DNA from: Lachnospiraceae bacterium
GTDB lineage: Bacteria > Bacillota > Clostridia > Lachnospirales > Lachnospiraceae
Reading direction: 5' to 3'
Length of the DNA: 64,000 bases
Assembly (NCBI GenBank): GCA_017540605.1
Contig: JAFYAS010000020.1
Location: 1-64,000, forward strand
Shown here: positions 1 to 64,000 of the stretch, piece after piece
How positions within the stretch are numbered: the first letter of the stretch is position 1
Layout of the letters: each line of letters opens with the position of its first letter
Position numbers and translations under genes: made by a program
The notes under the pieces: model-generated
Seen by the model: the letters and a program-made list of their open reading frames with translations, nothing else
What the model was told of the DNA's origin: nothing
Databases searched by the model: none

Positions 1-103
1 CAAGGTTGTAAGACCCCTTGAAGACTACAAGGTAGATAGGTCGGAGGTGTAAGTGCAGTAATGTATGTAGCTGACCGATACTAATAGGTCGAGGGTTTGT
101 CTT
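1..103 (+). rRNA. 23S ribosomal RNA, 3' end (partial)
   Basis: The first ~100 bases match the conserved 3' end of bacterial 23S rRNA. Visible parts are the stretch ending in AGCTGACCGATACTAATAGG, followed by TCGAGGG, which is domain VI and the terminal stem region. The 5' part lies outside the window. The exact mature 3' end is placed by analogy with other 23S genes and may be off by a few bases. No 5S rRNA or tRNA sequence was recognised in the ~390 bases that follow, so this operon either lacks a downstream 5S or has it elsewhere. Confidence 0.93.
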
Positions 104-113
104 GAGCAGAGAA

Positions 114-209
114 CTTAACAAGAACGAGTCGAAGACGAAGTTCGAGTTTAGTCGTAGCCACGTCGATGCCCTTAACGAAAGCGAGTCGTAGACGAAGCTT
201 GAGTTTAGT
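114..209 (+). repeat. Two imperfect 39-nt direct repeats (114-152 and 171-209), each able to fold as a hairpin
   Basis: Two 39-nt copies directly downstream of 23S rRNA differ at six positions by my count. Each can fold as an outer stem, a 4-bp stem, a GA/GAA internal loop, and a GTC/GAC stem with a 3-nt loop. Four of the differences form two compensatory pairs: the 4-bp stem is GAAC/GTTC in copy 1 and AAGC/GCTT in copy 2. This argues for a selected RNA structure, possibly for rRNA processing or a dispersed palindromic repeat. Function is inference. Confidence 0.6.
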
Positions 210-294
210 AATCGACGATGTGTGTTCTGCCAAAGAACTCCAATATTTAACGTTTGAAAGATGTTGATCTGTATGTGATTTTGAAGGTACAAGA

Positions 295-326
295 AAAGTC
301 TTGCTATAGTGCAGGACTTTTTTTAT
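295..326 (+). terminator. Rho-independent terminator of the rRNA operon
   Basis: A GC-moderate stem (AAAGTCTTGC paired with the arm around 311-320) is followed by a run of seven or more T residues. It ends the rRNA transcript before the giant-gene locus. Confidence 0.8.
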
Positions 327-418
327 TTCCTATAATTATCCCTGATATGATAGTTTAGTACGAAAGCAATTATTGATAATTGAATGAAATTTTAATAAAA
401 TAATAATTAGTTTTTATG

Positions 419-452
419 TGTTGCGCTTTTGTTGCGCGGGGTATGATATTAT
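419..452 (+). promoter_or_regulatory. Shared two-repeat promoter element upstream of giant gene A
   Basis: Two TTGCGC boxes (421-426 and 432-437) lie 11 bp apart and are joined by TTTTG. A -10-like TATTAT (447-452) with an extended TGA follows, 26 bp from the start of the first box. The same layout and spacing occur before giant genes C and D. No good -35 hexamer sits 17 bp upstream of the -10, so the repeats probably bind an activator or an alternative sigma factor. The AT-rich stretch 343-418 holds a small palindrome (CAATTATTGATAATTG) and no gene that I can see. Confidence 0.65.
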
Positions 453-495
453 CAAGCCAACATAATAATTAACAATCTACGAGAGGAGAACAATT

Positions 496-3400
496 ATGAA
501 GGAAATTGATGAAATGAACTATTATGGACAGGGAGCAAAGGAGAATCTTAACGAGGATGATTACAAGAATGAGTTGAAGCGTCTTGAAGCCGAGAAGAAG
601 GCTAGAGAAAAATACGAGTCTGATGAGATAATAAAGGCAGACCTCGAGAAAAAAGAAGAGATTAAGAAGCAGGCAGAAAAGGATGCCAGAGAAAAGGAAA
701 AAGAAGGCAGACAGAAGCGTATTGAGGCAAGACAGAAGGTTCTCAAGGACGAAGAAGCAGAGAGAAAGCGTATAAAAGACGAACGCGATAAAGCTATAGC
801 CAAGTTTGACACGCTTGAAACAGAGGATATGTTGAAAGTCCTTAATGACGGCGATGACATGCAGATATATTATAACCAGATGTTCAAAGATGGTTATATG
901 AGCTATAGAAACGACCAGCGAATTAACAAAGCATTTGACGAAATCAAACATTTCAGTTTAGATGTATCCGATGAAGAGCTTGAGAAGGCTGATGTACTTT
1001 TTCGTATGCTGTTTTCTGATATTGCAGAGTTTGAGAAACCTTTCATTTACTTTATCAATGATAATAATATTCCGGACGATCCGAATAGGCAGGACGATAT
1101 GATTGCCGCCAACTTTGTCGATGATAATATATCCGTACAGGAAATAATTGATAAGGAAATTAACGATAAGGGTATCTATGTTTCGCCGGAGAAGACCATG
1201 CGCCTGCAGAAGTTTTATGTTCTCAATAAGATCAAGGACATATATGGAATGGTAGATACTTTTGTCGGTGAAGATGTAAAGAAATTGAAGACCCTTGACC
1301 CTGAAAAGAATAAGGAGACAATCGCTTTTATTAATAAGGAGTTGGATGAAAAACTTAAATACTATGGCGATGATATCAAATACAGGGGATTTGTCGCAGA
1401 GCAGAATATGAGTGGAAATATGGAAGTTCTCCGTCCGGCAGAGGATTATACAAGGGATGCCAGGAGTAGAAAGAGATGGCTTGATAAGCATCCGGAGAAC
1501 ACTGAGGTCAACTATATCTATGACGAGGTTCGTTATCAGCTTGCTTTTGCCAAGTTATTTTCCGAACAGGTTATGCAAGATCAGGAGTTTCCGTATTCAA
1601 TAAGACAAAACAGAAAGCCGTCAAGTCTTAACCGCGCAAAGTATGAACTTAGAGAAATCAGGGCTGCATTCGAGGTACAGGCAGAAAATGTACATGATTA
1701 TGATCTTAAAGACTTTAATAAGGCTATGGCATTTTTGTGTGATTATGAAGCCGGAGATTTCATGAAGCTTATGCGTGAGAAACCTCATATTGCGAATCTT
1801 GTGGATGTTGTAATGAACGGCCCTATGACCAGATTAGAGTATGGCGAAACACAGGAAGAGATATATAATAAGTTAAAGAAAGCAAATCCGGACACGCTTA
1901 AGTCATATATAAGATTTGTTGAGGGCGTGGCAGCTCAGGTCGAAGCTGAATATGCGAAACAGAAATTCGCTGCAGAAGGTTACCCGAAGGAAAAGGAAGA
2001 AGAAGTTAAGAGTAAATGTGTTAAGGCTGCTGATAATTTCTATTCTTATAGTAATAATCTTAAGCCTGCTAATCTCAAGGCCTTTGACAAGTATTGCAGA
2101 AAGCGTGTATCAAGAGCTTTTGACAAGGAAGATAATGGCAATATCCTTTCAGATATGAAAGTTATAACTAATGAGGTATCTGCTCTTCAACGAGGATGGA
2201 GTTTTAAAGAGACTTTCATATTTGCCATGGTTCATTCCGTATACAAGAAAACGAGAGAGTTATACTATAACAAGAGTAGGCAGAAATATGGAAATCAATA
2301 TAATGAGATAGCAGACATTGAATATAATCTTGAACAGGCAAAGACCGCTGTTGAAAGGAGACAGCAATTAGTTAAATTTGAAAACTTTATCAGAAAAAAT
2401 ATTGATGATAAAGAGCTTGTCGCTCCGACAATGGATTATCGGCTTGAATATGATGAGGTCAGAGAGAATTTTGACAACGGATATAGTGATGCTGTTAAGG
2501 CTGATCTTAAGAAGGTTGAGAATGATCCTGCCAAACTTGCACAAGAAATGGTCAAAATGAAGACCATCGCTTATGATACTGACAATAATAATATACATAA
2601 TGAGATATTCAAGGACTACATCAAAGGTCTTGATGAAAATAAGAAGACGGAACTTCAGAAGGCGATATACAATGAGCGCCATAATCAGATGCTCAAGCGT
2701 GCGGAAAACGTAAGCAAGTATAGCGAAGAGATATATAAGCGTGACGAGCTTGCCACATTCAAGGAGAATCGGACGATTCATGATGATGTCTATGCTCAGA
2801 TCGGACGTATAGTCAGCGAGAATGACGGTGTTACCGCAGCGGATGATCTTGAGGGATTGTTCGAGGCTAAGTTAGCAGATGATGTTAAGAAAAAGATTAC
2901 CGATGATTTCACTGAGAAGAACATTAAGAGTAAGGCTTTCAAGATCGGTGATGAAGAATATCCGGATTTTTCACATTATCAGATGGAGTTAGCCAAAAAG
3001 ATTGACAATAACAAGGCTGACCATGGATTTAAGGTGGTAAAGGCTCCGGATGGCGGTTTCAACATCCGTTACGACAAGGAGATTGTTGAAATCAAGAAAG
3101 ACCTGATGGAAAAGACGGATGCCCAGTTTGCTGACCTCGAGGTCGAGCTTGCCAGGATCAGATCCACAATGAATTCATATATAATGAGAATTAACAATGA
3201 TGAATTCACTAAGATTCATTCCGGCTCCGGTGACATGTATTATGATATGTACAGCCTTGCTACTTATGATAGCGGATTCTCTGTAAGTTCATATATAGAT
3301 ACTCTTAAAAATGTAGCAAAGAAGGTTGACGGATACATAAAAGAAGCTAAGGATGGAGACAAACCGGGTGAGGTTGAGTTCTTCGAAGAAATCAAAGCAT

Positions 3401-5760
3401 TTACAAATAAGTCTCTTGGTATATTAAAACCCGAGAATTATCCGGATGTCAATTTCTACACACTTACCAGAAATTTGAAAAGGGATGTGGAAGTTACCAA
3501 AGTTCTCTGGGAGAATAGGGAAGAGGGCAATAAATGGGAACCAAAGCCGTCTGAATATGTTAAGGAGAAACAGAAAAACGCAGTAGACAGCAAGGAAGAG
3601 CAGTTCTATAAGGCTATAGCAAAGACACCTTCAAGAAAGATGTTTGATGAGGATAAGGGATATGACGATATTAGACTTAAACCATCAAGAATCTATGAAA
3701 TGTGCGAGAAGTATTTCAATGCATTAGTTGCTATTGATGGTAATGACGTATCCAAAGAATCCAAGGAATATCAGGAATTCTACTACTCATTAAAGGATCT
3801 TAAGGAGAATTTCAGGGGTAAAGAGGTAAGTCAGATTGACGGCTCTAATGTGACTCTTGACTGTATTTTAGACCTTGACACCACAATAAAAGCATACCTT
3901 AAGAGTAACGATACTTCTAAGAATGCACCTCTTAGAAAGAATGTTGCCGACCAGATAAACAGAAATTATCTGTATGTTAAGCATGGTTTTGATTGGGATA
4001 ATAATGTTGCTAACTTTGAGGAATGGACCAAGAATGATCGGGATATCAAAAAAGCAATTAATAAGCTTCCTGATGAGGCAAAGCAAAAACGTCAGGCTAG
4101 AATAGACGCAGAGGAAAAAGCAAAAGAGGATGCAAAAAAGGCTGAGAAAGAAGCGGAAGAAACCAAGAAAAAATTAAATGATGAGTTAAAAAAGATAAAT
4201 GTCAAGGAAAGAGATATTAAGAACCAGCTCAAAGCTGCTGACAAGCAGATTGAAGAGGCAAATTCGCAGATAGGTACATCTAATAAGAATATTGCATGGG
4301 CAAAAACTCATAACAGACCAGATAGGGTAGCGGATAACGAAAAATTAATAAACGAATCAAATGCGAAGATTAAGGCGGCAGAGCAGAAAAAGGCGGATTT
4401 GAACAAACAACTTGCCGGCATTGATAAAGAGCGAAAGGATGCCAGAAAGAAATTCGTTGTCAAGGAGATAAAGGAAGAAAAGCCGAAGTTAAGACGTCAG
4501 GCAGTAAAGGATGCCATGATGAAGGTGGCTAAGAAGAACGATCCTGTCAAGAAGGTTGACGAAAAGAAGGTTGTTCCGCCTGTTGAGAAGGAAGTGCCTA
4601 AGAAGGGCAAGAAGGCTAATGCTCATGACGGAAATAACATGATTATTGATGAGAATGTTAATAATAATATCATTAATGATAAGAAAGACAATATCATCGA
4701 AATCAATGAGAAAGAAAATATCATCAATACAAATGTTATTAAGACGGATATCATCAATGAGATCCACAAGAAGGATAATATTATCAAAGACAATAAAAAG
4801 AAGAATGATATTATCGAATTAGATGATGACCTTAATGATAATGTTAAGAAGAATACAGAGAAGCCATCAGCAAAGAAAGCACCAAAGGCTAAGAAAGGCA
4901 AGTTAGAGGTCAGCTACAAGAGTTATATTATGCTTCATACCGGAGAACATGCCGGCAAGAATCATAAGGAAAAAGTCAATAACTTTGCAAAGGTTATCGC
5001 AGCATATATGCTCTCTGCCTCGAAAAAGAAGTTCTCTGTATCAATGATACATGACTTTGTAGATGTTATGAAAGAGAATCTGCTCCTTAATGATATATCG
5101 GAAGATAAGCTTAATGAGTACCTTGCATCACCTAAGGAAGCAACCAAGGGGGCTCTTAAGGTGGTAGGAGATTTATATAATGTCACAGGTAATCAGGGCG
5201 AGTATTGTAGAGAGATGATGCAGTTGTATAATTCTATGATGTCAGATGAAGGACGAAGTGCAGAGTATAAGGATCTTAAAAAATGTATTAAGAGAGTGGC
5301 ATTCTTAAATGACAAAGAATTTTCAAGCGAACAGGATAAAGCGGATTCTTTCAGCCACGTATCCTTCTTATTAGCATTTGGAATCGCTAAGTATATGAAA
5401 GGCAAGAAGAGTGTACGTACCTTTGAAGGCGGAAGAGAGCGCTTTGACAATGCCCTTGATGCGGCTGCAATTCTTACCAAGTATGCACCAAGTTCCAAGA
5501 AGAGAATCGACAAGCTCGTTGACAGGATCAATGAGGTTCGTAAAGACAAGAAGAATCCTGTTTCGTTAGATAATTATGGAGTTGACCGTGCGATTGCTGC
5601 GCATAATGCTCGTGAAGCAGCTAAGAAAGCAAAAAAAGGAGGAAAAGAAGAATTCTCTGCGATTGATGCCCATTGGCAGGCTGAAATAGATGCCCTAAAA
5701 AATGCTAATGAAAATGCCGGTAAGAAAGCTGATGCAAGGCAAACAATTAATCGAAAATGA
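496..5760 (+). CDS. Giant protein A, 1754 aa, unknown function
   Basis: No family recognised over its length. Start ATG follows a good ribosome-binding site (GAGAGGAG). There is no signal peptide or membrane segment. Residues ~10-115 are a highly charged Lys/Glu helical stretch with coiled-coil character. Residues ~1195-1330 are a second long coiled coil. Residues ~1375-1450 are an Asn/Ile/Asp/Lys low-complexity linker with repeated NII and DNII units. The C-terminal ~200 residues form a helical module with the motif GGRERFD near residue 1648, which aligns with the C-terminal parts of giant proteins B, C and D. A GWSxxE motif near residue 566 also occurs near residue 277 of giant protein D. 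The gene ends in a strong terminator and is followed 72 bp later by giant gene B. A structural or scaffold role is possible but unproven. Confidence 0.85.
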   Translation: MKEIDEMNYYGQGAKENLNEDDYKNELKRLEAEKKAREKYESDEIIKADLEKKEEIKKQAEKDAREKEKEGRQKRIEARQKVLKDEEAERKRIKDERDKAIAKFDTLETEDMLKVLNDGDDMQIYYNQMFKDGYMSYRNDQRINKAFDEIKHFSLDVSDEELEKADVLFRMLFSDIAEFEKPFIYFINDNNIPDDPNRQDDMIAANFVDDNISVQEIIDKEINDKGIYVSPEKTMRLQKFYVLNKIKDIYGMVDTFVGEDVKKLKTLDPEKNKETIAFINKELDEKLKYYGDDIKYRGFVAEQNMSGNMEVLRPAEDYTRDARSRKRWLDKHPENTEVNYIYDEVRYQLAFAKLFSEQVMQDQEFPYSIRQNRKPSSLNRAKYELREIRAAFEVQAENVHDYDLKDFNKAMAFLCDYEAGDFMKLMREKPHIANLVDVVMNGPMTRLEYGETQEEIYNKLKKANPDTLKSYIRFVEGVAAQVEAEYAKQKFAAEGYPKEKEEEVKSKCVKAADNFYSYSNNLKPANLKAFDKYCRKRVSRAFDKEDNGNILSDMKVITNEVSALQRGWSFKETFIFAMVHSVYKKTRELYYNKSRQKYGNQYNEIADIEYNLEQAKTAVERRQQLVKFENFIRKNIDDKELVAPTMDYRLEYDEVRENFDNGYSDAVKADLKKVENDPAKLAQEMVKMKTIAYDTDNNNIHNEIFKDYIKGLDENKKTELQKAIYNERHNQMLKRAENVSKYSEEIYKRDELATFKENRTIHDDVYAQIGRIVSENDGVTAADDLEGLFEAKLADDVKKKITDDFTEKNIKSKAFKIGDEEYPDFSHYQMELAKKIDNNKADHGFKVVKAPDGGFNIRYDKEIVEIKKDLMEKTDAQFADLEVELARIRSTMNSYIMRINNDEFTKIHSGSGDMYYDMYSLATYDSGFSVSSYIDTLKNVAKKVDGYIKEAKDGDKPGEVEFFEEIKAFTNKSLGILKPENYPDVNFYTLTRNLKRDVEVTKVLWENREEGNKWEPKPSEYVKEKQKNAVDSKEEQFYKAIAKTPSRKMFDEDKGYDDIRLKPSRIYEMCEKYFNALVAIDGNDVSKESKEYQEFYYSLKDLKENFRGKEVSQIDGSNVTLDCILDLDTTIKAYLKSNDTSKNAPLRKNVADQINRNYLYVKHGFDWDNNVANFEEWTKNDRDIKKAINKLPDEAKQKRQARIDAEEKAKEDAKKAEKEAEETKKKLNDELKKINVKERDIKNQLKAADKQIEEANSQIGTSNKNIAWAKTHNRPDRVADNEKLINESNAKIKAAEQKKADLNKQLAGIDKERKDARKKFVVKEIKEEKPKLRRQAVKDAMMKVAKKNDPVKKVDEKKVVPPVEKEVPKKGKKANAHDGNNMIIDENVNNNIINDKKDNIIEINEKENIINTNVIKTDIINEIHKKDNIIKDNKKKNDIIELDDDLNDNVKKNTEKPSAKKAPKAKKGKLEVSYKSYIMLHTGEHAGKNHKEKVNNFAKVIAAYMLSASKKKFSVSMIHDFVDVMKENLLLNDISEDKLNEYLASPKEATKGALKVVGDLYNVTGNQGEYCREMMQLYNSMMSDEGRSAEYKDLKKCIKRVAFLNDKEFSSEQDKADSFSHVSFLLAFGIAKYMKGKKSVRTFEGGRERFDNALDAAAILTKYAPSSKKRIDKLVDRINEVRKDKKNPVSLDNYGVDRAIAAHNAREAAKKAKKGGKEEFSAIDAHWQAEIDALKNANENAGKKADARQTINRK

Positions 5761-5771
5761 TAACTTAAGGA

Positions 5772-5799
5772 AAAGCCGGAGCTATCCGGCTTTTTCGCA
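5772..5799 (+). terminator. Terminator between giant genes A and B
   Basis: AAAAGCCGG, loop AGCTAT, CCGGCTTTTT: a classic symmetrical stem with a T run. Gene B has no copy of the shared promoter element, so it is either expressed by read-through here or from a weak promoter I cannot identify. Confidence 0.85.
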
Positions 5800-5832
5800 A
5801 TAGCCTAAAATTAGAGATAGAGGAGAAGGAAT

Positions 5833-8800
5833 ATGCCGGTTAAGAATAAAGATGGAAATTTGCGTTCCGAAAAGAGAAAAAAACAATTTAAGACATATGT
5901 CAACATAAAGATTAAATGGCTGAACTTGCCGCAGCGTGAAGCTGTTGTCGCCGTAGACAAGATGATGGATGAGATGGAACCGTATCTTAACATCAACAAT
6001 CCAAAGCCGATTAGCAGAGAACAGTTGAAGCATTACTGCGATGAATATACGAGGATATTAGGCTTGGTTGAGGATTCATGGAGTACCAAAACAGAATATG
6101 CCAGAAGTAAAACATCAGGATATAAGGAATTTAAGAAAATCCGAAGGATAATGTCTAAGGATATACATACCTTTGAAAAACTGCTTCATCAAGAGGATAA
6201 GAACGAATTCAATCTTTTGGAAGCATTTGAGGAATCACGTTCCGTTACAATAGATGTTGATGAGAAAGAGATGGATAAAGCAGTTGGGGGCGCTTTTTCC
6301 AATCGTATGCATATCAAAAACGGTGAGATTGATGGATATTTTACCCTGCATAGCAAACCGTACGATGCAGAAAGTGAGATTGATAAGGTTGCAGCAAAAT
6401 ACAGCAGCGAAGATAAAGATGTAATAGATTTTGTAAAATATATCATAGGACTTCAGGATGACGGCACCCCTAATTCCAAATTTTCCACTTTGTATAATGA
6501 TATGTGTACGGAAAGGAATACCTTAAGCGGCGATGCAGCATTTATATCTTCCGGGTATGATTCCATAGAAGAATATGAGAAGGAGTTTGGTGAAAAGTTA
6601 AAAGAGGATATTGAATCATTTCTCGACACTTACGGATATGAATCAGGAACCGAAGAATACGAAGCTGTCAAAGCTAAGTGTATGGTTTATACTAATGGGA
6701 AAAACATTGACGACCTTATTAATGCCAATAATGAAATCAGGACATATACGCATACTAATGCAACAATGTATGAAAGACATGGAATGAACATTAACGGCAG
6801 GGTTGATATGCGTAACTCCGCTATGAGTGCTGTTGCTGAGCTTATTAACGTGGATAATGTTATCGCTTCCTCAAAAAGTATGCGCATCAATTCCGGAGGC
6901 AAGACCATAAAGGGAACAATAATGAATGCCGCAAAGGGTGAAGATATCTTAAAGGCTTCAATGGATTCACCTTTGATGAAGGCGGGAATTAATAGTCTTG
7001 AGAATTCGCCGAGTCTTATTGAGGACATTGCGAATCTGCAGATACTTGATTATCTGTGCGGTAATGTAGACAGACATATCAAGAATTTCACATATATATT
7101 TGACGAGAATGGTAAACTTATCGGAATACAGGGTATAGATAATGATCTTTCGTTTGGTGAGAAGTATCAGGGTGTTAATTACAATATGGAATTTTCAACG
7201 CCACTTAGTGAGGCGATGATAATTCCGGAGAAAACTGCTGATGCCGTTATGAAACTTGATCCGGAAAAACTAAGAGTCATTCTTATCGGTTATGATCTTG
7301 ATCCTAATGAAATAGCTACTGCGGGAGAGAGGCTCCTGACTTTAAAGGAGCAGATCAAAAAGGGCAGAGAACGTTCACGCTATGAGACTGAGGTAAAACC
7401 GGAGTCAGGTTATCTGAAGGTTGTAAGCAGGGAGGATATTGAAAAAATATCCTTCAATATGGATCTTACTAATGATGACAAGAAGCTCATTGATACGACT
7501 AATCTATTCTATCGTGTTAAGGATGTGTTCTCCAATACAACGACAGACCGCATCATTAATGAAAAGAGAGGTCTTATCAAAAAAGAAGCTCTGCCTCATT
7601 TTCATGATTACAGACGGCAAATGTCTGAAGTGAAAAAATGCTATGAGGAATTAAAGACTGCTTCAATGGAAGTGGAAAGTAACGGACTGGCTGCTTTCAT
7701 GACAGATTATGAGAATGCACCGACTGACTTGTATAATATGGTCAATGGTGCAATCAACGAGGAATTCGTTAGTTTTGCGGAAACGACAAAAACTACGCTT
7801 ACAGGTCTTTTGCAGTATATGAAGAATGAGGGTATTCCGGAGGATAAGGTTCATTTATTGGACAATATGAAGAAGGCATTGGAAAATGTATCCGCTGATT
7901 TGGAAGCTATTGCAGATGCCGTCGGTAAGGATGAAAGCCTTAGGAATAAGATGCTTACAAGAAGGCAACAGGGCGTGGTTCAGGCTAACCATTTCAAGAC
8001 TAAGTCGGTGGAAAGAGATACCAAAAAGATTGTACGACCGGTTTCATATGCGCAGATGAAGCAGTCATTGGCATATGATAAAGATCTGAATATAAGAGAA
8101 CTTTCACAGGCGATACAGGGAGAACCCAAAGAGGAAAAAAAGAAAAATAATGATGAAGGACTTTTTGGTGGAGGAGGACTTGATAAAAAATTCCCGAAGT
8201 CTGCTCCTTCTTACATAAAACCTTGTCTACTCAATGCTTTGGAGATTGATAGCAGAGAGATATACATAAAGCTTGGAAGTGATGAGGAATCGGAAGAGCC
8301 AAAGCTTTCGGAGGAAGATAAAACAGCTCTCGTGGAGAAAATACTCGCTGACAGAATACTTAGCAGTCTTATTAATGATATTCCGAAACTTGCGGATAAT
8401 ATCGGTAATAATACGGATAAACTTGCAGGACTTCGTGACGAATTGATTGTCACTATGAGAAATGACAAGGATTGGGAAAAAGCAGTCGCAGATGAGAAGA
8501 ATGTAATTAAGACGGCGGCTTTAGCAAGGAAAAATGTATCGGCTATCGATGAGTTCCTTAAAAACGGCACGACGAATGAGCTTAGTCCTGAATTAAAGAG
8601 TCAGGCAGACTCTATTGCTGAATTTAACCTTATGATGAAAAACGGTGAGGGAAGTCAGAATAATAAAAAAGCATGGCTTCAAAAATACTTTTCATCAAAG
8701 CTTTCTGATAATATCAGAAATAAGTTAAAGGGTGCTATAGAAAACAATAGCTTTAAGATAGAGAATGCTATCAATTATGAAGACCTTGAGCCGAAAGAGA

Positions 8801-9909
8801 ATGAGATCATTGACGTTAAAGCTGATGACAAGATCAATCCTATATCAGGGGCGGATGTCAAAGAGCCAAAGGTTATTAAAGCTGATGGCAAGAATAATCT
8901 CGTAGAAGGGGCGAATGTCATAGAGCCGGGGATACAGGATTCACCGGAATATGCCAGAAAATTGAAATTCTCTGAGGGAACATTCCGTTATGGACATGTG
9001 ATGCTTGATATCTGCGAAGATCTGAAAAAGCAGTGCAAAATATTGGAGTGGGAAGGATTAAAGAATAAGAATTATTCATTCATAGATGACAGAAATAATT
9101 CTTCCAAAAAGTACAATAAAATGGCAGAATGTCTTGATAAAGTGATATCTTTCTTAGATGAAGATAATAAAAAGCCGGCTCCTTTGGATGTCAAGGCAGC
9201 TTTAAAACAATTATATTTGGCAAGTCTTGATTACTATAACAGCCATGTTGGCGTGATAACCGGACCGATAAGTGATTACGGACAGGCAAGACTTGGGGTT
9301 GCTGACTATCTTACAGACAACATACCTGAAATGATCAATACTTATGATAATCTCAGAAGAGGCGTATGTTCATATGTGGCGGAAGATGGATTGGCATATG
9401 GTAACAAACCTTTTAATGAGATAGTCTACAAGAATAATGAATTGATGATGGAGATAAAAAAAATAAGTAAGGAAGATTATGATTCAATAAGTGCCCGTTA
9501 TCAGGATAAGGAAAAGATAAAAGATGTGAGAAGAGCCTCTGCAGAGCAGCTTGCATTTAAGAAAAAGTTCAAGGGCATAAGTAAGACCATGTTAAAAAAT
9601 TATGAGTATACGAAGAATATTGATGATTATCTGTCTATGAAGAAGGACATGAGTATCTATGATAAGGCAAAATATTATCTCATGAAGGAGATGCTTGACA
9701 AAGCCTACAGACCGGACATCACATATAGTGAGGTGAAAGCGATAAATGATTCCTTTAACGCCGCGACATTTAGGCGCGAAGTCAAAAAACTTGCCGCTAA
9801 TGAGAGCTTTAAGAGGTGTGTAAGAAATAATCCGGATAAAGCATTATCCGAATGGAAGAAAAGGCAGGCCGAAAACAATATGATCAACGGACCGGTAAAA
9901 GGTAAATGA
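5833..9909 (+). CDS. Giant protein B, 1358 aa, with a PI3/4-kinase/HipA-like kinase core
   Basis: Start ATG follows GAGGAGAAGG. Residues ~150-500 look like an atypical kinase of the PI3/4-kinase/HipA/actin-fragmin-kinase fold. A Gly-containing strand lies near 150. A helix with RNSAMSAVAELINVDNVIA is followed by a hinge-like GTIMNAAKGED. The catalytic loop GNVDRHIKN has its Asp at residue 413. The metal-binding motif GIDNDLSFG has Asp at 436 and 438. Both catalytic motifs look intact, so activity on a protein or small molecule is plausible. The rest is mostly helical, with a short duplicated linker around residues 995-1035 (two copies ending GAxVxEP). A helical module near 1060-1165 aligns with modules in A, C and D. 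No signal peptide or transmembrane segment is visible. Substrate and full-length family are unknown. Confidence 0.83.
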   Translation: MPVKNKDGNLRSEKRKKQFKTYVNIKIKWLNLPQREAVVAVDKMMDEMEPYLNINNPKPISREQLKHYCDEYTRILGLVEDSWSTKTEYARSKTSGYKEFKKIRRIMSKDIHTFEKLLHQEDKNEFNLLEAFEESRSVTIDVDEKEMDKAVGGAFSNRMHIKNGEIDGYFTLHSKPYDAESEIDKVAAKYSSEDKDVIDFVKYIIGLQDDGTPNSKFSTLYNDMCTERNTLSGDAAFISSGYDSIEEYEKEFGEKLKEDIESFLDTYGYESGTEEYEAVKAKCMVYTNGKNIDDLINANNEIRTYTHTNATMYERHGMNINGRVDMRNSAMSAVAELINVDNVIASSKSMRINSGGKTIKGTIMNAAKGEDILKASMDSPLMKAGINSLENSPSLIEDIANLQILDYLCGNVDRHIKNFTYIFDENGKLIGIQGIDNDLSFGEKYQGVNYNMEFSTPLSEAMIIPEKTADAVMKLDPEKLRVILIGYDLDPNEIATAGERLLTLKEQIKKGRERSRYETEVKPESGYLKVVSREDIEKISFNMDLTNDDKKLIDTTNLFYRVKDVFSNTTTDRIINEKRGLIKKEALPHFHDYRRQMSEVKKCYEELKTASMEVESNGLAAFMTDYENAPTDLYNMVNGAINEEFVSFAETTKTTLTGLLQYMKNEGIPEDKVHLLDNMKKALENVSADLEAIADAVGKDESLRNKMLTRRQQGVVQANHFKTKSVERDTKKIVRPVSYAQMKQSLAYDKDLNIRELSQAIQGEPKEEKKKNNDEGLFGGGGLDKKFPKSAPSYIKPCLLNALEIDSREIYIKLGSDEESEEPKLSEEDKTALVEKILADRILSSLINDIPKLADNIGNNTDKLAGLRDELIVTMRNDKDWEKAVADEKNVIKTAALARKNVSAIDEFLKNGTTNELSPELKSQADSIAEFNLMMKNGEGSQNNKKAWLQKYFSSKLSDNIRNKLKGAIENNSFKIENAINYEDLEPKENEIIDVKADDKINPISGADVKEPKVIKADGKNNLVEGANVIEPGIQDSPEYARKLKFSEGTFRYGHVMLDICEDLKKQCKILEWEGLKNKNYSFIDDRNNSSKKYNKMAECLDKVISFLDEDNKKPAPLDVKAALKQLYLASLDYYNSHVGVITGPISDYGQARLGVADYLTDNIPEMINTYDNLRRGVCSYVAEDGLAYGNKPFNEIVYKNNELMMEIKKISKEDYDSISARYQDKEKIKDVRRASAEQLAFKKKFKGISKTMLKNYEYTKNIDDYLSMKKDMSIYDKAKYYLMKEMLDKAYRPDITYSEVKAINDSFNAATFRREVKKLAANESFKRCVRNNPDKALSEWKKRQAENNMINGPVKGK

Positions 9910-9940
9910 GGCCGGAAGATTGTGAAACCTGCTAGTTTTT

Positions 9941-10117
9941 TTGTTATTAACTTCTCTTTATAATTCACTTAAACCATATTTTGAAGATGAAAATATTACT
10001 GATGAATATACATATATACCGGTCTGGACATTTAAAATTTCCGGAGGAAATGGAGAAGTGTCTTATAGTATATCAGTAAATGCTATGGATGGTACAGTGT
10101 TAGATATGTATGAGTGA
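9941..10117 (+). pseudogene. Remnant of a PepSY-like or lipoprotein gene, C-terminal piece only
   Basis: This 177-base open stretch has no usable start and lies between giant genes B and C. Its translation ends with YIPVWTFKISGG and then YSISVNAMDGTVLDMYE before a TGA. That pattern, a xPVWxF strand followed by a strand ending in a DGTVL turn, is typical of the last PepSY-like repeat of secreted Firmicutes proteins. The upstream part of such a gene is missing, so I read it as a decayed remnant. The resemblance is judged by eye over about 45 residues. The stretch 9910-10120 shows nothing else. Confidence 0.45.
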
Positions 10118-10124
10118 TTATTTG

Positions 10125-10156
10125 TTGCTCTTTTGTTGCATATTACACTTTATACT
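10125..10156 (+). promoter_or_regulatory. Shared two-repeat promoter element upstream of giant gene C
   Basis: TTGCTC (10125-10130) and TTGCAT (10136-10141) are 11 bp apart with the same TTTTG between them. A -10-like TATACT (10151-10156) starts 26 bp from the first box, exactly as at genes A and D. The second box is the most divergent of the three sites. A second TATGATATT lies slightly downstream at 10162. Confidence 0.62.
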
Positions 10157-10208
10157 TCAGTTATGATATTCAAAAGTATGTGATTAAGAAATAATGGAGG
10201 TAATCATA

Positions 10209-13200
10209 ATGACGGCATACAAGGAGTTGGAAGTACGCGAAAAGTTTAATAAGATCACCAGACTTTTAAACTATTTACAGAGAAATATGAAGGAGTTTTA
10301 TGATTTTTATGCTCCTTATAATAATTTTTATAATACAGTAAAAACGAATCTTGATTCCCTTTATCAGACAAATGATCTTGGTCTGATCGATCAGATGAGT
10401 GCAGAAAATATTGAGGATATCAAGAAAGAATATTCGGACCTTCAGCTTATGATGCTGAATCATAAGCAGAAGATGCTGGAGTGGGCTCAGCAAAATGGAA
10501 TAGATCAGAAGATAATTAATAAGGCTGAGAATTATTTCAATGAAGTAAATGAAATGATCACGAGAGACAAGAATGTAGTTGATACACTCGATATAAGAGA
10601 TGGTCTCTCCCTTCCTGCTGCCATCTATAAGAACTCCTATGAGCTTTCCCATAATCAGGCCGAGAAGGATATTAAGTTCGCTGAATATCTGATGATAATG
10701 AGAAACACAAATTCTAAAGAAGAGGAGCTTTTAGAAAAATATATCAAAAGCTCTCCTGAAAAGATTCGTAGGGACTGCGTGAATCGTCTGGAGAAACATC
10801 CGAGGATTTATGAGTATGTCACCATGCCTCAGGATGCCATATATGCGATCAATACAGGTGATGAAACAATAATAAATGAGTATCTTAATTCCCATGGGGA
10901 TGTACTCTCATTTACTCAGAAAACCAGACTTAATAAGCAGATAGCAGCCATGAAGCTCGCAGAACAGATTAAGAATGAGGGCGAATTCTTCATGGAGAAT
11001 GAAGAGGAAATAGGAGATAAACCGAAGGTATTTCGTCCCAGTGACGCGAAGGAACCTGATGCCTGTGAGCTGGATATAGATCTTCCTGATTTCCAGACAA
11101 GCAATCAGGGCGGCTGGTCCTGCGGAGCACAGCTGCTCATAAACAGCAGAGGCAGTAAGAAAGTGACCCAGGAACATGTACGTGACTACAGGGCACCTCT
11201 TACGAAGCAGCAGATCGATGAGGACAGAAATCTGATCAACAGACAGTATAACTATGACAGTTCTCAGAATCTGATGAACAGAAGTGATCCTATCCTTGCT
11301 TACGCTCCGAATTCCATGCTGCATGAGCTTACCATACAGCAGTATCTGAGACCTGAAGAGAAAGCAGGCATTTCTCAGGAAAGCTATCTTGATAATTCTC
11401 TTGAAGTTATTAAGAAGACTATTAAGCATGCCATAACGGTTGAGCATTCGCCGGTTGTTTTTCGTAAACCCGGTCATTATATAACCATCATTGGTATTGA
11501 CGGAGATACTGTAAAGTATAAGGACAGTCAGAGAAAACCCGGCACTACACCTAATCAGACTCATAAAACAAGCCTGAAAGAACTCACAGCTCAGCTCATT
11601 CTGAATAAAGATATAAACAGAAGAAGCTCAGTAGAAATGACCTGGGTATCCGACATCAAGCTTTCGAAGGATGGAAAGACCATCCATGGAATTCCCAGTA
11701 AATATACTGAGATGAAAGAAGATGGAACACTGCTTCTTCCTCCTGATGAGATCCAGCTTGCTGCTGATGATGCAAACAGTACCGGTATCAATCGGAATGG
11801 CGTAAGAATATATCGTCCGGGCGGAGATGAGGATAAAATGTTGGGTCAGAATGAGGCAAGTGTTTATTCTGATGGCGGAATAGTTAAGTTCGAAAAGGTT
11901 TACATGCCAAAGCAGCTTAATGCAGAGTATCTCAGGAAAATGGCTGAGAAGAGGACTGTAGAGGAAGAGGCAACTCTCAATATGCAGGATAAGGAGTACT
12001 GGGGTGTCGATCATGCTATTGATGTTGTGCGTCCTGAAGCAGCCAATATCGCAAATGAAAATAATGTAAATAATAATATAGAAAATGATAACGCAAATAA
12101 CGCAGTAAATCAGGAAGAGGCTGAACAGAATTATCAGCCACACTACAGCCTCTCTGAAATCAGTACGGCTATAGGTAATGTGGCTGACGAACTGGATAGC
12201 CATAAGATCAGTTTCTCTTTAACCGGCCAGTATGAGGATTATGACAATTTAAGCACTGAGCTTCAGGAAATACATGACCTTGCAGAGCTTGGCAGGAAAA
12301 GTGCGATTAAAAATGACGGAAGATTCGGACAGAATAAGATGAAACGCATGATGGATCTGATAAACGGTGCCATCACAACTGCAGGCTCATATCTGGATAA
12401 TAAATACGAAGATATGATGGACGATCCTTCCCGTAAGACAGATCCTAAGAAGCAGACCAGAGAACAGCCACGTATTAAAGCTGTGATAGGTGCACTTGAC
12501 AAGCTTATGGATATCAGAAATGTGCTTTCAGGTGGGGCTGATCAGGAGTTAAAGCGTGCTGAGAAAGATGGCATAATAAATAATTATAAGGCTGTTCTGG
12601 TAAATGAGGCAGATAAGAAAAAGCAGCAGGAAGCTACCTTTAAAAACAGATCAGTTGATGCGGATCTGATGGAGAGACAGATTACTGAGATTGATGCTCT
12701 TATGGGTTTACAGCCGGAATTCTTGGATCAGTTTAAGAGTAAAAACAGGATAAAATATCAGACTGTAAACGGAAATAAAGTATCACTTTTCAGAAAGATC
12801 AAACCTATCAATGAGGGCTTTAATGCTATCGGAACCGATGACAAAAGTCTCGGCCTTTCAAGTAAGGATTTTGCGGCTCTCAGCTTTGCGGCACTGACCA
12901 CAAGAGATATATATGAAAAGTACGATTCGAAATATAAGGTATGGGATGATAATCCATATCTTGATAAAGAATCAAGATACAGGGTAAATAACACAAGGGT
13001 GGTATTTGGTCTTGCGTCTAAGCTTGATTATGAGATGACAAAAAGTATAGACAATATCGTTGATTCAAGAAACTATACAGCTGATGTTATGAGAAGCTAT
13101 GAAAATGGCAATAAAGAGCCACTTGCAAAGCTGATAACCGAGGGTATAAAGAATTTCAAGGACATTGCCCTGGGCGGTGATTATGAATTATATACAGACC

Positions 13201-15962
13201 TGATCGTTTACAGTGAGATGGGACAGCGTATGACAGCCATGCTTGACAGGGATCCGGAGCTGATGAAGCTTGCCACATCCAAGGGAATTACCGGTCAGGA
13301 TATTGAGCTTATCAGATCCATGGGAACCTTTGGAAGGATAGATGATCTTCGTATTAAAGTACTTAATATGTTTAGTAATAAGGGTATTATAAATGATCTG
13401 AAGCTTTCGGATACTCAGAAGGAAGAGTATTATACTGATCTGCTGATGGGAATACGTATTCAGGAAAATGCAGAAGGTATAGAAGAAGGACTAAGTGATA
13501 ATCCTGAATATCTAAGGGAAATAAATGAACGTGATAAAAAGGCAGCGGAGATATCTCTTAACGCTCTGACACAATTTGATATTGATATAAAGGAGCATCT
13601 GGAAGCAAATTACAGCCAGGCAAGTTTTGGACAGCTGCTGGCGGATCATAACAACCTTAAGAATGCAGCCCTTGCTGAACCTGTCGAAGCTGTCAGGTTT
13701 GAGAAGCTTGTTGATGCAAATCAAACCTTCAGGATAGCACTAAAAGAATTCTTTAAAAATCAGCAGACTCAGTTCAAGCAGTATGAAGAAGGACTCGTCA
13801 ACCGGATGATAGACGAGATAAATGCGGAAGGTATAAAACGTGGATATGACATGAGCCTCCCGGAAAATCATATGTACAGAGTTCCTATCATGATCGATCT
13901 GAAGAAGGCTCAGATGGAGGAAAAGAAAAAACAGGCTGAGAAGGGCCAGCTGCCTCAGGAGGAGAGAGAAGGTTTCGCCAGAGAATATGAGGACTTCCAG
14001 ATATATTCACGAATGGCATATTCTTCCTTCAAGGGACTGGGACTTTGTAAGGATGTACAAAGATTAATGCCGGGTGCAGGCGGTGTTATGATGAATTATA
14101 AAGGCCATACGGAGAAGATCATAGCTTTAAAATATAAATCGGTTAATCCCCTTATGCAGAAAATGTCTGATCCGGGCTTCTATGAGAAGGAAAGACGCCG
14201 TATAAAGGACTATCTGAAGGGCTCGGGAATCTCTAAGCTTAAGCCTGCCGACTTTTTCAGGCTGATGAATACCGGACATAAGGAGCAGGGTAAAACCTTT
14301 ACGACTTCACAGAGAAGGATGCTTTCTGTAGCTGCATCCCTGAAAGCCTATGAAAAGCTGAAGCCGAATGAAAAAAATCAGCTTGCAGCACTTTACGCTC
14401 CCCTTGCAGAGGTAAGAGAGCCAGAGCTTGCTCCTCGGGGACGTAATGCTAAAGAAAGTAAGGCGCTCCTTAACAGAAGAATGATAAGTGCATTTGCAAA
14501 GAATGCAGAAAAGGTGATCAGCCAGATCAAGGGAACCTACGGAAAAGGAAAGAGTGATTCCAAGCCTTCAGCTGATATGAAGAAGGTAGCGAACAGTCTG
14601 AAGGACTTCAGGACGGATATGAGCGTAGAGGAGTTCGAGAAGCAGCTTAAGGCTCTTGATGAGGTTGTAGATATTTACGTTAAGAAGAAGGGATTTCCAA
14701 GTAAGTCTGACAGAGTTGACAGATTGGAATTCGTCAAGAATCTGAAGATAGATATCGCAGATTATAAAAATGAAGCAGAATCGATCCGAAAAGGAAAAGG
14801 CGGTAAGATTCATGATATTCATCTTGGTGAAGTAACAAAGGGAAATACCATCACTGTAAATGATCTGAAGAAAAATCTGCTTAGTTTCACTCATAATATG
14901 ATGGAAATGAGTTCAGTAGGAATGCTTCCTATATATCTTTATGATCCGACAGTTCCAAGCCAGCTCAGAACAGAGATGCCACCTACACCGAAAGGGGAAT
15001 TCAAGAAATTTCTTGATGCTATGAAGGATTGGGATAAGCTTAAAAAGCCGGGACATGATCATCAGTCACCTAAGGTAAGCTTTGATATTATAAAAGAAGT
15101 TGTGGAAAGATTAAACACTGCAGCAACAAAATGGCTTTCATCACATGAACCTTATGGAACAGATTTTGAGCTTGAAAGATATGATTTTGTGAAGACAACC
15201 TGGGAGAGTGCGCAGACTGCCTTAAGAAATATCAGATATCTGCAGCCATATATGGATATAGTCACACCTGAAGGAAGGATGGGCAGCCTGAATATATATG
15301 ATGCAGTAAAAACAATGCCTGAACCATATAAGAATATTACGGCAGTTACGGATGAGCAGGGTTCTTTCTTCTATCCAACAGCTGTTCTGCAACCCTGGAA
15401 TGATGCAAAACAGCAGCTTGGTCAGGATGAAAACAATTTTCAGAAGAAATATAATAAGGGAAATAAAATAAGAACTGAACTGTCTAATACTTATGCAAAT
15501 GTGGCTATAGGAATAATTTATAAGTACCCTCTGTACAACCTTGATCTGGAGAACGCTGATCAGGAATCCTTAAATAAGAGACCTGTTAATATGGCTGGAC
15601 AGGCTACAGTGGATATGTTCATAAGGTCAATGGATAAGGTAGACGGATGGGCAGAGCTTTCAAAGAAATATACTGATAGTGATCTGAAGGATGCTTTGAA
15701 AGATATATCTAAAGATGTAGCAAAAACCAAGGCATTCCGGAATGTTGTTGAGGATTCAGCATTATGTGATATCTGTGACAACGTCATGGAAGAAGCAAAA
15801 AAACTAGGAGATGATAATAAGTTATCAGCTATCGTGAGCAAGGAAAATGTTGAAAAACGCATCAGGCAGATTCAAAAAGCAAAGAACGCCCAGAACAATG
15901 TACAGAATAACGCCCAGAATAATGCACAGAACAATGCGCCTGTAAATGCTATGGGGCTATAA
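10209..15962 (+). CDS. Giant protein C, 1917 aa, with a papain/C39-like cysteine protease core
   Basis: An in-frame ATG at 10194 overlaps the GGAGG site (10196-10200), so the start is taken as 10209. After ~285 helical residues comes a cysteine-peptidase-like core. Q300 precedes GGWSCG with Cys at 305. GHYITIIG carries His at 423, and KYKDS carries Asp at 439. The order Gln-Cys-His-Asp and the local sequence fit papain-like or C39-like peptidases. An Asn-rich linker follows (~615-640). Residues ~877-1100 hold a module shared with giant protein D, with the motif EMGQRMTAMLDRDPEL. A helical module near 1590-1670 aligns with A, B and D. The tail is a QNNA repeat. No signal peptide or membrane segment is seen. 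Leucine CTG codons look more frequent than in genes A, B and D. Substrate is unknown. Confidence 0.83.
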   Translation: MTAYKELEVREKFNKITRLLNYLQRNMKEFYDFYAPYNNFYNTVKTNLDSLYQTNDLGLIDQMSAENIEDIKKEYSDLQLMMLNHKQKMLEWAQQNGIDQKIINKAENYFNEVNEMITRDKNVVDTLDIRDGLSLPAAIYKNSYELSHNQAEKDIKFAEYLMIMRNTNSKEEELLEKYIKSSPEKIRRDCVNRLEKHPRIYEYVTMPQDAIYAINTGDETIINEYLNSHGDVLSFTQKTRLNKQIAAMKLAEQIKNEGEFFMENEEEIGDKPKVFRPSDAKEPDACELDIDLPDFQTSNQGGWSCGAQLLINSRGSKKVTQEHVRDYRAPLTKQQIDEDRNLINRQYNYDSSQNLMNRSDPILAYAPNSMLHELTIQQYLRPEEKAGISQESYLDNSLEVIKKTIKHAITVEHSPVVFRKPGHYITIIGIDGDTVKYKDSQRKPGTTPNQTHKTSLKELTAQLILNKDINRRSSVEMTWVSDIKLSKDGKTIHGIPSKYTEMKEDGTLLLPPDEIQLAADDANSTGINRNGVRIYRPGGDEDKMLGQNEASVYSDGGIVKFEKVYMPKQLNAEYLRKMAEKRTVEEEATLNMQDKEYWGVDHAIDVVRPEAANIANENNVNNNIENDNANNAVNQEEAEQNYQPHYSLSEISTAIGNVADELDSHKISFSLTGQYEDYDNLSTELQEIHDLAELGRKSAIKNDGRFGQNKMKRMMDLINGAITTAGSYLDNKYEDMMDDPSRKTDPKKQTREQPRIKAVIGALDKLMDIRNVLSGGADQELKRAEKDGIINNYKAVLVNEADKKKQQEATFKNRSVDADLMERQITEIDALMGLQPEFLDQFKSKNRIKYQTVNGNKVSLFRKIKPINEGFNAIGTDDKSLGLSSKDFAALSFAALTTRDIYEKYDSKYKVWDDNPYLDKESRYRVNNTRVVFGLASKLDYEMTKSIDNIVDSRNYTADVMRSYENGNKEPLAKLITEGIKNFKDIALGGDYELYTDLIVYSEMGQRMTAMLDRDPELMKLATSKGITGQDIELIRSMGTFGRIDDLRIKVLNMFSNKGIINDLKLSDTQKEEYYTDLLMGIRIQENAEGIEEGLSDNPEYLREINERDKKAAEISLNALTQFDIDIKEHLEANYSQASFGQLLADHNNLKNAALAEPVEAVRFEKLVDANQTFRIALKEFFKNQQTQFKQYEEGLVNRMIDEINAEGIKRGYDMSLPENHMYRVPIMIDLKKAQMEEKKKQAEKGQLPQEEREGFAREYEDFQIYSRMAYSSFKGLGLCKDVQRLMPGAGGVMMNYKGHTEKIIALKYKSVNPLMQKMSDPGFYEKERRRIKDYLKGSGISKLKPADFFRLMNTGHKEQGKTFTTSQRRMLSVAASLKAYEKLKPNEKNQLAALYAPLAEVREPELAPRGRNAKESKALLNRRMISAFAKNAEKVISQIKGTYGKGKSDSKPSADMKKVANSLKDFRTDMSVEEFEKQLKALDEVVDIYVKKKGFPSKSDRVDRLEFVKNLKIDIADYKNEAESIRKGKGGKIHDIHLGEVTKGNTITVNDLKKNLLSFTHNMMEMSSVGMLPIYLYDPTVPSQLRTEMPPTPKGEFKKFLDAMKDWDKLKKPGHDHQSPKVSFDIIKEVVERLNTAATKWLSSHEPYGTDFELERYDFVKTTWESAQTALRNIRYLQPYMDIVTPEGRMGSLNIYDAVKTMPEPYKNITAVTDEQGSFFYPTAVLQPWNDAKQQLGQDENNFQKKYNKGNKIRTELSNTYANVAIGIIYKYPLYNLDLENADQESLNKRPVNMAGQATVDMFIRSMDKVDGWAELSKKYTDSDLKDALKDISKDVAKTKAFRNVVEDSALCDICDNVMEEAKKLGDDNKLSAIVSKENVEKRIRQIQKAKNAQNNVQNNAQNNAQNNAPVNAMGL

Positions 15963-16049
15963 AATAGAGGGGCTGACACATTATTAAGTTAAATCGCCCA
16001 TGAACGGGCCGGAAGAAGACAGTCGGCTTGTACCAGGCACCTCAATTTG

Positions 16050-16081
16050 TTGCGCTTTTGTTACGCAACTGATGTTATATT
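16050..16081 (+). promoter_or_regulatory. Shared two-repeat promoter element upstream of giant gene D
   Basis: TTGCGC (16050-16055) and TTACGC (16061-16066) are 11 bp apart, again joined by TTTTG. A -10-like TATATT (16076-16081) with extended TGT starts 26 bp after the first box. It is the third example of this arrangement in the window. Confidence 0.64.
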
Positions 16082-16142
16082 ATAGCCATACTTAGCAGAA
16101 TTAATCAAATATCATTTTTTTAGGAAAAAGGAGGAATCCACA

Positions 16143-19100
16143 ATGCCGGGATTTAAGGAGTTAAGAAAAGGAAAATACCCAAACGCAGCGCTTGCCTATG
16201 CTGTAGAGAAATTCTATGTCAACACTATGATTATACTTGAGCAGTATGTGCCTGAAGAGGAACTTGATCAATATAAGAAAGAGTATATGGATTATATGGA
16301 TATGTCAGATTTAGTCTTTGCTGATGACATAATATATAGTCGGAACAAATCGGAGAATGTCAAGAAAAAAATGACTGATACCAAAGCGGACGAATATGGA
16401 ATCAGGTTCTTAGAGAAGACTAAAGACTATTTTACGAAAGCCCGCAAAGCGTTTCCCGAATTGGATAAAGATTTTAAGGATTTCTTTGACAGTCTGGAAA
16501 TTGAGGGCAGTTCTGATGGCAGTCTTATGGAAGCCAGATTCGAGAGCCAGTATCTGACTAATCTTAATCAGCTTGGCGGCGGTCCCAAATTCTTCAAATT
16601 CTCAAGTGCCGAACTTAAGAATGGACTCTTGGGTGAGAAAGACGAGGCGACTGGTAAGTACAAAGGACCTTATGAACCGCTTATGGATTATTATAGAAGC
16701 ACAACTAATCTTATTAAGCTTGAATTTGTCAGACAGAAGAATAATGAAGAGGGGTGGACTCCTGAAAAGGAGCAGGAGTTTCTTGCCAATCTTAAGAAGG
16801 AGCAGGAGAATGTTGTAGACAGCTTTGAGAGATTATATGCCATTGAGGATAATGGACAATATGACAAATACCTTGACAATGAATTGGAACATATTACCGG
16901 TAAGAAAGGTCAGATAAGAAGTGCCTATAAGTGTATCGGGGCTGTCAAAGGTCAGATAAAGGCTATTGAGAATGGATGGTCACAGGATGAACTTACTGTA
17001 TTAGGGTCAATCGGTATTATGGAAGCCCACCTTAAGATGTTAAAGGATGAGTTTGAAGAGAAAATGGCATATGCCTATACCGATATTAAATTAGGAGAAA
17101 ATGGCATTGCTGACCTTAGTGATAAAGATTTAATCTTATGGGGAAAAGCCCGTAGAGCTATTCAGGCGGAAACGGATAACAGAAAGCTCATTAAAGAATT
17201 CGAGGATGAGCTTAACAAACTTAAAGAAGCAGCCTGGAACAAAAAAATCGAATCTGACAAAGATAAGGAAGAGATTACAGGCAGCGTAAGCAGTTTTATG
17301 AAAAAATACCGCGAGATTGAGCTAAAGGATTTCTCTATGTTAGGCATGTTAAACGGACTTGCGAAAGAAATAAAAGACAATGAAAACTTTGTCAAGGAAG
17401 TGGCTGATAAACTGGTACTTGCAAAGAATAATATCAACAATAATGTTAATCAGAATGTCATTAATAACAATGCCAACATTAATAATGTTAATCAGAATGT
17501 CATTAATAACAATGCCAACATTAATAATAATGCAAAGCCTGAACTGTATGATGTCGGGGTGAAACGTGATTCTCTGCCGAATGAGGGTTATGTTGAAGCT
17601 TTCAATGATAGAAAAAAGAAAGCCGACACTGCGATTCGGGCATATAGCGCACAGTCAAGCAAGGAGGATAAGATTCTCTTCTATCTGTCATACGCTGCCA
17701 AAAACACTGTTAATCAAAATCAACCGATTATGAATACGACAATAGAGATACCTGCTGATATCCCGGAATTAGAAAAGAATGCAATTAAGAATAAGGCCGA
17801 CGAGCAGTTCCAAAGTGCAATGGAAATCAGGAAAAATGCGGGTATTAATCCCATAGCCGGAACTTCGCCTGAAGAGGATGACTGTCAGGAGAATCTGAAA
17901 AACAAGCTCATATACGATCTTGTGGGCGATGGCTCAAGAGAGAATATCATAGACAGTTTCAAGGCTTTCGGAATTGTTAATGCCCTTAATATTAATAACC
18001 AGGGCAAGAAATACAAAGAGATACTTGACTCGCTTCCGAAGAATGAGCCTAACAGGGATAAGAAAGCCCTGTATCTGGCATACAAACGTCAGGGACATGA
18101 GGCGATGTTAAACGCGGCTGCCGGCTCATTTAGTTCAACGGATTTTATTGCGGTATTCAATTATTCGGATGATATCGGTATCGAGGTAAAAGACAAAATA
18201 TTCGATAATTTCAAGTATGATAAGGACCGGACTACATTCAAAGACTTCTTTGACAAATTAGGCTATACGGCTGATGAGAGAAAGCTTTACATGGCCGATA
18301 ACGGATGTAGTGAGGCAGATAAGATATACGATTATTATAAGAATAAGTTGACAGATGATGAAGTGGACAATCCAACGGATGCTGATGTTCTTGAGTCTGT
18401 TAAAGAGGCGTATACTACGTTATTTGCAAAGATTATAGTTAATTCGGTAATGAAAGGTCCGATGGATTATTTTGATGCAAATTATAGTGTTAATATGACT
18501 GTCAGCCATTATATGAATATATTGCGCTTTAAGGATGAAGAAAAGAAGGATTTCCTTAAATATTACGGTGCAAAAGAAACTGATTCGGTATTCAATACAT
18601 TCAATAAATATATTAACGATAATGAAGTTATAAAGAATCGCATCCTTGACGAAAATGAAAAGAATGAGATGAACAGGGAGATTACCGCTGATAATGTCAG
18701 AAATTTTGCAAAGCAATTATTGGGGGAGGAATTTGCATCCAAGCGCAAAAAGTTAAAGACCTTCGAGAATGAATATTCTGAGAATATGACGGTTGCCCGT
18801 TATATGGAGATTCTTGATCTTGATGATTTCGCAAAAAATGAGTTCTTATCTTCATATGACACTACAGAAAATGCCAGGATAAAAGATGTATTTTCCAAAG
18901 AATTATCGGCTGAAAAAGGTGATAATGCTGTTGTATCTGATGAAGAGCTCAATGTATATGCCGGAAAGAAATTAGGGGATGCAATTGAGGAGCAGATCAA
19001 TTCGGGAAAATATATTGAAGATAAGACCGTATGGGGCAATATGTATGTTCATTTTGCAGACAATATCGGAACCTTTGGAGACAAGATGATATATAAGAAA

Positions 19101-21065
19101 GGTCATATTGTCAACGGCGGTGAAGGTCTTGTTCCCAAGAATAATCCAAAGACTGAAAGTCAGAAGGAATTCAAGAAGTGGACAGAGACCACCGGTAAGG
19201 AGATGTTAGAGAATGTTTATTTGGAGGATCAGATTGATGCGTTTAAGAAGACCACAGCGGTAATCTATTCCAAGAAGGCAATCAATATTCATAATGATGA
19301 TTTTGTCGCAGATTATTTTGACAGTGCGGTTCCTGTCTCTAATACGACATTTCTTAGAGGCGCGATTTCTGCCTTAGAGAATACTAAGACGGGTAAGAAG
19401 TGGACAAATTCAACTAAAGACAGAAGCAAGAACAGCGAGAAATACGAGACAATGCTAAAAGCCATTAAGGAATACCATGAGAAGATGGTGACTGACGACA
19501 GATTCGACCTTGTGGGCGCAAGAGACGACCTTAAGAAGGCTTGTATCGCCTATATTACTGGGAAGGAATCCTTAAGAAAGAGCGATTTTGGCAAGGAGAG
19601 ATTCGATGTAGCCATGACAGTGCTGTTCGATATAATGCCGAGAAAAGAATTCCTTAAGATCATAAGACAGGTTAACGGGGAACGTTCAAGAAATGAGCGT
19701 ATCAGCTTCGATACCTATAATGTCAAATATGCAGAGCTTTATTCTGCGGAAGAAGCCCGCGAAGAGGAACGTCAGGTCAATGCTGAGAAGAAATATCTCA
19801 CACATATTCCTGATGATTATATTGAGAAATTCGATAACGTCTTAAATGTGTTCGGATTAGAGCCTAAGGCTGAAGGTCAGCTTGATGATATTTTTGATGA
19901 TTTTAACCTTACATTTACTAAGGTAGAGGATAAGCTTTCACCAATAGGTAAAGGACTTAAGGAGCGAAGCCTTTCCAATGAAGATTTTGCAGCTATTGCA
20001 TATGCCGGAACATTGTCGGATGCGGCAATAGAATATGACAGCAGATATAAGGATAAAGATCTGAAGCAGTACAAATTACTCGCTACAGCTAAGGATTATA
20101 CCGTAGCTCTTGCCAGAAAACATATATCTCCTGAAACCGGTGAGTATGCGGAAGTGATTCAGGCAGGACGCAATGCGGCTGTTGATGCCATGAAGGAATA
20201 TGCCAAGGGTGACAAATTCCTGCTTGCTTCCATTCTGTCTTCCGGAATACGCCACATTGCCGCAATGTCAAGGCTTAGTGAAAGTATTGATGAGGACTAT
20301 ATATGCAACGGTGAGATGGGGCGTCGTATGATAGAGATGCTTGACCGTGATCCGCAGCTTAAGAGTATGGTCATCAACACATCTTATCAGGGAATCAATG
20401 ACGACATATCATATATTGATACCATCAATCAGGCGGCTAAAATATTCATTGATGCCTCGGCTGCTTCTGAAGTGCTGATGAATATAGCTGCTGATCCTGA
20501 GTCGTATAATTTGGATGGATGGGATGCAAAGGGAAAACAGGAACTTATTACTGATATTATGATGCTTAAGGTGCTTGACAGTAGTAAAGAGATGTATCAT
20601 AAAAGTGTGAATGAGGTATTAAAGACTGATTCTAAGTACAAAATCAAGATGCAGCAGGCAGTCGAAAAGGAGATTGCTGATATTGATGAGGCCATAAGCA
20701 GTGATGAAGTAAAAGAAGTCAGAAATAAACTTATCGATGCAGCCGCAAGTAAGAAGGAGCTTAGAATCAAAATAATGAAAGATTATATCCGTAACGACAA
20801 GCTGCTTTTGGCACTGAATACGGATAAATCGGTTGCAGCATTAAGAGAAAGTGTCAAAGAACTTGTAAAGGAGAACGGTTTTGACAAATTAGGACCTGAA
20901 GATATTCTCAAGAAGATGAATGACAGGAAGCTTCTGGCAAAACTTGGCAATATAACCAAGGATGCTAATTCCAAGTATTCTGATGAATACAGCAAACGTA
21001 AGGAGGCAGAGAAGAAGAGCAGGCTTGAAGCCCAGCAGAAGAAGCAGGCTGCCAGAGGTCATTAA
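16143..21065 (+). CDS. Giant protein D, 1640 aa, unknown function, modular with internal repeats
   Basis: Start ATG follows AAAGGAGGA. The protein is mostly helical with no signal peptide or membrane segment. Residues ~420-465 are an Asn-rich linker encoded partly by a 42-bp tandem repeat. Residues ~696-955 hold three related units of ~85-97 residues; the last two begin with NMTVxxYMxIL and end near an ALG- or AKKLG-type helix. Residues ~1068-1190 contain the module shared with A, B and C, with the motif GKERFD at about 1150-1155. Residues ~1267-1500 hold the module shared with C, with EMGRRMIEMLDRDPQL. The N-terminal GWSQDE motif near 277 resembles one in A. No catalytic motif was recognised. 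It is the last giant gene and is followed by a terminator-like hairpin at 21178. Confidence 0.84.
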   Translation: MPGFKELRKGKYPNAALAYAVEKFYVNTMIILEQYVPEEELDQYKKEYMDYMDMSDLVFADDIIYSRNKSENVKKKMTDTKADEYGIRFLEKTKDYFTKARKAFPELDKDFKDFFDSLEIEGSSDGSLMEARFESQYLTNLNQLGGGPKFFKFSSAELKNGLLGEKDEATGKYKGPYEPLMDYYRSTTNLIKLEFVRQKNNEEGWTPEKEQEFLANLKKEQENVVDSFERLYAIEDNGQYDKYLDNELEHITGKKGQIRSAYKCIGAVKGQIKAIENGWSQDELTVLGSIGIMEAHLKMLKDEFEEKMAYAYTDIKLGENGIADLSDKDLILWGKARRAIQAETDNRKLIKEFEDELNKLKEAAWNKKIESDKDKEEITGSVSSFMKKYREIELKDFSMLGMLNGLAKEIKDNENFVKEVADKLVLAKNNINNNVNQNVINNNANINNVNQNVINNNANINNNAKPELYDVGVKRDSLPNEGYVEAFNDRKKKADTAIRAYSAQSSKEDKILFYLSYAAKNTVNQNQPIMNTTIEIPADIPELEKNAIKNKADEQFQSAMEIRKNAGINPIAGTSPEEDDCQENLKNKLIYDLVGDGSRENIIDSFKAFGIVNALNINNQGKKYKEILDSLPKNEPNRDKKALYLAYKRQGHEAMLNAAAGSFSSTDFIAVFNYSDDIGIEVKDKIFDNFKYDKDRTTFKDFFDKLGYTADERKLYMADNGCSEADKIYDYYKNKLTDDEVDNPTDADVLESVKEAYTTLFAKIIVNSVMKGPMDYFDANYSVNMTVSHYMNILRFKDEEKKDFLKYYGAKETDSVFNTFNKYINDNEVIKNRILDENEKNEMNREITADNVRNFAKQLLGEEFASKRKKLKTFENEYSENMTVARYMEILDLDDFAKNEFLSSYDTTENARIKDVFSKELSAEKGDNAVVSDEELNVYAGKKLGDAIEEQINSGKYIEDKTVWGNMYVHFADNIGTFGDKMIYKKGHIVNGGEGLVPKNNPKTESQKEFKKWTETTGKEMLENVYLEDQIDAFKKTTAVIYSKKAINIHNDDFVADYFDSAVPVSNTTFLRGAISALENTKTGKKWTNSTKDRSKNSEKYETMLKAIKEYHEKMVTDDRFDLVGARDDLKKACIAYITGKESLRKSDFGKERFDVAMTVLFDIMPRKEFLKIIRQVNGERSRNERISFDTYNVKYAELYSAEEAREEERQVNAEKKYLTHIPDDYIEKFDNVLNVFGLEPKAEGQLDDIFDDFNLTFTKVEDKLSPIGKGLKERSLSNEDFAAIAYAGTLSDAAIEYDSRYKDKDLKQYKLLATAKDYTVALARKHISPETGEYAEVIQAGRNAAVDAMKEYAKGDKFLLASILSSGIRHIAAMSRLSESIDEDYICNGEMGRRMIEMLDRDPQLKSMVINTSYQGINDDISYIDTINQAAKIFIDASAASEVLMNIAADPESYNLDGWDAKGKQELITDIMMLKVLDSSKEMYHKSVNEVLKTDSKYKIKMQQAVEKEIADIDEAISSDEVKEVRNKLIDAAASKKELRIKIMKDYIRNDKLLLALNTDKSVAALRESVKELVKENGFDKLGPEDILKKMNDRKLLAKLGNITKDANSKYSDEYSKRKEAEKKSRLEAQQKKQAARGH
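17430..17530 (+). repeat. 42-bp tandem repeat coding an Asn-rich linker
   Basis: A 42-bp unit is present about twice, nearly identical, with partial flanking units. It encodes the 14-residue period NINNVNQNVINNNA inside giant gene D. It joins two helical parts of the protein and probably varies in copy number between strains. Confidence 0.8.
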
Positions 21066-21177
21066 GCGTTTTACACAGTCGTTGTTGCTATCATTTATTC
21101 TCCTTCCACAGCCATGACAGGAGGAATTATAATATACCATAAATGTGTGAAGGAATTAATTCTATTTACGAAAGACT

Positions 21178-21216
21178 AAATTCTACTTTGAATATGAAGG
21201 GTAGAATTTATCTTTT
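21178..21216 (+). terminator. Terminator-like hairpin after giant gene D
   Basis: AAATTCTAC (21178-21186) pairs with GTAGAATTT (21201-21209) and is followed by ATCTTTT. The stem is AT-rich, so termination may be incomplete. Confidence 0.55.
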
Positions 21217-21291
21217 CAAATTACGAAGTAGTATTTTTTAACTGTTCACTATAACTTTGATCATATTTCAAAAGGATATATTTATTAGCGT

Positions 21292-21864
21292 ATGATAATT
21301 CCTATCTTACTTATTTTTGCAGGTGTAGTTTTGACTGCGCTTGGAGCCATCAATTATATAAATGCATTACAAGGCTTTAGAAAAGCAAAAAGTATTTCTT
21401 ATAATGCAGATTATAACCTTGTTATTGATAAGGCGCGTATTGTTTTTTCAGTTCTCGGAGGGGCGTTGGTTGGATTTGCTTTTGGGGCTTTAGTGCTTGC
21501 GATAATATATCTGTTGGGAAGCACCTTTGGCAATGCCTCTACAGGAACCGATATTTCTGCATTACATGGTTTTGCTAAAAGTAGAGCTTTGTTTGCCTTT
21601 TTTGGTGGCGGTGCTAAGTTATCAGGAGGACTTGGCATGTCAGGCGGAAGACTTGCTATGTTTTTTGCTACTTTCGGCCCTGCAAGCTTTATGTCCGGAA
21701 AAGCTGCCAAGAAAAAAGCTATCAAAGCTATGGAAAATGCTGACGCTCAAAGAGCCGTATCAGCTAAAAAAGTTGAGGAAAGTAGAGAACAAAAAGAGGC
21801 TCGTATCTATGATGAGCTTAAGACAATGAAAAATGAGCTTAAATTGAGCTCTCCTGATGAATGA
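21292..21864 (+). CDS. Small membrane protein, 190 aa, unknown function
   Basis: No family recognised. Two hydrophobic segments are visible, residues ~1-23 and ~50-77. A Gly-rich stretch follows around residues 100-125 with repeated GG pairs, then a Lys/Ala/Glu-rich helical tail that is probably cytoplasmic. The ribosome-binding site is poor: AAAAGGA lies ~18 bases from the ATG, so the true start may be a non-ATG codon slightly upstream. It stands between giant gene D and a terminator. A decayed copy of its second membrane segment lies 100 bases downstream. A partnership with the giant proteins is possible only by position. Confidence 0.65.
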   Translation: MIIPILLIFAGVVLTALGAINYINALQGFRKAKSISYNADYNLVIDKARIVFSVLGGALVGFAFGALVLAIIYLLGSTFGNASTGTDISALHGFAKSRALFAFFGGGAKLSGGLGMSGGRLAMFFATFGPASFMSGKAAKKKAIKAMENADAQRAVSAKKVEESREQKEARIYDELKTMKNELKLSSPDE

Positions 21865-21907
21865 CTAACCGCAAACACTATAAGATAGCACCTCAGACCA
21901 TTATTAT

Positions 21908-21936
21908 AGCACCTTTATTCGTAAGGTGCTATTTTC
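21908..21936 (+). terminator. Terminator after the small membrane protein gene
   Basis: AGCACCTT, loop TATTCGT, AAGGTGCT, then ATTTT: a perfect 8-bp stem with a short T run. Confidence 0.78.
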
Positions 21937-21966
21937 CATATCTAATTTGAAATAACGTTTAATGAT

Positions 21967-22056
21967 TTAATTCTTACTGTGATTTATTTGCTTGGCAGTG
22001 CCTTGGGTAATGCCTCTATAGGAACTGATATTTCCAGGCATCGGATTTTTAATTGA
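21967..22056 (+). pseudogene. Degenerate partial duplicate of the 21292 membrane protein gene
   Basis: The translation contains IYLLGSALGNASIGTDIS before a TGA. It matches IYLLGSTFGNASTGTDIS in the intact gene at residues ~72-90. DNA identity is also clear over about 60 bases. No start, no N-terminal part and no C-terminal part remain. It is the trace of a former tandem duplication. Confidence 0.72.
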
Positions 22057-22144
22057 CCTTATTCTTATACAGTGGTACAATTCAAAATATTTGATATTTT
22101 TATTCTTTGTTATAAACAAGATTAAATGTGAGAGGAGAAGGAAA

Positions 22145-25100
22145 ATGAAACAAGGTAAACTATTCTGGAAGGAAATCATGTCTGTTGTTATGACTATAGT
22201 GTTGATAATGGGCATGTTTTTCTTTGTTCCGGGAAACAAAGAAGTGTTGGCGGAAGCGCCGGATTCAACAATTTCACCGACTGTCATCAAGATGGAAGAT
22301 GACAAGCTTATGCTGGGCGACAAGGAATGGAATGTTGATGGTAGCTATTTGAAAATCCCTGCCGGAGAATATATCCTTATGAGTGATATCACTACTTCGG
22401 CATCGATATACGTAGACAATGCTGTGACTATCAATCTAAACGGATACGGTATCAGATATAGCGGTTCGGACAATGCGAGTGTTTTCTACATACGTAATGG
22501 TAAACAATGTTTTTTGACTATAAATGATAGTGAAAAAAGTAGAATACATTATGTCACTCTAATGAATGGTCGAGGAAAAATTGTTAGTAGCTCAGGTGTG
22601 GAAAGCGCAACTTGTCTTAAGGTTTTAGGTGGTTATATTACAGGTGGCACCGGAATAATAAGTGGTAAACAGATACGTGGAGGATGCATATATATCGATA
22701 GTTCCGGAAAACTAACAATGAATGGTGGTACCATTCTTGGTAATACTGCAAATTATGGTGCAGGCGTGTATAGTTATTATAATACAACCATCAATATGAA
22801 TGGCACTAAGGTCATGGCTAATACTGCTTCATCGTATATTGAGTCTGACATTATCTATGCTGGTAGTGGCGGTGGATTGTATGCCCTTGGAAATTTCAAT
22901 ATCAATAACAGTATCATAACAGGCAATAGTGCCAATAGTCAGGGTGGTGGAATATATGCCTTTGGTGGAAGTTCTGCTACCTCAACATATGTAAATTATA
23001 ATCTAAAGGATTGCGTGATCACCGGCAATTATGCGCGTAGTGAAGGTGGTGGCATATATGTAACTGCTTATGGTCAGCTTACAATAGATAGTGGGGAAAT
23101 ATCAGGAAATGTGACTGAATTTCGTGGAGGAGGAGTGTATTATCATGGCGCTCTATGTACCCTTAATATCAAGGGGAATCCAATGATCTGCAATAATATA
23201 TGCGGAGGAGCAAATTCAAATATATATGTAAACGAAGGCTATATAACTGTAGCAGGAGAATTAACAAATGAAACACCTATCGGAGTGGAAAAATATAGAA
23301 TTGGTAGGATCATAACCGGACTTAAAGGCAAAGGTAGTGATAAAAATTTTGTTAGTGATAATGCTGATTATACAGTGATTTTGAATGATGAAAATGAGGC
23401 GGAGTATAAAAAGAAGATCAAGGAAGAAATGATCCAAGAGATTGAAGCGCAGACCTATACCGGTACCGCCTTAGAGCCTGATGTCACATTGAAGGATGGT
23501 GATGCGGTTTTGACAAAGGACACGGATTATACCGTGGAATATTCCGATAATATCAATACAGGAACAGCGACGGTAACTGTTACCGGTATTGGAAAATTTG
23601 TAGGAACAGCTAGCAAGACATTTACTATCAATAAAGCAAAGAATCCTGTTATCATCAAGAAGGATATAAATGCCACACGCGGAGCAAGTATTGATCTGTC
23701 TCAGTTTGTAACCGAGGCTCAAGGTGATGTAAGCTTTTCTTTAAGTGATGAAACAGAGGGCTATAGTCTTAGTGGTGAGGGTAATAAGATCCTCACACTT
23801 GCAGCTGATGCGGTTTCTTCTTGTCAGATCAATGTTTCCGCAACCGGAAATAGTAACTATGAGCCTAAGAATGACGGTATCATGATCGTTACCGCCACAG
23901 ATAAGTTAGCGCAGAATTTATCATTTGCCGAGCTTGAAAAGAATGTTACCTTCGGTGACACTGCGTTTATAAATAAGCTGAGTGGCTCAAATACGGAGGT
24001 TACTTACTCGATCACACCGGATAATGTTGCAAAGATTAATGAAGACACCGGAGAAGTATCTATTCTTGGTATAGGTAAGGCAACTGTTACAGCAAATGCC
24101 GCAGAGACAGATACTTATGCCGCTGCAACCATAAGCTATCCCTTGACTGTTAATACCAAGTATGTGGAGTATCCTACAGCTAAGAGTAATCTTAAGTATG
24201 ATGGGCAGGAGCATTCGGGTATAGAGGACAGTATTGATAAAGATTATTATACTCTTTCTGGTGAACTGACCGGAACGGATGCAAAAAGTTATGTTGCAAC
24301 AGCTGTATTAAAAGATAAGACCAACACTAAGTGGACACCAGGAAGGGTTTCGGACAGAAATATATCTTGGAGTATTGCTAAAGCAGATGCAGCTCCGGCA
24401 CCAACCAATCTTAAGGGTGTAGCTCCCACTTCGACAGATGGTACGGATGGCAAGATAACAGGTGTTAATAGTACGATGCAATGGGCAAATAATTACAACT
24501 TTAATGATGCCAAGGATTGCGAGGGAACGGAGATTACCGGACTTGCAGCCGGAAGCTATTATGTCCGTGTCAAGGGTGATGAAAACCATTATGATGGCAC
24601 CAAAGCTTTGGTCAAAGTTCCCGCATTTGTTCCAACCTATACGCTTGCTATCACAGTACCTGTCTTTGATAACGAGATTTATAGCTACAGCCAACCTACA
24701 GCAAAACCTATTACTATTACCAGTACGGGTAACAGTGATTCTACTATAAGTAGTGTGGCTCTTGATACTAAAGGTGCTGAGTATTTCACCTTGAATAAAA
24801 CTGATGGTACGACTGTAGAAAAAGGTACGACTGACAATACCACTTACACTGTTTGTCCTAAGTCCGGACTTACTGTAGGAACATATACCGCAACCATCAC
24901 TGTGACATATGACAATGACGCCACTGCTACAGCCGATGTAAGCTTTACGGTTGTTCCGAAGGAAGTTAAAGCTCCTACGATCACTCTTTCTTCAGATACT
25001 ATCGTCTATGATGGAAGTGAAAAGAAACCGGCCGTTATTTCTGTTAAGGACGGTGATAATGTCATTCCTGCAGGTGAGTATACGGTTAGCTATTCTGATA

Positions 25101-27307
25101 ATATCAATGCCGGAACAGACACAGCAACTGTTACTATAACCGATAAAGATGGCGGTAATTATACGGTGAGCGGAAGTCAAACATTTTCAATAGATCCGGC
25201 GGATATGATCGTAGAAGCAGAGGGCTTTTCCGGTCCTTGTGATGAGAAACCCCATGGGATTACTGTCAGAGTGATCAAGCCCACCTCAGGTTATGTTATC
25301 AAATATATGGATATCAATGGGGAGTATACACTTGATGAGTCTCCGACTATGACATATTATGGTAGCTTGCCTTATTCTTATCAAGTCACAGCACCCAATT
25401 ATAAAACTGTAAAGGGATCAAAAACTGTAGAGATATTGCAAGCTGATAATCCTGTAGTGATACCGGCTTCTGTTACAGTTAAAAGAGGAACTCAAATATA
25501 TCTTGATGATCTCATTAGTAATCCGAAGGGTACACTTAAATATACGATTCAGGGAGAAGCGAAGGGCTACAGTTTTGATGAAAATAATAATAGTATCTTA
25601 AAGCTCTCTGAAGATGCAGATGATAGCTGTGTTATTAAGGTTGAAAACAGTGGAAACGGAAGCTATAAACCTAAGGATGGTACTATAACAATTTATGCTA
25701 CCAATCTGAATGTGCAAACGATCTCTTTCACTGAATCAGAGATTGAAAAGACTTACGGAGATGATGAATTTAGTATAAAACCTAATCAAACGGTTGAAAA
25801 CAGTCCCATCACCTATTCTATTTCATGCGATCCTGAGGGAGTTGCAACTATTGACAAAAATACCGGAGTTGTAACTATATTGAAGATTGGTACTGCAATT
25901 ATTACAGCTACAGCAGCTGAGACTACTACACACACCTCTGCTGTAGCAAGCTATAAATTGACTGTCAATACCAGATTGATTGATATCCCTACAGCAGTTT
26001 CTGATCTTACTTACGATGGAAGTGAGAAGAAAGGTGTTATTGAATCAAAGTATTATACTTTATCAGGTGTTTATAAAGCGACAAATGCAGCAGAATCATA
26101 TATTGCAACTGTATCATTAAAGGATACGAATAATACCAAGTGGAGTGACAATACTACAGATTCAAAGGATATTGAATGGAATATTGCAAAAGCAAATGCT
26201 GTTTCTGCACCGACAGGTCTTTTAGCTGTTTGTCCGACTGTAGACAGTAATGACAATGGCAAGATAACAGGCGTTACGACTGATATGGAATATAGCACAA
26301 ACGGCGTAGACTACATCTCTTGTATCGGATCAGAGATCACGGGCTTGACTCCCGGAAAATATTATGTTCGTGTAAAGAAAGACGATAACCATTTGGCAGC
26401 AGGAGAAACTTGTGAAATCACTGTTCCCGAATTTTCAAATGATCCTAAACCTTCAAAAGAGGAACCTACGCCAAAAACAACACAAACAGAGCCTACAATA
26501 CCGGCTGAGCCAAAGCCTATAACTCCTGAGCCGTCTGTAGTGCCGGTTAAGACAGAGGTTACAGAAATACCCAAAGAGGAACCAAAAGAGGAACCTAAAG
26601 TAGATACAGCTATCAAGGAAGAGGGTACAACCATCAAGGTAGCAGATACAAAGGCCGAGGTTAAGGTAACTTCTTCGGATAAAGATAATCCTACAGTAGT
26701 ATATACGGGAACTACTGAGAAAAAGGCGACATCTATTAAGATCCCTGCCACAGTCAATGTGGATGGTGTAACCTACAAGATAACTGAGGTATCAAAAAAG
26801 GCCTTTGCAAACAATAAAACAGTAAAGACTGTTACACTTGGAGAGAATATCGAGAAGGTTGGAGAACAGGCTTTTGCAGGCTGTACAGCTCTTAAGACAG
26901 TTAAGATTCCTGCTACTGTCACAGAGCTTGGTAAGAATGCTTTTGCGGGTTGTAAAAAACTTACCAATATAACGATAGCTGAACCAAAGAAGAATGACAA
27001 AAAAGCAAAGGATAGAACACTTGTCATCGGAGACTATGCCTTTGCAAACTGTCCTAAGCTTAAGACAGTCACACTTCCGGAGAATGTAGTAAAGCTTGGC
27101 AACTACATTTTTAAGGGTGATAATGCTCTTACAACCATAAATATAAAAACAACAAAGCTTACCAACAAAAATGTTGCAAAGAAAGCATTTAACGGAGTAT
27201 TGAAAAAGACCGTGGTAAAGGTTAATAAGTCTAAGCTTAAGGCATATACCGTATTATTCAGAAAGAAAGGTCTTATAAAGAAGGTCAAGATAAAAGTAAT
27301 CAAATAA
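22145..27307 (+). CDS. Large secreted surface protein with beta-helix, MBG/Ig-like repeats and BspA-type LRRs
   Basis: The start at 22145 follows GAGGAGAAGG; an upstream in-frame ATG would put a non-signal stretch first. The 1720-residue product begins with a signal peptide (Lys-rich start, hydrophobic core VVMTIVLIMGMFFFVPG, cleavage after VLAEA or nearby). Residues ~150-390 are repeats rich in GGGIY and GN units, typical of a right-handed beta-helix. Two related blocks of MBG and Ig-like domains (roughly 438-835 and 955-1430) are an internal duplication. A Pro/Glu/Thr-rich linker follows. The C-terminal ~200 residues are BspA-type leucine-rich repeats with the KAFANNKTVKTVTLGENIE pattern. 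No LPxTG anchor is present. It probably acts outside the cell in adhesion or carbohydrate contact. Confidence 0.82.
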   Translation: MKQGKLFWKEIMSVVMTIVLIMGMFFFVPGNKEVLAEAPDSTISPTVIKMEDDKLMLGDKEWNVDGSYLKIPAGEYILMSDITTSASIYVDNAVTINLNGYGIRYSGSDNASVFYIRNGKQCFLTINDSEKSRIHYVTLMNGRGKIVSSSGVESATCLKVLGGYITGGTGIISGKQIRGGCIYIDSSGKLTMNGGTILGNTANYGAGVYSYYNTTINMNGTKVMANTASSYIESDIIYAGSGGGLYALGNFNINNSIITGNSANSQGGGIYAFGGSSATSTYVNYNLKDCVITGNYARSEGGGIYVTAYGQLTIDSGEISGNVTEFRGGGVYYHGALCTLNIKGNPMICNNICGGANSNIYVNEGYITVAGELTNETPIGVEKYRIGRIITGLKGKGSDKNFVSDNADYTVILNDENEAEYKKKIKEEMIQEIEAQTYTGTALEPDVTLKDGDAVLTKDTDYTVEYSDNINTGTATVTVTGIGKFVGTASKTFTINKAKNPVIIKKDINATRGASIDLSQFVTEAQGDVSFSLSDETEGYSLSGEGNKILTLAADAVSSCQINVSATGNSNYEPKNDGIMIVTATDKLAQNLSFAELEKNVTFGDTAFINKLSGSNTEVTYSITPDNVAKINEDTGEVSILGIGKATVTANAAETDTYAAATISYPLTVNTKYVEYPTAKSNLKYDGQEHSGIEDSIDKDYYTLSGELTGTDAKSYVATAVLKDKTNTKWTPGRVSDRNISWSIAKADAAPAPTNLKGVAPTSTDGTDGKITGVNSTMQWANNYNFNDAKDCEGTEITGLAAGSYYVRVKGDENHYDGTKALVKVPAFVPTYTLAITVPVFDNEIYSYSQPTAKPITITSTGNSDSTISSVALDTKGAEYFTLNKTDGTTVEKGTTDNTTYTVCPKSGLTVGTYTATITVTYDNDATATADVSFTVVPKEVKAPTITLSSDTIVYDGSEKKPAVISVKDGDNVIPAGEYTVSYSDNINAGTDTATVTITDKDGGNYTVSGSQTFSIDPADMIVEAEGFSGPCDEKPHGITVRVIKPTSGYVIKYMDINGEYTLDESPTMTYYGSLPYSYQVTAPNYKTVKGSKTVEILQADNPVVIPASVTVKRGTQIYLDDLISNPKGTLKYTIQGEAKGYSFDENNNSILKLSEDADDSCVIKVENSGNGSYKPKDGTITIYATNLNVQTISFTESEIEKTYGDDEFSIKPNQTVENSPITYSISCDPEGVATIDKNTGVVTILKIGTAIITATAAETTTHTSAVASYKLTVNTRLIDIPTAVSDLTYDGSEKKGVIESKYYTLSGVYKATNAAESYIATVSLKDTNNTKWSDNTTDSKDIEWNIAKANAVSAPTGLLAVCPTVDSNDNGKITGVTTDMEYSTNGVDYISCIGSEITGLTPGKYYVRVKKDDNHLAAGETCEITVPEFSNDPKPSKEEPTPKTTQTEPTIPAEPKPITPEPSVVPVKTEVTEIPKEEPKEEPKVDTAIKEEGTTIKVADTKAEVKVTSSDKDNPTVVYTGTTEKKATSIKIPATVNVDGVTYKITEVSKKAFANNKTVKTVTLGENIEKVGEQAFAGCTALKTVKIPATVTELGKNAFAGCKKLTNITIAEPKKNDKKAKDRTLVIGDYAFANCPKLKTVTLPENVVKLGNYIFKGDNALTTINIKTTKLTNKNVAKKAFNGVLKKTVVKVNKSKLKAYTVLFRKKGLIKKVKIKVIK

Positions 27308-27313
27308 CACACA

Positions 27314-27352
27314 GATCCCATAGGATGAAATGCCTATGGGATCATTCTTTTG
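27314..27352 (+). terminator. Terminator after the surface protein gene
   Basis: GATCCCATAGG (27314-27324) pairs perfectly with CCTATGGGATC (27333-27343), followed by ATTCTTTTG. Confidence 0.85.
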
Positions 27353-27368
27353 TTGAACCATTTTTCAC

Positions 27369-27397
27369 TTGACGATAATACCTTTTTCACTTAAAAT
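27369..27397 (+). promoter_or_regulatory. Sigma-A-type promoter of the GGDEF gene
   Basis: TTGACG and TAAAAT are separated by exactly 17 bases. Its place supports a translation start at 27441 rather than at the in-frame TTG at 27369. Confidence 0.65.
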
Positions 27398-27440
27398 TGA
27401 ATATAGTCTTATGTTGAATTATGGGGGAAAGGTGAGTTTT

Positions 27441-28760
27441 ATGGATGATGCTTTTGAGAATAGCGAACTGACTTTTTCGAGACTGGCACTTTCTTTAGCC
27501 AGAGATTATATCAGTATTTATTATGTGAATATGGAAAACGGTCATTACCATGAATACGGCACCAAGGGTGAAGGCAGAGAGCTTATTATTTTATCTGAGG
27601 GTGACGATTTCTTCAGTGACACTGTGATCAATGCCAACAACCTCGTTTATAAGGATGATGTTGGACTTTTTCTTTCGTATATAAACAAGGATAAGTTTGA
27701 GCGGCTTATAAAGACGGGAGAGACCTTTACCATCAATTATCGACTTCTTGTTAATGGGAGTTACAGGTATTACAACCTTAAGTCTACCAAAGGTGAAAGT
27801 ATAGATGACAAATATATAATCATTGGTGTCAGGGATATTGACGATGAATATAGGCGCTCTTTAGAAGAGAGAACAGAGAATGAGGTCTTCAATCACATTG
27901 TGACCACCATGGCCAGCCGATATGAGCTGATCTATTATGTGGATATTGAGACTGATGATTACATTGAATATCGAGTTTCGGACAGATGTGAAGAGCTTCA
28001 TATCAAGAAGGACAACAAGAATTTCTTTGAAAATACGCAACATAACCTAAAGCTTCTCACATATTCTGAGGATTATGCCATGGTCTCTGCCGAGCTTCAA
28101 AAGGACAGGCTTTTGTCAGAGCTTGAGAAGGATAAGAACTACTCTATCAACTATCGTCTGATGTATGGAGAAAAACCTGAATATATCAATCTTAGAGTTT
28201 CAATGCTTGAGGATGGCAGACATCTAATATTCGGCGTGATCAATGTTGATGCTTCTATGAAGAGAGAGATGGATTACAGAGCTGCTCTCAGGATGGCAAC
28301 TGTTGATTCTCTGACAGGAGTAAAGAATAAGAGAGCATACCTTTTGGCGGAGCAGGATCTTAATCAGGCAATAAAAGCGAATTTATATATCGATTTTGCT
28401 TTAGTTGTTTGTGATATCAACAACTTAAAGGAGATCAATGATCGATTCGGGCACATTGCGGGAGATGATTATATAAGACTTGCCTGTAGCTATATCTGCG
28501 ATATCTTTAAGCACAGTCCGGTATTTAGGATAGGCGGAGATGAATTCGTGGTGATACTTAAGGGAGAGGATTTTACTTTAAGAGATTCGCTCCTTCGCGA
28601 TCTAAGTGCATTAAACGACAGCAACAAAAAATGTGACAGCGTTGTGATAGCCACAGGTATCATGAATTATCGCAGAGGGCATCATAAGAGTGCCGCTGAT
28701 GTATTTAAAGAGGCTGACAAGCTTATGTATGAGAATAAACAATGGTTAAAAGGATATTGA
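27441..28760 (+). CDS. Diguanylate cyclase with two PAS-like sensor domains
   Basis: Makes cyclic di-GMP from two GTP in the cytoplasm. The 439-residue protein has two related N-terminal sensor units of ~125 residues. Each carries an IYYV(N/D) strand, a FTINYRL or YSINYRL strand, and ends in a IIGVRDID or IFGVINVD strand, as in tandem PAS domains. The GGDEF domain follows, with the signature intact at residues 365-369 (RIGGDEF) and DSLTGVKNKRA at its start. The usual RxxD inhibitory site before GGDEF is not present. There are no membrane segments. The start is chosen for the AAAGGTGAG site. It is followed after one base by the HAD gene, so the two are likely co-transcribed. Confidence 0.9.
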   Translation: MDDAFENSELTFSRLALSLARDYISIYYVNMENGHYHEYGTKGEGRELIILSEGDDFFSDTVINANNLVYKDDVGLFLSYINKDKFERLIKTGETFTINYRLLVNGSYRYYNLKSTKGESIDDKYIIIGVRDIDDEYRRSLEERTENEVFNHIVTTMASRYELIYYVDIETDDYIEYRVSDRCEELHIKKDNKNFFENTQHNLKLLTYSEDYAMVSAELQKDRLLSELEKDKNYSINYRLMYGEKPEYINLRVSMLEDGRHLIFGVINVDASMKREMDYRAALRMATVDSLTGVKNKRAYLLAEQDLNQAIKANLYIDFALVVCDINNLKEINDRFGHIAGDDYIRLACSYICDIFKHSPVFRIGGDEFVVILKGEDFTLRDSLLRDLSALNDSNKKCDSVVIATGIMNYRRGHHKSAADVFKEADKLMYENKQWLKGY

Positions 28761-28761
28761 T

Positions 28762-29430
28762 ATGACAGGATATTTGTTTGATTTTAATGGGACCTGTATC
28801 TTTGACGGAAGGTATCACGACATGGCATGGCGTGATACCATTTCTTCTCTTATAGGAAGAAGGATAACCGACGAAGAGATCAGGAAATACATATATGGAA
28901 CCAACAATAAAGATATAGTGAAGCATTTTCTTGGTAAGGATGTGAGTGAGGAAGAGGCAAGGGAGATATGGGATGGCAAAGAAGAAATGTATAGACGACT
29001 GCTCTCTGAGTCGGGGGATGCAAAGCTTGCTCCTGGTTTGACCGAATTCTTTGACAGACTGAAGAGTGAGGGTAAGAAGCTTGCTATCGTGTCTGCTGCC
29101 AACAGAGCCAATTTTGAGTTTTACTTTGATGCCTTTGATCTTTCTAAATGGTTTACATGGGAGAGCATAGTCTACGATGATGGAAAAAGGCGGGGAAAGC
29201 CTTTTCCCGATATGTGGCTTGAGGCCACAAGACGTCTTGATGTTGCCCCAGAGGATTCGGTAGTCTTTGAGGATTCATTAAATGGAATACTGGCAGCAAA
29301 ACGGGCGGTCGTGGCAAAAATAGTAGCTGTAACAGGGGATGCCGATATTGATACCTTGAAGGATCAGGGGATAGCCGATCATTATATCAAGGATTATGAA
29401 GACGAAGTGTTTATAAATTGTTGCTTTTAG
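28762..29430 (+). CDS. HAD-superfamily hydrolase (beta-phosphoglucomutase-like, subfamily IA)
   Basis: A 222-residue HAD protein that probably dephosphorylates or isomerises a small sugar phosphate. Motif I is FDFNGT (residues 6-11), with the nucleophile Asp7 and Asn9 where most phosphatases have a second Asp. Motif II is the Ser in IVSAA. Motif III is Lys in RRGKPFPD. Motif IV is VVFEDSLNG. The helical cap lies between motifs I and II, as in the PGMB group. The Asn in motif I may alter or reduce acid/base catalysis. It follows the GGDEF gene by one base with AAAAGGA as ribosome-binding site. Substrate cannot be read from the sequence. Confidence 0.85.
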   Translation: MTGYLFDFNGTCIFDGRYHDMAWRDTISSLIGRRITDEEIRKYIYGTNNKDIVKHFLGKDVSEEEAREIWDGKEEMYRRLLSESGDAKLAPGLTEFFDRLKSEGKKLAIVSAANRANFEFYFDAFDLSKWFTWESIVYDDGKRRGKPFPDMWLEATRRLDVAPEDSVVFEDSLNGILAAKRAVVAKIVAVTGDADIDTLKDQGIADHYIKDYEDEVFINCCF

Positions 29431-29503
29431 CAACTGTTCTTAGCGCGATAGTTTCACGCGTGACAACCTTATTTTTGATTCGACGTAACTATTCATTTTT
29501 TTC

Positions 29504-29532
29504 TTGTATCTTTTTTTTATTTAATGTATAAT
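29504..29532 (+). promoter_or_regulatory. Promoter of the nfnAB pair
   Basis: TTGTAT and TATAAT are separated by 17 bases, most of them T. The start codon at 29596 lies 63 bases downstream. Confidence 0.65.
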
Positions 29533-29595
29533 ATCTTTCGTGTGTGTTTTCACGCATTGATTTTACTTTCGTATATTTTTGAAAGGAACATGATT

Positions 29596-30417
29596 ATGTA
29601 CAAGATTGTAAGCAAAGAAAAGCTTAATTCCAGTGTTGAACTCATGGAAATTGAAGCACCCTTCGTAGCAAGGAAATGTGAAGCAGGTCAGTTCATCATC
29701 ATCCGTGTTGATGAGGACGGTGAGAGAGTTCCTCTTACTATCGCTGATTACGACAGAGAGAAGAATACCGTTACTATCATTTATCAGGTAGTAGGTTACT
29801 CCACAGAGCTTTTATCAAAGAAGCAGGTGGGTGAGTATGTCGAAGATTTTGTTGGCCCTCTCGGAAAGCCCGCGCCACTTCACAAGTGTGACTATGTAGT
29901 AGGTGTTGCCGGCGGTGTTGGTGCCGCACCTCTTTATCCCCAGCTTCGTAAGCTTCACGAAATGGGTGTGAAGGTTGACGTGATCATCGGCGGTCGTTCC
30001 GCTGAGTATGTGATCCTTGCAGAGAAGTTCAAGGAATTCTGCGACAATGTATATATAGCTACAGATGACGGAAGTCTTGGCAAGAAGGGCTTCGTTACAA
30101 ATGTGCTTCAGGATATCATTGATACCGGAGCAAAGATAGATGAGGTCATTGCCATTGGACCCCTTATCATGATGAAGAATGTTGTAAAGATGACTAAGCC
30201 TCTCGGTATTCCTACCGGAGTTTCACTTAATCCCATCATGATCGACGGTACCGGAATGTGCGGCGGATGCCGTGTAACTGTTGGCGGAAAGACAATGTTT
30301 GCCTGCGTTGACGGTCCGGACTTTGATGGCTTCGAGGTTGATTTTGAAGAGGCTATGACCAGACAGACCATGTTCAAGGATCTTGAGCATGAGTGTCAGA
30401 TAGGAAGGGGTGCATGA
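29596..30417 (+). CDS. nfnA: NfnA-type FAD/NAD-binding subunit (ferredoxin-NADP reductase alpha subunit)
   Basis: Small subunit of the electron-bifurcating complex that couples NADH and reduced ferredoxin to NADP+ reduction. The same family is also annotated as sulfide dehydrogenase or as dihydroorotate dehydrogenase electron-transfer subunit. The 273-residue protein has an N-terminal FAD-binding barrel with RVPLTIADYD, an NAD-binding fold with GVAGGVGAAPLYPQL, and a C-terminal [2Fe-2S] site in DGTGMCGGCRVTVGG plus a later Cys. The start is set at 29596 by the AAAGGA site; the upstream in-frame ATGs have no such site. It overlaps the next gene by four bases (ATGA), indicating translational coupling. 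Confidence 0.85.
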   Translation: MYKIVSKEKLNSSVELMEIEAPFVARKCEAGQFIIIRVDEDGERVPLTIADYDREKNTVTIIYQVVGYSTELLSKKQVGEYVEDFVGPLGKPAPLHKCDYVVGVAGGVGAAPLYPQLRKLHEMGVKVDVIIGGRSAEYVILAEKFKEFCDNVYIATDDGSLGKKGFVTNVLQDIIDTGAKIDEVIAIGPLIMMKNVVKMTKPLGIPTGVSLNPIMIDGTGMCGGCRVTVGGKTMFACVDGPDFDGFEVDFEEAMTRQTMFKDLEHECQIGRGA

Positions 30418-31814
30418 TCGTGGCATATGAAAAGAATATGAGTATGACAAAGGTTCCCATGCCTGAGCAGGAGCCCGATGTACGTAACAAGAACTTTAGT
30501 GAAGTAGCGCTTGGCTATACAGAGGAGATGGCAAAGGAAGAGGCAAGAAGATGTCTGCAGTGTAAGAATCCTCTCTGTATGCAGGGTTGTCCCGTAAATG
30601 TACCCATCCCCGGCTTTATCGAGAGAGTTGCTGAGGGCGATTTCGAGGGTGCATATAATATTATCACAAGTGAGAATGCACTTCCTGCAATCTGCGGAAG
30701 AGTATGCCCTCAGGAGAATCAGTGCGAGGGCAAGTGCGTCAGAGGTATCAAGGGCGAGCCTGTAAGTATAGGTCGTCTTGAGAGATTTGTGGCAGATTAT
30801 CATATGGCACATGCGTCAGCAGATGCGCCTGAGATTACAAAGAATGGCAAGAAGGTTGCTGTAGTAGGTTGTGGTCCTGCAGGTATCACCTGTGCAGGGG
30901 AGCTTGCAAAGAAGGGCTATGAGGTTACAGTATTTGAGGCTCTTCACAAGGCCGGCGGAGTTCTTTCTTATGGTATTCCTGAGTTCCGTCTTCCAAAGGA
31001 CTTGGTTGCAAGAGAGATTGCAACCGTTGAAAAGCTTGGAGTAAAGATCGAGACCAATGTTATCATAGGTCGTTCCATCACTATAGACGAGCTTATGGAG
31101 GATGGCTATCAGGCTGTATTCGTAGGTTCAGGAGCAGGTCTTCCCAGATTTTTAAATATCCCCGGTGAGAACCTTTTAGGAGTTTATTCGGCAAACGAGT
31201 TCCTTACAAGAGTTAATCTCATGAAGGCATACAAGTTCCCTGAGACTCCCACTCCCGTTAAGGTTGGTAAGAATGTGGCTGTAGTCGGTGCAGGAAATGT
31301 TGCTATGGATGCAGCAAGAACAGCAAAGAGACTTGGTGCTGAGAACGTATATATCGTTTACAGAAGAAGCGAGGAGGAGCTTCCTGCAAGAGCAGAAGAG
31401 GTTCATCACGCTAAGGAAGAGGGTATCATCTTCAAGCTTCTTAACAATCCTTGTGCTATTCACGGCGAGGATGGTAAGGTAAAGAGCATGGAGGTCATCA
31501 AGCAGGAGCTTGGGGAGCCCGATGCATCAGGAAGAAGATCACCCAAGCCTGTTGAGGGTTCTAACTATGATATCGAGGTAGATACAGTAGTTATCGCTAT
31601 CGGTCAGAGCCCCAATCCTCTGATCCGTCAGACCACACCCGGTCTTGATACCCAGAAATGGGGCGGTATCATCGTTGATGAGGATACCATGAAGACAAGC
31701 AAGGACGGCGTATATGCCGGTGGAGATACCGTAACAGGTGCTGCAACTGTTATTCTTGCAATGGGTGCAGGAAAGAAGGCTGCAAAGGCCATCGATGAGG
31801 CACTTAGCAAATAA
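30414..31814 (+). CDS. nfnB: NfnB-type NADPH-binding subunit (glutamate synthase small-chain-like)
   Basis: Large subunit partner of NfnA; the same family is often annotated as NADPH-dependent glutamate synthase, homotetrameric type. The 466-residue protein has an N-terminal Cys-rich region for two [4Fe-4S] clusters (CLQCKNPLCMQGCPVNVP and CGRVCPQENQCEGKC). It then has an FAD-binding GxGxxG site in VVGCGPAGITCAGELAK, and a second Rossmann site for NADPH in AVVGAGNVAMDAARTAKRLG. The C-terminal FAD contact is GGDTVTGAATVILAMGAGKKAA. The start ATG overlaps the nfnA stop and has GGAAGGGG as ribosome-binding site. No glutamate synthase large subunit lies nearby, which favours the Nfn reading. Confidence 0.88.
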   Translation: MIVAYEKNMSMTKVPMPEQEPDVRNKNFSEVALGYTEEMAKEEARRCLQCKNPLCMQGCPVNVPIPGFIERVAEGDFEGAYNIITSENALPAICGRVCPQENQCEGKCVRGIKGEPVSIGRLERFVADYHMAHASADAPEITKNGKKVAVVGCGPAGITCAGELAKKGYEVTVFEALHKAGGVLSYGIPEFRLPKDLVAREIATVEKLGVKIETNVIIGRSITIDELMEDGYQAVFVGSGAGLPRFLNIPGENLLGVYSANEFLTRVNLMKAYKFPETPTPVKVGKNVAVVGAGNVAMDAARTAKRLGAENVYIVYRRSEEELPARAEEVHHAKEEGIIFKLLNNPCAIHGEDGKVKSMEVIKQELGEPDASGRRSPKPVEGSNYDIEVDTVVIAIGQSPNPLIRQTTPGLDTQKWGGIIVDEDTMKTSKDGVYAGGDTVTGAATVILAMGAGKKAAKAIDEALSK

Positions 31815-31829
31815 TAATTAGATTTTCAT

Positions 31830-31856
31830 AAAGCCCGGCAAATTGTCGGGCTTTTA
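31830..31856 (+). terminator. Terminator of nfnAB
   Basis: AAGCCCG (31831-31837) pairs with CGGGCTT (31847-31853) and is followed by TTAT. Confidence 0.8.
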
Positions 31857-31893
31857 TAGCATTATCGAAAACTGCCTTTTCGATAATGCTATA
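31855..31893. repeat. Perfect 17-bp inverted repeat
   Basis: TATAGCATTATCGAAAA, a 5-base loop CTGCC, then its exact complement. It begins inside the T run of the preceding terminator. It is part of a dense set of hairpins between nfnB and the ABC transporter genes. Confidence 0.85.
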
Positions 31894-31896
31894 AAA

Positions 31897-31990
31897 CGCT
31901 CCGCGAGGATGCACGCTCGCGCGTTAGGAAATTGTTGCTATAGCAACCGCGCTCGGCGCATGAGTTTCGCAAGCGAAACTCTATTTTTAT
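31897..31990 (+). promoter_or_regulatory. Palindrome-rich block ending in a terminator-like hairpin before the ABC exporter genes
   Basis: Three further palindromes follow: GCGAG/CTCGC around 31902-31920, the 14-bp palindrome GTTGCTATAGCAAC (31934-31947), and GAGTTTCGC-AA-GCGAAACTC (31962-31981) followed by TATTTTTATT. The last looks like a terminator and ends only ~13 bases before the GGAGGG ribosome-binding site. The block could be a dispersed repeat element or an attenuator for the ABC genes. No known riboswitch core was recognised. Confidence 0.5.
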
Positions 31991-32006
31991 TATGGAGGGA
32001 AACTTT

Positions 32007-32717
32007 ATGAAGTTGATACTTGAAAATGTTGAAAAAAGTTTTGATGAGAAGCAGGTCATTAAGGGAGCTTCCTTTGAATTTGAGAGTGGTAATATCTATG
32101 GCCTTTTGGGAAGAAACGGCGCCGGCAAGACCACTCTTTTTAATGTGATAAATGAAGACCTTACACTTGATTCGGGTAGCGTAAAGCTTTCTGATGAAGG
32201 TGGAGAGAGAGCTATCGACAGTGATGATATCGGATATGTTCTTTCTACACCTATAGTTCCGGATTTCTTGACAGGAAGGGAATTAATCAAGTTTTTCAAG
32301 GATATCAACATGAAGAAGATTCCCGATATGAAGTCTGAGGATGAATATTTCGACATGGTGGATATTGCTGTAGAAGACAGGGACAGATTGATAAAGGATT
32401 ATTCCCACGGTATGAAGAACAAGATGATGATGCTTCTTACCATTATCTCCAATCCTGCTATATGGCTTCTTGACGAGCCCTTGACCTCTTTTGATGTGGT
32501 AGTGGCTGATGAGATGAAGGAGCTGTTAAAGAAGCTTAAGAGAGACAGGCTTATCATTTTCTCTACGCATATCATGGAATTGGCTCTTTCACTTTGTGAT
32601 AAGATAGTTCTTTTGAAAGATGGTAAGCTTCGCCTTTTGGAACAGGGTGAGATGAGTCGTGAGGAGTTTGAAGCCTATATCATTAAGGTTTTAAAGGATG
32701 AGACCGAGGGGGAATAG
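32007..32717 (+). CDS. ABC transporter ATP-binding protein
   Basis: ATPase subunit of an ABC-2-type exporter, 236 residues. Walker A is GRNGAGKTT (residues 35-43), the signature is YSHGMKNKM, Walker B is IWLLDEP, and the switch His is in STHIMELA. The signature departs from LSGGQ in the way common to ABC-2 exporter ATPases (SHGMK). The start at 32007 is chosen because the upstream ATG at 31992 lies inside the GGAGGG site. It is followed after three bases by the permease gene. The cargo cannot be deduced. Confidence 0.9.
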   Translation: MKLILENVEKSFDEKQVIKGASFEFESGNIYGLLGRNGAGKTTLFNVINEDLTLDSGSVKLSDEGGERAIDSDDIGYVLSTPIVPDFLTGRELIKFFKDINMKKIPDMKSEDEYFDMVDIAVEDRDRLIKDYSHGMKNKMMMLLTIISNPAIWLLDEPLTSFDVVVADEMKELLKKLKRDRLIIFSTHIMELALSLCDKIVLLKDGKLRLLEQGEMSREEFEAYIIKVLKDETEGE

Positions 32718-32720
32718 ACC

Positions 32721-34385
32721 ATGCTTGAAACATTTTCATTGATCATGCGGCTTAGGATAGCCACAAAGACCAATTCTACCATAAACTGGCTTAGGACAAC
32801 GCCGATCATAAAGCATATCATACCGAGAAAGCTTTATCAGAGTGAGGGGTTAAAGGGATTTTTGGAAGGACTTTCTTATTTCAGAGAATTTTGTAGCATT
32901 TTCTTCTACAAGATCATTTATTATCTGATCGTACTTGGTTTGGCCGGCTTTGCAGCCAAAGGATTTTCTGAAAAAGGAATTGAGGCTTATACTGTAAATG
33001 AATTGTTTATGACAGTTCTTGTGTTTTGGCCTATAGTTGGCGTGGTGACCAATACAGGTGTATTTGATATGGACGAAGATACCTATTATGCTATTTTTCT
33101 CCTTAAAATGAATGCCAGAGATTATATGCTTTCCCAGTTCATCTTTAAGGCTATAAAGTATGTGGTTGGAACTCTTATCGTGCTTTTGGTCATGGGTTGC
33201 TTATTTATGGGGCTTCCCTTTTACCAGGTGATTTGCTATGTGATATATGCAGAGTCCCTTAAATGGGCTTATACAGGCTTCGAAGTATGGTATCGCGATA
33301 AATATATAGGCAATAAAAAGGCTGATACCAATCTCATGGGTATTAGGGTTTTGGTCACGCTAGTTCCCTTTGCGGCAGGCTATATCATTATGCTTAATAA
33401 GGCGGTACCGGGAATAGTGTTTCTTCCTTTGGCTGTCGTTTCCTTGATCCTTGCAATCTTTTCCGGAATTCGCATGTGGAACTTCAAGGGCTACAGGAGA
33501 GTGTTCAAGTATCTCCTAAGACCTGAGGTGCTTATCGAGAACAGACAGGCTATGAAAAATGCCAATCTAATAAATGCCGCAAACAGCATAGAAGGTGCTG
33601 AAAGTATCATGGATCTGGATGGCAAGAAGATAAAGAAGACGGCAAAAAAGGTCAACAAAAATATCACCAGCAACAAGGAAGGCTATGCATATTTTAATGA
33701 TCTCTTTATGAAGCGACACCGAAAGATACTTATGAAGCCGGCTATCATTTATTCTATTATCATAGCAGCGTTGTTTCTGATAAGTTTTGCTGTGATATTG
33801 TATTTTGAGGATTTCAGAGGACAGCTTAATGATTTTCTGCTTACAAAGATGACTGTATTCCTTTTTGTCATGTATGCCATGAACACAGGCAAGAAGACAA
33901 CTGAGGCTATGTTTGCGAACTGCGACAATGCCATGCTTAATTATCGCTTTTACCGTCAGCCAAAGACTATCATCGGTCTGTTTACCGGAAGACTAAAATA
34001 TGTCATATATACAAATTTGATACCGGCATTTGTCTTGGCTCTTAGTCTGTTGCTGCTTTTTGTTGCTTCCGGTGGATCGGATCAGATGCTTGATTACATA
34101 GTTATTCCTTTATTGATCCTTGTGATGAGTGTGTTTTTCTCAACTCACAATCTGGTTCTTTACTATGTGTTCCAGCCCTATACCAGTGATTCTACTGTAA
34201 AGAACCCTGTTTACGGGATCGTTCACTATATTACATATATGGTGTGTTATCTGAGTATGATGGGCATAAAAGCTTCATCGGCTGTATTTTGTACCGGAGT
34301 TATAGCATTTTCTGTAGCTTATATCATAGTTGCGTTAATAGTTGTTTACAGAATAGCTCCAAAGACCTTCAAGCTCAGAAAATAA
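32721..34385 (+). CDS. ABC exporter permease, 554 aa
   Basis: Membrane partner of the ATPase just upstream. Hydrophobic segments are visible around residues 60-85, 100-118, 145-175, 210-250, 335-362, 370-385, 420-455 and 460-550. A charged cytoplasmic stretch lies around 270-330 with many Lys and Asn residues. The start ATG overlaps nothing but follows closely after GAGGGGGAA. Length and layout fit large ABC-2-like permeases of Firmicutes. No substrate clue exists, and no resistance or lantibiotic gene lies nearby. Confidence 0.78.
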   Translation: MLETFSLIMRLRIATKTNSTINWLRTTPIIKHIIPRKLYQSEGLKGFLEGLSYFREFCSIFFYKIIYYLIVLGLAGFAAKGFSEKGIEAYTVNELFMTVLVFWPIVGVVTNTGVFDMDEDTYYAIFLLKMNARDYMLSQFIFKAIKYVVGTLIVLLVMGCLFMGLPFYQVICYVIYAESLKWAYTGFEVWYRDKYIGNKKADTNLMGIRVLVTLVPFAAGYIIMLNKAVPGIVFLPLAVVSLILAIFSGIRMWNFKGYRRVFKYLLRPEVLIENRQAMKNANLINAANSIEGAESIMDLDGKKIKKTAKKVNKNITSNKEGYAYFNDLFMKRHRKILMKPAIIYSIIIAALFLISFAVILYFEDFRGQLNDFLLTKMTVFLFVMYAMNTGKKTTEAMFANCDNAMLNYRFYRQPKTIIGLFTGRLKYVIYTNLIPAFVLALSLLLLFVASGGSDQMLDYIVIPLLILVMSVFFSTHNLVLYYVFQPYTSDSTVKNPVYGIVHYITYMVCYLSMMGIKASSAVFCTGVIAFSVAYIIVALIVVYRIAPKTFKLRK

Positions 34386-34477
34386 ACATAGCAGTTTAAG
34401 AAAAAACTGATGTAATTTATCCAAAAGTGTGTTATATTAAGGGATAACTATGTGTGTTTTACCTGCGAGGTATGTAA

Positions 34478-37400
34478 ATGGAGAATATAAGACTTAGGAT
34501 CGCGGTACTTGTCGGACAGGCCGATGAGGGATACCAAAAGCAATTTATCGAAGGCTTTTTAAAACGGGCATTTCAATTTAATTGTGATGCCTGTATTTTT
34601 TCTATGTATAAAAAATATCAGGATACCGAGGAAAGAGAAGCCGGAGATTCTAATATATTTAATCTTGTTAACTACGAGCTTTTTGATGCTGTGGTGATAC
34701 TTAAGGATAGCATACAGACTACAGATATGGCAGAGAAGCTTGAAAAAGAGCTTCATGAACATTATAAAAAGACTGTGGTTGTTATTGAGCGTGAGAGTGA
34801 ATACTTTGACAGTATCATAAGTGACGGCTATGCACCTGTTTACAATCTGGTTTCTCATTTGATCGAAAAGCACGGTTTTAGAGATATTGCGTTTTTGTCG
34901 GGAAAGAGATGGCATTCACACGCCAAGCAAAGACTATTGGCTTATGAGGATGCCATGAAGATGCACAATCTCCCTGTGCTTGAGCATAGGATTTATTACG
35001 GTGATTTCTGGTACTTAAGCGGTGAAGAATGTGCTGACAGGATGCTTGAAGGATCTGAAGGACTTCCTGAGGCTGTTGTATGCGCCAATGATTGTATGGC
35101 TATCGGACTCTGCGACGCTTTAAGTAAAAAGGGTATCAGGGTTCCTGAGGATATTGCCGTTGTGGGTTATGATTCTATGGATGAGGGCAAGCTTTCTCCC
35201 AAGACCATTACTTCTGCCAATGTTCCTGCAAAGGAATGCGGAAGCTATACAGTGGATTATATCCTGGCCAAGGAAAAAGGTGAGGAGATAAAGCCTTTCA
35301 GCACCTCGGCACAGATGTTGATAGGCGAGAGCTGCGGCTGTAAAAATGAAGTGGATATAGCAGGTCTTGTAAAAAGAAGATCATGGGGCACCGAGCTTTC
35401 GGAAGAGGGCTATCTTTCGGTCAATAACTCAATGGAAGATGATCTTTTATCTCAGGAAAGCCTGATGGATTATCTGAATACCGTATACAATTATGCATAT
35501 CAGATAAAGAATGCAAAGAGCTTTTATCTTGTGCTCAATTCGGAATGGAAGAGCATGGATAAGGATTACTCAATAAAGACACTAAATGATGGTTACTCGG
35601 AAAAGCTTTTATGTGCCATAAGATACAACAGCAACGGTCTTGGCAACTATGTGGGCATTGATGAGAGCTTTGACAGAAATGATATGATACCGGAGCTCTT
35701 TTCTGAGAGAGAGGAAGCGTCAGCATATTTCTTTACGCCGATGTTTTATGAAGATACCTGCTTTGGTTATTCTGTATTAAGCTATGGCAATGAGCCTGTT
35801 TGCTATGATGAGGTATATCGTCTTTGGATGAGGTCTGTTGCCAGGGCTTTTGAGTGTCTTAGAAGAAGTCTTGCTGTTAAGCTTCTTTTGGTGAATCAGG
35901 AGAGAGTGAAAAAGACGAAATTTGAGATCGCTACTGAGAATGCCGGAAGGAGACTCACCATGGAAGATCAGAAGCTTATCTCAACGGTAGAGGATATCCT
36001 TGATTATAATCAGCTGACTTATCATTTCCAGCCTATAGTAAATACAAAGGATGGCGAGATTTATTCATATGAGGCATTGATGCGTTCCACCTCCGAGGTG
36101 AGTGTTTCTCCTCTTGATATCATTAAATATGCCAATATAGCCGGACGACTTACCGATGTGGAGAGGGCAACTTTCTTCAATGTGCTTGAAGTTGTGGATA
36201 AGAACGAAGAGATATTTACCGGGAAGAAGGTCTTTATAAACAGTATACCCGGAGTAAAGCTTAGTGATGATGAGGTCTTCAAGATCAGGGAGCTTTTCGA
36301 GAGGCACAACGATATCGTGGTGGTAGAGCTTACAGAAGAAGCTGAGCTCAAGGATTCAGATCTTGCGAACATTAAGGCGTTACTTTCTGAAATCGGAGTT
36401 GAGACAGCTATTGATGATTATGGAACGGGTTATTCCAATGTAAGCAATCTTCTTCGGTATATGCCCAATTATGTAAAGATAGATCGTTCTCTTTTGTCGG
36501 AGATACATATTAAGCCCCAGAAGCAGCATTTTGTACGCGAGATCATTGAGTTCTGTCATGACAACAACATTTTGGCTCTTGCTGAGGGTGTTGAGACATC
36601 TGAAGAGCTTCAGATGGTCATTAGACTCGGTGCGGATCTTATACAGGGTTATTATACCGCAAGACCTGCTGAGACCATAGTTCCTGCTATTGATGAGAAG
36701 ATAAGAGCAGAGATAAAAGCATTTTATCAGGAATATCTTGACGGCATTGCCAAGCAGATATACAGGACAGGAAAGACGAATCGTGTTTCCATAAACAATC
36801 TCCTAAAGGATGGAGTTACAGATATACTTGTAGGAGAGACAAATGCGGTTTATAGGGATATAGCCATAATCGGAATGCCAAAGCTTGAGACCGGCATACA
36901 TATGCGTATTGAGTCAGGTTATATGGGAAGGATCACCCTGGATAATGTATTCTTCTCCAATATAAAGAACCGTCCATGTATAGAGCTTGCAGAGGACTGT
37001 GATGTTACATTGGTACTTCGAGGTGAGAATTACCTAAAGGGTGGCGGAATACTCGTACCCAAGGGCGCAAAACTCACTGTCGAGGGCGAGGGTAATCTAT
37101 CTATTAAGGTGAACTGCGAAGATTTCTATGGTATTGGTAATGATTACTATTCGTCTCACGGAGATCTTATTCTTTCTCAGGATGGTATCATAAAGATCGA
37201 AGCAAACGGAACCAACGGCTGTTGCATAGGCTCCGGAGAAGGGGGTTACATAGAGATCAATAGAGGCCATTACATATTAAATGTGACAGGCGATTGCGGA
37301 GTAGGTATTGGGAATATCAATTCAGACTTTGATATAAAGATCAGGAATTGTCTGATCGAGCTTGAGTCAAATGTTGACAGAGGCGTATTTGTAGGTTCTG

Positions 37401-37831
37401 TCAAGGGAAATGTCAAGCTTGATGTAAAGCATTCAAGTATAAACGGATATTGTGGCTCGGCTTTATTTGCCGGACTTGGAACTATCGAGGGAGAAAGAAG
37501 TGATATCATTGTAGCTGAAGCCGGCATCATGATCAATCTTGTTTCCGATAAGTCAACCTGTGTGGGCTCATATAACGGTTATTCAAATATTGATGTGAGA
37601 TATGCCTCCTTCAAACTTGACAATTCCGGAAAGGCGGCGCTTGCTATCGGGGGTGTTGGCAAGGAGTCTGATGTGATCATGGTAAATGATGATATCAGGT
37701 TCAATATCAGATCTTCTTTCCAGAGAGATACATTTGCCGATGAGGAAAGAATAGAGATCATCAACGGTCGTTCAAACTTCATGGTGAATGGATATGTCAA
37801 GGAAAGAAAGGTCGTATACAAGAATATTTAA
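34478..37831 (+). CDS. LacI-type sensor / EAL phosphodiesterase / beta-helix fusion, 1117 aa
   Basis: Probably degrades cyclic di-GMP in response to a bound ligand. Residues ~5-290 match the periplasmic-binding-protein-like sensor of LacI regulators (HGFRDIAFLSG, AVVCANDCMAIG, IAVVGYDSMD) without a DNA-binding head. Residues ~300-490 are a linker/sensor region. The EAL domain (~505-755) has all key motifs: YEALMR with E532, NSIPG, ELTEEAE, IDDYGTGYSN, YVKIDRSLL, AEGVET and QGYY. Residues ~790-1117 form a repetitive Gly/Asn-rich beta-helix with GILVPKGAKLTVEGEG and CIGSGEGG, resembling the Cthe_2159-type carbohydrate-binding fold. No signal peptide or membrane segment is visible, so the protein is presumably cytoplasmic. 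The C-terminal fold assignment is by eye. Confidence 0.82.
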   Translation: MENIRLRIAVLVGQADEGYQKQFIEGFLKRAFQFNCDACIFSMYKKYQDTEEREAGDSNIFNLVNYELFDAVVILKDSIQTTDMAEKLEKELHEHYKKTVVVIERESEYFDSIISDGYAPVYNLVSHLIEKHGFRDIAFLSGKRWHSHAKQRLLAYEDAMKMHNLPVLEHRIYYGDFWYLSGEECADRMLEGSEGLPEAVVCANDCMAIGLCDALSKKGIRVPEDIAVVGYDSMDEGKLSPKTITSANVPAKECGSYTVDYILAKEKGEEIKPFSTSAQMLIGESCGCKNEVDIAGLVKRRSWGTELSEEGYLSVNNSMEDDLLSQESLMDYLNTVYNYAYQIKNAKSFYLVLNSEWKSMDKDYSIKTLNDGYSEKLLCAIRYNSNGLGNYVGIDESFDRNDMIPELFSEREEASAYFFTPMFYEDTCFGYSVLSYGNEPVCYDEVYRLWMRSVARAFECLRRSLAVKLLLVNQERVKKTKFEIATENAGRRLTMEDQKLISTVEDILDYNQLTYHFQPIVNTKDGEIYSYEALMRSTSEVSVSPLDIIKYANIAGRLTDVERATFFNVLEVVDKNEEIFTGKKVFINSIPGVKLSDDEVFKIRELFERHNDIVVVELTEEAELKDSDLANIKALLSEIGVETAIDDYGTGYSNVSNLLRYMPNYVKIDRSLLSEIHIKPQKQHFVREIIEFCHDNNILALAEGVETSEELQMVIRLGADLIQGYYTARPAETIVPAIDEKIRAEIKAFYQEYLDGIAKQIYRTGKTNRVSINNLLKDGVTDILVGETNAVYRDIAIIGMPKLETGIHMRIESGYMGRITLDNVFFSNIKNRPCIELAEDCDVTLVLRGENYLKGGGILVPKGAKLTVEGEGNLSIKVNCEDFYGIGNDYYSSHGDLILSQDGIIKIEANGTNGCCIGSGEGGYIEINRGHYILNVTGDCGVGIGNINSDFDIKIRNCLIELESNVDRGVFVGSVKGNVKLDVKHSSINGYCGSALFAGLGTIEGERSDIIVAEAGIMINLVSDKSTCVGSYNGYSNIDVRYASFKLDNSGKAALAIGGVGKESDVIMVNDDIRFNIRSSFQRDTFADEERIEIINGRSNFMVNGYVKERKVVYKNI

Positions 37832-37851
37832 GAGAAAAAAGGGAAAAGAAA

Positions 37852-40800
37852 ATGTTAGCGAAGTTTAGTGTAAAGAAAGCATATACAGTAATAGTTGGTA
37901 TAGTGCTCATATTGGTCTTGGGGGTTGTGGCAGCTACAAGGATGACTACGGATCTATTGCCTTCCATGGAGCTACCCTATGCCATCATTGTAACAACCTA
38001 TCAGGGTGCAAGTCCGGAGACTGTTGAGATGGCTGTGACAAAGCCTATCGAATCTTCTATGGCGACACTTAACAATATCAAGAATATCCAGAGCTCTTCA
38101 AGTGAGAATTATTCTATGGTTATGCTTGAGTTCAACAATGATACCAATATGGATTCATCCACCATTGATATCAGAGAAAGTCTTGATCAGATAAAGGGTT
38201 ATTGGCCTGATGAGGTCGGCAATCCTATGGTCATAAAGCTCAATCCGGATATGATGCCTGTAATGGTGGCAGCAGTAGATGCTGACGGAATGGATGCGGT
38301 TGAGCTCACTGATTATATCAACAATACATTAAAGGACGAGCTTGAGGGAATAGACGGTGTTGCCTCAGCCACTCCTATGGGTACAGTATCCGAAACTGTT
38401 GAGGTCACAATCAATGACAAGAAGCTCGATGCGGTAAATGAAAAGGTAAAGAAGGCTCTCGATAGGAAGTTTGAGGATGCAGAGAGTGAGATCAGCGACG
38501 GAAAAAGAAAGCTCAACAAGGGCGAGAATACACTCAACAAAGCCAAGGACGAGGCCAGAGATCAGCTTTCTAAGGCGGAAACACAGCTTTCTGATATGAA
38601 GCTTGACCTTTTGAAGAATGAGCTTCAGGTAAATGATGCCCTAAAGCAGATCATTTCAGCCGAGGAAGAGATAGATAAAGCGAAAAAGGAGCTTACTAAA
38701 CAGAAACCGACTGTTGAAAAGACCATAAAGGATCTGAAAAAGACTATAAAGGGACTTGAGGATTCCATAGACCAGATGGAGACCCTTTACGGACAATATC
38801 AGGCTCTTGTTGCTCAAAAGGCGGAGCTTGAGGCTTCGCTTGCTTTGATGCCTGACAATGCTGAGCTAAATGCAGCCTATCAACAGGTTGTTGGAGGTAT
38901 TGCCGCTATTGAGGAGGGGCTAGCTGCTCAGACTGATGCTGATGGGAATCCACTTACCATTGAAGCTCTTCCCAGTGTTATAAAAACCATGAAATCAGGA
39001 CTTACCGAGGCAAAGACCGGACTTAAGCAGGCTGAAGACGGACTTAAGGAAATAAATAAGGGCCTTAAGGATGTAGAGAAAAATGAGAAGACTATTAAGT
39101 CCAAGAAAAAGGAACTTTCAAAGGCATTAGAGGAAATTACCAAGGGTAGAACAACTCTTTCCGAGAAGGAAAGTGAGTTGAAGAAGAAGAATGCCGAGGC
39201 AGAGGAGGGCTTTATAGATGGCTCTGTTGATATCAAGACCGGAAAATCTGCTTTGGATACCGCGAAGGATCAGATAGACGATCAAAAGGATACTGCATTC
39301 GACAGTCTTGACTTAACCGGTATCATCACAGAGTCTATGGTTGAGGGAATGCTTACAGCAGGCAATTTCTCAATGCCTGCAGGCTATGTGACTGATGATC
39401 ATAGGGATTATCTGGTGAGAGTGGGAGATAAGTTTTCTTCCCTTGATGAGATCAAGGATTATGTTCTTCTTGATCTTTCTATGGATGATCTTGATCCTAT
39501 AAAGCTTTCTGATATAGCGGATGTGGAGATAGTAAATGATGCGGGAGATTCTTATGTAAAGGTCAACAAGAATGATGGTATGATCATCTCTTTAGCAAAG
39601 CAGACAGGTTATTCCACAGCGGATGTTGCAGACAGGATAAAGGAAAAGTTTGATGAGCTGTCAGCTGATGGCTCCGGACTTCATTTTGTAGAGCTGATGG
39701 ATCAGGGAATCTATATCAATATGATCGTTTCCTCTGTGCTTCAGAATCTGATGCTTGGTGCCGGACTTGCTATCATTATACTCTTGATCTTTTTGAAGGA
39801 TATAAGACCTACGGCTATCATCGCTGTATCTATACCTGTCAGCGTGGTCTTTGCTGTGGTAATGATGTATTTCTCCGGAGTAACCCTTAATGTCATCTCA
39901 CTTTCGGGACTTGCCCTTGGAGTAGGTATGCTTGTGGACAATTCCATTGTCGTTATCGAGAATATCTATAGGCTTCGTAGTCTTGGACATTCAAGAAAGG
40001 AAGCTGCTATAGAGGGAGCAAAGGAGGTTACGGGAGCTATTGCTGCATCTACCGCAACTACCGTATCCGTTTTTGCACCTATTATATTTACCAGCGGACT
40101 TACAAGGATGCTCTTTGTGGATATGGCCCTTACCATTCTTTATTCGCTCCTTGCCAGCCTGATCATAGCTGTGACCTTTGTTCCTATGACGGCATCGAAG
40201 ATACTCGGTAAAGAGAAAGAGAAAAAGAGAGGCTTGATAGATGCCATAACTGATGTTTACATCAAGGTGCTTGATAAGGTACTGAATTTAAAGATAATAG
40301 TATTTGTTGTGATCATTTTAGCCTTTTGCGGATCGGTAGTTCTTGCACTTAAGAATGGAACCATTATGATTCCTGATATGGATAGTCCTCAGATGAGTAT
40401 GACCTTGAAAATGCCTGATGATACTGTTGATATCAAGGAAACAGCCGAAATGTCTGATAAGGTTATAGAAAAGGTATTGGAGATAGATGATATTGACTCT
40501 GTAGGCGCCATGGTATCCGGAGGACAGTATTCTATGCTTGGCCTTGGTGGAGGCGGTACAGATATCACTACAGTCAGCTATTATATACTATGTAAGGAAG
40601 ATAAAAAGCTTACAAATGAGGAGATAGCAAGACTTATTACAGAGAAGACCAAGGATTTTGATTGTGAGATCACCGTTCAGGCTTCTACTATGGATATGTC
40701 TGCTCTTGGAGCATCCGGTGTAGTAGTTAGAGTCGAGGGTAAAGAAATCGATAAGATGAAGGAGATAGCTGATACCGTCGCAGATAAGCTCTCTAAGGTT

Positions 40801-41802
40801 GAGGGCCTTGAGGATATAAGCAATGGTCAGGATGATGTTACCTCTGAGAAGAGATTCCATGTAAGAAAGGATAAGGCTGCTGAGTATGGCCTTACCGTTG
40901 CACAGGTTTTCTCTGCTGTAAATGCAAAGCTTTCAGAGGCAAAATCAGTAACTACTCTTGATACAGGTGAGAAGGAATACGGCGTCTTTGTAAAGACAAA
41001 CACCTCTGTAGAGCTTGATCTTGATGGTCTTGCCAATATTGAGATAGAAGGTAAGAAGGACAATGAAAAAGAGATGGTAAAGCTTAAGGAGATTGCTGAT
41101 TTTGAGGATGCAGAGGGACTTTCTGCTATCACCAGACAAAACCAGAACAGATATATTTCCGTGACTGCCGCCATAAAGGATGGCTACAATGCGGGACTTT
41201 TGGCTGACAAGGTGGATGCTGCCATAAATGACGTAAAGGTTCCCACAGGCTATAAGCTTATATATGACGGTGAGAATGAGACTACTATGGAGGCTATGAA
41301 ACAGGTGGGACTTATGATGCTTCTCGCAGTTATATTTATGTATCTTATCATGGTCATTCAGTTCCAGTCATTGAAATCACCGTTTATCATTATGTTTACT
41401 CTTCCTCTTGCTTTTACTGGTGGATTCTTGGCACTATTTATCGGAGGTATGGAGGTATCCGTAATAGCAATGGTGGGTATGGTTATGCTTGCCGGCATCA
41501 TCGTAAACAATGGTATCGTTTTGGTTGATGCTATTAATCAGATGAGAGATAGGGGTATTAAAAAACGTCAGGCTATCCTCGAATCTGCAAGAAACAGGAT
41601 CAGACCGATCCTTATGACTGCTCTTACTACTATATTGGGCCTTACACCTTTAGCTATAGGCTATGGTATGGGTGCTGATATGGGTCAGCCAATGGCGGTT
41701 GTCGTGATCGGCGGACTTATCTATGGTACACTTCTCACACTATTTGTTGTGCCTTGTATATATGATCTCTTCCATAGGAAAGAGAAGAAGATAGAAGAAT
41801 AA
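37852..41802 (+). CDS. RND-family efflux permease with coiled-coil insertion, 1316 aa
   Basis: A proton-driven exporter of the AcrB/HAE-type RND superfamily. The first transmembrane segment is residues ~12-30 (VIVGIVLILVLGVVAATRM). The pore-domain motif ASPETVEMAVTKPIE is near 55-70. Transmembrane blocks lie at ~625-780 and ~1130-1300. The proton-relay-type Asp is in GLALGVGMLVDNSIVV. A coiled-coil insertion of ~280 residues (roughly 195-485) interrupts the first extracellular domain; it is rich in Lys/Glu with GLxxAxxGL patterns. No membrane-fusion adaptor or outer-membrane partner gene is adjacent, so the insertion may replace the adaptor. It follows the EAL gene by 20 bases with GGGAAAAG as ribosome-binding site. 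Confidence 0.88.
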   Translation: MLAKFSVKKAYTVIVGIVLILVLGVVAATRMTTDLLPSMELPYAIIVTTYQGASPETVEMAVTKPIESSMATLNNIKNIQSSSSENYSMVMLEFNNDTNMDSSTIDIRESLDQIKGYWPDEVGNPMVIKLNPDMMPVMVAAVDADGMDAVELTDYINNTLKDELEGIDGVASATPMGTVSETVEVTINDKKLDAVNEKVKKALDRKFEDAESEISDGKRKLNKGENTLNKAKDEARDQLSKAETQLSDMKLDLLKNELQVNDALKQIISAEEEIDKAKKELTKQKPTVEKTIKDLKKTIKGLEDSIDQMETLYGQYQALVAQKAELEASLALMPDNAELNAAYQQVVGGIAAIEEGLAAQTDADGNPLTIEALPSVIKTMKSGLTEAKTGLKQAEDGLKEINKGLKDVEKNEKTIKSKKKELSKALEEITKGRTTLSEKESELKKKNAEAEEGFIDGSVDIKTGKSALDTAKDQIDDQKDTAFDSLDLTGIITESMVEGMLTAGNFSMPAGYVTDDHRDYLVRVGDKFSSLDEIKDYVLLDLSMDDLDPIKLSDIADVEIVNDAGDSYVKVNKNDGMIISLAKQTGYSTADVADRIKEKFDELSADGSGLHFVELMDQGIYINMIVSSVLQNLMLGAGLAIIILLIFLKDIRPTAIIAVSIPVSVVFAVVMMYFSGVTLNVISLSGLALGVGMLVDNSIVVIENIYRLRSLGHSRKEAAIEGAKEVTGAIAASTATTVSVFAPIIFTSGLTRMLFVDMALTILYSLLASLIIAVTFVPMTASKILGKEKEKKRGLIDAITDVYIKVLDKVLNLKIIVFVVIILAFCGSVVLALKNGTIMIPDMDSPQMSMTLKMPDDTVDIKETAEMSDKVIEKVLEIDDIDSVGAMVSGGQYSMLGLGGGGTDITTVSYYILCKEDKKLTNEEIARLITEKTKDFDCEITVQASTMDMSALGASGVVVRVEGKEIDKMKEIADTVADKLSKVEGLEDISNGQDDVTSEKRFHVRKDKAAEYGLTVAQVFSAVNAKLSEAKSVTTLDTGEKEYGVFVKTNTSVELDLDGLANIEIEGKKDNEKEMVKLKEIADFEDAEGLSAITRQNQNRYISVTAAIKDGYNAGLLADKVDAAINDVKVPTGYKLIYDGENETTMEAMKQVGLMMLLAVIFMYLIMVIQFQSLKSPFIIMFTLPLAFTGGFLALFIGGMEVSVIAMVGMVMLAGIIVNNGIVLVDAINQMRDRGIKKRQAILESARNRIRPILMTALTTILGLTPLAIGYGMGADMGQPMAVVVIGGLIYGTLLTLFVVPCIYDLFHRKEKKIEE

Positions 41803-41806
41803 TGGG

Positions 41807-41847
41807 TAAAAAGGGCAAGGCTTCATGCTTTGCTCTTCCTTTTTACA
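41807..41847 (+). terminator. Terminator after the RND exporter gene
   Basis: AAAAAGGGCAAGGC, loop TTCAT, then GCTTTGCTCTTCCTTTTT form an imperfect stem ending in a T run. Confidence 0.65.
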
Positions 41848-41951
41848 CATATTTAATATATTTTCTACACAATTTGAACACATTTCGTTGCTATAGTTAT
41901 TACTGTCGACAGGAAAAAATCAAATCTTTTTCAATATAAAGGAGAATAACT

Positions 41952-43682
41952 ATGGACGAGAGAAATTTTGAGAATGAGAACGAATTATCAGGAATTGATG
42001 AGATCAAGACAAATGAAGAAAGTGTTGAAACAAATGAAGTGCCTGTAGCAGAGACGGTTTCAGAAACTACAGAATATGAAAGAGAGCCGAAAGTAGAGTC
42101 TACTTCATACGAGGATGTCAGAGAAACATCTGTAACACCTCAGGAAAGAAGTGCAAATACCCAGAGCTTTAGCAATACACAGACCTACAATAATACACCC
42201 TATGGTTACAGTACAGGTAGCGACAACAGGACCTACAGAGTATATGGAGAGTCAGCTACCAATCCGGCAGAGCCTGTAAAGAAGAAAAAGCAGGGTGCCG
42301 GTCTTACCTGGCCAAAGACCATTGCGGCAGCGGCTGTATTTGCTATAGTAGGTGCAGGTACTCTTAAAGGAATTGATATAGCGTACAATCATTATACAGG
42401 AAAAACCAATAATACAGTAGCAACAGCAACCACAGAAGAGCAGAAGGTTGATGATGTAGCACAGGCTTCAACCATATCAGAGGGCAATACTACCATTTAT
42501 GATGTATCTCAGATTGCAAAAAATGCAATGCCTTCGATTGTATCTATAACTAACAAGTCTATTGAGACCGTTCAGACCTGGTTTAGACAGTACCAGCAGG
42601 AGGTTGAAGGAGCAGGCTCAGGAATCATCATTAAGCAGGATGGAAACAAGCTTTTCATTATGACGAATTATCATGTGGTTGAAGGGGCTATGAGCCTTAC
42701 AGTTTCCTTCTGTGATGATTCGCTCTGTGAAGCAACAGTAAGGGGCTACAACGAAGATGCTGATCTTGCTATTGTTGAGGTAGATATGACAAAGATGAGC
42801 TCTGATGCCGTAAAGCAGATAAAGACTGCTGTGATCGGCGATTCGGATGCTCTTGAGATAGGAGAGCCTGCAATTGTTATTGGAAATGCACTTGGTTACG
42901 GTCAGTCCCTTTCAGGTGGGTACATAAGTGCAAAGAACAGAGTCCTTGACAAAAATCAGATCGGTCTTATCCAAACTGATGCTGCTATAAATCCGGGTAA
43001 CTCAGGTGGAGCTCTTCTTAACTCAAAGGGAGAGGTAGTAGGCGTAAACTCAAGTAAGCTTGCAGATACCAAGGTTGAGGGTATGGGCTTTGCTATTCCC
43101 ATCAACGAAGCAATGAAGCTTATGCAGGGCGTTATTGACGGTACGGATAAGAGTGTTGATAATTCAAAGAATAATAATGATATAGGCAACAATAATGGAA
43201 ATGGAAGAGATGACGGATATCAGGGCGGCAACGGTTATGACGAGCTTGACCCCTTCTCAGGCTTTGGTGACGGCTTTGGAGGCTTTGATGAATTCTTTGG
43301 ATATGGAAATGGAAATAACGGAAACAGAAACGGAAACAATAATAATGGTAATGAGCAGTCCGAGAATACGCAAAAGGCTTATCTTGGAGTAGTAGGATCT
43401 CCCGTTACCGCTGATTACAGTGAATATCTGAATATGCCTGAAGGTGTTTATATCACACAGGTTGTAACTATGTCTGCTGCTGAAGAGGCAGGAATAAAGG
43501 CAGGAGATATCATTACCTCGGTAGACGGAAAGGATATAAAGGATATGGATACCCTTAAAGAGTATGTCTCAACCAAGAATGTCGGAGACAAGATAAGTGT
43601 AACCTATCAGAGAAAGGATTCCAAGGGTGATTATAGTGAAAATACTGTAGAGGTAACCCTTAAGGAGATGTCAAATCAGTAA
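41952..43682 (+). CDS. HtrA/DegP-like serine protease with PDZ domain
   Basis: A membrane-anchored protease for misfolded or secreted proteins on the outer face of the membrane. The 576-residue product has an acidic, Thr/Asn-rich cytoplasmic N-terminus (~1-115) and one membrane segment (~118-140, starting TWPKTIAAAAVFAIVGAG). The trypsin-like domain has the triad His241 (NYHVVEG), Asp271 (DADLAIVEV) and Ser351 (PGNSGG). A long Gly/Asn/Asp-rich linker (~405-475) precedes a C-terminal PDZ domain (~480-570). The linker is longer than in most HtrA proteins. Start ATG follows AAAGGAG. It is flanked by terminators and therefore probably a single-gene unit. Confidence 0.92.
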   Translation: MDERNFENENELSGIDEIKTNEESVETNEVPVAETVSETTEYEREPKVESTSYEDVRETSVTPQERSANTQSFSNTQTYNNTPYGYSTGSDNRTYRVYGESATNPAEPVKKKKQGAGLTWPKTIAAAAVFAIVGAGTLKGIDIAYNHYTGKTNNTVATATTEEQKVDDVAQASTISEGNTTIYDVSQIAKNAMPSIVSITNKSIETVQTWFRQYQQEVEGAGSGIIIKQDGNKLFIMTNYHVVEGAMSLTVSFCDDSLCEATVRGYNEDADLAIVEVDMTKMSSDAVKQIKTAVIGDSDALEIGEPAIVIGNALGYGQSLSGGYISAKNRVLDKNQIGLIQTDAAINPGNSGGALLNSKGEVVGVNSSKLADTKVEGMGFAIPINEAMKLMQGVIDGTDKSVDNSKNNNDIGNNNGNGRDDGYQGGNGYDELDPFSGFGDGFGGFDEFFGYGNGNNGNRNGNNNNGNEQSENTQKAYLGVVGSPVTADYSEYLNMPEGVYITQVVTMSAAEEAGIKAGDIITSVDGKDIKDMDTLKEYVSTKNVGDKISVTYQRKDSKGDYSENTVEVTLKEMSNQ

Positions 43683-43739
43683 TTATCATTCATTTTGATA
43701 CACGGGTCATTATATGATCCGTGCCATACTCCCCCTCGC

Positions 43740-43770
43740 GAGACCGTGCTATATGCACGGTCTCATTTAG
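43740..43770 (+). terminator. Terminator after the HtrA gene
   Basis: GAGACCGTGC, loop TATAT, GCACGGTCTC, then ATTTAG. A second imperfect hairpin (CACGGGTCAT with ATGATCCGTG, 43701-43723) lies just upstream. Confidence 0.72.
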
Positions 43771-43804
43771 TTCATCATATATTTCCATATCTTGTGTTTT
43801 CTTG

Positions 43805-43833
43805 TTGACATTGATGCCATATTTTGATAATAT
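43805..43833 (+). promoter_or_regulatory. Consensus promoter of guaB
   Basis: TTGACA and TAATAT are separated by 17 bases. The leader to the start codon is ~85 bases. I see no purine riboswitch core in it. Confidence 0.75.
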
Positions 43834-43919
43834 AGCGAAAATAAACAAACATTTTTAAGTAGCCTAAAAAGGATTGTGATCGATAATTGGTCACAGCATT
43901 TTATCGAAAAGGAGAGTAG

Positions 43920-45377
<1,458 letters not shown>

Positions 45378-45394
45378 TATCCGGTGATCAAAAG

Positions 45395-45895
45395 ATGATT
45401 GATAAAAAGAGACTTGTCATTAGGCGAATAAGCCTGGTACTCTTTTTCATGTATTTGGGGTTTCTGACGTATCTTCTGTTTTTCTCAGATGGATACGGCA
45501 GAAGCATCCATGATGAATATAGATACAATTTTATTCCGTTTCAGGAGATAAAAAGATTTTACTATAGCAGGGATGTTGTTGGAACCTATGCGATGCTCAC
45601 CAATATCGCTGGTAATGTATTGGCATTTGTTCCTTTTGGCACGCTTATCAGGTGGGTGCGAGGCAAAGGCAAAAAGACAACCCTGCTCTTTGCTGTGGTA
45701 AGTACATTTGTTTTTAGTCTTATCATTGAGTCAGTTCAGTTTATAACCAAGGTTGGAGTATTTGATGTGGATGATCTGATGCTCAACACTTTGGGAGGTT
45801 TGTTGGGCTTTTGTATTTACAGGTTGATCGCTGCGGCTGACAGAGGGATAGCAAGTGCGAAGGAAAAGGAGAACGGGGAAGTTTTCCCTGGCTGA
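45395..45895 (+). CDS. VanZ-like family membrane protein
   Basis: A 166-residue integral membrane protein with about four hydrophobic segments (~9-30, 62-83, 93-115, 125-150). The VanZ-like pattern is visible: YNFIPFQEI before the second segment, then NIAGNVLAFVPFG, and DVDDLMLNTLGGLLGF near the end. The family includes the teicoplanin-resistance accessory VanZ, but most members are unlinked to resistance, and no van genes occur here. The ribosome-binding site is weak (GGTGATC). Its 3' end overlaps the next gene by 41 bases in another frame. Confidence 0.85.
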   Translation: MIDKKRLVIRRISLVLFFMYLGFLTYLLFFSDGYGRSIHDEYRYNFIPFQEIKRFYYSRDVVGTYAMLTNIAGNVLAFVPFGTLIRWVRGKGKKTTLLFAVVSTFVFSLIIESVQFITKVGVFDVDDLMLNTLGGLLGFCIYRLIAAADRGIASAKEKENGEVFPG

Positions 45896-46184
45896 AAAAA
45901 CTATATCGTTGGATACAGTTATGAGCCTTGTGCTTGGGATAGTATCACTTATACTTTTGATAGTGGTGCTTTATTTTTCGTTAAGTCTTGTAGGGAACAG
46001 TTCAATCTACAATGGCTATCTGTTCTTAACTGCCATCGTTATATGTGTTTGGGGATCGATTTTTTCGTTTTTCAGCGTGAGAGGAGAAGGTGGCATGATA
46101 GGACTTAAGCATATCGGAGCTGCCATAAACGGTGTTTCATTTTTGTTGATCGGCATTATTTTTTTAATATCATTAAAGTACTAA
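45855..46184 (+). CDS. Small membrane protein, DUF6142-like, 109 aa
   Basis: Four hydrophobic segments are seen (~20-45, 52-73, and two near the C-terminus), after a basic start MRRKRRTGKFSLAEKTIS. The layout resembles the Lachnospiraceae DUF6142 family. The start is a GTG inside the end of the VanZ-like gene, with GAGGGAT as a plausible ribosome-binding site. No later start would keep the conserved first ~20 residues. It precedes the aminopeptidase gene by 16 bases. Function unknown. Confidence 0.7.
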   Translation: MRRKRRTGKFSLAEKTISLDTVMSLVLGIVSLILLIVVLYFSLSLVGNSSIYNGYLFLTAIVICVWGSIFSFFSVRGEGGMIGLKHIGAAINGVSFLLIGIIFLISLKY

Positions 46185-46200
46185 AGGAAGGGATTTTTAA

Positions 46201-48273
46201 ATGGACTATCACGAACGTTTTTCAGAGGAGAATGAACAGGTCAGGGAACGATATTTTCTTGCAACTGACCGAATAAGTGCTATTATTCATGAGGATACTG
46301 TACCGGAACCATATAGAGATTATTTTGTATGTGTAGCTCAATTCTTACTGGAGCTTGAAGGTATACGATATGGTGTCGAGTCTGGAGAGATATATGAACT
46401 CCCTCATGAAAAGCTTGATGAACTGAATTGTCAGCTTTATCGTGATATGCTCTATAAGAACTATGAAAGTAGTTATTTGAATCCTGCCTTTGCTGTATCC
46501 AAGCTTGGACTTACCTACGGAAGACTTTTAAGCTTTCTGTATTCTGAGCTTTATAGTGGTATCGCTTTTCTTTATGAAGACAGGCTTATGCCGGTCACAT
46601 TTCTTTTAGAGCTCTTTATCGAGATCTACAACATATTTGAGAATGATGATGAGCTTCACGAGGAGCTTGTCAAATCTGCTATTTATACCTTTGAAAGTGA
46701 TTATATTGATTTTTTTGTAGGAGAGAGGACAAGAGAACTGCTTGATCCTTCACTTTCCTTTGCGACAGATATTATTATGAGCTCTGATCTTAGGGATGTT
46801 AAGACTCTATACAGATATGGTGAGTACATAAGTGAGAATGAAAAGGACTTGTTCCTTTATCTTTCTAAGCTTTCCGAAGAAAAGATCGAGGCTATGGCAG
46901 CCACTTTTACAAAGGGCTTTTACGATGGCTTTGTAGCAGCAGGTATCGATCTTTCCAAAAAAAAGACGGTAAATATCAGATATCACATTGGACAGGAGAG
47001 GATAGTGAAGGCTGCCATCCTACAATTTGAAAGAATGGGACTTAAGCCTGTGATCTTTCGTTCAGCAAAAAATAGGGTGAATATGCGTGGTGTCATAAAG
47101 ATTGGCTATGAAAGTACTTCACCCAACAAGCAATATGAATATGATCACAGACAGGATGAGGCATTGTTCTTTGATAAGACATTTGCCGAGATAAAGATTG
47201 AGGCTGTCAAGAAATCCTACGAGGAGAACAAGGAGCTTGCAGGAGTTTACGCAGGCCCTGCCGTGATCGAAGTATTTGGAGAAGAGGGGTTTGAGCCGAT
47301 TAACAATCCTGATAGTATATTACTGACAGAAGAACAACAAAAGCTTTCAGTAAGCACACAAACAACAGTCTCAAAGATAGTGAATGATTATATTCCAAGA
47401 GATAAGTATAGCTTTACGATCATAGCATTTCCTATTCCCGCTATCGGTGAAAATTTTGAGGAGATATTTGATGAGACTGTAAGGATAAATACTTTAGACA
47501 GCGACGCTTATAAAAGGATGCATCAGATCATCATTGATGCTCTTGATACTGCTAAATATGTTAGAGTTCTTGGTAAAGACGGTAATGAGACCAATATGAA
47601 GGTTATGCTTCATAAGCTTTCTGATCCATCAAAAGAAACCAATTTCGAGAATTGCGTTGCTGATGTGAATATCCCCGTTGGAGAGGTTTTTACTTCACCC
47701 ATCCTTACAGGTACCGAGGGAATTCTTCATGTGTCGGGTGTTTATCTGAATGAGCTTTTTTACAAGGATCTAAAGATTACCTTTAAAGATGGAAAAGTAA
47801 TAGATTATACCTGCGGGAATTTCGAGGAAGAAGATAAGAATAAGGCATATATCAAGGATAATGTTCTCTTTCAGCATGATACCCTTCCCATTGGTGAATT
47901 TGCCATAGGTACGAATACGACTGCCTATGTGGTTGGTAAAAGGTACGGTATCTCAGGAAAGCTGCCTATATTGATAGCAGAAAAGACAGGACCTCATTTT
48001 GCTCTTGGTGATACATGTTATTCTATGAGCGAAGATGTGGTTTTAAGGAATCCTGACGGAAAAGAGATCATTGCCAAGGATAATGAATGCTCTATCCTTA
48101 GAAAAGAGGACTTTAGTAAGGCATATTTCAACTGCCATACTGATATCACAATTCCCTTTGAAGAGCTTGATTCTATCACTGCTGTAGCTGAAAATGGAGA
48201 CAGGATTGATATCATAAAAGACGGTTTGTTCGTCCTTCCGGGACTTGATGAGTTAAATAAGCCACTTTTATGA
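46201..48273 (+). CDS. M29-family aminopeptidase with long N-terminal extension, 690 aa
   Basis: A cytoplasmic metallo-aminopeptidase of the thermophilic peptidase M29 family (AmpS/PepS-like), which removes N-terminal residues from peptides. The C-terminal half carries candidate metal and catalytic residues in the family order: E506 (TGTEG), E566 (GEFAIGTN), H599 (GPHFALG), Y607, H646 and D648 (CHTDI). Typical members have ~410 residues, so ~280 extra residues precede the core. That extension is helical, with no signal peptide or membrane segment. Start ATG follows AAGGAAGG. Confidence 0.86.
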   Translation: MDYHERFSEENEQVRERYFLATDRISAIIHEDTVPEPYRDYFVCVAQFLLELEGIRYGVESGEIYELPHEKLDELNCQLYRDMLYKNYESSYLNPAFAVSKLGLTYGRLLSFLYSELYSGIAFLYEDRLMPVTFLLELFIEIYNIFENDDELHEELVKSAIYTFESDYIDFFVGERTRELLDPSLSFATDIIMSSDLRDVKTLYRYGEYISENEKDLFLYLSKLSEEKIEAMAATFTKGFYDGFVAAGIDLSKKKTVNIRYHIGQERIVKAAILQFERMGLKPVIFRSAKNRVNMRGVIKIGYESTSPNKQYEYDHRQDEALFFDKTFAEIKIEAVKKSYEENKELAGVYAGPAVIEVFGEEGFEPINNPDSILLTEEQQKLSVSTQTTVSKIVNDYIPRDKYSFTIIAFPIPAIGENFEEIFDETVRINTLDSDAYKRMHQIIIDALDTAKYVRVLGKDGNETNMKVMLHKLSDPSKETNFENCVADVNIPVGEVFTSPILTGTEGILHVSGVYLNELFYKDLKITFKDGKVIDYTCGNFEEEDKNKAYIKDNVLFQHDTLPIGEFAIGTNTTAYVVGKRYGISGKLPILIAEKTGPHFALGDTCYSMSEDVVLRNPDGKEIIAKDNECSILRKEDFSKAYFNCHTDITIPFEELDSITAVAENGDRIDIIKDGLFVLPGLDELNKPLL

Positions 48274-48303
48274 AAAATTTATTGATTTAGTTAATTTTTA
48301 TAG

Positions 48304-48332
48304 TTGACTTTGTTCATATTTTACAATATACT
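48304..48332 (+). promoter_or_regulatory. Promoter of the small gene at 48381
   Basis: TTGACT and TATACT are separated by 17 bases. Confidence 0.7.
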
Positions 48333-48380
48333 ATTATTAAATGATGGGAAGAAAAAATCACTATTTAGGGAGGTGGCGTA

Positions 48381-48614
48381 ATGACGCTGGAGCAGGCTAT
48401 TAAAAAGTACAAATTAGAGCCGTGCAATGTATACACAGCAAAGGCTAAAGCAAAGGAGCTCAATGTTGATGAGGTTCTTTATATGAATGTCCAGAAGAAT
48501 AAGTATGCATATGTTGTACGTGACGGTGCTCGAGGTCTTATCCTATATCAGGACGAGAAGAGTCTTTACACCAAAATGTATAAAGGTCTTACGATGACTC
48601 CGCTGACACAGTAG
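48381..48614 (+). CDS. Small conserved-looking protein, 77 aa, unknown function
   Basis: Not recognised. The product is soluble and mixed alpha/beta, with a short N-terminal helix (LEQAIKKYKLEP) that is followed by a likely strand pair (YAYVVRDGARGLILYQ). It has its own promoter and a strong ribosome-binding site (GGGAGGTGG). A hairpin follows 36 bases after the stop, so it seems to be a single-gene unit, which supports a real gene. Confidence 0.75.
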   Translation: MTLEQAIKKYKLEPCNVYTAKAKAKELNVDEVLYMNVQKNKYAYVVRDGARGLILYQDEKSLYTKMYKGLTMTPLTQ

Positions 48615-48647
48615 GATTTGGTAAGATTTATATGGTACGATCAGGTA

Positions 48648-48680
48648 TGAGCGATGTATTTCCTACATCGCTCATTTCCG
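48648..48680 (+). terminator. Hairpin after the 77-aa gene
   Basis: GAGCGATGTA, loop TTTCC, TACATCGCTC, followed by ATTTCCG. The stem is perfect but the T run is poor, so termination strength is uncertain. An in-frame ATG of queH lies inside this stem, which argues for the later queH start. Confidence 0.6.
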
Positions 48681-48692
48681 TATAGAGAATAT

Positions 48693-49346
48693 ATGAGATC
48701 ATTAAATTATAAGCAACAATTAGAAAGAGAACTTAAACATATAACTTCAGAAAGGGTTGTACCAACCCTTTTTCTTCATGCCTGTTGCGCACCCTGTTCA
48801 AGCTATGTACTTGAATATCTGTCTGTTTTTTTTGAGATAACCGTCTATTATTACAATCCTAATATTTCTCCAGTTTTTGAATATAAAAAAAGAGTTTCAG
48901 AGATCAAGGGTTTTATAGAGCGTGTTTATCCTGAGGGTGTGAAGGACTTTATCGAAGGGGATGAGATAAAGCTTTATCATCCTGTTCATTTGATAGAAGG
49001 AGACTATGATCCTGCAGATTTTGATGAGATAGCAAGAGGACTTGAAAAAGAACCGGAAAAAGGGGCTCGTTGTTATAAGTGCTATGAATTACGACTTAAA
49101 AAGACGGCATTAAAGGCAAAAGAGCTGGGCTTTGACTATTTCTGTTCAACTCTTTCCATAAGTCCATATAAGAATGCGGATTGGCTAAACGAGATAGGAT
49201 CAAGACTTGGTAATGAGATAGGTATAGCTTATCTTGTAAATGATTTTAAGAAGAATAACGGCTATAGGAGATCATGCGAGTTGTCTGAGGAATATGGTCT
49301 GTACCGACAAAACTATTGTGGGTGTATCTATAGTAAGAGAGATTGA
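48693..49346 (+). CDS. queH: Epoxyqueuosine reductase QueH
   Basis: Reduces epoxyqueuosine to queuosine in tRNA wobble positions, the last step of queuosine synthesis, using an iron-sulfur cluster. The 217-residue protein has the family motifs: LHACCAPCSSY near the start, YYNPNI, RCYKCYELRL in the middle, and CSTLSISPYKNAD. A C-terminal YCGCIYS supplies more Cys residues. The start at 48693 (MRSLNYKQQL) matches usual QueH N-termini, although an in-frame ATG at 48654 exists inside the preceding hairpin. The DUF4037 gene follows 13 bases after the stop. Confidence 0.92.
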   Translation: MRSLNYKQQLERELKHITSERVVPTLFLHACCAPCSSYVLEYLSVFFEITVYYYNPNISPVFEYKKRVSEIKGFIERVYPEGVKDFIEGDEIKLYHPVHLIEGDYDPADFDEIARGLEKEPEKGARCYKCYELRLKKTALKAKELGFDYFCSTLSISPYKNADWLNEIGSRLGNEIGIAYLVNDFKKNNGYRRSCELSEEYGLYRQNYCGCIYSKRD

Positions 49347-49359
49347 AGGGTGGATTTTT

Positions 49360-50436
49360 ATGAATGGAATGAAACTTTGTAAAGATTATTATGAGAAATT
49401 CGGAGCACCAATGATAAAGGAAAAATTCCCGGAATACGAGGGACGTATCGCCTGCGGACATGTGGGAGAGGGCTCGGATTGCTTTGGCTTTGATGATGAG
49501 ATATCGAGAGATCATGATTTTGGACCTGCATTTTCAATGTGGGTAACCAAAGAAACATATAAGGAGATAGGCGAAGAACTACAGAAGGCATATGCTGAAC
49601 TTCCGATGGAATACGAAGGCGTAAAAAGACCTACAGGTGGTGAATCTGACAAACGCTTTGGGGTTTGTGTGATAGAGGATTTTTATGAAAGAGTTCTTTG
49701 TTCTCAGTATCCCAAAAAGGACAGAGATTTTCTGGGGATAGATGATTGTTATCTTGCCTGCGCTACCAATGGAGAGGTTTTTAGAGATGACGAGGGAATA
49801 TTTACAAGGCTTCGTGAGGGTTTGATAAAACAGCCGAAAAGCGCAAGACATTTAAAGCTTGCACAACAGGTAGCACTCCTTGGACAGAATGCTCAATATA
49901 ACTATAAGCGGGCTTGTGATAGGGGCGATTTTATAGCAGCTATGATAGCGAGAACAGATGCTATTAAGAATGCGCTTAAATCAATACATTTGATACATGG
50001 AGTATATGCTCCACATGATAAGTGGCTATATAAATCCGCTCATAATATTGATGCTTCGATAGGTAAATGTCTCGGCGAAATTGGCGAGCTTCCTGCAAAT
50101 GAGTCTATAAAAAACAGGGTGTATATGGAAAAGCTTTCTGAGTATATTCTTGAGCTACTTAGAGAGAACGGGATCGTTTCACATCTTGAAGGAGATTTTT
50201 TACCTGATCTGTCTGTGGAGATAGCAAGGAAGGGGCAGCTGTATTTTTTGGAAAAGGAAGAGCTCCTTTCTTATGTTTTAAGGCTTAAGAAGAAACAGAT
50301 CGGTGATTATCCGGATGATGAAACAGCAAAAATGGTATATGATACATTTAAGGAGCTATCCCCAGATGTATTGGTCAGTGTGGCTGTCGGAATAGAATAT
50401 ATTTTGTCTGGAAGAACAGAAACAAAAGCAAATTAA
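49360..50436 (+). CDS. DUF4037 family protein, nucleotidyltransferase-like
   Basis: A 358-residue protein whose N-terminal region carries GEGSDCFGFDDEISRDHD, the GSxxxGxxxxxSDxD-type motif of nucleotidyltransferase folds, as in DUF4037 proteins. The substrate is unknown; family members are often near antibiotic-nucleotidyltransferase-like genes but are uncharacterised. The C-terminal half is helical (LKLAQQVALLGQNAQYNYKR). Start at 49360 follows GAAGGGTGG; a longer in-frame start at 49240 would overlap queH by over 100 bases and has no ribosome-binding site. Confidence 0.8.
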   Translation: MNGMKLCKDYYEKFGAPMIKEKFPEYEGRIACGHVGEGSDCFGFDDEISRDHDFGPAFSMWVTKETYKEIGEELQKAYAELPMEYEGVKRPTGGESDKRFGVCVIEDFYERVLCSQYPKKDRDFLGIDDCYLACATNGEVFRDDEGIFTRLREGLIKQPKSARHLKLAQQVALLGQNAQYNYKRACDRGDFIAAMIARTDAIKNALKSIHLIHGVYAPHDKWLYKSAHNIDASIGKCLGEIGELPANESIKNRVYMEKLSEYILELLRENGIVSHLEGDFLPDLSVEIARKGQLYFLEKEELLSYVLRLKKKQIGDYPDDETAKMVYDTFKELSPDVLVSVAVGIEYILSGRTETKAN

Positions 50437-50512
50437 GACTTTATTTATTGTCGTACTTGTGTTATTATGTGGAAATGTATGAGTAAATACAAAAAATTAA
50501 GGAGTAGATGAG

Positions 50513-52264
50513 ATGAATATCGGAAACATTTATCGCGATACCACTATGGACAAGATTACAGAGTCCAATGTGGGTGATGAGTTAAGAATAGCAGGATGGA
50601 TAGAGAATATCCGTGATCACGGCGGAGTTTCATTTATAGACCTTAGAGATATGTACGGTGTGATGCAGGTTGTTATGCGTGATACCACACTTCTTGACGG
50701 CCTTTCAAGAGAGGATTGTATCTCTGTTGCAGGTAAGATTGAGCATAGAGATGAGGAGACTTTCAATCCCAAGATTCCTACCGGAACTATAGAGCTTGAG
50801 GCTCATTCAGTAGACATGCTTGGAAAGGTTCGTCATCAGCTTCCCTTTGAGATAGTTACCTCAAAGGAGACCAGAGAGGATGTAAGACTTAAGTATCGTT
50901 ATCTTGATCTTCGTAATCGCAAGGTTCTTGACAATATGATATTCAGATCAGAGGTTATTGCATTCCTTAGACAGAAGATGACGGAGATGGGATTTTTGGA
51001 GATTCAGACACCTATTCTTTGTGCATCATCTCCTGAGGGCGCAAGAGACTATATTGTTCCTTCAAGAAAGTTTAAGGGCAAGTTCTATGCACTTCCCCAG
51101 GCACCTCAGCAGTATAAGCAGCTTTTGATGGTGTCAGGCTTTGATAAATATTTCCAGATCGCTCCCTGCTTCAGGGACGAGGATGCAAGAGCAGACCGTT
51201 CCCCCGGAGAGTTCTATCAGCTTGATTTTGAGATGAGCTTTGCTACCCAGGAGGACGTATTTAAGGTAGGAGAGGAAGTATTGTCTGCTACATTTGAAAA
51301 GTATGCTCCAGAGGGCGCAGAGGTTACAAAAGCACCTTATCCTATTATCAGCTACAAGCAGGCTATGCTTGAGTTTGGTACAGATAAGCCCGATCTTAGG
51401 AATCCATTAAGGATCATAGATCTTTCAGAGTTCTTCTCAAGATGTACTTTTAAGCCCTTTATCGGTAAGACGGTAAGAGCTATCAATGTTCATGCCAAGC
51501 TTTCTAAGGGACAGCATGAGAAGATGCTTAAGTTTGCTCAGGGCATCGGTATGGGGGGACTTGGATATCTTGAGGTTCTTGAAGACGGAAGCTACAAGGG
51601 ACCTATCGATAAGTTCATCCCTGACGATATGAAGGATGAGATCAGGGAGCTTGCGGGACTTACAGTTGGCGATACCATTTTCTTTATCGCTGATGTTGAG
51701 GCGAGAGCTGCACTTTACGCAGGACAGATAAGAACAGAGCTTGGTGAAAGACTTGATCTTTTAGAGAAGAATGCATATAGATTCTGTTATATAAATGATT
51801 TCCCTATGTATGAATATGATCCTGAGCAGAAGAAGATTATCTTCACACACAATCCGTTCTCAATGCCTCAGGGTGGACTTGATGCTTTAGAGAATAAGGA
51901 TCCTTTAGAGATACTTGCTTACCAGTATGATATTGTATGTAATGGTGTAGAGCTTTCGTCAGGTGCCGTTCGTAATCACAATATGGATATCATGGTGAAG
52001 GCATTTGAGATAGCAGGCTATACCGAGGAGGATCTTAAGGTTAAGTTTGGTGCACTTTACAACGCATTCCAGTTTGGAGCACCTCCTCATGCAGGAATGG
52101 CTCCCGGTGTTGATCGTATGATCATGCTTCTTCGTAATGAGGAGAATATCCGTGAGGTTATTCCCTTCCCCATGAACGGAAATGCACAGGATCTCATGTG
52201 TGGTGCACCTTCGGAGGTTACCGAGCAGCAGCTTAGAGAGGTTCATATCAAGGTTAGACAGTAA
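50513..52264 (+). CDS. aspS: Aspartyl-tRNA synthetase
   Basis: Charges tRNA-Asp with aspartate. The 583-residue bacterial-type class II enzyme has an N-terminal OB-fold anticodon-binding domain (VGDELRIAGWIENIRDHGG), motif 2 around CFRDEDARADRSPGEFYQLD, a bacterial GAD insertion around residues 285-420, and motif 3 in GMAPGVDRMIMLL. Start ATG follows AAGGAG. A terminator separates it from hisC. No T-box leader fits in the short gap upstream. Confidence 0.97.
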   Translation: MNIGNIYRDTTMDKITESNVGDELRIAGWIENIRDHGGVSFIDLRDMYGVMQVVMRDTTLLDGLSREDCISVAGKIEHRDEETFNPKIPTGTIELEAHSVDMLGKVRHQLPFEIVTSKETREDVRLKYRYLDLRNRKVLDNMIFRSEVIAFLRQKMTEMGFLEIQTPILCASSPEGARDYIVPSRKFKGKFYALPQAPQQYKQLLMVSGFDKYFQIAPCFRDEDARADRSPGEFYQLDFEMSFATQEDVFKVGEEVLSATFEKYAPEGAEVTKAPYPIISYKQAMLEFGTDKPDLRNPLRIIDLSEFFSRCTFKPFIGKTVRAINVHAKLSKGQHEKMLKFAQGIGMGGLGYLEVLEDGSYKGPIDKFIPDDMKDEIRELAGLTVGDTIFFIADVEARAALYAGQIRTELGERLDLLEKNAYRFCYINDFPMYEYDPEQKKIIFTHNPFSMPQGGLDALENKDPLEILAYQYDIVCNGVELSSGAVRNHNMDIMVKAFEIAGYTEEDLKVKFGALYNAFQFGAPPHAGMAPGVDRMIMLLRNEENIREVIPFPMNGNAQDLMCGAPSEVTEQQLREVHIKVRQ

Positions 52265-52270
52265 AGCATA

Positions 52271-52300
52271 TACGGGAGGTTGGATACCTCCCGTTTATCA
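52271..52300 (+). terminator. Terminator after aspS
   Basis: ACGGGAGGT, loop TGGAT, ACCTCCCGT, then TTATC: a strong 9-bp stem. Confidence 0.8.
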
Positions 52301-52323
52301 ATTTTGAATATAAGGAGTTTACT

Positions 52324-53370
52324 ATGAGAGAGTGGGAAAAGAATATCAGACGGGTGGTTCCCTATACACCGGGAGAGCAGCCTAAGAATAAGAATGTTAT
52401 AAAGCTTAATACCAATGAGAATCCTTATCCCCCTTCACCCAAGGTTTTAGCTTGCAGAGAGAGGATTGATGATCTCAATCTTTATCCTGATCCTGCCATA
52501 TCTGATCTTGTAAATGCATTGGCTACATATCATGGTGTCGATCCATCCAATGTATTTGTTGGTGTCGGTTCCGATGATGTTCTTGCTATGTGTTTTCTCA
52601 CATTTTTTAATGGCGATCTTCCCATAGTATTTCCTGATATCACCTATTCATTTTATGATGTATGGGCTGAGCTTTACAGAATACAGTATAGGACTATTGC
52701 TTTAGACGATGATTTTAAGATGCTTCCTGAGGATTATCAGGTACCTAACGGAGGAGTGGTATTCCCCAATCCCAACGCTCCTACAGGAGTATTGATGGGA
52801 CTTGATGATGTGAGAAAAATCATAGAGGCGAATAGGGATGTTATCGTTATAGTAGATGAAGCTTATATCGATTTTGGCGGTGAGTCAGCACTTCCACTTA
52901 TTGATGAATATGATAATCTGATCGTGGTTCGTACATTCTCAAAGTCCAGATCACTTGCGGGACTTCGAATAGGTTACTGTATGGCAAATGAGGAGCTTAT
53001 AAAGGCTCTTAATGATGTAAAGTATTCGTTCAATTCGTATACTCTTTCTAGGCCTGCAATTCTTATGGGCAAAGCTTCGGTAGAGGATGATACTTATTTT
53101 AAGGAGACCTGTAAAAAGGTTATAGCAACCAGAGAATATTTCGAGAATGAGTTAAAAAGGCTTGGTTTTACATTCCCGGAGTCAAAGACCAATTTTGTTT
53201 TTGTATCTCATAATAAGGTCTCTGCAAAGGTGATTTTTGATAAAGCAAAGGAAAATGGTATCATTCTTCGATATTTTGAAAAGCCAAGGATCGACAACTA
53301 CCTTCGTATAACTATCGGAACAGATGAAGAAATGAAAAAGCTTGTTGATTTTTTGGAAAGTATATTGTAA
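52324..53370 (+). CDS. hisC: Histidinol-phosphate aminotransferase
   Basis: A PLP-dependent aminotransferase, fold type I, that converts imidazole acetol phosphate to histidinol phosphate in histidine synthesis. The 348-residue length is typical. Motifs seen are KLNTNENPYPPSP at the start, VVFPNPNAPTG, VDEAYIDFGG, and the PLP Lys207 in FSKSRSLAGLRIGY. The C-terminal substrate Arg is in NYLRITIGT. No other his gene lies near, so a related aminotransferase activity cannot be excluded. The gene follows aspS after a terminator, with AAGGAG as ribosome-binding site. Confidence 0.88.
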   Translation: MREWEKNIRRVVPYTPGEQPKNKNVIKLNTNENPYPPSPKVLACRERIDDLNLYPDPAISDLVNALATYHGVDPSNVFVGVGSDDVLAMCFLTFFNGDLPIVFPDITYSFYDVWAELYRIQYRTIALDDDFKMLPEDYQVPNGGVVFPNPNAPTGVLMGLDDVRKIIEANRDVIVIVDEAYIDFGGESALPLIDEYDNLIVVRTFSKSRSLAGLRIGYCMANEELIKALNDVKYSFNSYTLSRPAILMGKASVEDDTYFKETCKKVIATREYFENELKRLGFTFPESKTNFVFVSHNKVSAKVIFDKAKENGIILRYFEKPRIDNYLRITIGTDEEMKKLVDFLESIL

Positions 53371-53443
53371 ATTTAAGCAGATAAACCTCAAAATATTTTC
53401 GATTATGGCTATGGGATGTAGGATGGGCGTCCTCATTTTGTAG

Positions 53444-53472
53444 TTGTAAATATAGTGGTTATGGTTTATAAT
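53444..53472 (+). promoter_or_regulatory. Promoter of the DUF5688 gene
   Basis: TTGTAA and TATAAT are separated by 17 bases. The leader of ~70 bases contains a short GATG/CATC pairing and nothing I recognise. Confidence 0.65.
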
Positions 53473-53547
53473 CATTTTGTAATTTCAAAATAAGGTGATG
53501 GTCCGAAATGTCATCGATCCCCTATTTATTTTAAGGAGGATTGATCA

Positions 53548-54516
53548 ATGGATTATCAAGAATTTCTAAACTATGTAAAGGACAATATTTTGTCCTATCT
53601 GGATCTCGAGGAAGACACACAAGCTGAGATCAGAACCTATACCAAAAACAACGGATTAAAATGCAACGCCTTGTCGATAAGGCGTGTTGGTTTTTCTATG
53701 TCTCCGAATATCTATCTGGAGCCTTTTTTTGCACACTATCAAAAGGGCATAGATATCACTGAGATCATGGAGGCGATTGCTGATTTTTATAATGAGCATG
53801 CAGATGAGGTGGATATTGATGTGGATGATATCTTTAAGCTTGAGGCCATAAGAGATCATCTTATCATAAGACTTGTGAATACCGAATCAAACAAGGAGCA
53901 GATTGAACGTTGTCCTCATGTCCATTTCCACGATATGACCGTGATGTTTAGGTGGCTTGTATCAAGAGCTGATGTGAGCATAGGCTCGGTTCTGATCAGC
54001 AATAGGGAGTATAGGCAATGGAATATTAATATTGCCGAGCTTTTTGAGATCGCCTTGGCTAATACGGTCAGGATATTTCCCGGAAAGATCACACAGCTGG
54101 GCAATATGCTGGTTGGTTATCTTAAAAGGGCTATGGATGGTATCAATTCATCAGGCTCTGACGGATCAGCGCTTCAAGGTGTAAGAGAAGATCTTGCTGA
54201 ATATATTGCAGGTGAAGCAAATCAACCGCCACTGTACATTTTAACCAATGAGAGCGGAATAAACGGAGCGTCAAGTATTCTTTACCCGGGGGTTTTAAAA
54301 GCTTTTGCTGAATCAATCGGTAAAAATCTTTATTTGATGCCTTCAAGTATTCATGAATTCATCATCCTTCCGGAGCATGAGACAGTCTTTATAGAGGAGA
54401 TGTTTGAACTTGTGACTGATGCCAATCATACTGTAGTTCCCAAAACAGATGTATTGGCTGATTCTGTTTATTATTATTCTTTGTCCAATAATCAGATCAT
54501 CAAGCTTGCATTATGA
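53548..54516 (+). CDS. DUF5688 family protein, 322 aa
   Basis: Matches by pattern the Lachnospiraceae DUF5688 family, whose function is unknown. Visible features are MDYQEFLNYVKDNIL at the start, NIYLEPFFAHYQKG, and the central IAELFEIALANTVRIFP. A C-terminal part carries MPSSIHEFIILP. The protein is soluble, with no signal peptide or membrane segment. It has its own promoter and AAGGAGG as ribosome-binding site. Members of this family are often multi-copy in these genomes; only one is in the window. Confidence 0.8.
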   Translation: MDYQEFLNYVKDNILSYLDLEEDTQAEIRTYTKNNGLKCNALSIRRVGFSMSPNIYLEPFFAHYQKGIDITEIMEAIADFYNEHADEVDIDVDDIFKLEAIRDHLIIRLVNTESNKEQIERCPHVHFHDMTVMFRWLVSRADVSIGSVLISNREYRQWNINIAELFEIALANTVRIFPGKITQLGNMLVGYLKRAMDGINSSGSDGSALQGVREDLAEYIAGEANQPPLYILTNESGINGASSILYPGVLKAFAESIGKNLYLMPSSIHEFIILPEHETVFIEEMFELVTDANHTVVPKTDVLADSVYYYSLSNNQIIKLAL

Positions 54517-54572
54517 TTTTTAGATCAATATGTTTTGGTGTAATTCCCTATCATAATTGGAGTCTTTTTACA

Positions 54573-54601
54573 TTGACAAAGCCGCATTAAAAAAATATAA
54601 T
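54573..54601 (+). promoter_or_regulatory. Consensus promoter of the TetR-family gene
   Basis: TTGACA and TATAAT are separated by 17 bases, a perfect match. It probably also drives the downstream receiver and rarA genes. Confidence 0.78.
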
Positions 54602-54636
54602 TGAATATATGATTAAACGACCGAGAGGAGGAGATT

Positions 54637-55221
54637 ATGGAAAGTGCCGTTTCAAGAAAAGACCGTATAGTGGCCTCGGCTATCGAGATAATCAGTGAGT
54701 CCGGTTTAGAGGCCTTGTCTACGAAGACACTTGCCATGAAAGGGAATATGTCCGAGTCCCTTCTCTATAAGTATTTTGGAGGACTCGAAGAGGTTCTGAT
54801 CGCGGTTGTTGAACAGTTTGTTCAGTTTGATGAGCGTATTGCAGCGACTATAGATTCCAGGAAGAGCTCATATGTCGGCAAGCTGAAGGAATACTTCGAC
54901 ACCTATGCGACCTATTATGGCAATTATATGGAGATCACGGCTTTAGTCTTAAACTATGAGAATCTTCTTCACAATTACAGCGTGAGGGAGATGATCGCAG
55001 GCTCCATTACGATCAAACGTGATACTGTCAAGAGACTTATTGGTGAAGCGATAAAGGCAGGTGAGATCAGTGATTATTTTGAACCTGAAGAGCTTACCAA
55101 TATGCTGCTTGGTACTATGAATTCGCTGCTTCTTGATCGAAGAGTGACATATCACGAGCGGGCCTTAAAGGATGAGATGTCGGAGCTGATGACTAAGATG
55201 TTAAACAGCGTAACAAAATGA
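54637..55221 (+). CDS. TetR/AcrR-family transcriptional regulator
   Basis: A 194-residue repressor-type protein. The N-terminal helix-turn-helix (~6-52) has the TetR pattern RIVASAIEIISESGLEALS and LLYKYFGGLEEVLIAVVEQF. The C-terminal half is a helical ligand-binding and dimer domain with no recognisable ligand. Start ATG follows GAGGAGGAG, 35 bases after a perfect promoter. The receiver gene starts 15 bases after its stop, so the two may be regulated together. The target genes are unknown; the ABC and RND exporters are too distant to assign. Confidence 0.88.
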   Translation: MESAVSRKDRIVASAIEIISESGLEALSTKTLAMKGNMSESLLYKYFGGLEEVLIAVVEQFVQFDERIAATIDSRKSSYVGKLKEYFDTYATYYGNYMEITALVLNYENLLHNYSVREMIAGSITIKRDTVKRLIGEAIKAGEISDYFEPEELTNMLLGTMNSLLLDRRVTYHERALKDEMSELMTKMLNSVTK

Positions 55222-55236
55222 TAGGGAGTAGAATTT

Positions 55237-55626
55237 ATGAAGATTTTAATAGCAGAGGATGATCTTGCAAATATCAAATTTTTGTCTAAGCTTTTGGGAA
55301 GACATGGTGAAGTAACTGTGGCTGAAGATGGCATAAAGGCAGTTGACCTTTTTGTTGAGGCACTAAATGACAACGAGCCCTTCGATCTTGTATGTCTCGA
55401 TATCATGATGCCAAAGCTTGACGGTTATAAGACATTACAGAATATCCGTGAATCTGAGGCAAAGGCAGGTATCGAGAAATTTGCGAGAGCAAAGGTGATC
55501 ATGACAAGTGCGCTTGATGAGGTTACGAATCATTCAAAGGTCAATCAGGATTATGACGCATATATGTGCAAGCCTATTGATATTCATGATTTTGAACGTA
55601 TCATTAGAAGAATAGGACTTGTTTGA
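55237..55626 (+). CDS. Stand-alone response-regulator receiver protein
   Basis: A CheY-like protein of 129 residues with no output domain. The acidic pair is EDD near residues 7-9, the phospho-acceptor Asp is in LVCLDIMMPKLDGY, the conserved Thr/Ser is in VIMTSA, and the Lys is in MCKPID. No histidine kinase is adjacent. It lies two bases before the rarA start, as part of a TetR-receiver-rarA run. Confidence 0.88.
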   Translation: MKILIAEDDLANIKFLSKLLGRHGEVTVAEDGIKAVDLFVEALNDNEPFDLVCLDIMMPKLDGYKTLQNIRESEAKAGIEKFARAKVIMTSALDEVTNHSKVNQDYDAYMCKPIDIHDFERIIRRIGLV

Positions 55627-55628
55627 TC

Positions 55629-56951
55629 ATGGATCTGTTTGATTATGTAAGAGAAAAGAACAATAAGTCAGAGGCGCCTCTGGCAAAAAGACTCAGACCA
55701 ACCACCTTGGAAGAGGTGGTTGGTCAAAGTCATATTATCGGTAAGGATAAGCTTTTATACAGAGCTATTAAAGCCGACAAGCTGAGCTCCGTTATTTTTT
55801 ATGGTCCTCCCGGAACCGGCAAGACTACGCTTGCTATGGTCATAGCCAATACCACCAGCAGTGAGTTCAGACAGTTGAATGCCACCACGGCGGGCAAGAA
55901 AGATATGGAACAGGTAGTGTCAGAAGCCAAGGATATGCTTGGCATGTATCAGAAAAAGACTATACTTTTTATAGACGAGATACACAGATTCAATAAAGCC
56001 CAACAGGATTATCTGCTCCCCTTTGTTGAGGATGGCACCATCACGCTGATAGGTGCTACTACGGAGAATCCGTTCTTTGAAGTAAATGGAGCTTTGATCT
56101 CTCGTTCCCATATTTTCAAGCTTGAGCCACTGACGAAGGAAGACATAGAGGTTCTCATCAAAAGAGCGGTATATGATAACGAGAAGGGACTTGGTTCATT
56201 TCATGCGGATATCACTGATGAGGCTTGTGAGTTTTTGGCTGATATGGCCGGAGGTGATGCGAGAAATGCACTAAATGCTGTGGAGATCGGCGTGTTGACC
56301 ACCGAGCCTTCTGATGACGGAAGGATACATATCACCTTAGAGGTGGCGGAAGAATGCATACAGAGAAGAGCCATTCGTTTTGATAAATCCGGTGATAACC
56401 ATTATGATACAATTTCTGCATTTATTAAAAGTATGAGAGGCTCTGATCCTCAGGCTGCAGTATATTATCTTGCCAAGATGCTTGATGCAGGAGAGAGTGT
56501 GACCTTTATAGCAAGAAGGATCATGATATGTGCTTCTGAGGATGTGGGGAATGCGGATCCTCAAGCACTCCAGGTAGCTGTTTCAGCGGCTCTTGCCGTT
56601 GAAAGGGTTGGCATGCCGGAGTCTCAGATCATTTTGGCACATGCGGCGATATATGTGGCGTCTGCTCCAAAAAGCAATTCCATAGTTAACGCCATATATG
56701 ATGCCATGAACGCCGTGAAGCATGAACCCCATGATCCGGTACCGATCTATCTTAGGGATGCCCATTATTCCGGAGCAAAAGAGTTCGGAGTAGAAGGTTA
56801 TAAATATGCCCACAGCTACCCGAACCATTATGTGGATCAACAATATCTTCCGGATAATATGGTTGGAAGAAGCTTCTATGTCCCCGGAGATTTAGGATAT
56901 GAAAAGCAGATAAAAGAGTATTTTGATTTGATACATGGCGGTAAAAAATAA
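55629..56951 (+). CDS. rarA: Replication-associated recombination protein RarA (MgsA)
   Basis: An AAA+ ATPase that acts at stalled replication forks. The 440-residue protein has Walker A GPPGTGKTTLA, Walker B LFIDEIHRFNKAQQD, sensor GATTENPFFEVNGALISRS and the C-terminal tetramerisation part (LRDAHYSGAKEFGVEGYKY). The start ATG at 55629 gives MDLFDYVREKN, a usual RarA N-terminus; an in-frame TTG lies six bases upstream. It overlaps the next small gene by one base (TAATG). Confidence 0.93.
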   Translation: MDLFDYVREKNNKSEAPLAKRLRPTTLEEVVGQSHIIGKDKLLYRAIKADKLSSVIFYGPPGTGKTTLAMVIANTTSSEFRQLNATTAGKKDMEQVVSEAKDMLGMYQKKTILFIDEIHRFNKAQQDYLLPFVEDGTITLIGATTENPFFEVNGALISRSHIFKLEPLTKEDIEVLIKRAVYDNEKGLGSFHADITDEACEFLADMAGGDARNALNAVEIGVLTTEPSDDGRIHITLEVAEECIQRRAIRFDKSGDNHYDTISAFIKSMRGSDPQAAVYYLAKMLDAGESVTFIARRIMICASEDVGNADPQALQVAVSAALAVERVGMPESQIILAHAAIYVASAPKSNSIVNAIYDAMNAVKHEPHDPVPIYLRDAHYSGAKEFGVEGYKYAHSYPNHYVDQQYLPDNMVGRSFYVPGDLGYEKQIKEYFDLIHGGKK

Positions 56952-57139
56952 TGAATATTTTTAAAAGAATCCTTGCAATGATAGGAGTGATCCTGATAGT
57001 TTTTTCTGTAGGTGCCTTTATCATAAGCGCATTTACAGGAAGCGAATTTGCATTTGCCTGGTATTATGTTGCATGGATAGTACCTGTTATGATCTGGGTT
57101 TTTGTCTGGATCTATAAGCTTTTTAAGAGGGATGAATGA
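56951..57139 (+). CDS. Small membrane protein, 62 aa
   Basis: Not recognised. Two hydrophobic segments (~5-27 and ~35-55) are joined by a short turn, ending in a basic YKLFKRDE tail. Its start overlaps the rarA stop by one base, so it is translationally coupled to rarA. Such small coupled membrane proteins are common downstream of rarA-type genes, but its role is unknown. Confidence 0.68.
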   Translation: MNIFKRILAMIGVILIVFSVGAFIISAFTGSEFAFAWYYVAWIVPVMIWVFVWIYKLFKRDE

Positions 57140-57181
57140 TTTTTTTGATCATGGTTTAAGTAGCATTTGGAGGATGGACAT

Positions 57182-58756
57182 TTGAAGATGACCAGAAAAA
57201 AGAACAAAAAACTTTTATTTCAGGTTATGGCATTGATCATTATTTTCTTTGTCATAATCATGTTCGCAGCTACAGCTTCTGTTTATTATGGTGGCAGAAA
57301 TGCTTATTTAGGTGCGAAGAATGAGATGATAGCAAGAGACTTAGAGCGCGTTTGCAGTTCATTGTCCGACTATCCGTCTTCAACCTTCTTTTTCGAATAT
57401 GCGAAAGACCACAGCAAAGAGATCAACGAGCCTATGTTTGAGAGTGAGACTGACAGAGTCTATGAATTCTATCTTCAAAATAACCTGTTTAATGTATCAA
57501 GAGATGATTTTTATAAGACGATGTCAAAAGCTCCAGATGATATGAAGCTTGGTGTAGCCAGGGATCATTATGGGCTATACAAATCTGTTCTGACACAGGA
57601 GATCGGACAATATGTTTACGGTGAGCTCTTTATCGTGGATGTAAGTGATGAATATCTCGGATTGATATATATGGGAGTTACTCCGAATGGCGCTGTCATT
57701 TCTTTAGGCTCAAAGATCGACTATACTGATGGCAAGCATCCTGCGATCGATCTGATCAGGAAAAACCAAAATGACGATGTCGTTTTTGAGATTGTTGAGA
57801 ATGTGGACAACGTTTCACATGCGTATATCGGCTATAAACCCATCATCATAGACGGAAAAATCGTGGCAGTCGTAGGTTGCAAATACAATTGGGAAGAATA
57901 CCATCAGACCCTGCTCGAGGACGTAAAGAAGAGTGCCGGTATAAATATCTTAGCTATCATATTCCTATGCGTAGTATTGTTATTGTTTTTAAAGATAATC
58001 TTTCTTAATCCTATTACAATGATACAAAGATCGGTCAGGGATTATAATGACAACAAGGATAGTGATGCCGTTATCGAAAGCTTTGGTAAGCTTAAATCGA
58101 GAAATGAGCTTGGTGTGCTGTCTGATGATATCGCTTCTTTGACTGTGGAGATGGACAATTATATCGATGGTATCAAGAATCTGTCTGTAGAGGTCATGGA
58201 AGCCCTGGCTCATACGATAGATGCCAAGGATAAGTATACCAATGGTCATTCTGTCCGTGTGGCGAAGTATTCAAAGATGATAGCAAAACGAATGGGAATG
58301 TCAGAGGAAGACCAGGAGAATATATACTATATGGGACTTCTTCATGATATTGGCAAGATAGGTGTCCCTAATGAGATAATCAACAAGACTTCCAGGCTGG
58401 ATGATGCTGAATATGAGATCATCAAAACTCATCCCGTCTTAGGTTCGGATATATTATCAGAGATAAAAAGCATGCCTGAGCTTGCTCTTGGTGCCCGTTG
58501 GCATCATGAGCGCTATGACGGAAAGGGTTATCCTGATAAGCTAAAAGGAGAGAATATTCCGTTCTTTGCAAGAATCATAGCAGTTGCCGACAGCTATGAT
58601 GCCATGACCAGTAACAGGAGTTACAGAAATTATCTTCCTCAGGATGTTGTCAGAGGGGAGATTGAGAAAAATCTTGGCACTCAGTTCGATCCCGAGGTTG
58701 GAAAAGTCATGATCGAGATCATAGATGAGGATAAGGATTATAGTCTTCATGAATAA
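57182..58756 (+). CDS. Membrane HD-GYP domain protein (c-di-GMP phosphodiesterase)
   Basis: Predicted to hydrolyse cyclic di-GMP. A first membrane segment (~14-36) is followed by an extracellular sensor of ~220 residues, a second membrane segment near 265-287, a HAMP-like linker, and a C-terminal HD-GYP domain. The metal-binding HD is at residues 388-389 (LLHDIGKIG), and HHERYDGKGYP near 441 completes the GYP motif. The start is uncertain: GGAGG (57169-57173) is 8 bases from a TTG at 57182 but 14 from the ATG at 57188. An in-frame TTG at 57167 overlaps that site. Confidence 0.88.
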   Translation: MKMTRKKNKKLLFQVMALIIIFFVIIMFAATASVYYGGRNAYLGAKNEMIARDLERVCSSLSDYPSSTFFFEYAKDHSKEINEPMFESETDRVYEFYLQNNLFNVSRDDFYKTMSKAPDDMKLGVARDHYGLYKSVLTQEIGQYVYGELFIVDVSDEYLGLIYMGVTPNGAVISLGSKIDYTDGKHPAIDLIRKNQNDDVVFEIVENVDNVSHAYIGYKPIIIDGKIVAVVGCKYNWEEYHQTLLEDVKKSAGINILAIIFLCVVLLLFLKIIFLNPITMIQRSVRDYNDNKDSDAVIESFGKLKSRNELGVLSDDIASLTVEMDNYIDGIKNLSVEVMEALAHTIDAKDKYTNGHSVRVAKYSKMIAKRMGMSEEDQENIYYMGLLHDIGKIGVPNEIINKTSRLDDAEYEIIKTHPVLGSDILSEIKSMPELALGARWHHERYDGKGYPDKLKGENIPFFARIIAVADSYDAMTSNRSYRNYLPQDVVRGEIEKNLGTQFDPEVGKVMIEIIDEDKDYSLHE

Positions 58757-58771
58757 GACAAGTATTTTTGC

Positions 58772-58800
58772 TTGACAAGGTATGAGCTGTTGTGTATAAT
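58772..58800 (+). promoter_or_regulatory. Consensus promoter of the ylxM-ffh-rpsP-trmD operon
   Basis: TTGACA and TATAAT are separated by exactly 17 bases, a perfect sigma-A match. Confidence 0.85.
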
Positions 58801-58802
58801 AA

Positions 58803-58837
58803 CACCCTGTGAGTAAGTATTTTTACTTTACAGGGTG
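58803..58837 (+). promoter_or_regulatory. Long palindrome between the promoter and ylxM start
   Basis: CACCCTGT (58803-58810) pairs with ACAGGGTG (58830-58837), with an inner AAGTA/TACTT pairing. It begins three bases after the -10 box and its right arm covers the ylxM ribosome-binding site (AGGGTGA). It may be an operator or, in RNA, a hairpin hiding the ribosome-binding site. Which of these is not decided by the sequence. Confidence 0.6.
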
Positions 58838-58843
58838 ATTTTT

Positions 58844-59200
58844 ATGGATGATATCCTAAAGAAAAGCCTGCTGTATGATTTTTACGGTGAGCTTTTAACA
58901 GAACATCAAAAGAGTATATATGAGGATGTTACACTCAATGATCTGTCGCTTACAGAGGTGGCGGACAATGAGGGGATTTCAAGACAGGGAGTCTATGATC
59001 TTATCAAGAGGATAGACAAGAAGCTTATGAATTATGAGAACAAGCTTCATCTGATCGAGAAATTTGAGATTGCAAGAGAGAATGTTTCGGAGATAAAGGA
59101 TATCACGGTCAAGGTTTTAGAGAGCGAGCAAGATGAAGAGACAACGAGGCGGATCATGATGATCGCAAGGCTCGCTGATGAGATATTGGATGAGTATTAA
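58844..59200 (+). CDS. ylxM: YlxM-type SRP-associated DNA-binding-like protein
   Basis: A 118-residue helix-turn-helix protein of the YlxM/p13 family, encoded before ffh in many Firmicutes and linked to the signal recognition particle. The helix-turn-helix pattern is ALTEVADNEGISRQGVYDLI-like at about residues 33-52. The start ATG is preferred over the GTG nine bases upstream, which overlaps the ribosome-binding site. The ffh gene starts 17 bases after the stop. Confidence 0.88.
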   Translation: MDDILKKSLLYDFYGELLTEHQKSIYEDVTLNDLSLTEVADNEGISRQGVYDLIKRIDKKLMNYENKLHLIEKFEIARENVSEIKDITVKVLESEQDEETTRRIMMIARLADEILDEY

Positions 59201-59217
59201 TTTAGAGGATTTACGAT

Positions 59218-60564
59218 ATGGCATTTGACAGCTTAACAGATAAATTACAGGGTGTCTTTAAGAAACTTCGCGGCAAGGGAACACTTACCGAGGATGATGT
59301 CAAGGAGGCTATGAAGGAGGTTAAACGTGCGCTTTTGGAGGCGGATGTTAACTTCAAGGTAGTTAAGCAGTTCATCAAATCTGTCAGTGACAGGGCCGTG
59401 GGTGAAGAGGTCCTAAAGGGCTTAAATCCCGGACACATGGTCATCAAGATAGTTAAGGAAGAGATGGATAAGCTTATGGGCTCCGAGGCGGTAGAGCTAA
59501 AGCTTTTGCCATCAAATGAGATCACCATCATCATGATGTGTGGACTTCAGGGTGCAGGTAAGACCACTACCGTAGCAAAGCTTGCAGGTAAGTATAAGCT
59601 TAAGGGCAAGTCATGCCTGCTTACTGCCTGTGATGTATATAGACCTGCTGCTATAAAGCAGTTGCAGGTGAATGGAGAAAAACAGGGAGTTCCCGTATTT
59701 ACAATGGGCGACAACAATTCCCCTGTTGATATAGCAAAGGCGGCTATAGAGCATGCCAAAAAGAACAAGATACAGATTGTATTTTTGGATACCGCAGGTC
59801 GTCTTCATGTAGATGAGGGCATGATGGAAGAGCTTCAAAAGATAAAGGAAGCTGTTCCCGTGACCTACACACTTTTGACTGTGGATTCCATGACAGGTCA
59901 GGATGCTGTCAATGTAGCCACAAGCTTCAATGATAAGGTCGGCATCGATGGTGTTGTTCTTACCAAGCTTGACGGTGATACCAGAGGTGGTGCGGCTCTT
60001 TCAATCAGAGCTGTGACCGGAAAGCCTATTTACTTTGTGGGTATGGGCGAGAAGCTTACCGATCTTGAGCAGTTCTATCCTGATCGTATGGCGAGCCGTA
60101 TCCTTGGTATGGGTGATGTTGAATCCCTTATCGAAAAGGCGGCGAATGCCATAGATGAAGAAAAAGCAAAGGGTATGGAGGAGAAGCTTAAAAAAGCAAG
60201 CTTTGATTTCAACGATTTCCTTGATTCCTTCGAGCAGATGGAGAAGATGGGCGGCATACAGGATATGCTTTCCATGCTTCCCGGAGTAAGTGGCAAGGTC
60301 AAGGATGTTGATATAGATGAGAAGGCACTTAACAGACAGAAGGCCATTATCCAATCTATGACAGCAGAAGAGAGAGCCAATCCTGACATTTTGAATCCTT
60401 CGAGAAAGAACAGGATAGCAAAGGGAGCTGGAGTTCCCATAGCGGATGTCAATCGTTTAGTGAAGCAGTTTGAACAGTCAAAGAAGATGATGAAGCAGTT
60501 CTCCGGTATGTTTGGGGGTAAGAAGGGAAAGCGTGGAGGATTTAAGCTTCCCTTCGGTTTTTAG
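59218..60564 (+). CDS. ffh: Signal recognition particle protein Ffh (SRP54)
   Basis: GTPase of the signal recognition particle; targets nascent membrane and secreted proteins. The 448-residue protein has the N domain, the G domain with GLQGAGKTTTVAKLA, DTAGRLHVD, TKLDGD, and the closing GMG near 290, and a Met-rich M domain (MEKMGGIQDMLSMLPG, MMKQFSGMFGG). Start ATG follows AGAGGA. It sits in the usual ylxM-ffh-rpsP order. Confidence 0.97.
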   Translation: MAFDSLTDKLQGVFKKLRGKGTLTEDDVKEAMKEVKRALLEADVNFKVVKQFIKSVSDRAVGEEVLKGLNPGHMVIKIVKEEMDKLMGSEAVELKLLPSNEITIIMMCGLQGAGKTTTVAKLAGKYKLKGKSCLLTACDVYRPAAIKQLQVNGEKQGVPVFTMGDNNSPVDIAKAAIEHAKKNKIQIVFLDTAGRLHVDEGMMEELQKIKEAVPVTYTLLTVDSMTGQDAVNVATSFNDKVGIDGVVLTKLDGDTRGGAALSIRAVTGKPIYFVGMGEKLTDLEQFYPDRMASRILGMGDVESLIEKAANAIDEEKAKGMEEKLKKASFDFNDFLDSFEQMEKMGGIQDMLSMLPGVSGKVKDVDIDEKALNRQKAIIQSMTAEERANPDILNPSRKNRIAKGAGVPIADVNRLVKQFEQSKKMMKQFSGMFGGKKGKRGGFKLPFGF

Positions 60565-60625
60565 GTAATTACGGAGAGATCCGTATATATACATTTTCAA
60601 GATATTTTTAAGGAGGTGAAATGAA

Positions 60626-60871
60626 ATGGCAGTAAAGATGAGATTAAAGAGAATGGGTTACAAGAAGCACCCTATTTATAGAGTTGTTGTTGCTGATGCA
60701 AGATCTCCCAGAGATGGTAGATTTATTGATGAAGTTGGAACCTATGATCCCAATCACGATCCCAGCGTGATCAAGTTCGACGAGGAGGCTACAAAGAAGT
60801 GGCTTGCAAACGGAGTTCAGCCCACCGAGACTGTTGCTAAGCTTTTAAAGCAGGCAGGTATCGAGAAGTAA
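60626..60871 (+). CDS. rpsP: 30S ribosomal protein S16
   Basis: An 81-residue ribosomal protein of the small subunit. The N-terminus [20 protein letters not shown] and [11 protein letters not shown] are the family signature. Start ATG follows a very strong site (AAGGAGGTGA). The khpA gene starts 16 bases after its stop. Confidence 0.98.
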
Positions 60872-60887
60872 TTAGGGAGGTAATTAT

Positions 60888-61115
60888 ATGAAAGAGCTCG
60901 TAGAAATTATCGCAAAATCCCTGGTTGATCATCCCGAGGACGTAGTTGTAAAAGAGACCGATGAGGATGGTGTACTTACTCTTTCTTTGACCGTAGCCCC
61001 TGATGATATGGGCAAGGTTATCGGCAAGCAGGGCAGGATAGCAAAGTCTATTCGTACTGTTGTAAAGGCTGCCGCTTCAAAGGGTGACAAAAAGGTAATT
61101 GTGGACATACTGTAA
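60888..61115 (+). CDS. khpA: KH-domain RNA-binding protein KhpA (YlqC)
   Basis: A 75-residue small RNA-binding protein. The KH motif GKVIGKQGRIAKSIRTVVKA is intact, with GKQG as the GxxG loop. It lies in the classic rpsP-ylqC-rimM-trmD order, with AGGGAGGT as ribosome-binding site. A hairpin follows its stop. Confidence 0.93.
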   Translation: MKELVEIIAKSLVDHPEDVVVKETDEDGVLTLSLTVAPDDMGKVIGKQGRIAKSIRTVVKAAASKGDKKVIVDIL

Positions 61116-61144
61116 TAGAATCATATGTCATTTTTACAATCTTG

Positions 61145-61174
61145 CGGGGAAGCATAAGCTTCCCCGATTTGATT
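61145..61174 (+). terminator. Hairpin between khpA and rimM
   Basis: CGGGGAAGC, loop ATAA, GCTTCCCCG, then ATTTGATT. The stem is strong but the T run is weak, so it may only reduce expression of rimM-trmD-ispH. Confidence 0.62.
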
Positions 61175-61195
61175 ATCAGGAAATAAGGAGAGTTA

Positions 61196-61708
61196 ATGAA
61201 AGAAGATTTGCTTAAGGTTGGTGTCATCACCTCACCCCACGGAGTACATGGGGAGGTAAAGGTATTTCCTACCACAGATGATGTAAAGAGATTTAAAAAG
61301 CTTAAAAAGTGTTATTTAGATATAAAGGGTGAGCTTAAAGAAACAAAGGTTGTTTCATTCAAGTTTTTAAAGAATATGGCTATTCTTAAGTTTGAAGGCT
61401 TTGAGAACAGAGATATGGTTGAAGGACTTCGTCAGATTGATATTATGATAGATAGAGCCGATGCTGTGCCTCTTTTGGAGGATGAGTTCTTTATAACAGA
61501 TGTGATCGAATCGGAAGTATTTGATGAAGAAGATAATAAGCTCGGAGTCATAACAGAGGTTTTGACCTCAGCTGCCAATGATGTTTTTGTGGTAAAGAAG
61601 TCGGATGGCAGGGAGCTTTTGATACCTGTGATAAAGCAGTGTATCGTAAATATAGATAATGACGTAAAGAGGGTGACTGTACATCTTCTTGACGGAATGG
61701 ATGAATGA
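61196..61708 (+). CDS. rimM: Ribosome maturation factor RimM
   Basis: A 170-residue assembly factor of the 30S subunit that binds S19. It starts with [19 protein letters not shown], the typical RimM N-terminus, and carries a C-terminal PRC-barrel part ([18 protein letters not shown]). Start ATG follows AAGGAGAG. Its stop overlaps or abuts the trmD start. Confidence 0.95.
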
Positions 61709-61710
61709 TT

Positions 61711-62394
61711 ATGAAATTTACCATATTGACGCTTTTTCCGGAAATGATAGAGAACACAATGTCTGAGAGCATTACGGGAAGAGCAATAAAAAATGGATTG
61801 GTTGAGCTTAATGCCGTAAATATCCGCGACTATTCGGGCAATAAGCATGGACAGGTGGACGATTATCCGTATGGCGGCGGCGCAGGCATGGTGATGCAGC
61901 CGGGACCTATATATAGAGCTTATATGGCAGTGACTGAAGGTAAAGAAAAGAAACCTCGTGTGATATATATGACTCCTCAGGGTCGTACCTTTAACCAGGG
62001 TATTGCAAAAGAGTTGGCAAGAGAAGATGAACTTATACTTTTATGCGGCCATTACGAGGGTGTTGATGAGAGAGTTATCGAGATGATAGTTACCGATGAG
62101 CTTTCTATAGGTGATTATGTACTGACTGGCGGCGAGCTTCCGGCTATGGTGGTGATGGATACCATTTCAAGACTTGTGCCGGGAGTCCTTCACAATGATA
62201 CCTCGGCATCAGAGGAAAGCTTTTCAAACAATTTATTGGAATATCCTCAATATACCAGACCTGAGGAATTTATGGGAAAGAAGGTGCCTGATGTATTGCT
62301 TTCAGGTCATCATGCTAATATTGAAAAATGGAGAAAAGAGCAGTCGATTGAACGTACCAGATTAAAACGACCTGATCTGCTTAATGAGGGTTGA
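61711..62394 (+). CDS. trmD: tRNA (guanine-37-N1)-methyltransferase TrmD
   Basis: Methylates G37 of tRNAs with AdoMet, a knotted SPOUT enzyme. The product of 227 residues starts [14 protein letters not shown] and has [29 protein letters not shown] and [15 protein letters not shown], the signature loops around the knot. The start is set at 61711; an in-frame ATG at 61705 overlaps the rimM stop (ATGA) and is also possible. The next gene starts three bases after its stop. Confidence 0.96.
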
Positions 62395-62397
62395 GAT

Positions 62398-64000
62398 ATG
62401 GAGATAACAGTTGCTAAAACAGCAGGCTTTTGCTTTGGTGTAAAAAGAGCCGTTGATATGGTGTATGAACAGGCTGATAAGGGAAAGGTTTATACCTATG
62501 GTCCTATCATTCACAATGAAGAGGTTATTGAGGATCTGAAAAAACACGGGGTAGAGGTCATTGAAACCATAGATGATATAAACGGACTTTCAGAGGGTAG
62601 TGTTGTGATCCGTTCTCACGGTGTGGGAAAGGATGTTTATGATGCTATAGAAAACAAAGGCTTGACTCTTGTTGATGCTACCTGTCCCTTTGTAAAAAAG
62701 ATACATGATATTGTTTATGATGAGAGCAACAAGGGTAAAGTTGTCTTGATCATTGGAAGTAAAAATCATGCCGAGGTTGAAGGAATAAAGGGCTGGTGTG
62801 TACAAGAGCCAATCATCATTGAATCAGAGGAAGAGGCATATAATATCAATCTGCCGGAGGGCTCTGATATAAGTGTTGTTTCCCAAACAACATTTAATGA
62901 AAACAAATTCAAACATTTACTTGAAATTTTGAAACAAAAAGGGTATAATCTAAATGTTTATAATACTATTTGCAATGCTACACACGTAAGGCAGGAGGAA
63001 GCAAGCAGTTTAGCGGCTTCTGTTGATCATATGATAGTGATCGGAGGGAAGCATTCCTCCAACACCCAAAAGCTTTACGATATTTGCAAAGGTAAATGTG
63101 GGAATACTTACTATATACAGACACTCGTTGATTTGGATTTGACAGCTTTTGAATCCGCAGTCAGGGTAGGTATTACAGCAGGGGCATCTACCCCGAACTA
63201 TATTATTAAGGAGGTTCTTAAAGCAATGTCAGAAGAGAAGAACGAATTTGAACAATTATTAAGTGAGGAGAAACCGGTTACAGTTCACAACGGTCAGGTT
63301 GTTGAAGGTACTGTTATCTCAGTAAAGGAAGATGAGATAGTACTCAATATCGGTTACAAGGCAGATGGTATCATTACCAGAGCCGAGTACAGCAATGTAC
63401 CCAGTGTAGATCTCACCGAGGCGGTGAAGGTTGGCGATACTATGAGTGCCAAGGTCATCAAGGTAAACGATGGCGAGGGTCAGGTGCTTCTTTCATACAA
63501 GAGAGTAGCTGCTGAGAAGGCTAATGAGAGACTTGAGGAAGCATTCAACAATCAGGAAGTTTTGAAGGCTAAGGTTACTCAGGTAGTTGACGGCGGTATC
63601 AGCGTTACTGTTGGAGAGGGAAGAGTATTTATTCCTGCAAGTCTTGTATCAGACACATACGAGCGTGATCTTAAGAAGTATATGGATCAGGAGGTTGAGT
63701 TCATCATTAGTGAGTTCAATCCCAAGAAACGTCGTATCATAGGTAACAGAAAGCAGATCTTAGTAGAGAGAAAGGCAGAGGCTGCAAAGGCTCTGTTTGA
63801 TAGAATAAGCGTAGGCGATACCGTTACAGGTAAGGTTAAGAATATCACAGATTTTGGTGCATTCATCGATCTTGGTGGTGCTGACGGACTTCTTCATATC
63901 TCAGAGATGAGCTGGGGAAGAGTTGAGAATCCCAAGAAGGTATTCAAGGTAGATGATGAGGTTACAGCATTTATCAAGGATATCAACGGTAGCAAGATCG
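62398..64000 (+). CDS. ispH: IspH / ribosomal protein S1 fusion (partial, runs off the window)
   Basis: A fused protein with two parts. Residues 1 to ~280 are 4-hydroxy-3-methylbut-2-enyl diphosphate reductase, the last enzyme of the MEP isoprenoid pathway. Iron-sulfur Cys residues are in TAGFCFGVKRAV, ATCPFVKK and NTICNATHVRQ, with RSHGVG and GITAGASTP as active-site loops. From ~295 on come S1 RNA-binding repeats (GQVVEGTVISVKEDEIVLNI, and later VGDTVTGKVKNITDFGAFID). The reading frame is open across the junction, so it is a true fusion, as known in Clostridia. Start ATG follows GAGGGTTG. The 3' end lies outside the window; 534 codons are visible. Confidence 0.95.
   Translation, partial: MEITVAKTAGFCFGVKRAVDMVYEQADKGKVYTYGPIIHNEEVIEDLKKHGVEVIETIDDINGLSEGSVVIRSHGVGKDVYDAIENKGLTLVDATCPFVKKIHDIVYDESNKGKVVLIIGSKNHAEVEGIKGWCVQEPIIIESEEEAYNINLPEGSDISVVSQTTFNENKFKHLLEILKQKGYNLNVYNTICNATHVRQEEASSLAASVDHMIVIGGKHSSNTQKLYDICKGKCGNTYYIQTLVDLDLTAFESAVRVGITAGASTPNYIIKEVLKAMSEEKNEFEQLLSEEKPVTVHNGQVVEGTVISVKEDEIVLNIGYKADGIITRAEYSNVPSVDLTEAVKVGDTMSAKVIKVNDGEGQVLLSYKRVAAEKANERLEEAFNNQEVLKAKVTQVVDGGISVTVGEGRVFIPASLVSDTYERDLKKYMDQEVEFIISEFNPKKRRIIGNRKQILVERKAEAAKALFDRISVGDTVTGKVKNITDFGAFIDLGGADGLLHISEMSWGRVENPKKVFKVDDEVTAFIKDINGSKI

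What the first reader, a model, noticed from the sequence alone, without database searches (positions are those of the whole stretch)
419..21065. Cluster of four giant, mosaic proteins as a candidate undescribed system
Four consecutive genes of 1358-1917 codons match no known family over their length, yet share modules with each other. One carries a kinase-like core and one a cysteine-protease-like core. Three share the same upstream element. They have Asn-rich or Asn/Gln linkers (A, C and D) and no signal peptide or membrane segment. The pattern suggests a co-regulated set of modular proteins, perhaps enzyme-bearing effectors or an intracellular scaffold. Function is inference.
Basis: partly seen in the sequence, partly recalled or inferred. 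Interest (0 to 1): 0.85.

Follow-up and report, generated by a model that had tools for sequence, protein, structure and literature searches.

The report
Giant candidate effectors of Gram-positive T4SS
The four giant genes belong to a 34-gene set that shares one promoter with a type IV secretion machine in a Lachnospiraceae bacterium (relatives of known origin come from the rumen), so they are probably proteins injected into other cells, perhaps rumen protozoa, something Gram-positive bacteria are barely known to do.

Summary
The four giant ORFs are real, but they are one outpost of a larger set. The genome holds about 34 mosaic proteins (285-2310 aa) without signal peptides, 17 of them on contig C26. 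A promoter box (GTTGCGCTTTTGTTGC, an 11-bp tandem repeat, 11 bp before a TATAAT-like -10) directly precedes 23; 8 more follow a box-headed gene. The same box heads a type IV secretion (T4SS) operon on C26 (VirD4, VirB6-like, VirB4; pilin adjacent). Effector module and T4SS clade co-occur: 6 of 6 module-bearing genomes lie among 9 T4SS-positive of 250 Lachnospiraceae, and all 23 genomes found by the module in another collection carry the T4SS. No PF03432 relaxase lies on the T4SS contig. Effector C-termini are basic, Asn-rich tails; VirB4 of this clade alone has a long acidic tail. Protein B carries a PI4K-II/Fam20-like kinase; C a papain-like fold lacking the Cys its relatives share. Best explanation: protein effectors of a monoderm T4SS, probably aimed at eukaryotes, perhaps rumen ciliates. 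Translocation and target are inferred, not shown.

The parts
420..452 (+). Regulon promoter of A: box GTTGCGCTTTTGTTGC (420-435) and -10 TATTAT (447-452)
496..5760 (+). Protein A, 1754 aa, candidate T4SS effector
   Evidence: paralogues; 93% identical protein in NC2004
4636..4743 (+). Asn/Ile/Lys-rich linker of A before its C-terminal module
4903..5613 (+). C-terminal module 1 (A residues 1470-1706), shared with six other proteins of the genome
5833..9909 (+). Protein B, 1358 aa, kinase-bearing candidate effector; no box of its own, 72 bp after A
6130..7473 (+). Kinase module of B (residues 100-547): N411, D413, R414, N418 and D436-N-D438; PI4K-II/Fam20-like fold
9100..9870 (+). C-terminal module 2 (B residues 1090-1346), shared with four other proteins of the genome
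10124..10156 (+). Regulon promoter of C: box GTTGCTCTTTTGTTGC and -10 TATACT
10194..15962 (+). Protein C, 1922 aa, papain-like module plus helical modules and (Q)NNA tail
11049..11993 (+). Papain-like module of C (residues 286-600); Gly307 replaces the Cys of relatives, His428 kept
12795..13340 (+). Module shared by C (868-1049) and D (1264-1434)
   Evidence: E 4e-14
16049..16081 (+). Regulon promoter of D: box GTTGCGCTTTTGTTAC and -10 TATATT
16143..21065 (+). Protein D, 1640 aa; residues 471-1631 are 31% identical to a protein on contig C40
17442..17535 (+). Asn-rich linker of D (from residue 434)
19932..20444 (+). Copy in D of the module shared with C

Best explanation
A-D are four of about 34 protein effectors of a type IV secretion system encoded elsewhere in the same genome (contig C26) of a Lachnospiraceae bacterium related to rumen isolate NC2004. 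Shown: the proteins form a mosaic paralogous set; most are headed by one promoter type that also heads the T4SS operon; effector module and T4SS clade co-occur across genomes. Inferred: a response regulator with a winged-helix-like C-terminus (C26:8475-9305) binds the 11-bp tandem repeat and switches on machine and cargo together. Inferred: the basic, Asn/Gln-rich, probably disordered C-terminal tail is the export signal and is received by VirD4 and by the long acidic tail that only this clade's VirB4 has. Inferred: unfolded cargo crosses membrane and wall through the T4SS, and inside a target cell its kinase, papain-like, ADP-ribosylglycohydrolase and unknown modules act. The target is most likely a eukaryote, with rumen ciliates the first candidate.
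For: Paralogous mosaic set. Box: 32 sites at <=2 mismatches against 7 for the backwards pattern at <=3, fixed 11-bp spacing to the -10 in 25 of 30, 8-38 sites per genome in 11 related T4SS-positive genomes with control 0-1, in front of giant genes and of a T4SS pilin gene in relatives. T4SS operon headed by a box. Co-occurrence 6 of 6 within 9 of 250, P 3e-10, and 23 of 23 genomes in the other collection. Effector-like genes inside T4SS operons in other genera. No PF03432 relaxase on the T4SS contig; none at all in 7 of 13 genomes. Basic, hydrophobic-poor C-terminal tails and acidic VirB4 tail only in this clade. PI4K-II/Fam20-like kinase fold, ADP-ribosylglycohydrolase domain. Lachnospiraceae are enriched on rumen protozoa (PMC6217230).
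Against: No experimental export or transfer. Cytosolic proteins can also be co-regulated with a T4SS. The box is absent or at chance level in five more distant T4SS-positive genomes. No VirB1-like wall hydrolase or VirB8 was identified; the VirB6 match is below Pfam's cut-off. Most modules have no known function. Cultured members grow without protozoa (general knowledge). Genomes are related, so co-occurrence counts are not fully independent, and at least one genome (G160 = G254) is in both sets.
Confidence: 0.75

Rival explanations
1. They are cargo of the T4SS, but the targets are other bacteria or archaea (antibacterial or anti-methanogen delivery, as in the Xanthomonas X-T4SS).
For: The rumen is a dense bacterial community; monoderm T4SSs normally contact bacteria (general knowledge). 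HipA-like kinases that act on bacterial targets share the kinase fold (HipT Z 9.9, HipA in Foldseek list). Papain-like folds also occur in antibacterial toxins.
Against: No immunity-gene pattern is seen: the array is giant gene after giant gene. About 34 very large, diverse proteins per genome is unlike small-toxin repertoires. Best kinase matches are phosphoinositide kinases and Fam20, and most bacteria lack phosphoinositides (general knowledge).
Confidence: 0.2
2. They are intracellular proteins co-regulated with the T4SS (assembly factors, scaffold or a developmental programme), not exported.
For: No Sec signal. The regulon also holds signalling genes: SpoIIE phosphatase, HATPase and STAS genes sit in the T4SS region.
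Against: Repertoire diversity, module shuffling, apparent cassette transfer between species (96% DNA identity of box plus gene A against 68% protein identity of VirB4), and uniform basic tails fit cargo better than structural parts.
Confidence: 0.12
3. The T4SS is a conjugation machine of a mobile element, and the giant genes are merely accessory genes of that element.
For: The machine has conjugation-type parts including a coupling protein; the genome has two relaxases on other contigs, C25 and C29.
Against: No PF03432 relaxase on the T4SS contig and none at all in 7 of 13 T4SS genomes. The cargo genes are spread over many chromosomal contigs under one promoter. Other relaxase families were not tested.
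Confidence: 0.05

Closest known systems
Streptococcus suis 89K pathogenicity-island T4SS (as reviewed in PMC12857230)
   Same: A monoderm T4SS proposed to export protein effectors.
   Different: The review describes one island with conserved T4SS genes of a mobile element; here there is a genome-wide regulon of about 34 giant modular proteins, no relaxase on the T4SS contig and an acidic VirB4 tail. Sequence relation of the machines was not tested here.
Legionella Dot/Icm T4SS and its effector repertoire
   Same: Large chromosomally scattered repertoire of mosaic, enzyme-bearing proteins without Sec signals; C-terminal hydrophilic tails; kinase folds such as the MavQ lipid kinase and a papain-like effector Lpg2622 appear among structural neighbours.
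   Different: Diderm IVB machine in a pathogen of amoebae; no sequence relation of effectors shown; here a monoderm VirB4/VirD4 system in a Lachnospiraceae.
Conjugative T4SSs of Gram-positive ICEs/plasmids (PrgI/VirB4, VirD4, TrbL)
   Same: Core ATPase, coupling protein, pilin and polytopic protein.
   Different: Here no relaxase alongside, VirB4 carries a long acidic C-terminal tail, and operons carry STAS/SpoIIE/HATPase genes, P0007-like surface proteins and effector genes.
Type II PI 4-kinases, Fam20 kinases and H. pylori CtkA
   Same: Fold and catalytic N-x-D-R...N and D-N-D motifs of protein B.
   Different: 8-18% identity; a module inside a 1358-aa protein; substrate unknown.
UfSP/ZUFSP and C39-like papain-fold peptidases
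   Same: Fold of the module in C (Z about 10.8); relatives keep a Cys at the helix start and His.
   Different: 8-13% identity; protein C itself has Gly307 where relatives have Cys.

Membership tests
Type IV secretion system (the machine on C26) | VirB4-type ATPase | tested here: met
   C26:81942-86096, TraG P-loop PF19044 E 7e-19
Type IV secretion system (the machine on C26) | VirD4-type coupling protein | tested here: met
   C26:89865-91901, PF02534 E 2e-52, TraG-D_C E 7e-32
Type IV secretion system (the machine on C26) | VirB2-like pilin | tested here: met
   C26:94586-95023, PF18895 39.1 bits, cut-off 26.6
Type IV secretion system (the machine on C26) | VirB6-like polytopic protein | tested here: inconclusive
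   C26:86169-88865, TrbL_4 18.4 bits against cut-off 27; multi-span by eye
Type IV secretion system (the machine on C26) | VirB1 wall hydrolase, VirB3 and VirB8 | not tested
   Not searched for specifically. A PrgI(VirB3)-like N-terminus on VirB4 is my reading of the sequence; no VirB1 or VirB8 was recognised in passing
Conjugative element | Relaxase next to the T4SS | tested here: not met
   PF03432 never on the T4SS contig of the 13 genomes searched; other relaxase families not tested
T4SS effectors (A-D) | T4SS-dependent transfer into another cell | not testable with these tools
   Needs an experiment
T4SS effectors (A-D) | Co-regulation with the T4SS | tested here: met
   Shared box and -10 spacing at sequence level; expression not tested
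T4SS effectors (A-D) | Co-occurrence with the T4SS across genomes | tested here: met
   6 of 6 within 9 of 250; 23 of 23
T4SS effectors (A-D) | C-terminal hydrophilic, charged translocation tail | tested here: met
   Last 30 residues +4.4 net, hydrophobic 13% against 34%; that it is a signal is untested
PI4K-II/Fam20-like kinases (module of B) | Catalytic N-x-D-R...N and D-N-D motifs | tested here: met
   Invariant in nine sequences at the aligned positions N, D, R, N, D, D; N411, D413, N418, D436, D438 in B
PI4K-II/Fam20-like kinases (module of B) | Kinase fold | tested here: met
   Z 16.1 to PI4K-II beta, 3.5 A over 232 residues, pLDDT 77
PI4K-II/Fam20-like kinases (module of B) | Phosphoinositide or protein phosphorylation | not testable with these tools
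   Needs an assay
Papain-like cysteine peptidase (module of C) | Papain-like fold | tested here: met
   Z 10.8 to UfSP2 and 10.7 to a C39-like peptidase; Foldseek best E only 0.002
Papain-like cysteine peptidase (module of C) | Cys at the start of the central helix | tested here: not met
   Gly307 in C, Cys in all 7 relatives; nearby Cys310 might serve, untested

The most novel reading that the evidence does not exclude
A commensal Gram-positive lineage runs a Legionella-like strategy: a dedicated single-membrane T4SS, under one regulon promoter, injects more than 30 giant modular proteins (PI4K-like kinases, papain-like and ADP-ribosylglycohydrolase proteins among them) into rumen ciliates or other eukaryotes, choosing cargo by basic disordered C-terminal tails that bind an acidic VirB4 tail.
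Probability: 0.4. Interest if true: 0.95.

Novelty: new variant of a known kind. Interest (0 to 1): 0.85.

Why it matters
A 2025 review calls it a long-standing question whether T4SSs of Gram-positive bacteria evolved as dedicated effector translocators, with one Streptococcus suis island as the first apparent case (PMC12857230). This finding supplies cultured isolates (NC2004, C6A11, NE2001, LC2019, Eubacterium ruminantium FB3002), a defined machine, a defined promoter and about 34 candidate substrates in the window's own genome, so the question becomes directly testable. It would also offer a molecular basis for the reported enrichment of Lachnospiraceae on rumen protozoa (PMC6217230). I found no paper describing the system in the open-access library searched; subscription papers and preprints were not searchable.

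Tried and rejected
Anti-phage defence: no PADLOC match. Phage proteins: no convincing PHROG match. Sec-exported surface proteins: no signal or membrane stretch. Other Pfam/NCBIfam hits (MakE, Cdt1_C, TMIE, AlkZ-rel, OSCP, Swi5, CesA, Imm68, ThsA_Macro) lie below cut-off and were treated as chance. PDB sequence search: nothing for C, only weak Fam20 hits for B. RNA and tRNA scans: only a 23S end at the window start. A four-gene system was dropped once about 30 more paralogues appeared. The box as a universal mark of the system was rejected: five more distant T4SS-positive genomes lack it or are at chance level. First alignment attempts failed on strand and one region request was too long. Box hits at C53, C58 and C64 look like chance.

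Full report
What is there. The four ORFs are real and contiguous: A 496-5760 (1754 aa), B 5833-9909 (1358), C 10194-15962 (1922) and D 16143-21065 (1640). They start soon after a 23S rRNA end. They have no signal-peptide-like or membrane stretch and no family over their length. Only C and D share a clear module with each other.

Not four but about thirty-four. Searching the window's own genome (2.85 Mb, 64 contigs) with each protein found many mosaic paralogues. After reading the loci I count 34 candidates of 285-2310 aa, 37,591 aa in all. Seventeen lie on contig C26, the rest on scattered contigs. Modules recombine: C-terminal module 1 (A 1470-1706) occurs in seven proteins, one of which (C12:8481-9338, 285 aa) is little else; C-terminal module 2 (B 1090-1346) occurs in five; the 2310-aa protein on C56 joins the papain-like module of C to the kinase and C-terminal modules of B.

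One promoter. Most transcription units begin with GTTGCGCTTTTGTTGC. The genome has 32 sites with up to two mismatches; the pattern read backwards gives 7 at up to three. In 25 of 30 sites the -10 hexamer starts exactly 11 bp after the box. The box is an 11-bp tandem repeat, the arrangement that OmpR/PhoB-type regulators bind (general knowledge). A receiver protein with a weak winged-helix match lies inside the array (C26:8475-9305), and its homologue lies between effectors and T4SS in genome G245. That it binds the box is inference. Twenty-three of the 34 have their own box, eight follow a box-headed gene on the same strand, and three have none recognised.

The same promoter heads a secretion machine. 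The box at C26:94357 lies 126 bp before an operon with a secreted protein, VirD4 (PF02534, E 2e-52), a membrane protein, a TrbL/VirB6-like protein (weak match), a VirB4 with a PrgI-like N-terminus (my reading) and a STAS protein. A T4SS pilin (PF18895) lies just upstream of that box. A second box (C26:81555) heads a large surface protein (P0007), followed by HATPase, MFS and SpoIIE genes and then the effector array. The parts recur together across genera: pilin, secreted protein, VirD4, VirB6-like, VirB4, STAS, P0007, with some reordering. Effector-like genes lie inside or beside them in G153, G245 and others. In another genome a box lies directly before a pilin gene (L072:11677).

Co-occurrence. 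Among 250 Lachnospiraceae (249 genera), module 1 occurs in 6 genomes. The long VirB4 of this clade (1290 bits or more) occurs in 9, and P0007 in the same 9 plus one marginal hit. All 6 lie within the 9; hypergeometric probability 3e-10. In a second collection, 23 genomes found by module 1 alone were searched for VirB4: all 23 have it, 22 at 1311 bits or more and one as a fragment at a contig edge. At least one genome (G160 = G254, same coordinates) is in both sets, and relatedness inflates the figures, but the first set has about one species per genus. In 391 Clostridia the clade was found only in this genome and another Lachnospiraceae; other families have shorter sister VirB4s, with one 1203-aa frame (G328) not examined. 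Named cultured carriers are NC2004, C6A11, NE2001, LC2019 and Eubacterium ruminantium FB3002; that these are rumen isolates is general knowledge, and several MAG titles name rumen or omasum.

Not obviously a conjugation element. Relaxase PF03432 was never on the T4SS contig, and 7 of 13 T4SS-positive genomes lack it; the window genome has two, on C25 and C29. Other relaxase families were not tested.

A candidate export signal. The last 30 residues of the 34 proteins carry +4.4 net charge, 13% hydrophobic residues and 13% Asn. Other ORFs of the same loci have 0, 34% and 4%; Mann-Whitney P is 4e-13 for charge and 6e-19 for hydrophobicity. Box-headed genes of relatives show the same tails (+4.4). 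Complete VirB4s of this clade have an added C-terminal tail of about 280-570 residues with net charge -69 to -190; sister VirB4s (896-939 aa) end without it. That basic tails dock on this acidic tail is my inference.

Enzymes. The kinase module of B has Pfam Fam20C above cut-off, conserved N411, D413, R414, N418, D436 and D438, and a model (pLDDT 77, pTM 0.75) closest to type II PI 4-kinases (Z 16.1, 3.5 A over 232 residues), then Fam20 and H. pylori CtkA. A paralogue on C26 scores above cut-off as PI3/PI4 kinase. The papain-like module of C (pLDDT 82) is nearest UfSP/ZUFSP and C39-like peptidases (Z about 10.8). All seven relatives have Cys where C has Gly307, so C may be an inactive copy unless Cys310 serves. 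A box-headed protein on C34 has an ADP-ribosylglycohydrolase domain (E 3e-36). Most other sequence has no known match.

Cassette movement. Box and gene A are 96% identical at DNA level to NC2004 over 398-5591; the match begins 22 bp before the box. VirB4 of NC2004 is only 68% identical to the one here. Promoter plus gene therefore seems to move between species as a unit.

How it most likely works, and how sure. Shown at sequence level: mosaic family, shared promoter on cargo and machine, co-occurrence, uniform tails. Inferred: export by this T4SS (0.75); a eukaryotic target (about 0.6 given export); rumen ciliates as that target (weaker). The ciliate idea rests on the rumen origin of named carriers, eukaryote-type kinase folds, and the report that Lachnospiraceae make up 12.7-32% of protozoa-associated bacteria against 3.75% free-living (PMC6217230). 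Against: no functional data, cultured members live alone, and the box is missing from five more distant T4SS-positive genomes.

Known or new. The review PMC12857230 calls dedicated effector T4SSs in Gram-positives a long-standing question, with S. suis 89K as the first apparent case. The machine here has a T4SS core, so the kind is known; the repertoire, the regulon, the VirB4 tail and the commensal host appear undescribed in the papers I could search. I rate it a new variant of a known kind.

Noticed in passing
window 398-5591 and L055:3259-8425: Promoter plus gene A is 96% identical at DNA level to NC2004 in a different context, while VirB4 of the two is 68% identical: apparent horizontal transfer of an effector cassette.
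   Followed up: partly
window 11103-11114 (C residues 304-307): Protein C lacks the Cys that all seven relatives of its papain-like module have (NQGGWSCG against GNGCWS).
   Followed up: yes
G000:C12:8481-9338; L066 and L067 near 3672 and 7835: A 285-aa protein consisting almost only of C-terminal module 1 and a basic tail is conserved in other genomes behind its own box; perhaps the minimal export unit or an adaptor.
   Followed up: partly
L162 (G046) and L163 (G161): Sister T4SS loci with 918-939-aa VirB4 lacking the acidic tail; STAS proteins are also present in G046. No relaxase was noticed by eye; function unknown.
   Followed up: no
G000:C26:66524-75626: SpoIIE phosphatase, HATPase and STAS genes (partner-switching type) plus MFS and lysyltransferase-like genes sit beside the T4SS and recur there in other genera; possibly a second control layer.
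   Followed up: partly
G000:C34:74225-76495: Box-headed protein with an N-terminal ADP-ribosylglycohydrolase domain (E 3e-36) and a basic Asn-rich tail.
   Followed up: partly
L164 and L181: VirB4 frames of NC2004 and a RUG14211 MAG each hold one internal stop: broken gene or sequencing error.
   Followed up: no
window 22091-27307: A 1738-aa ORF with a hydrophobic signal-like start and a repeat-rich end, probably an ordinary surface protein; no regulon box was found before it.
   Followed up: no
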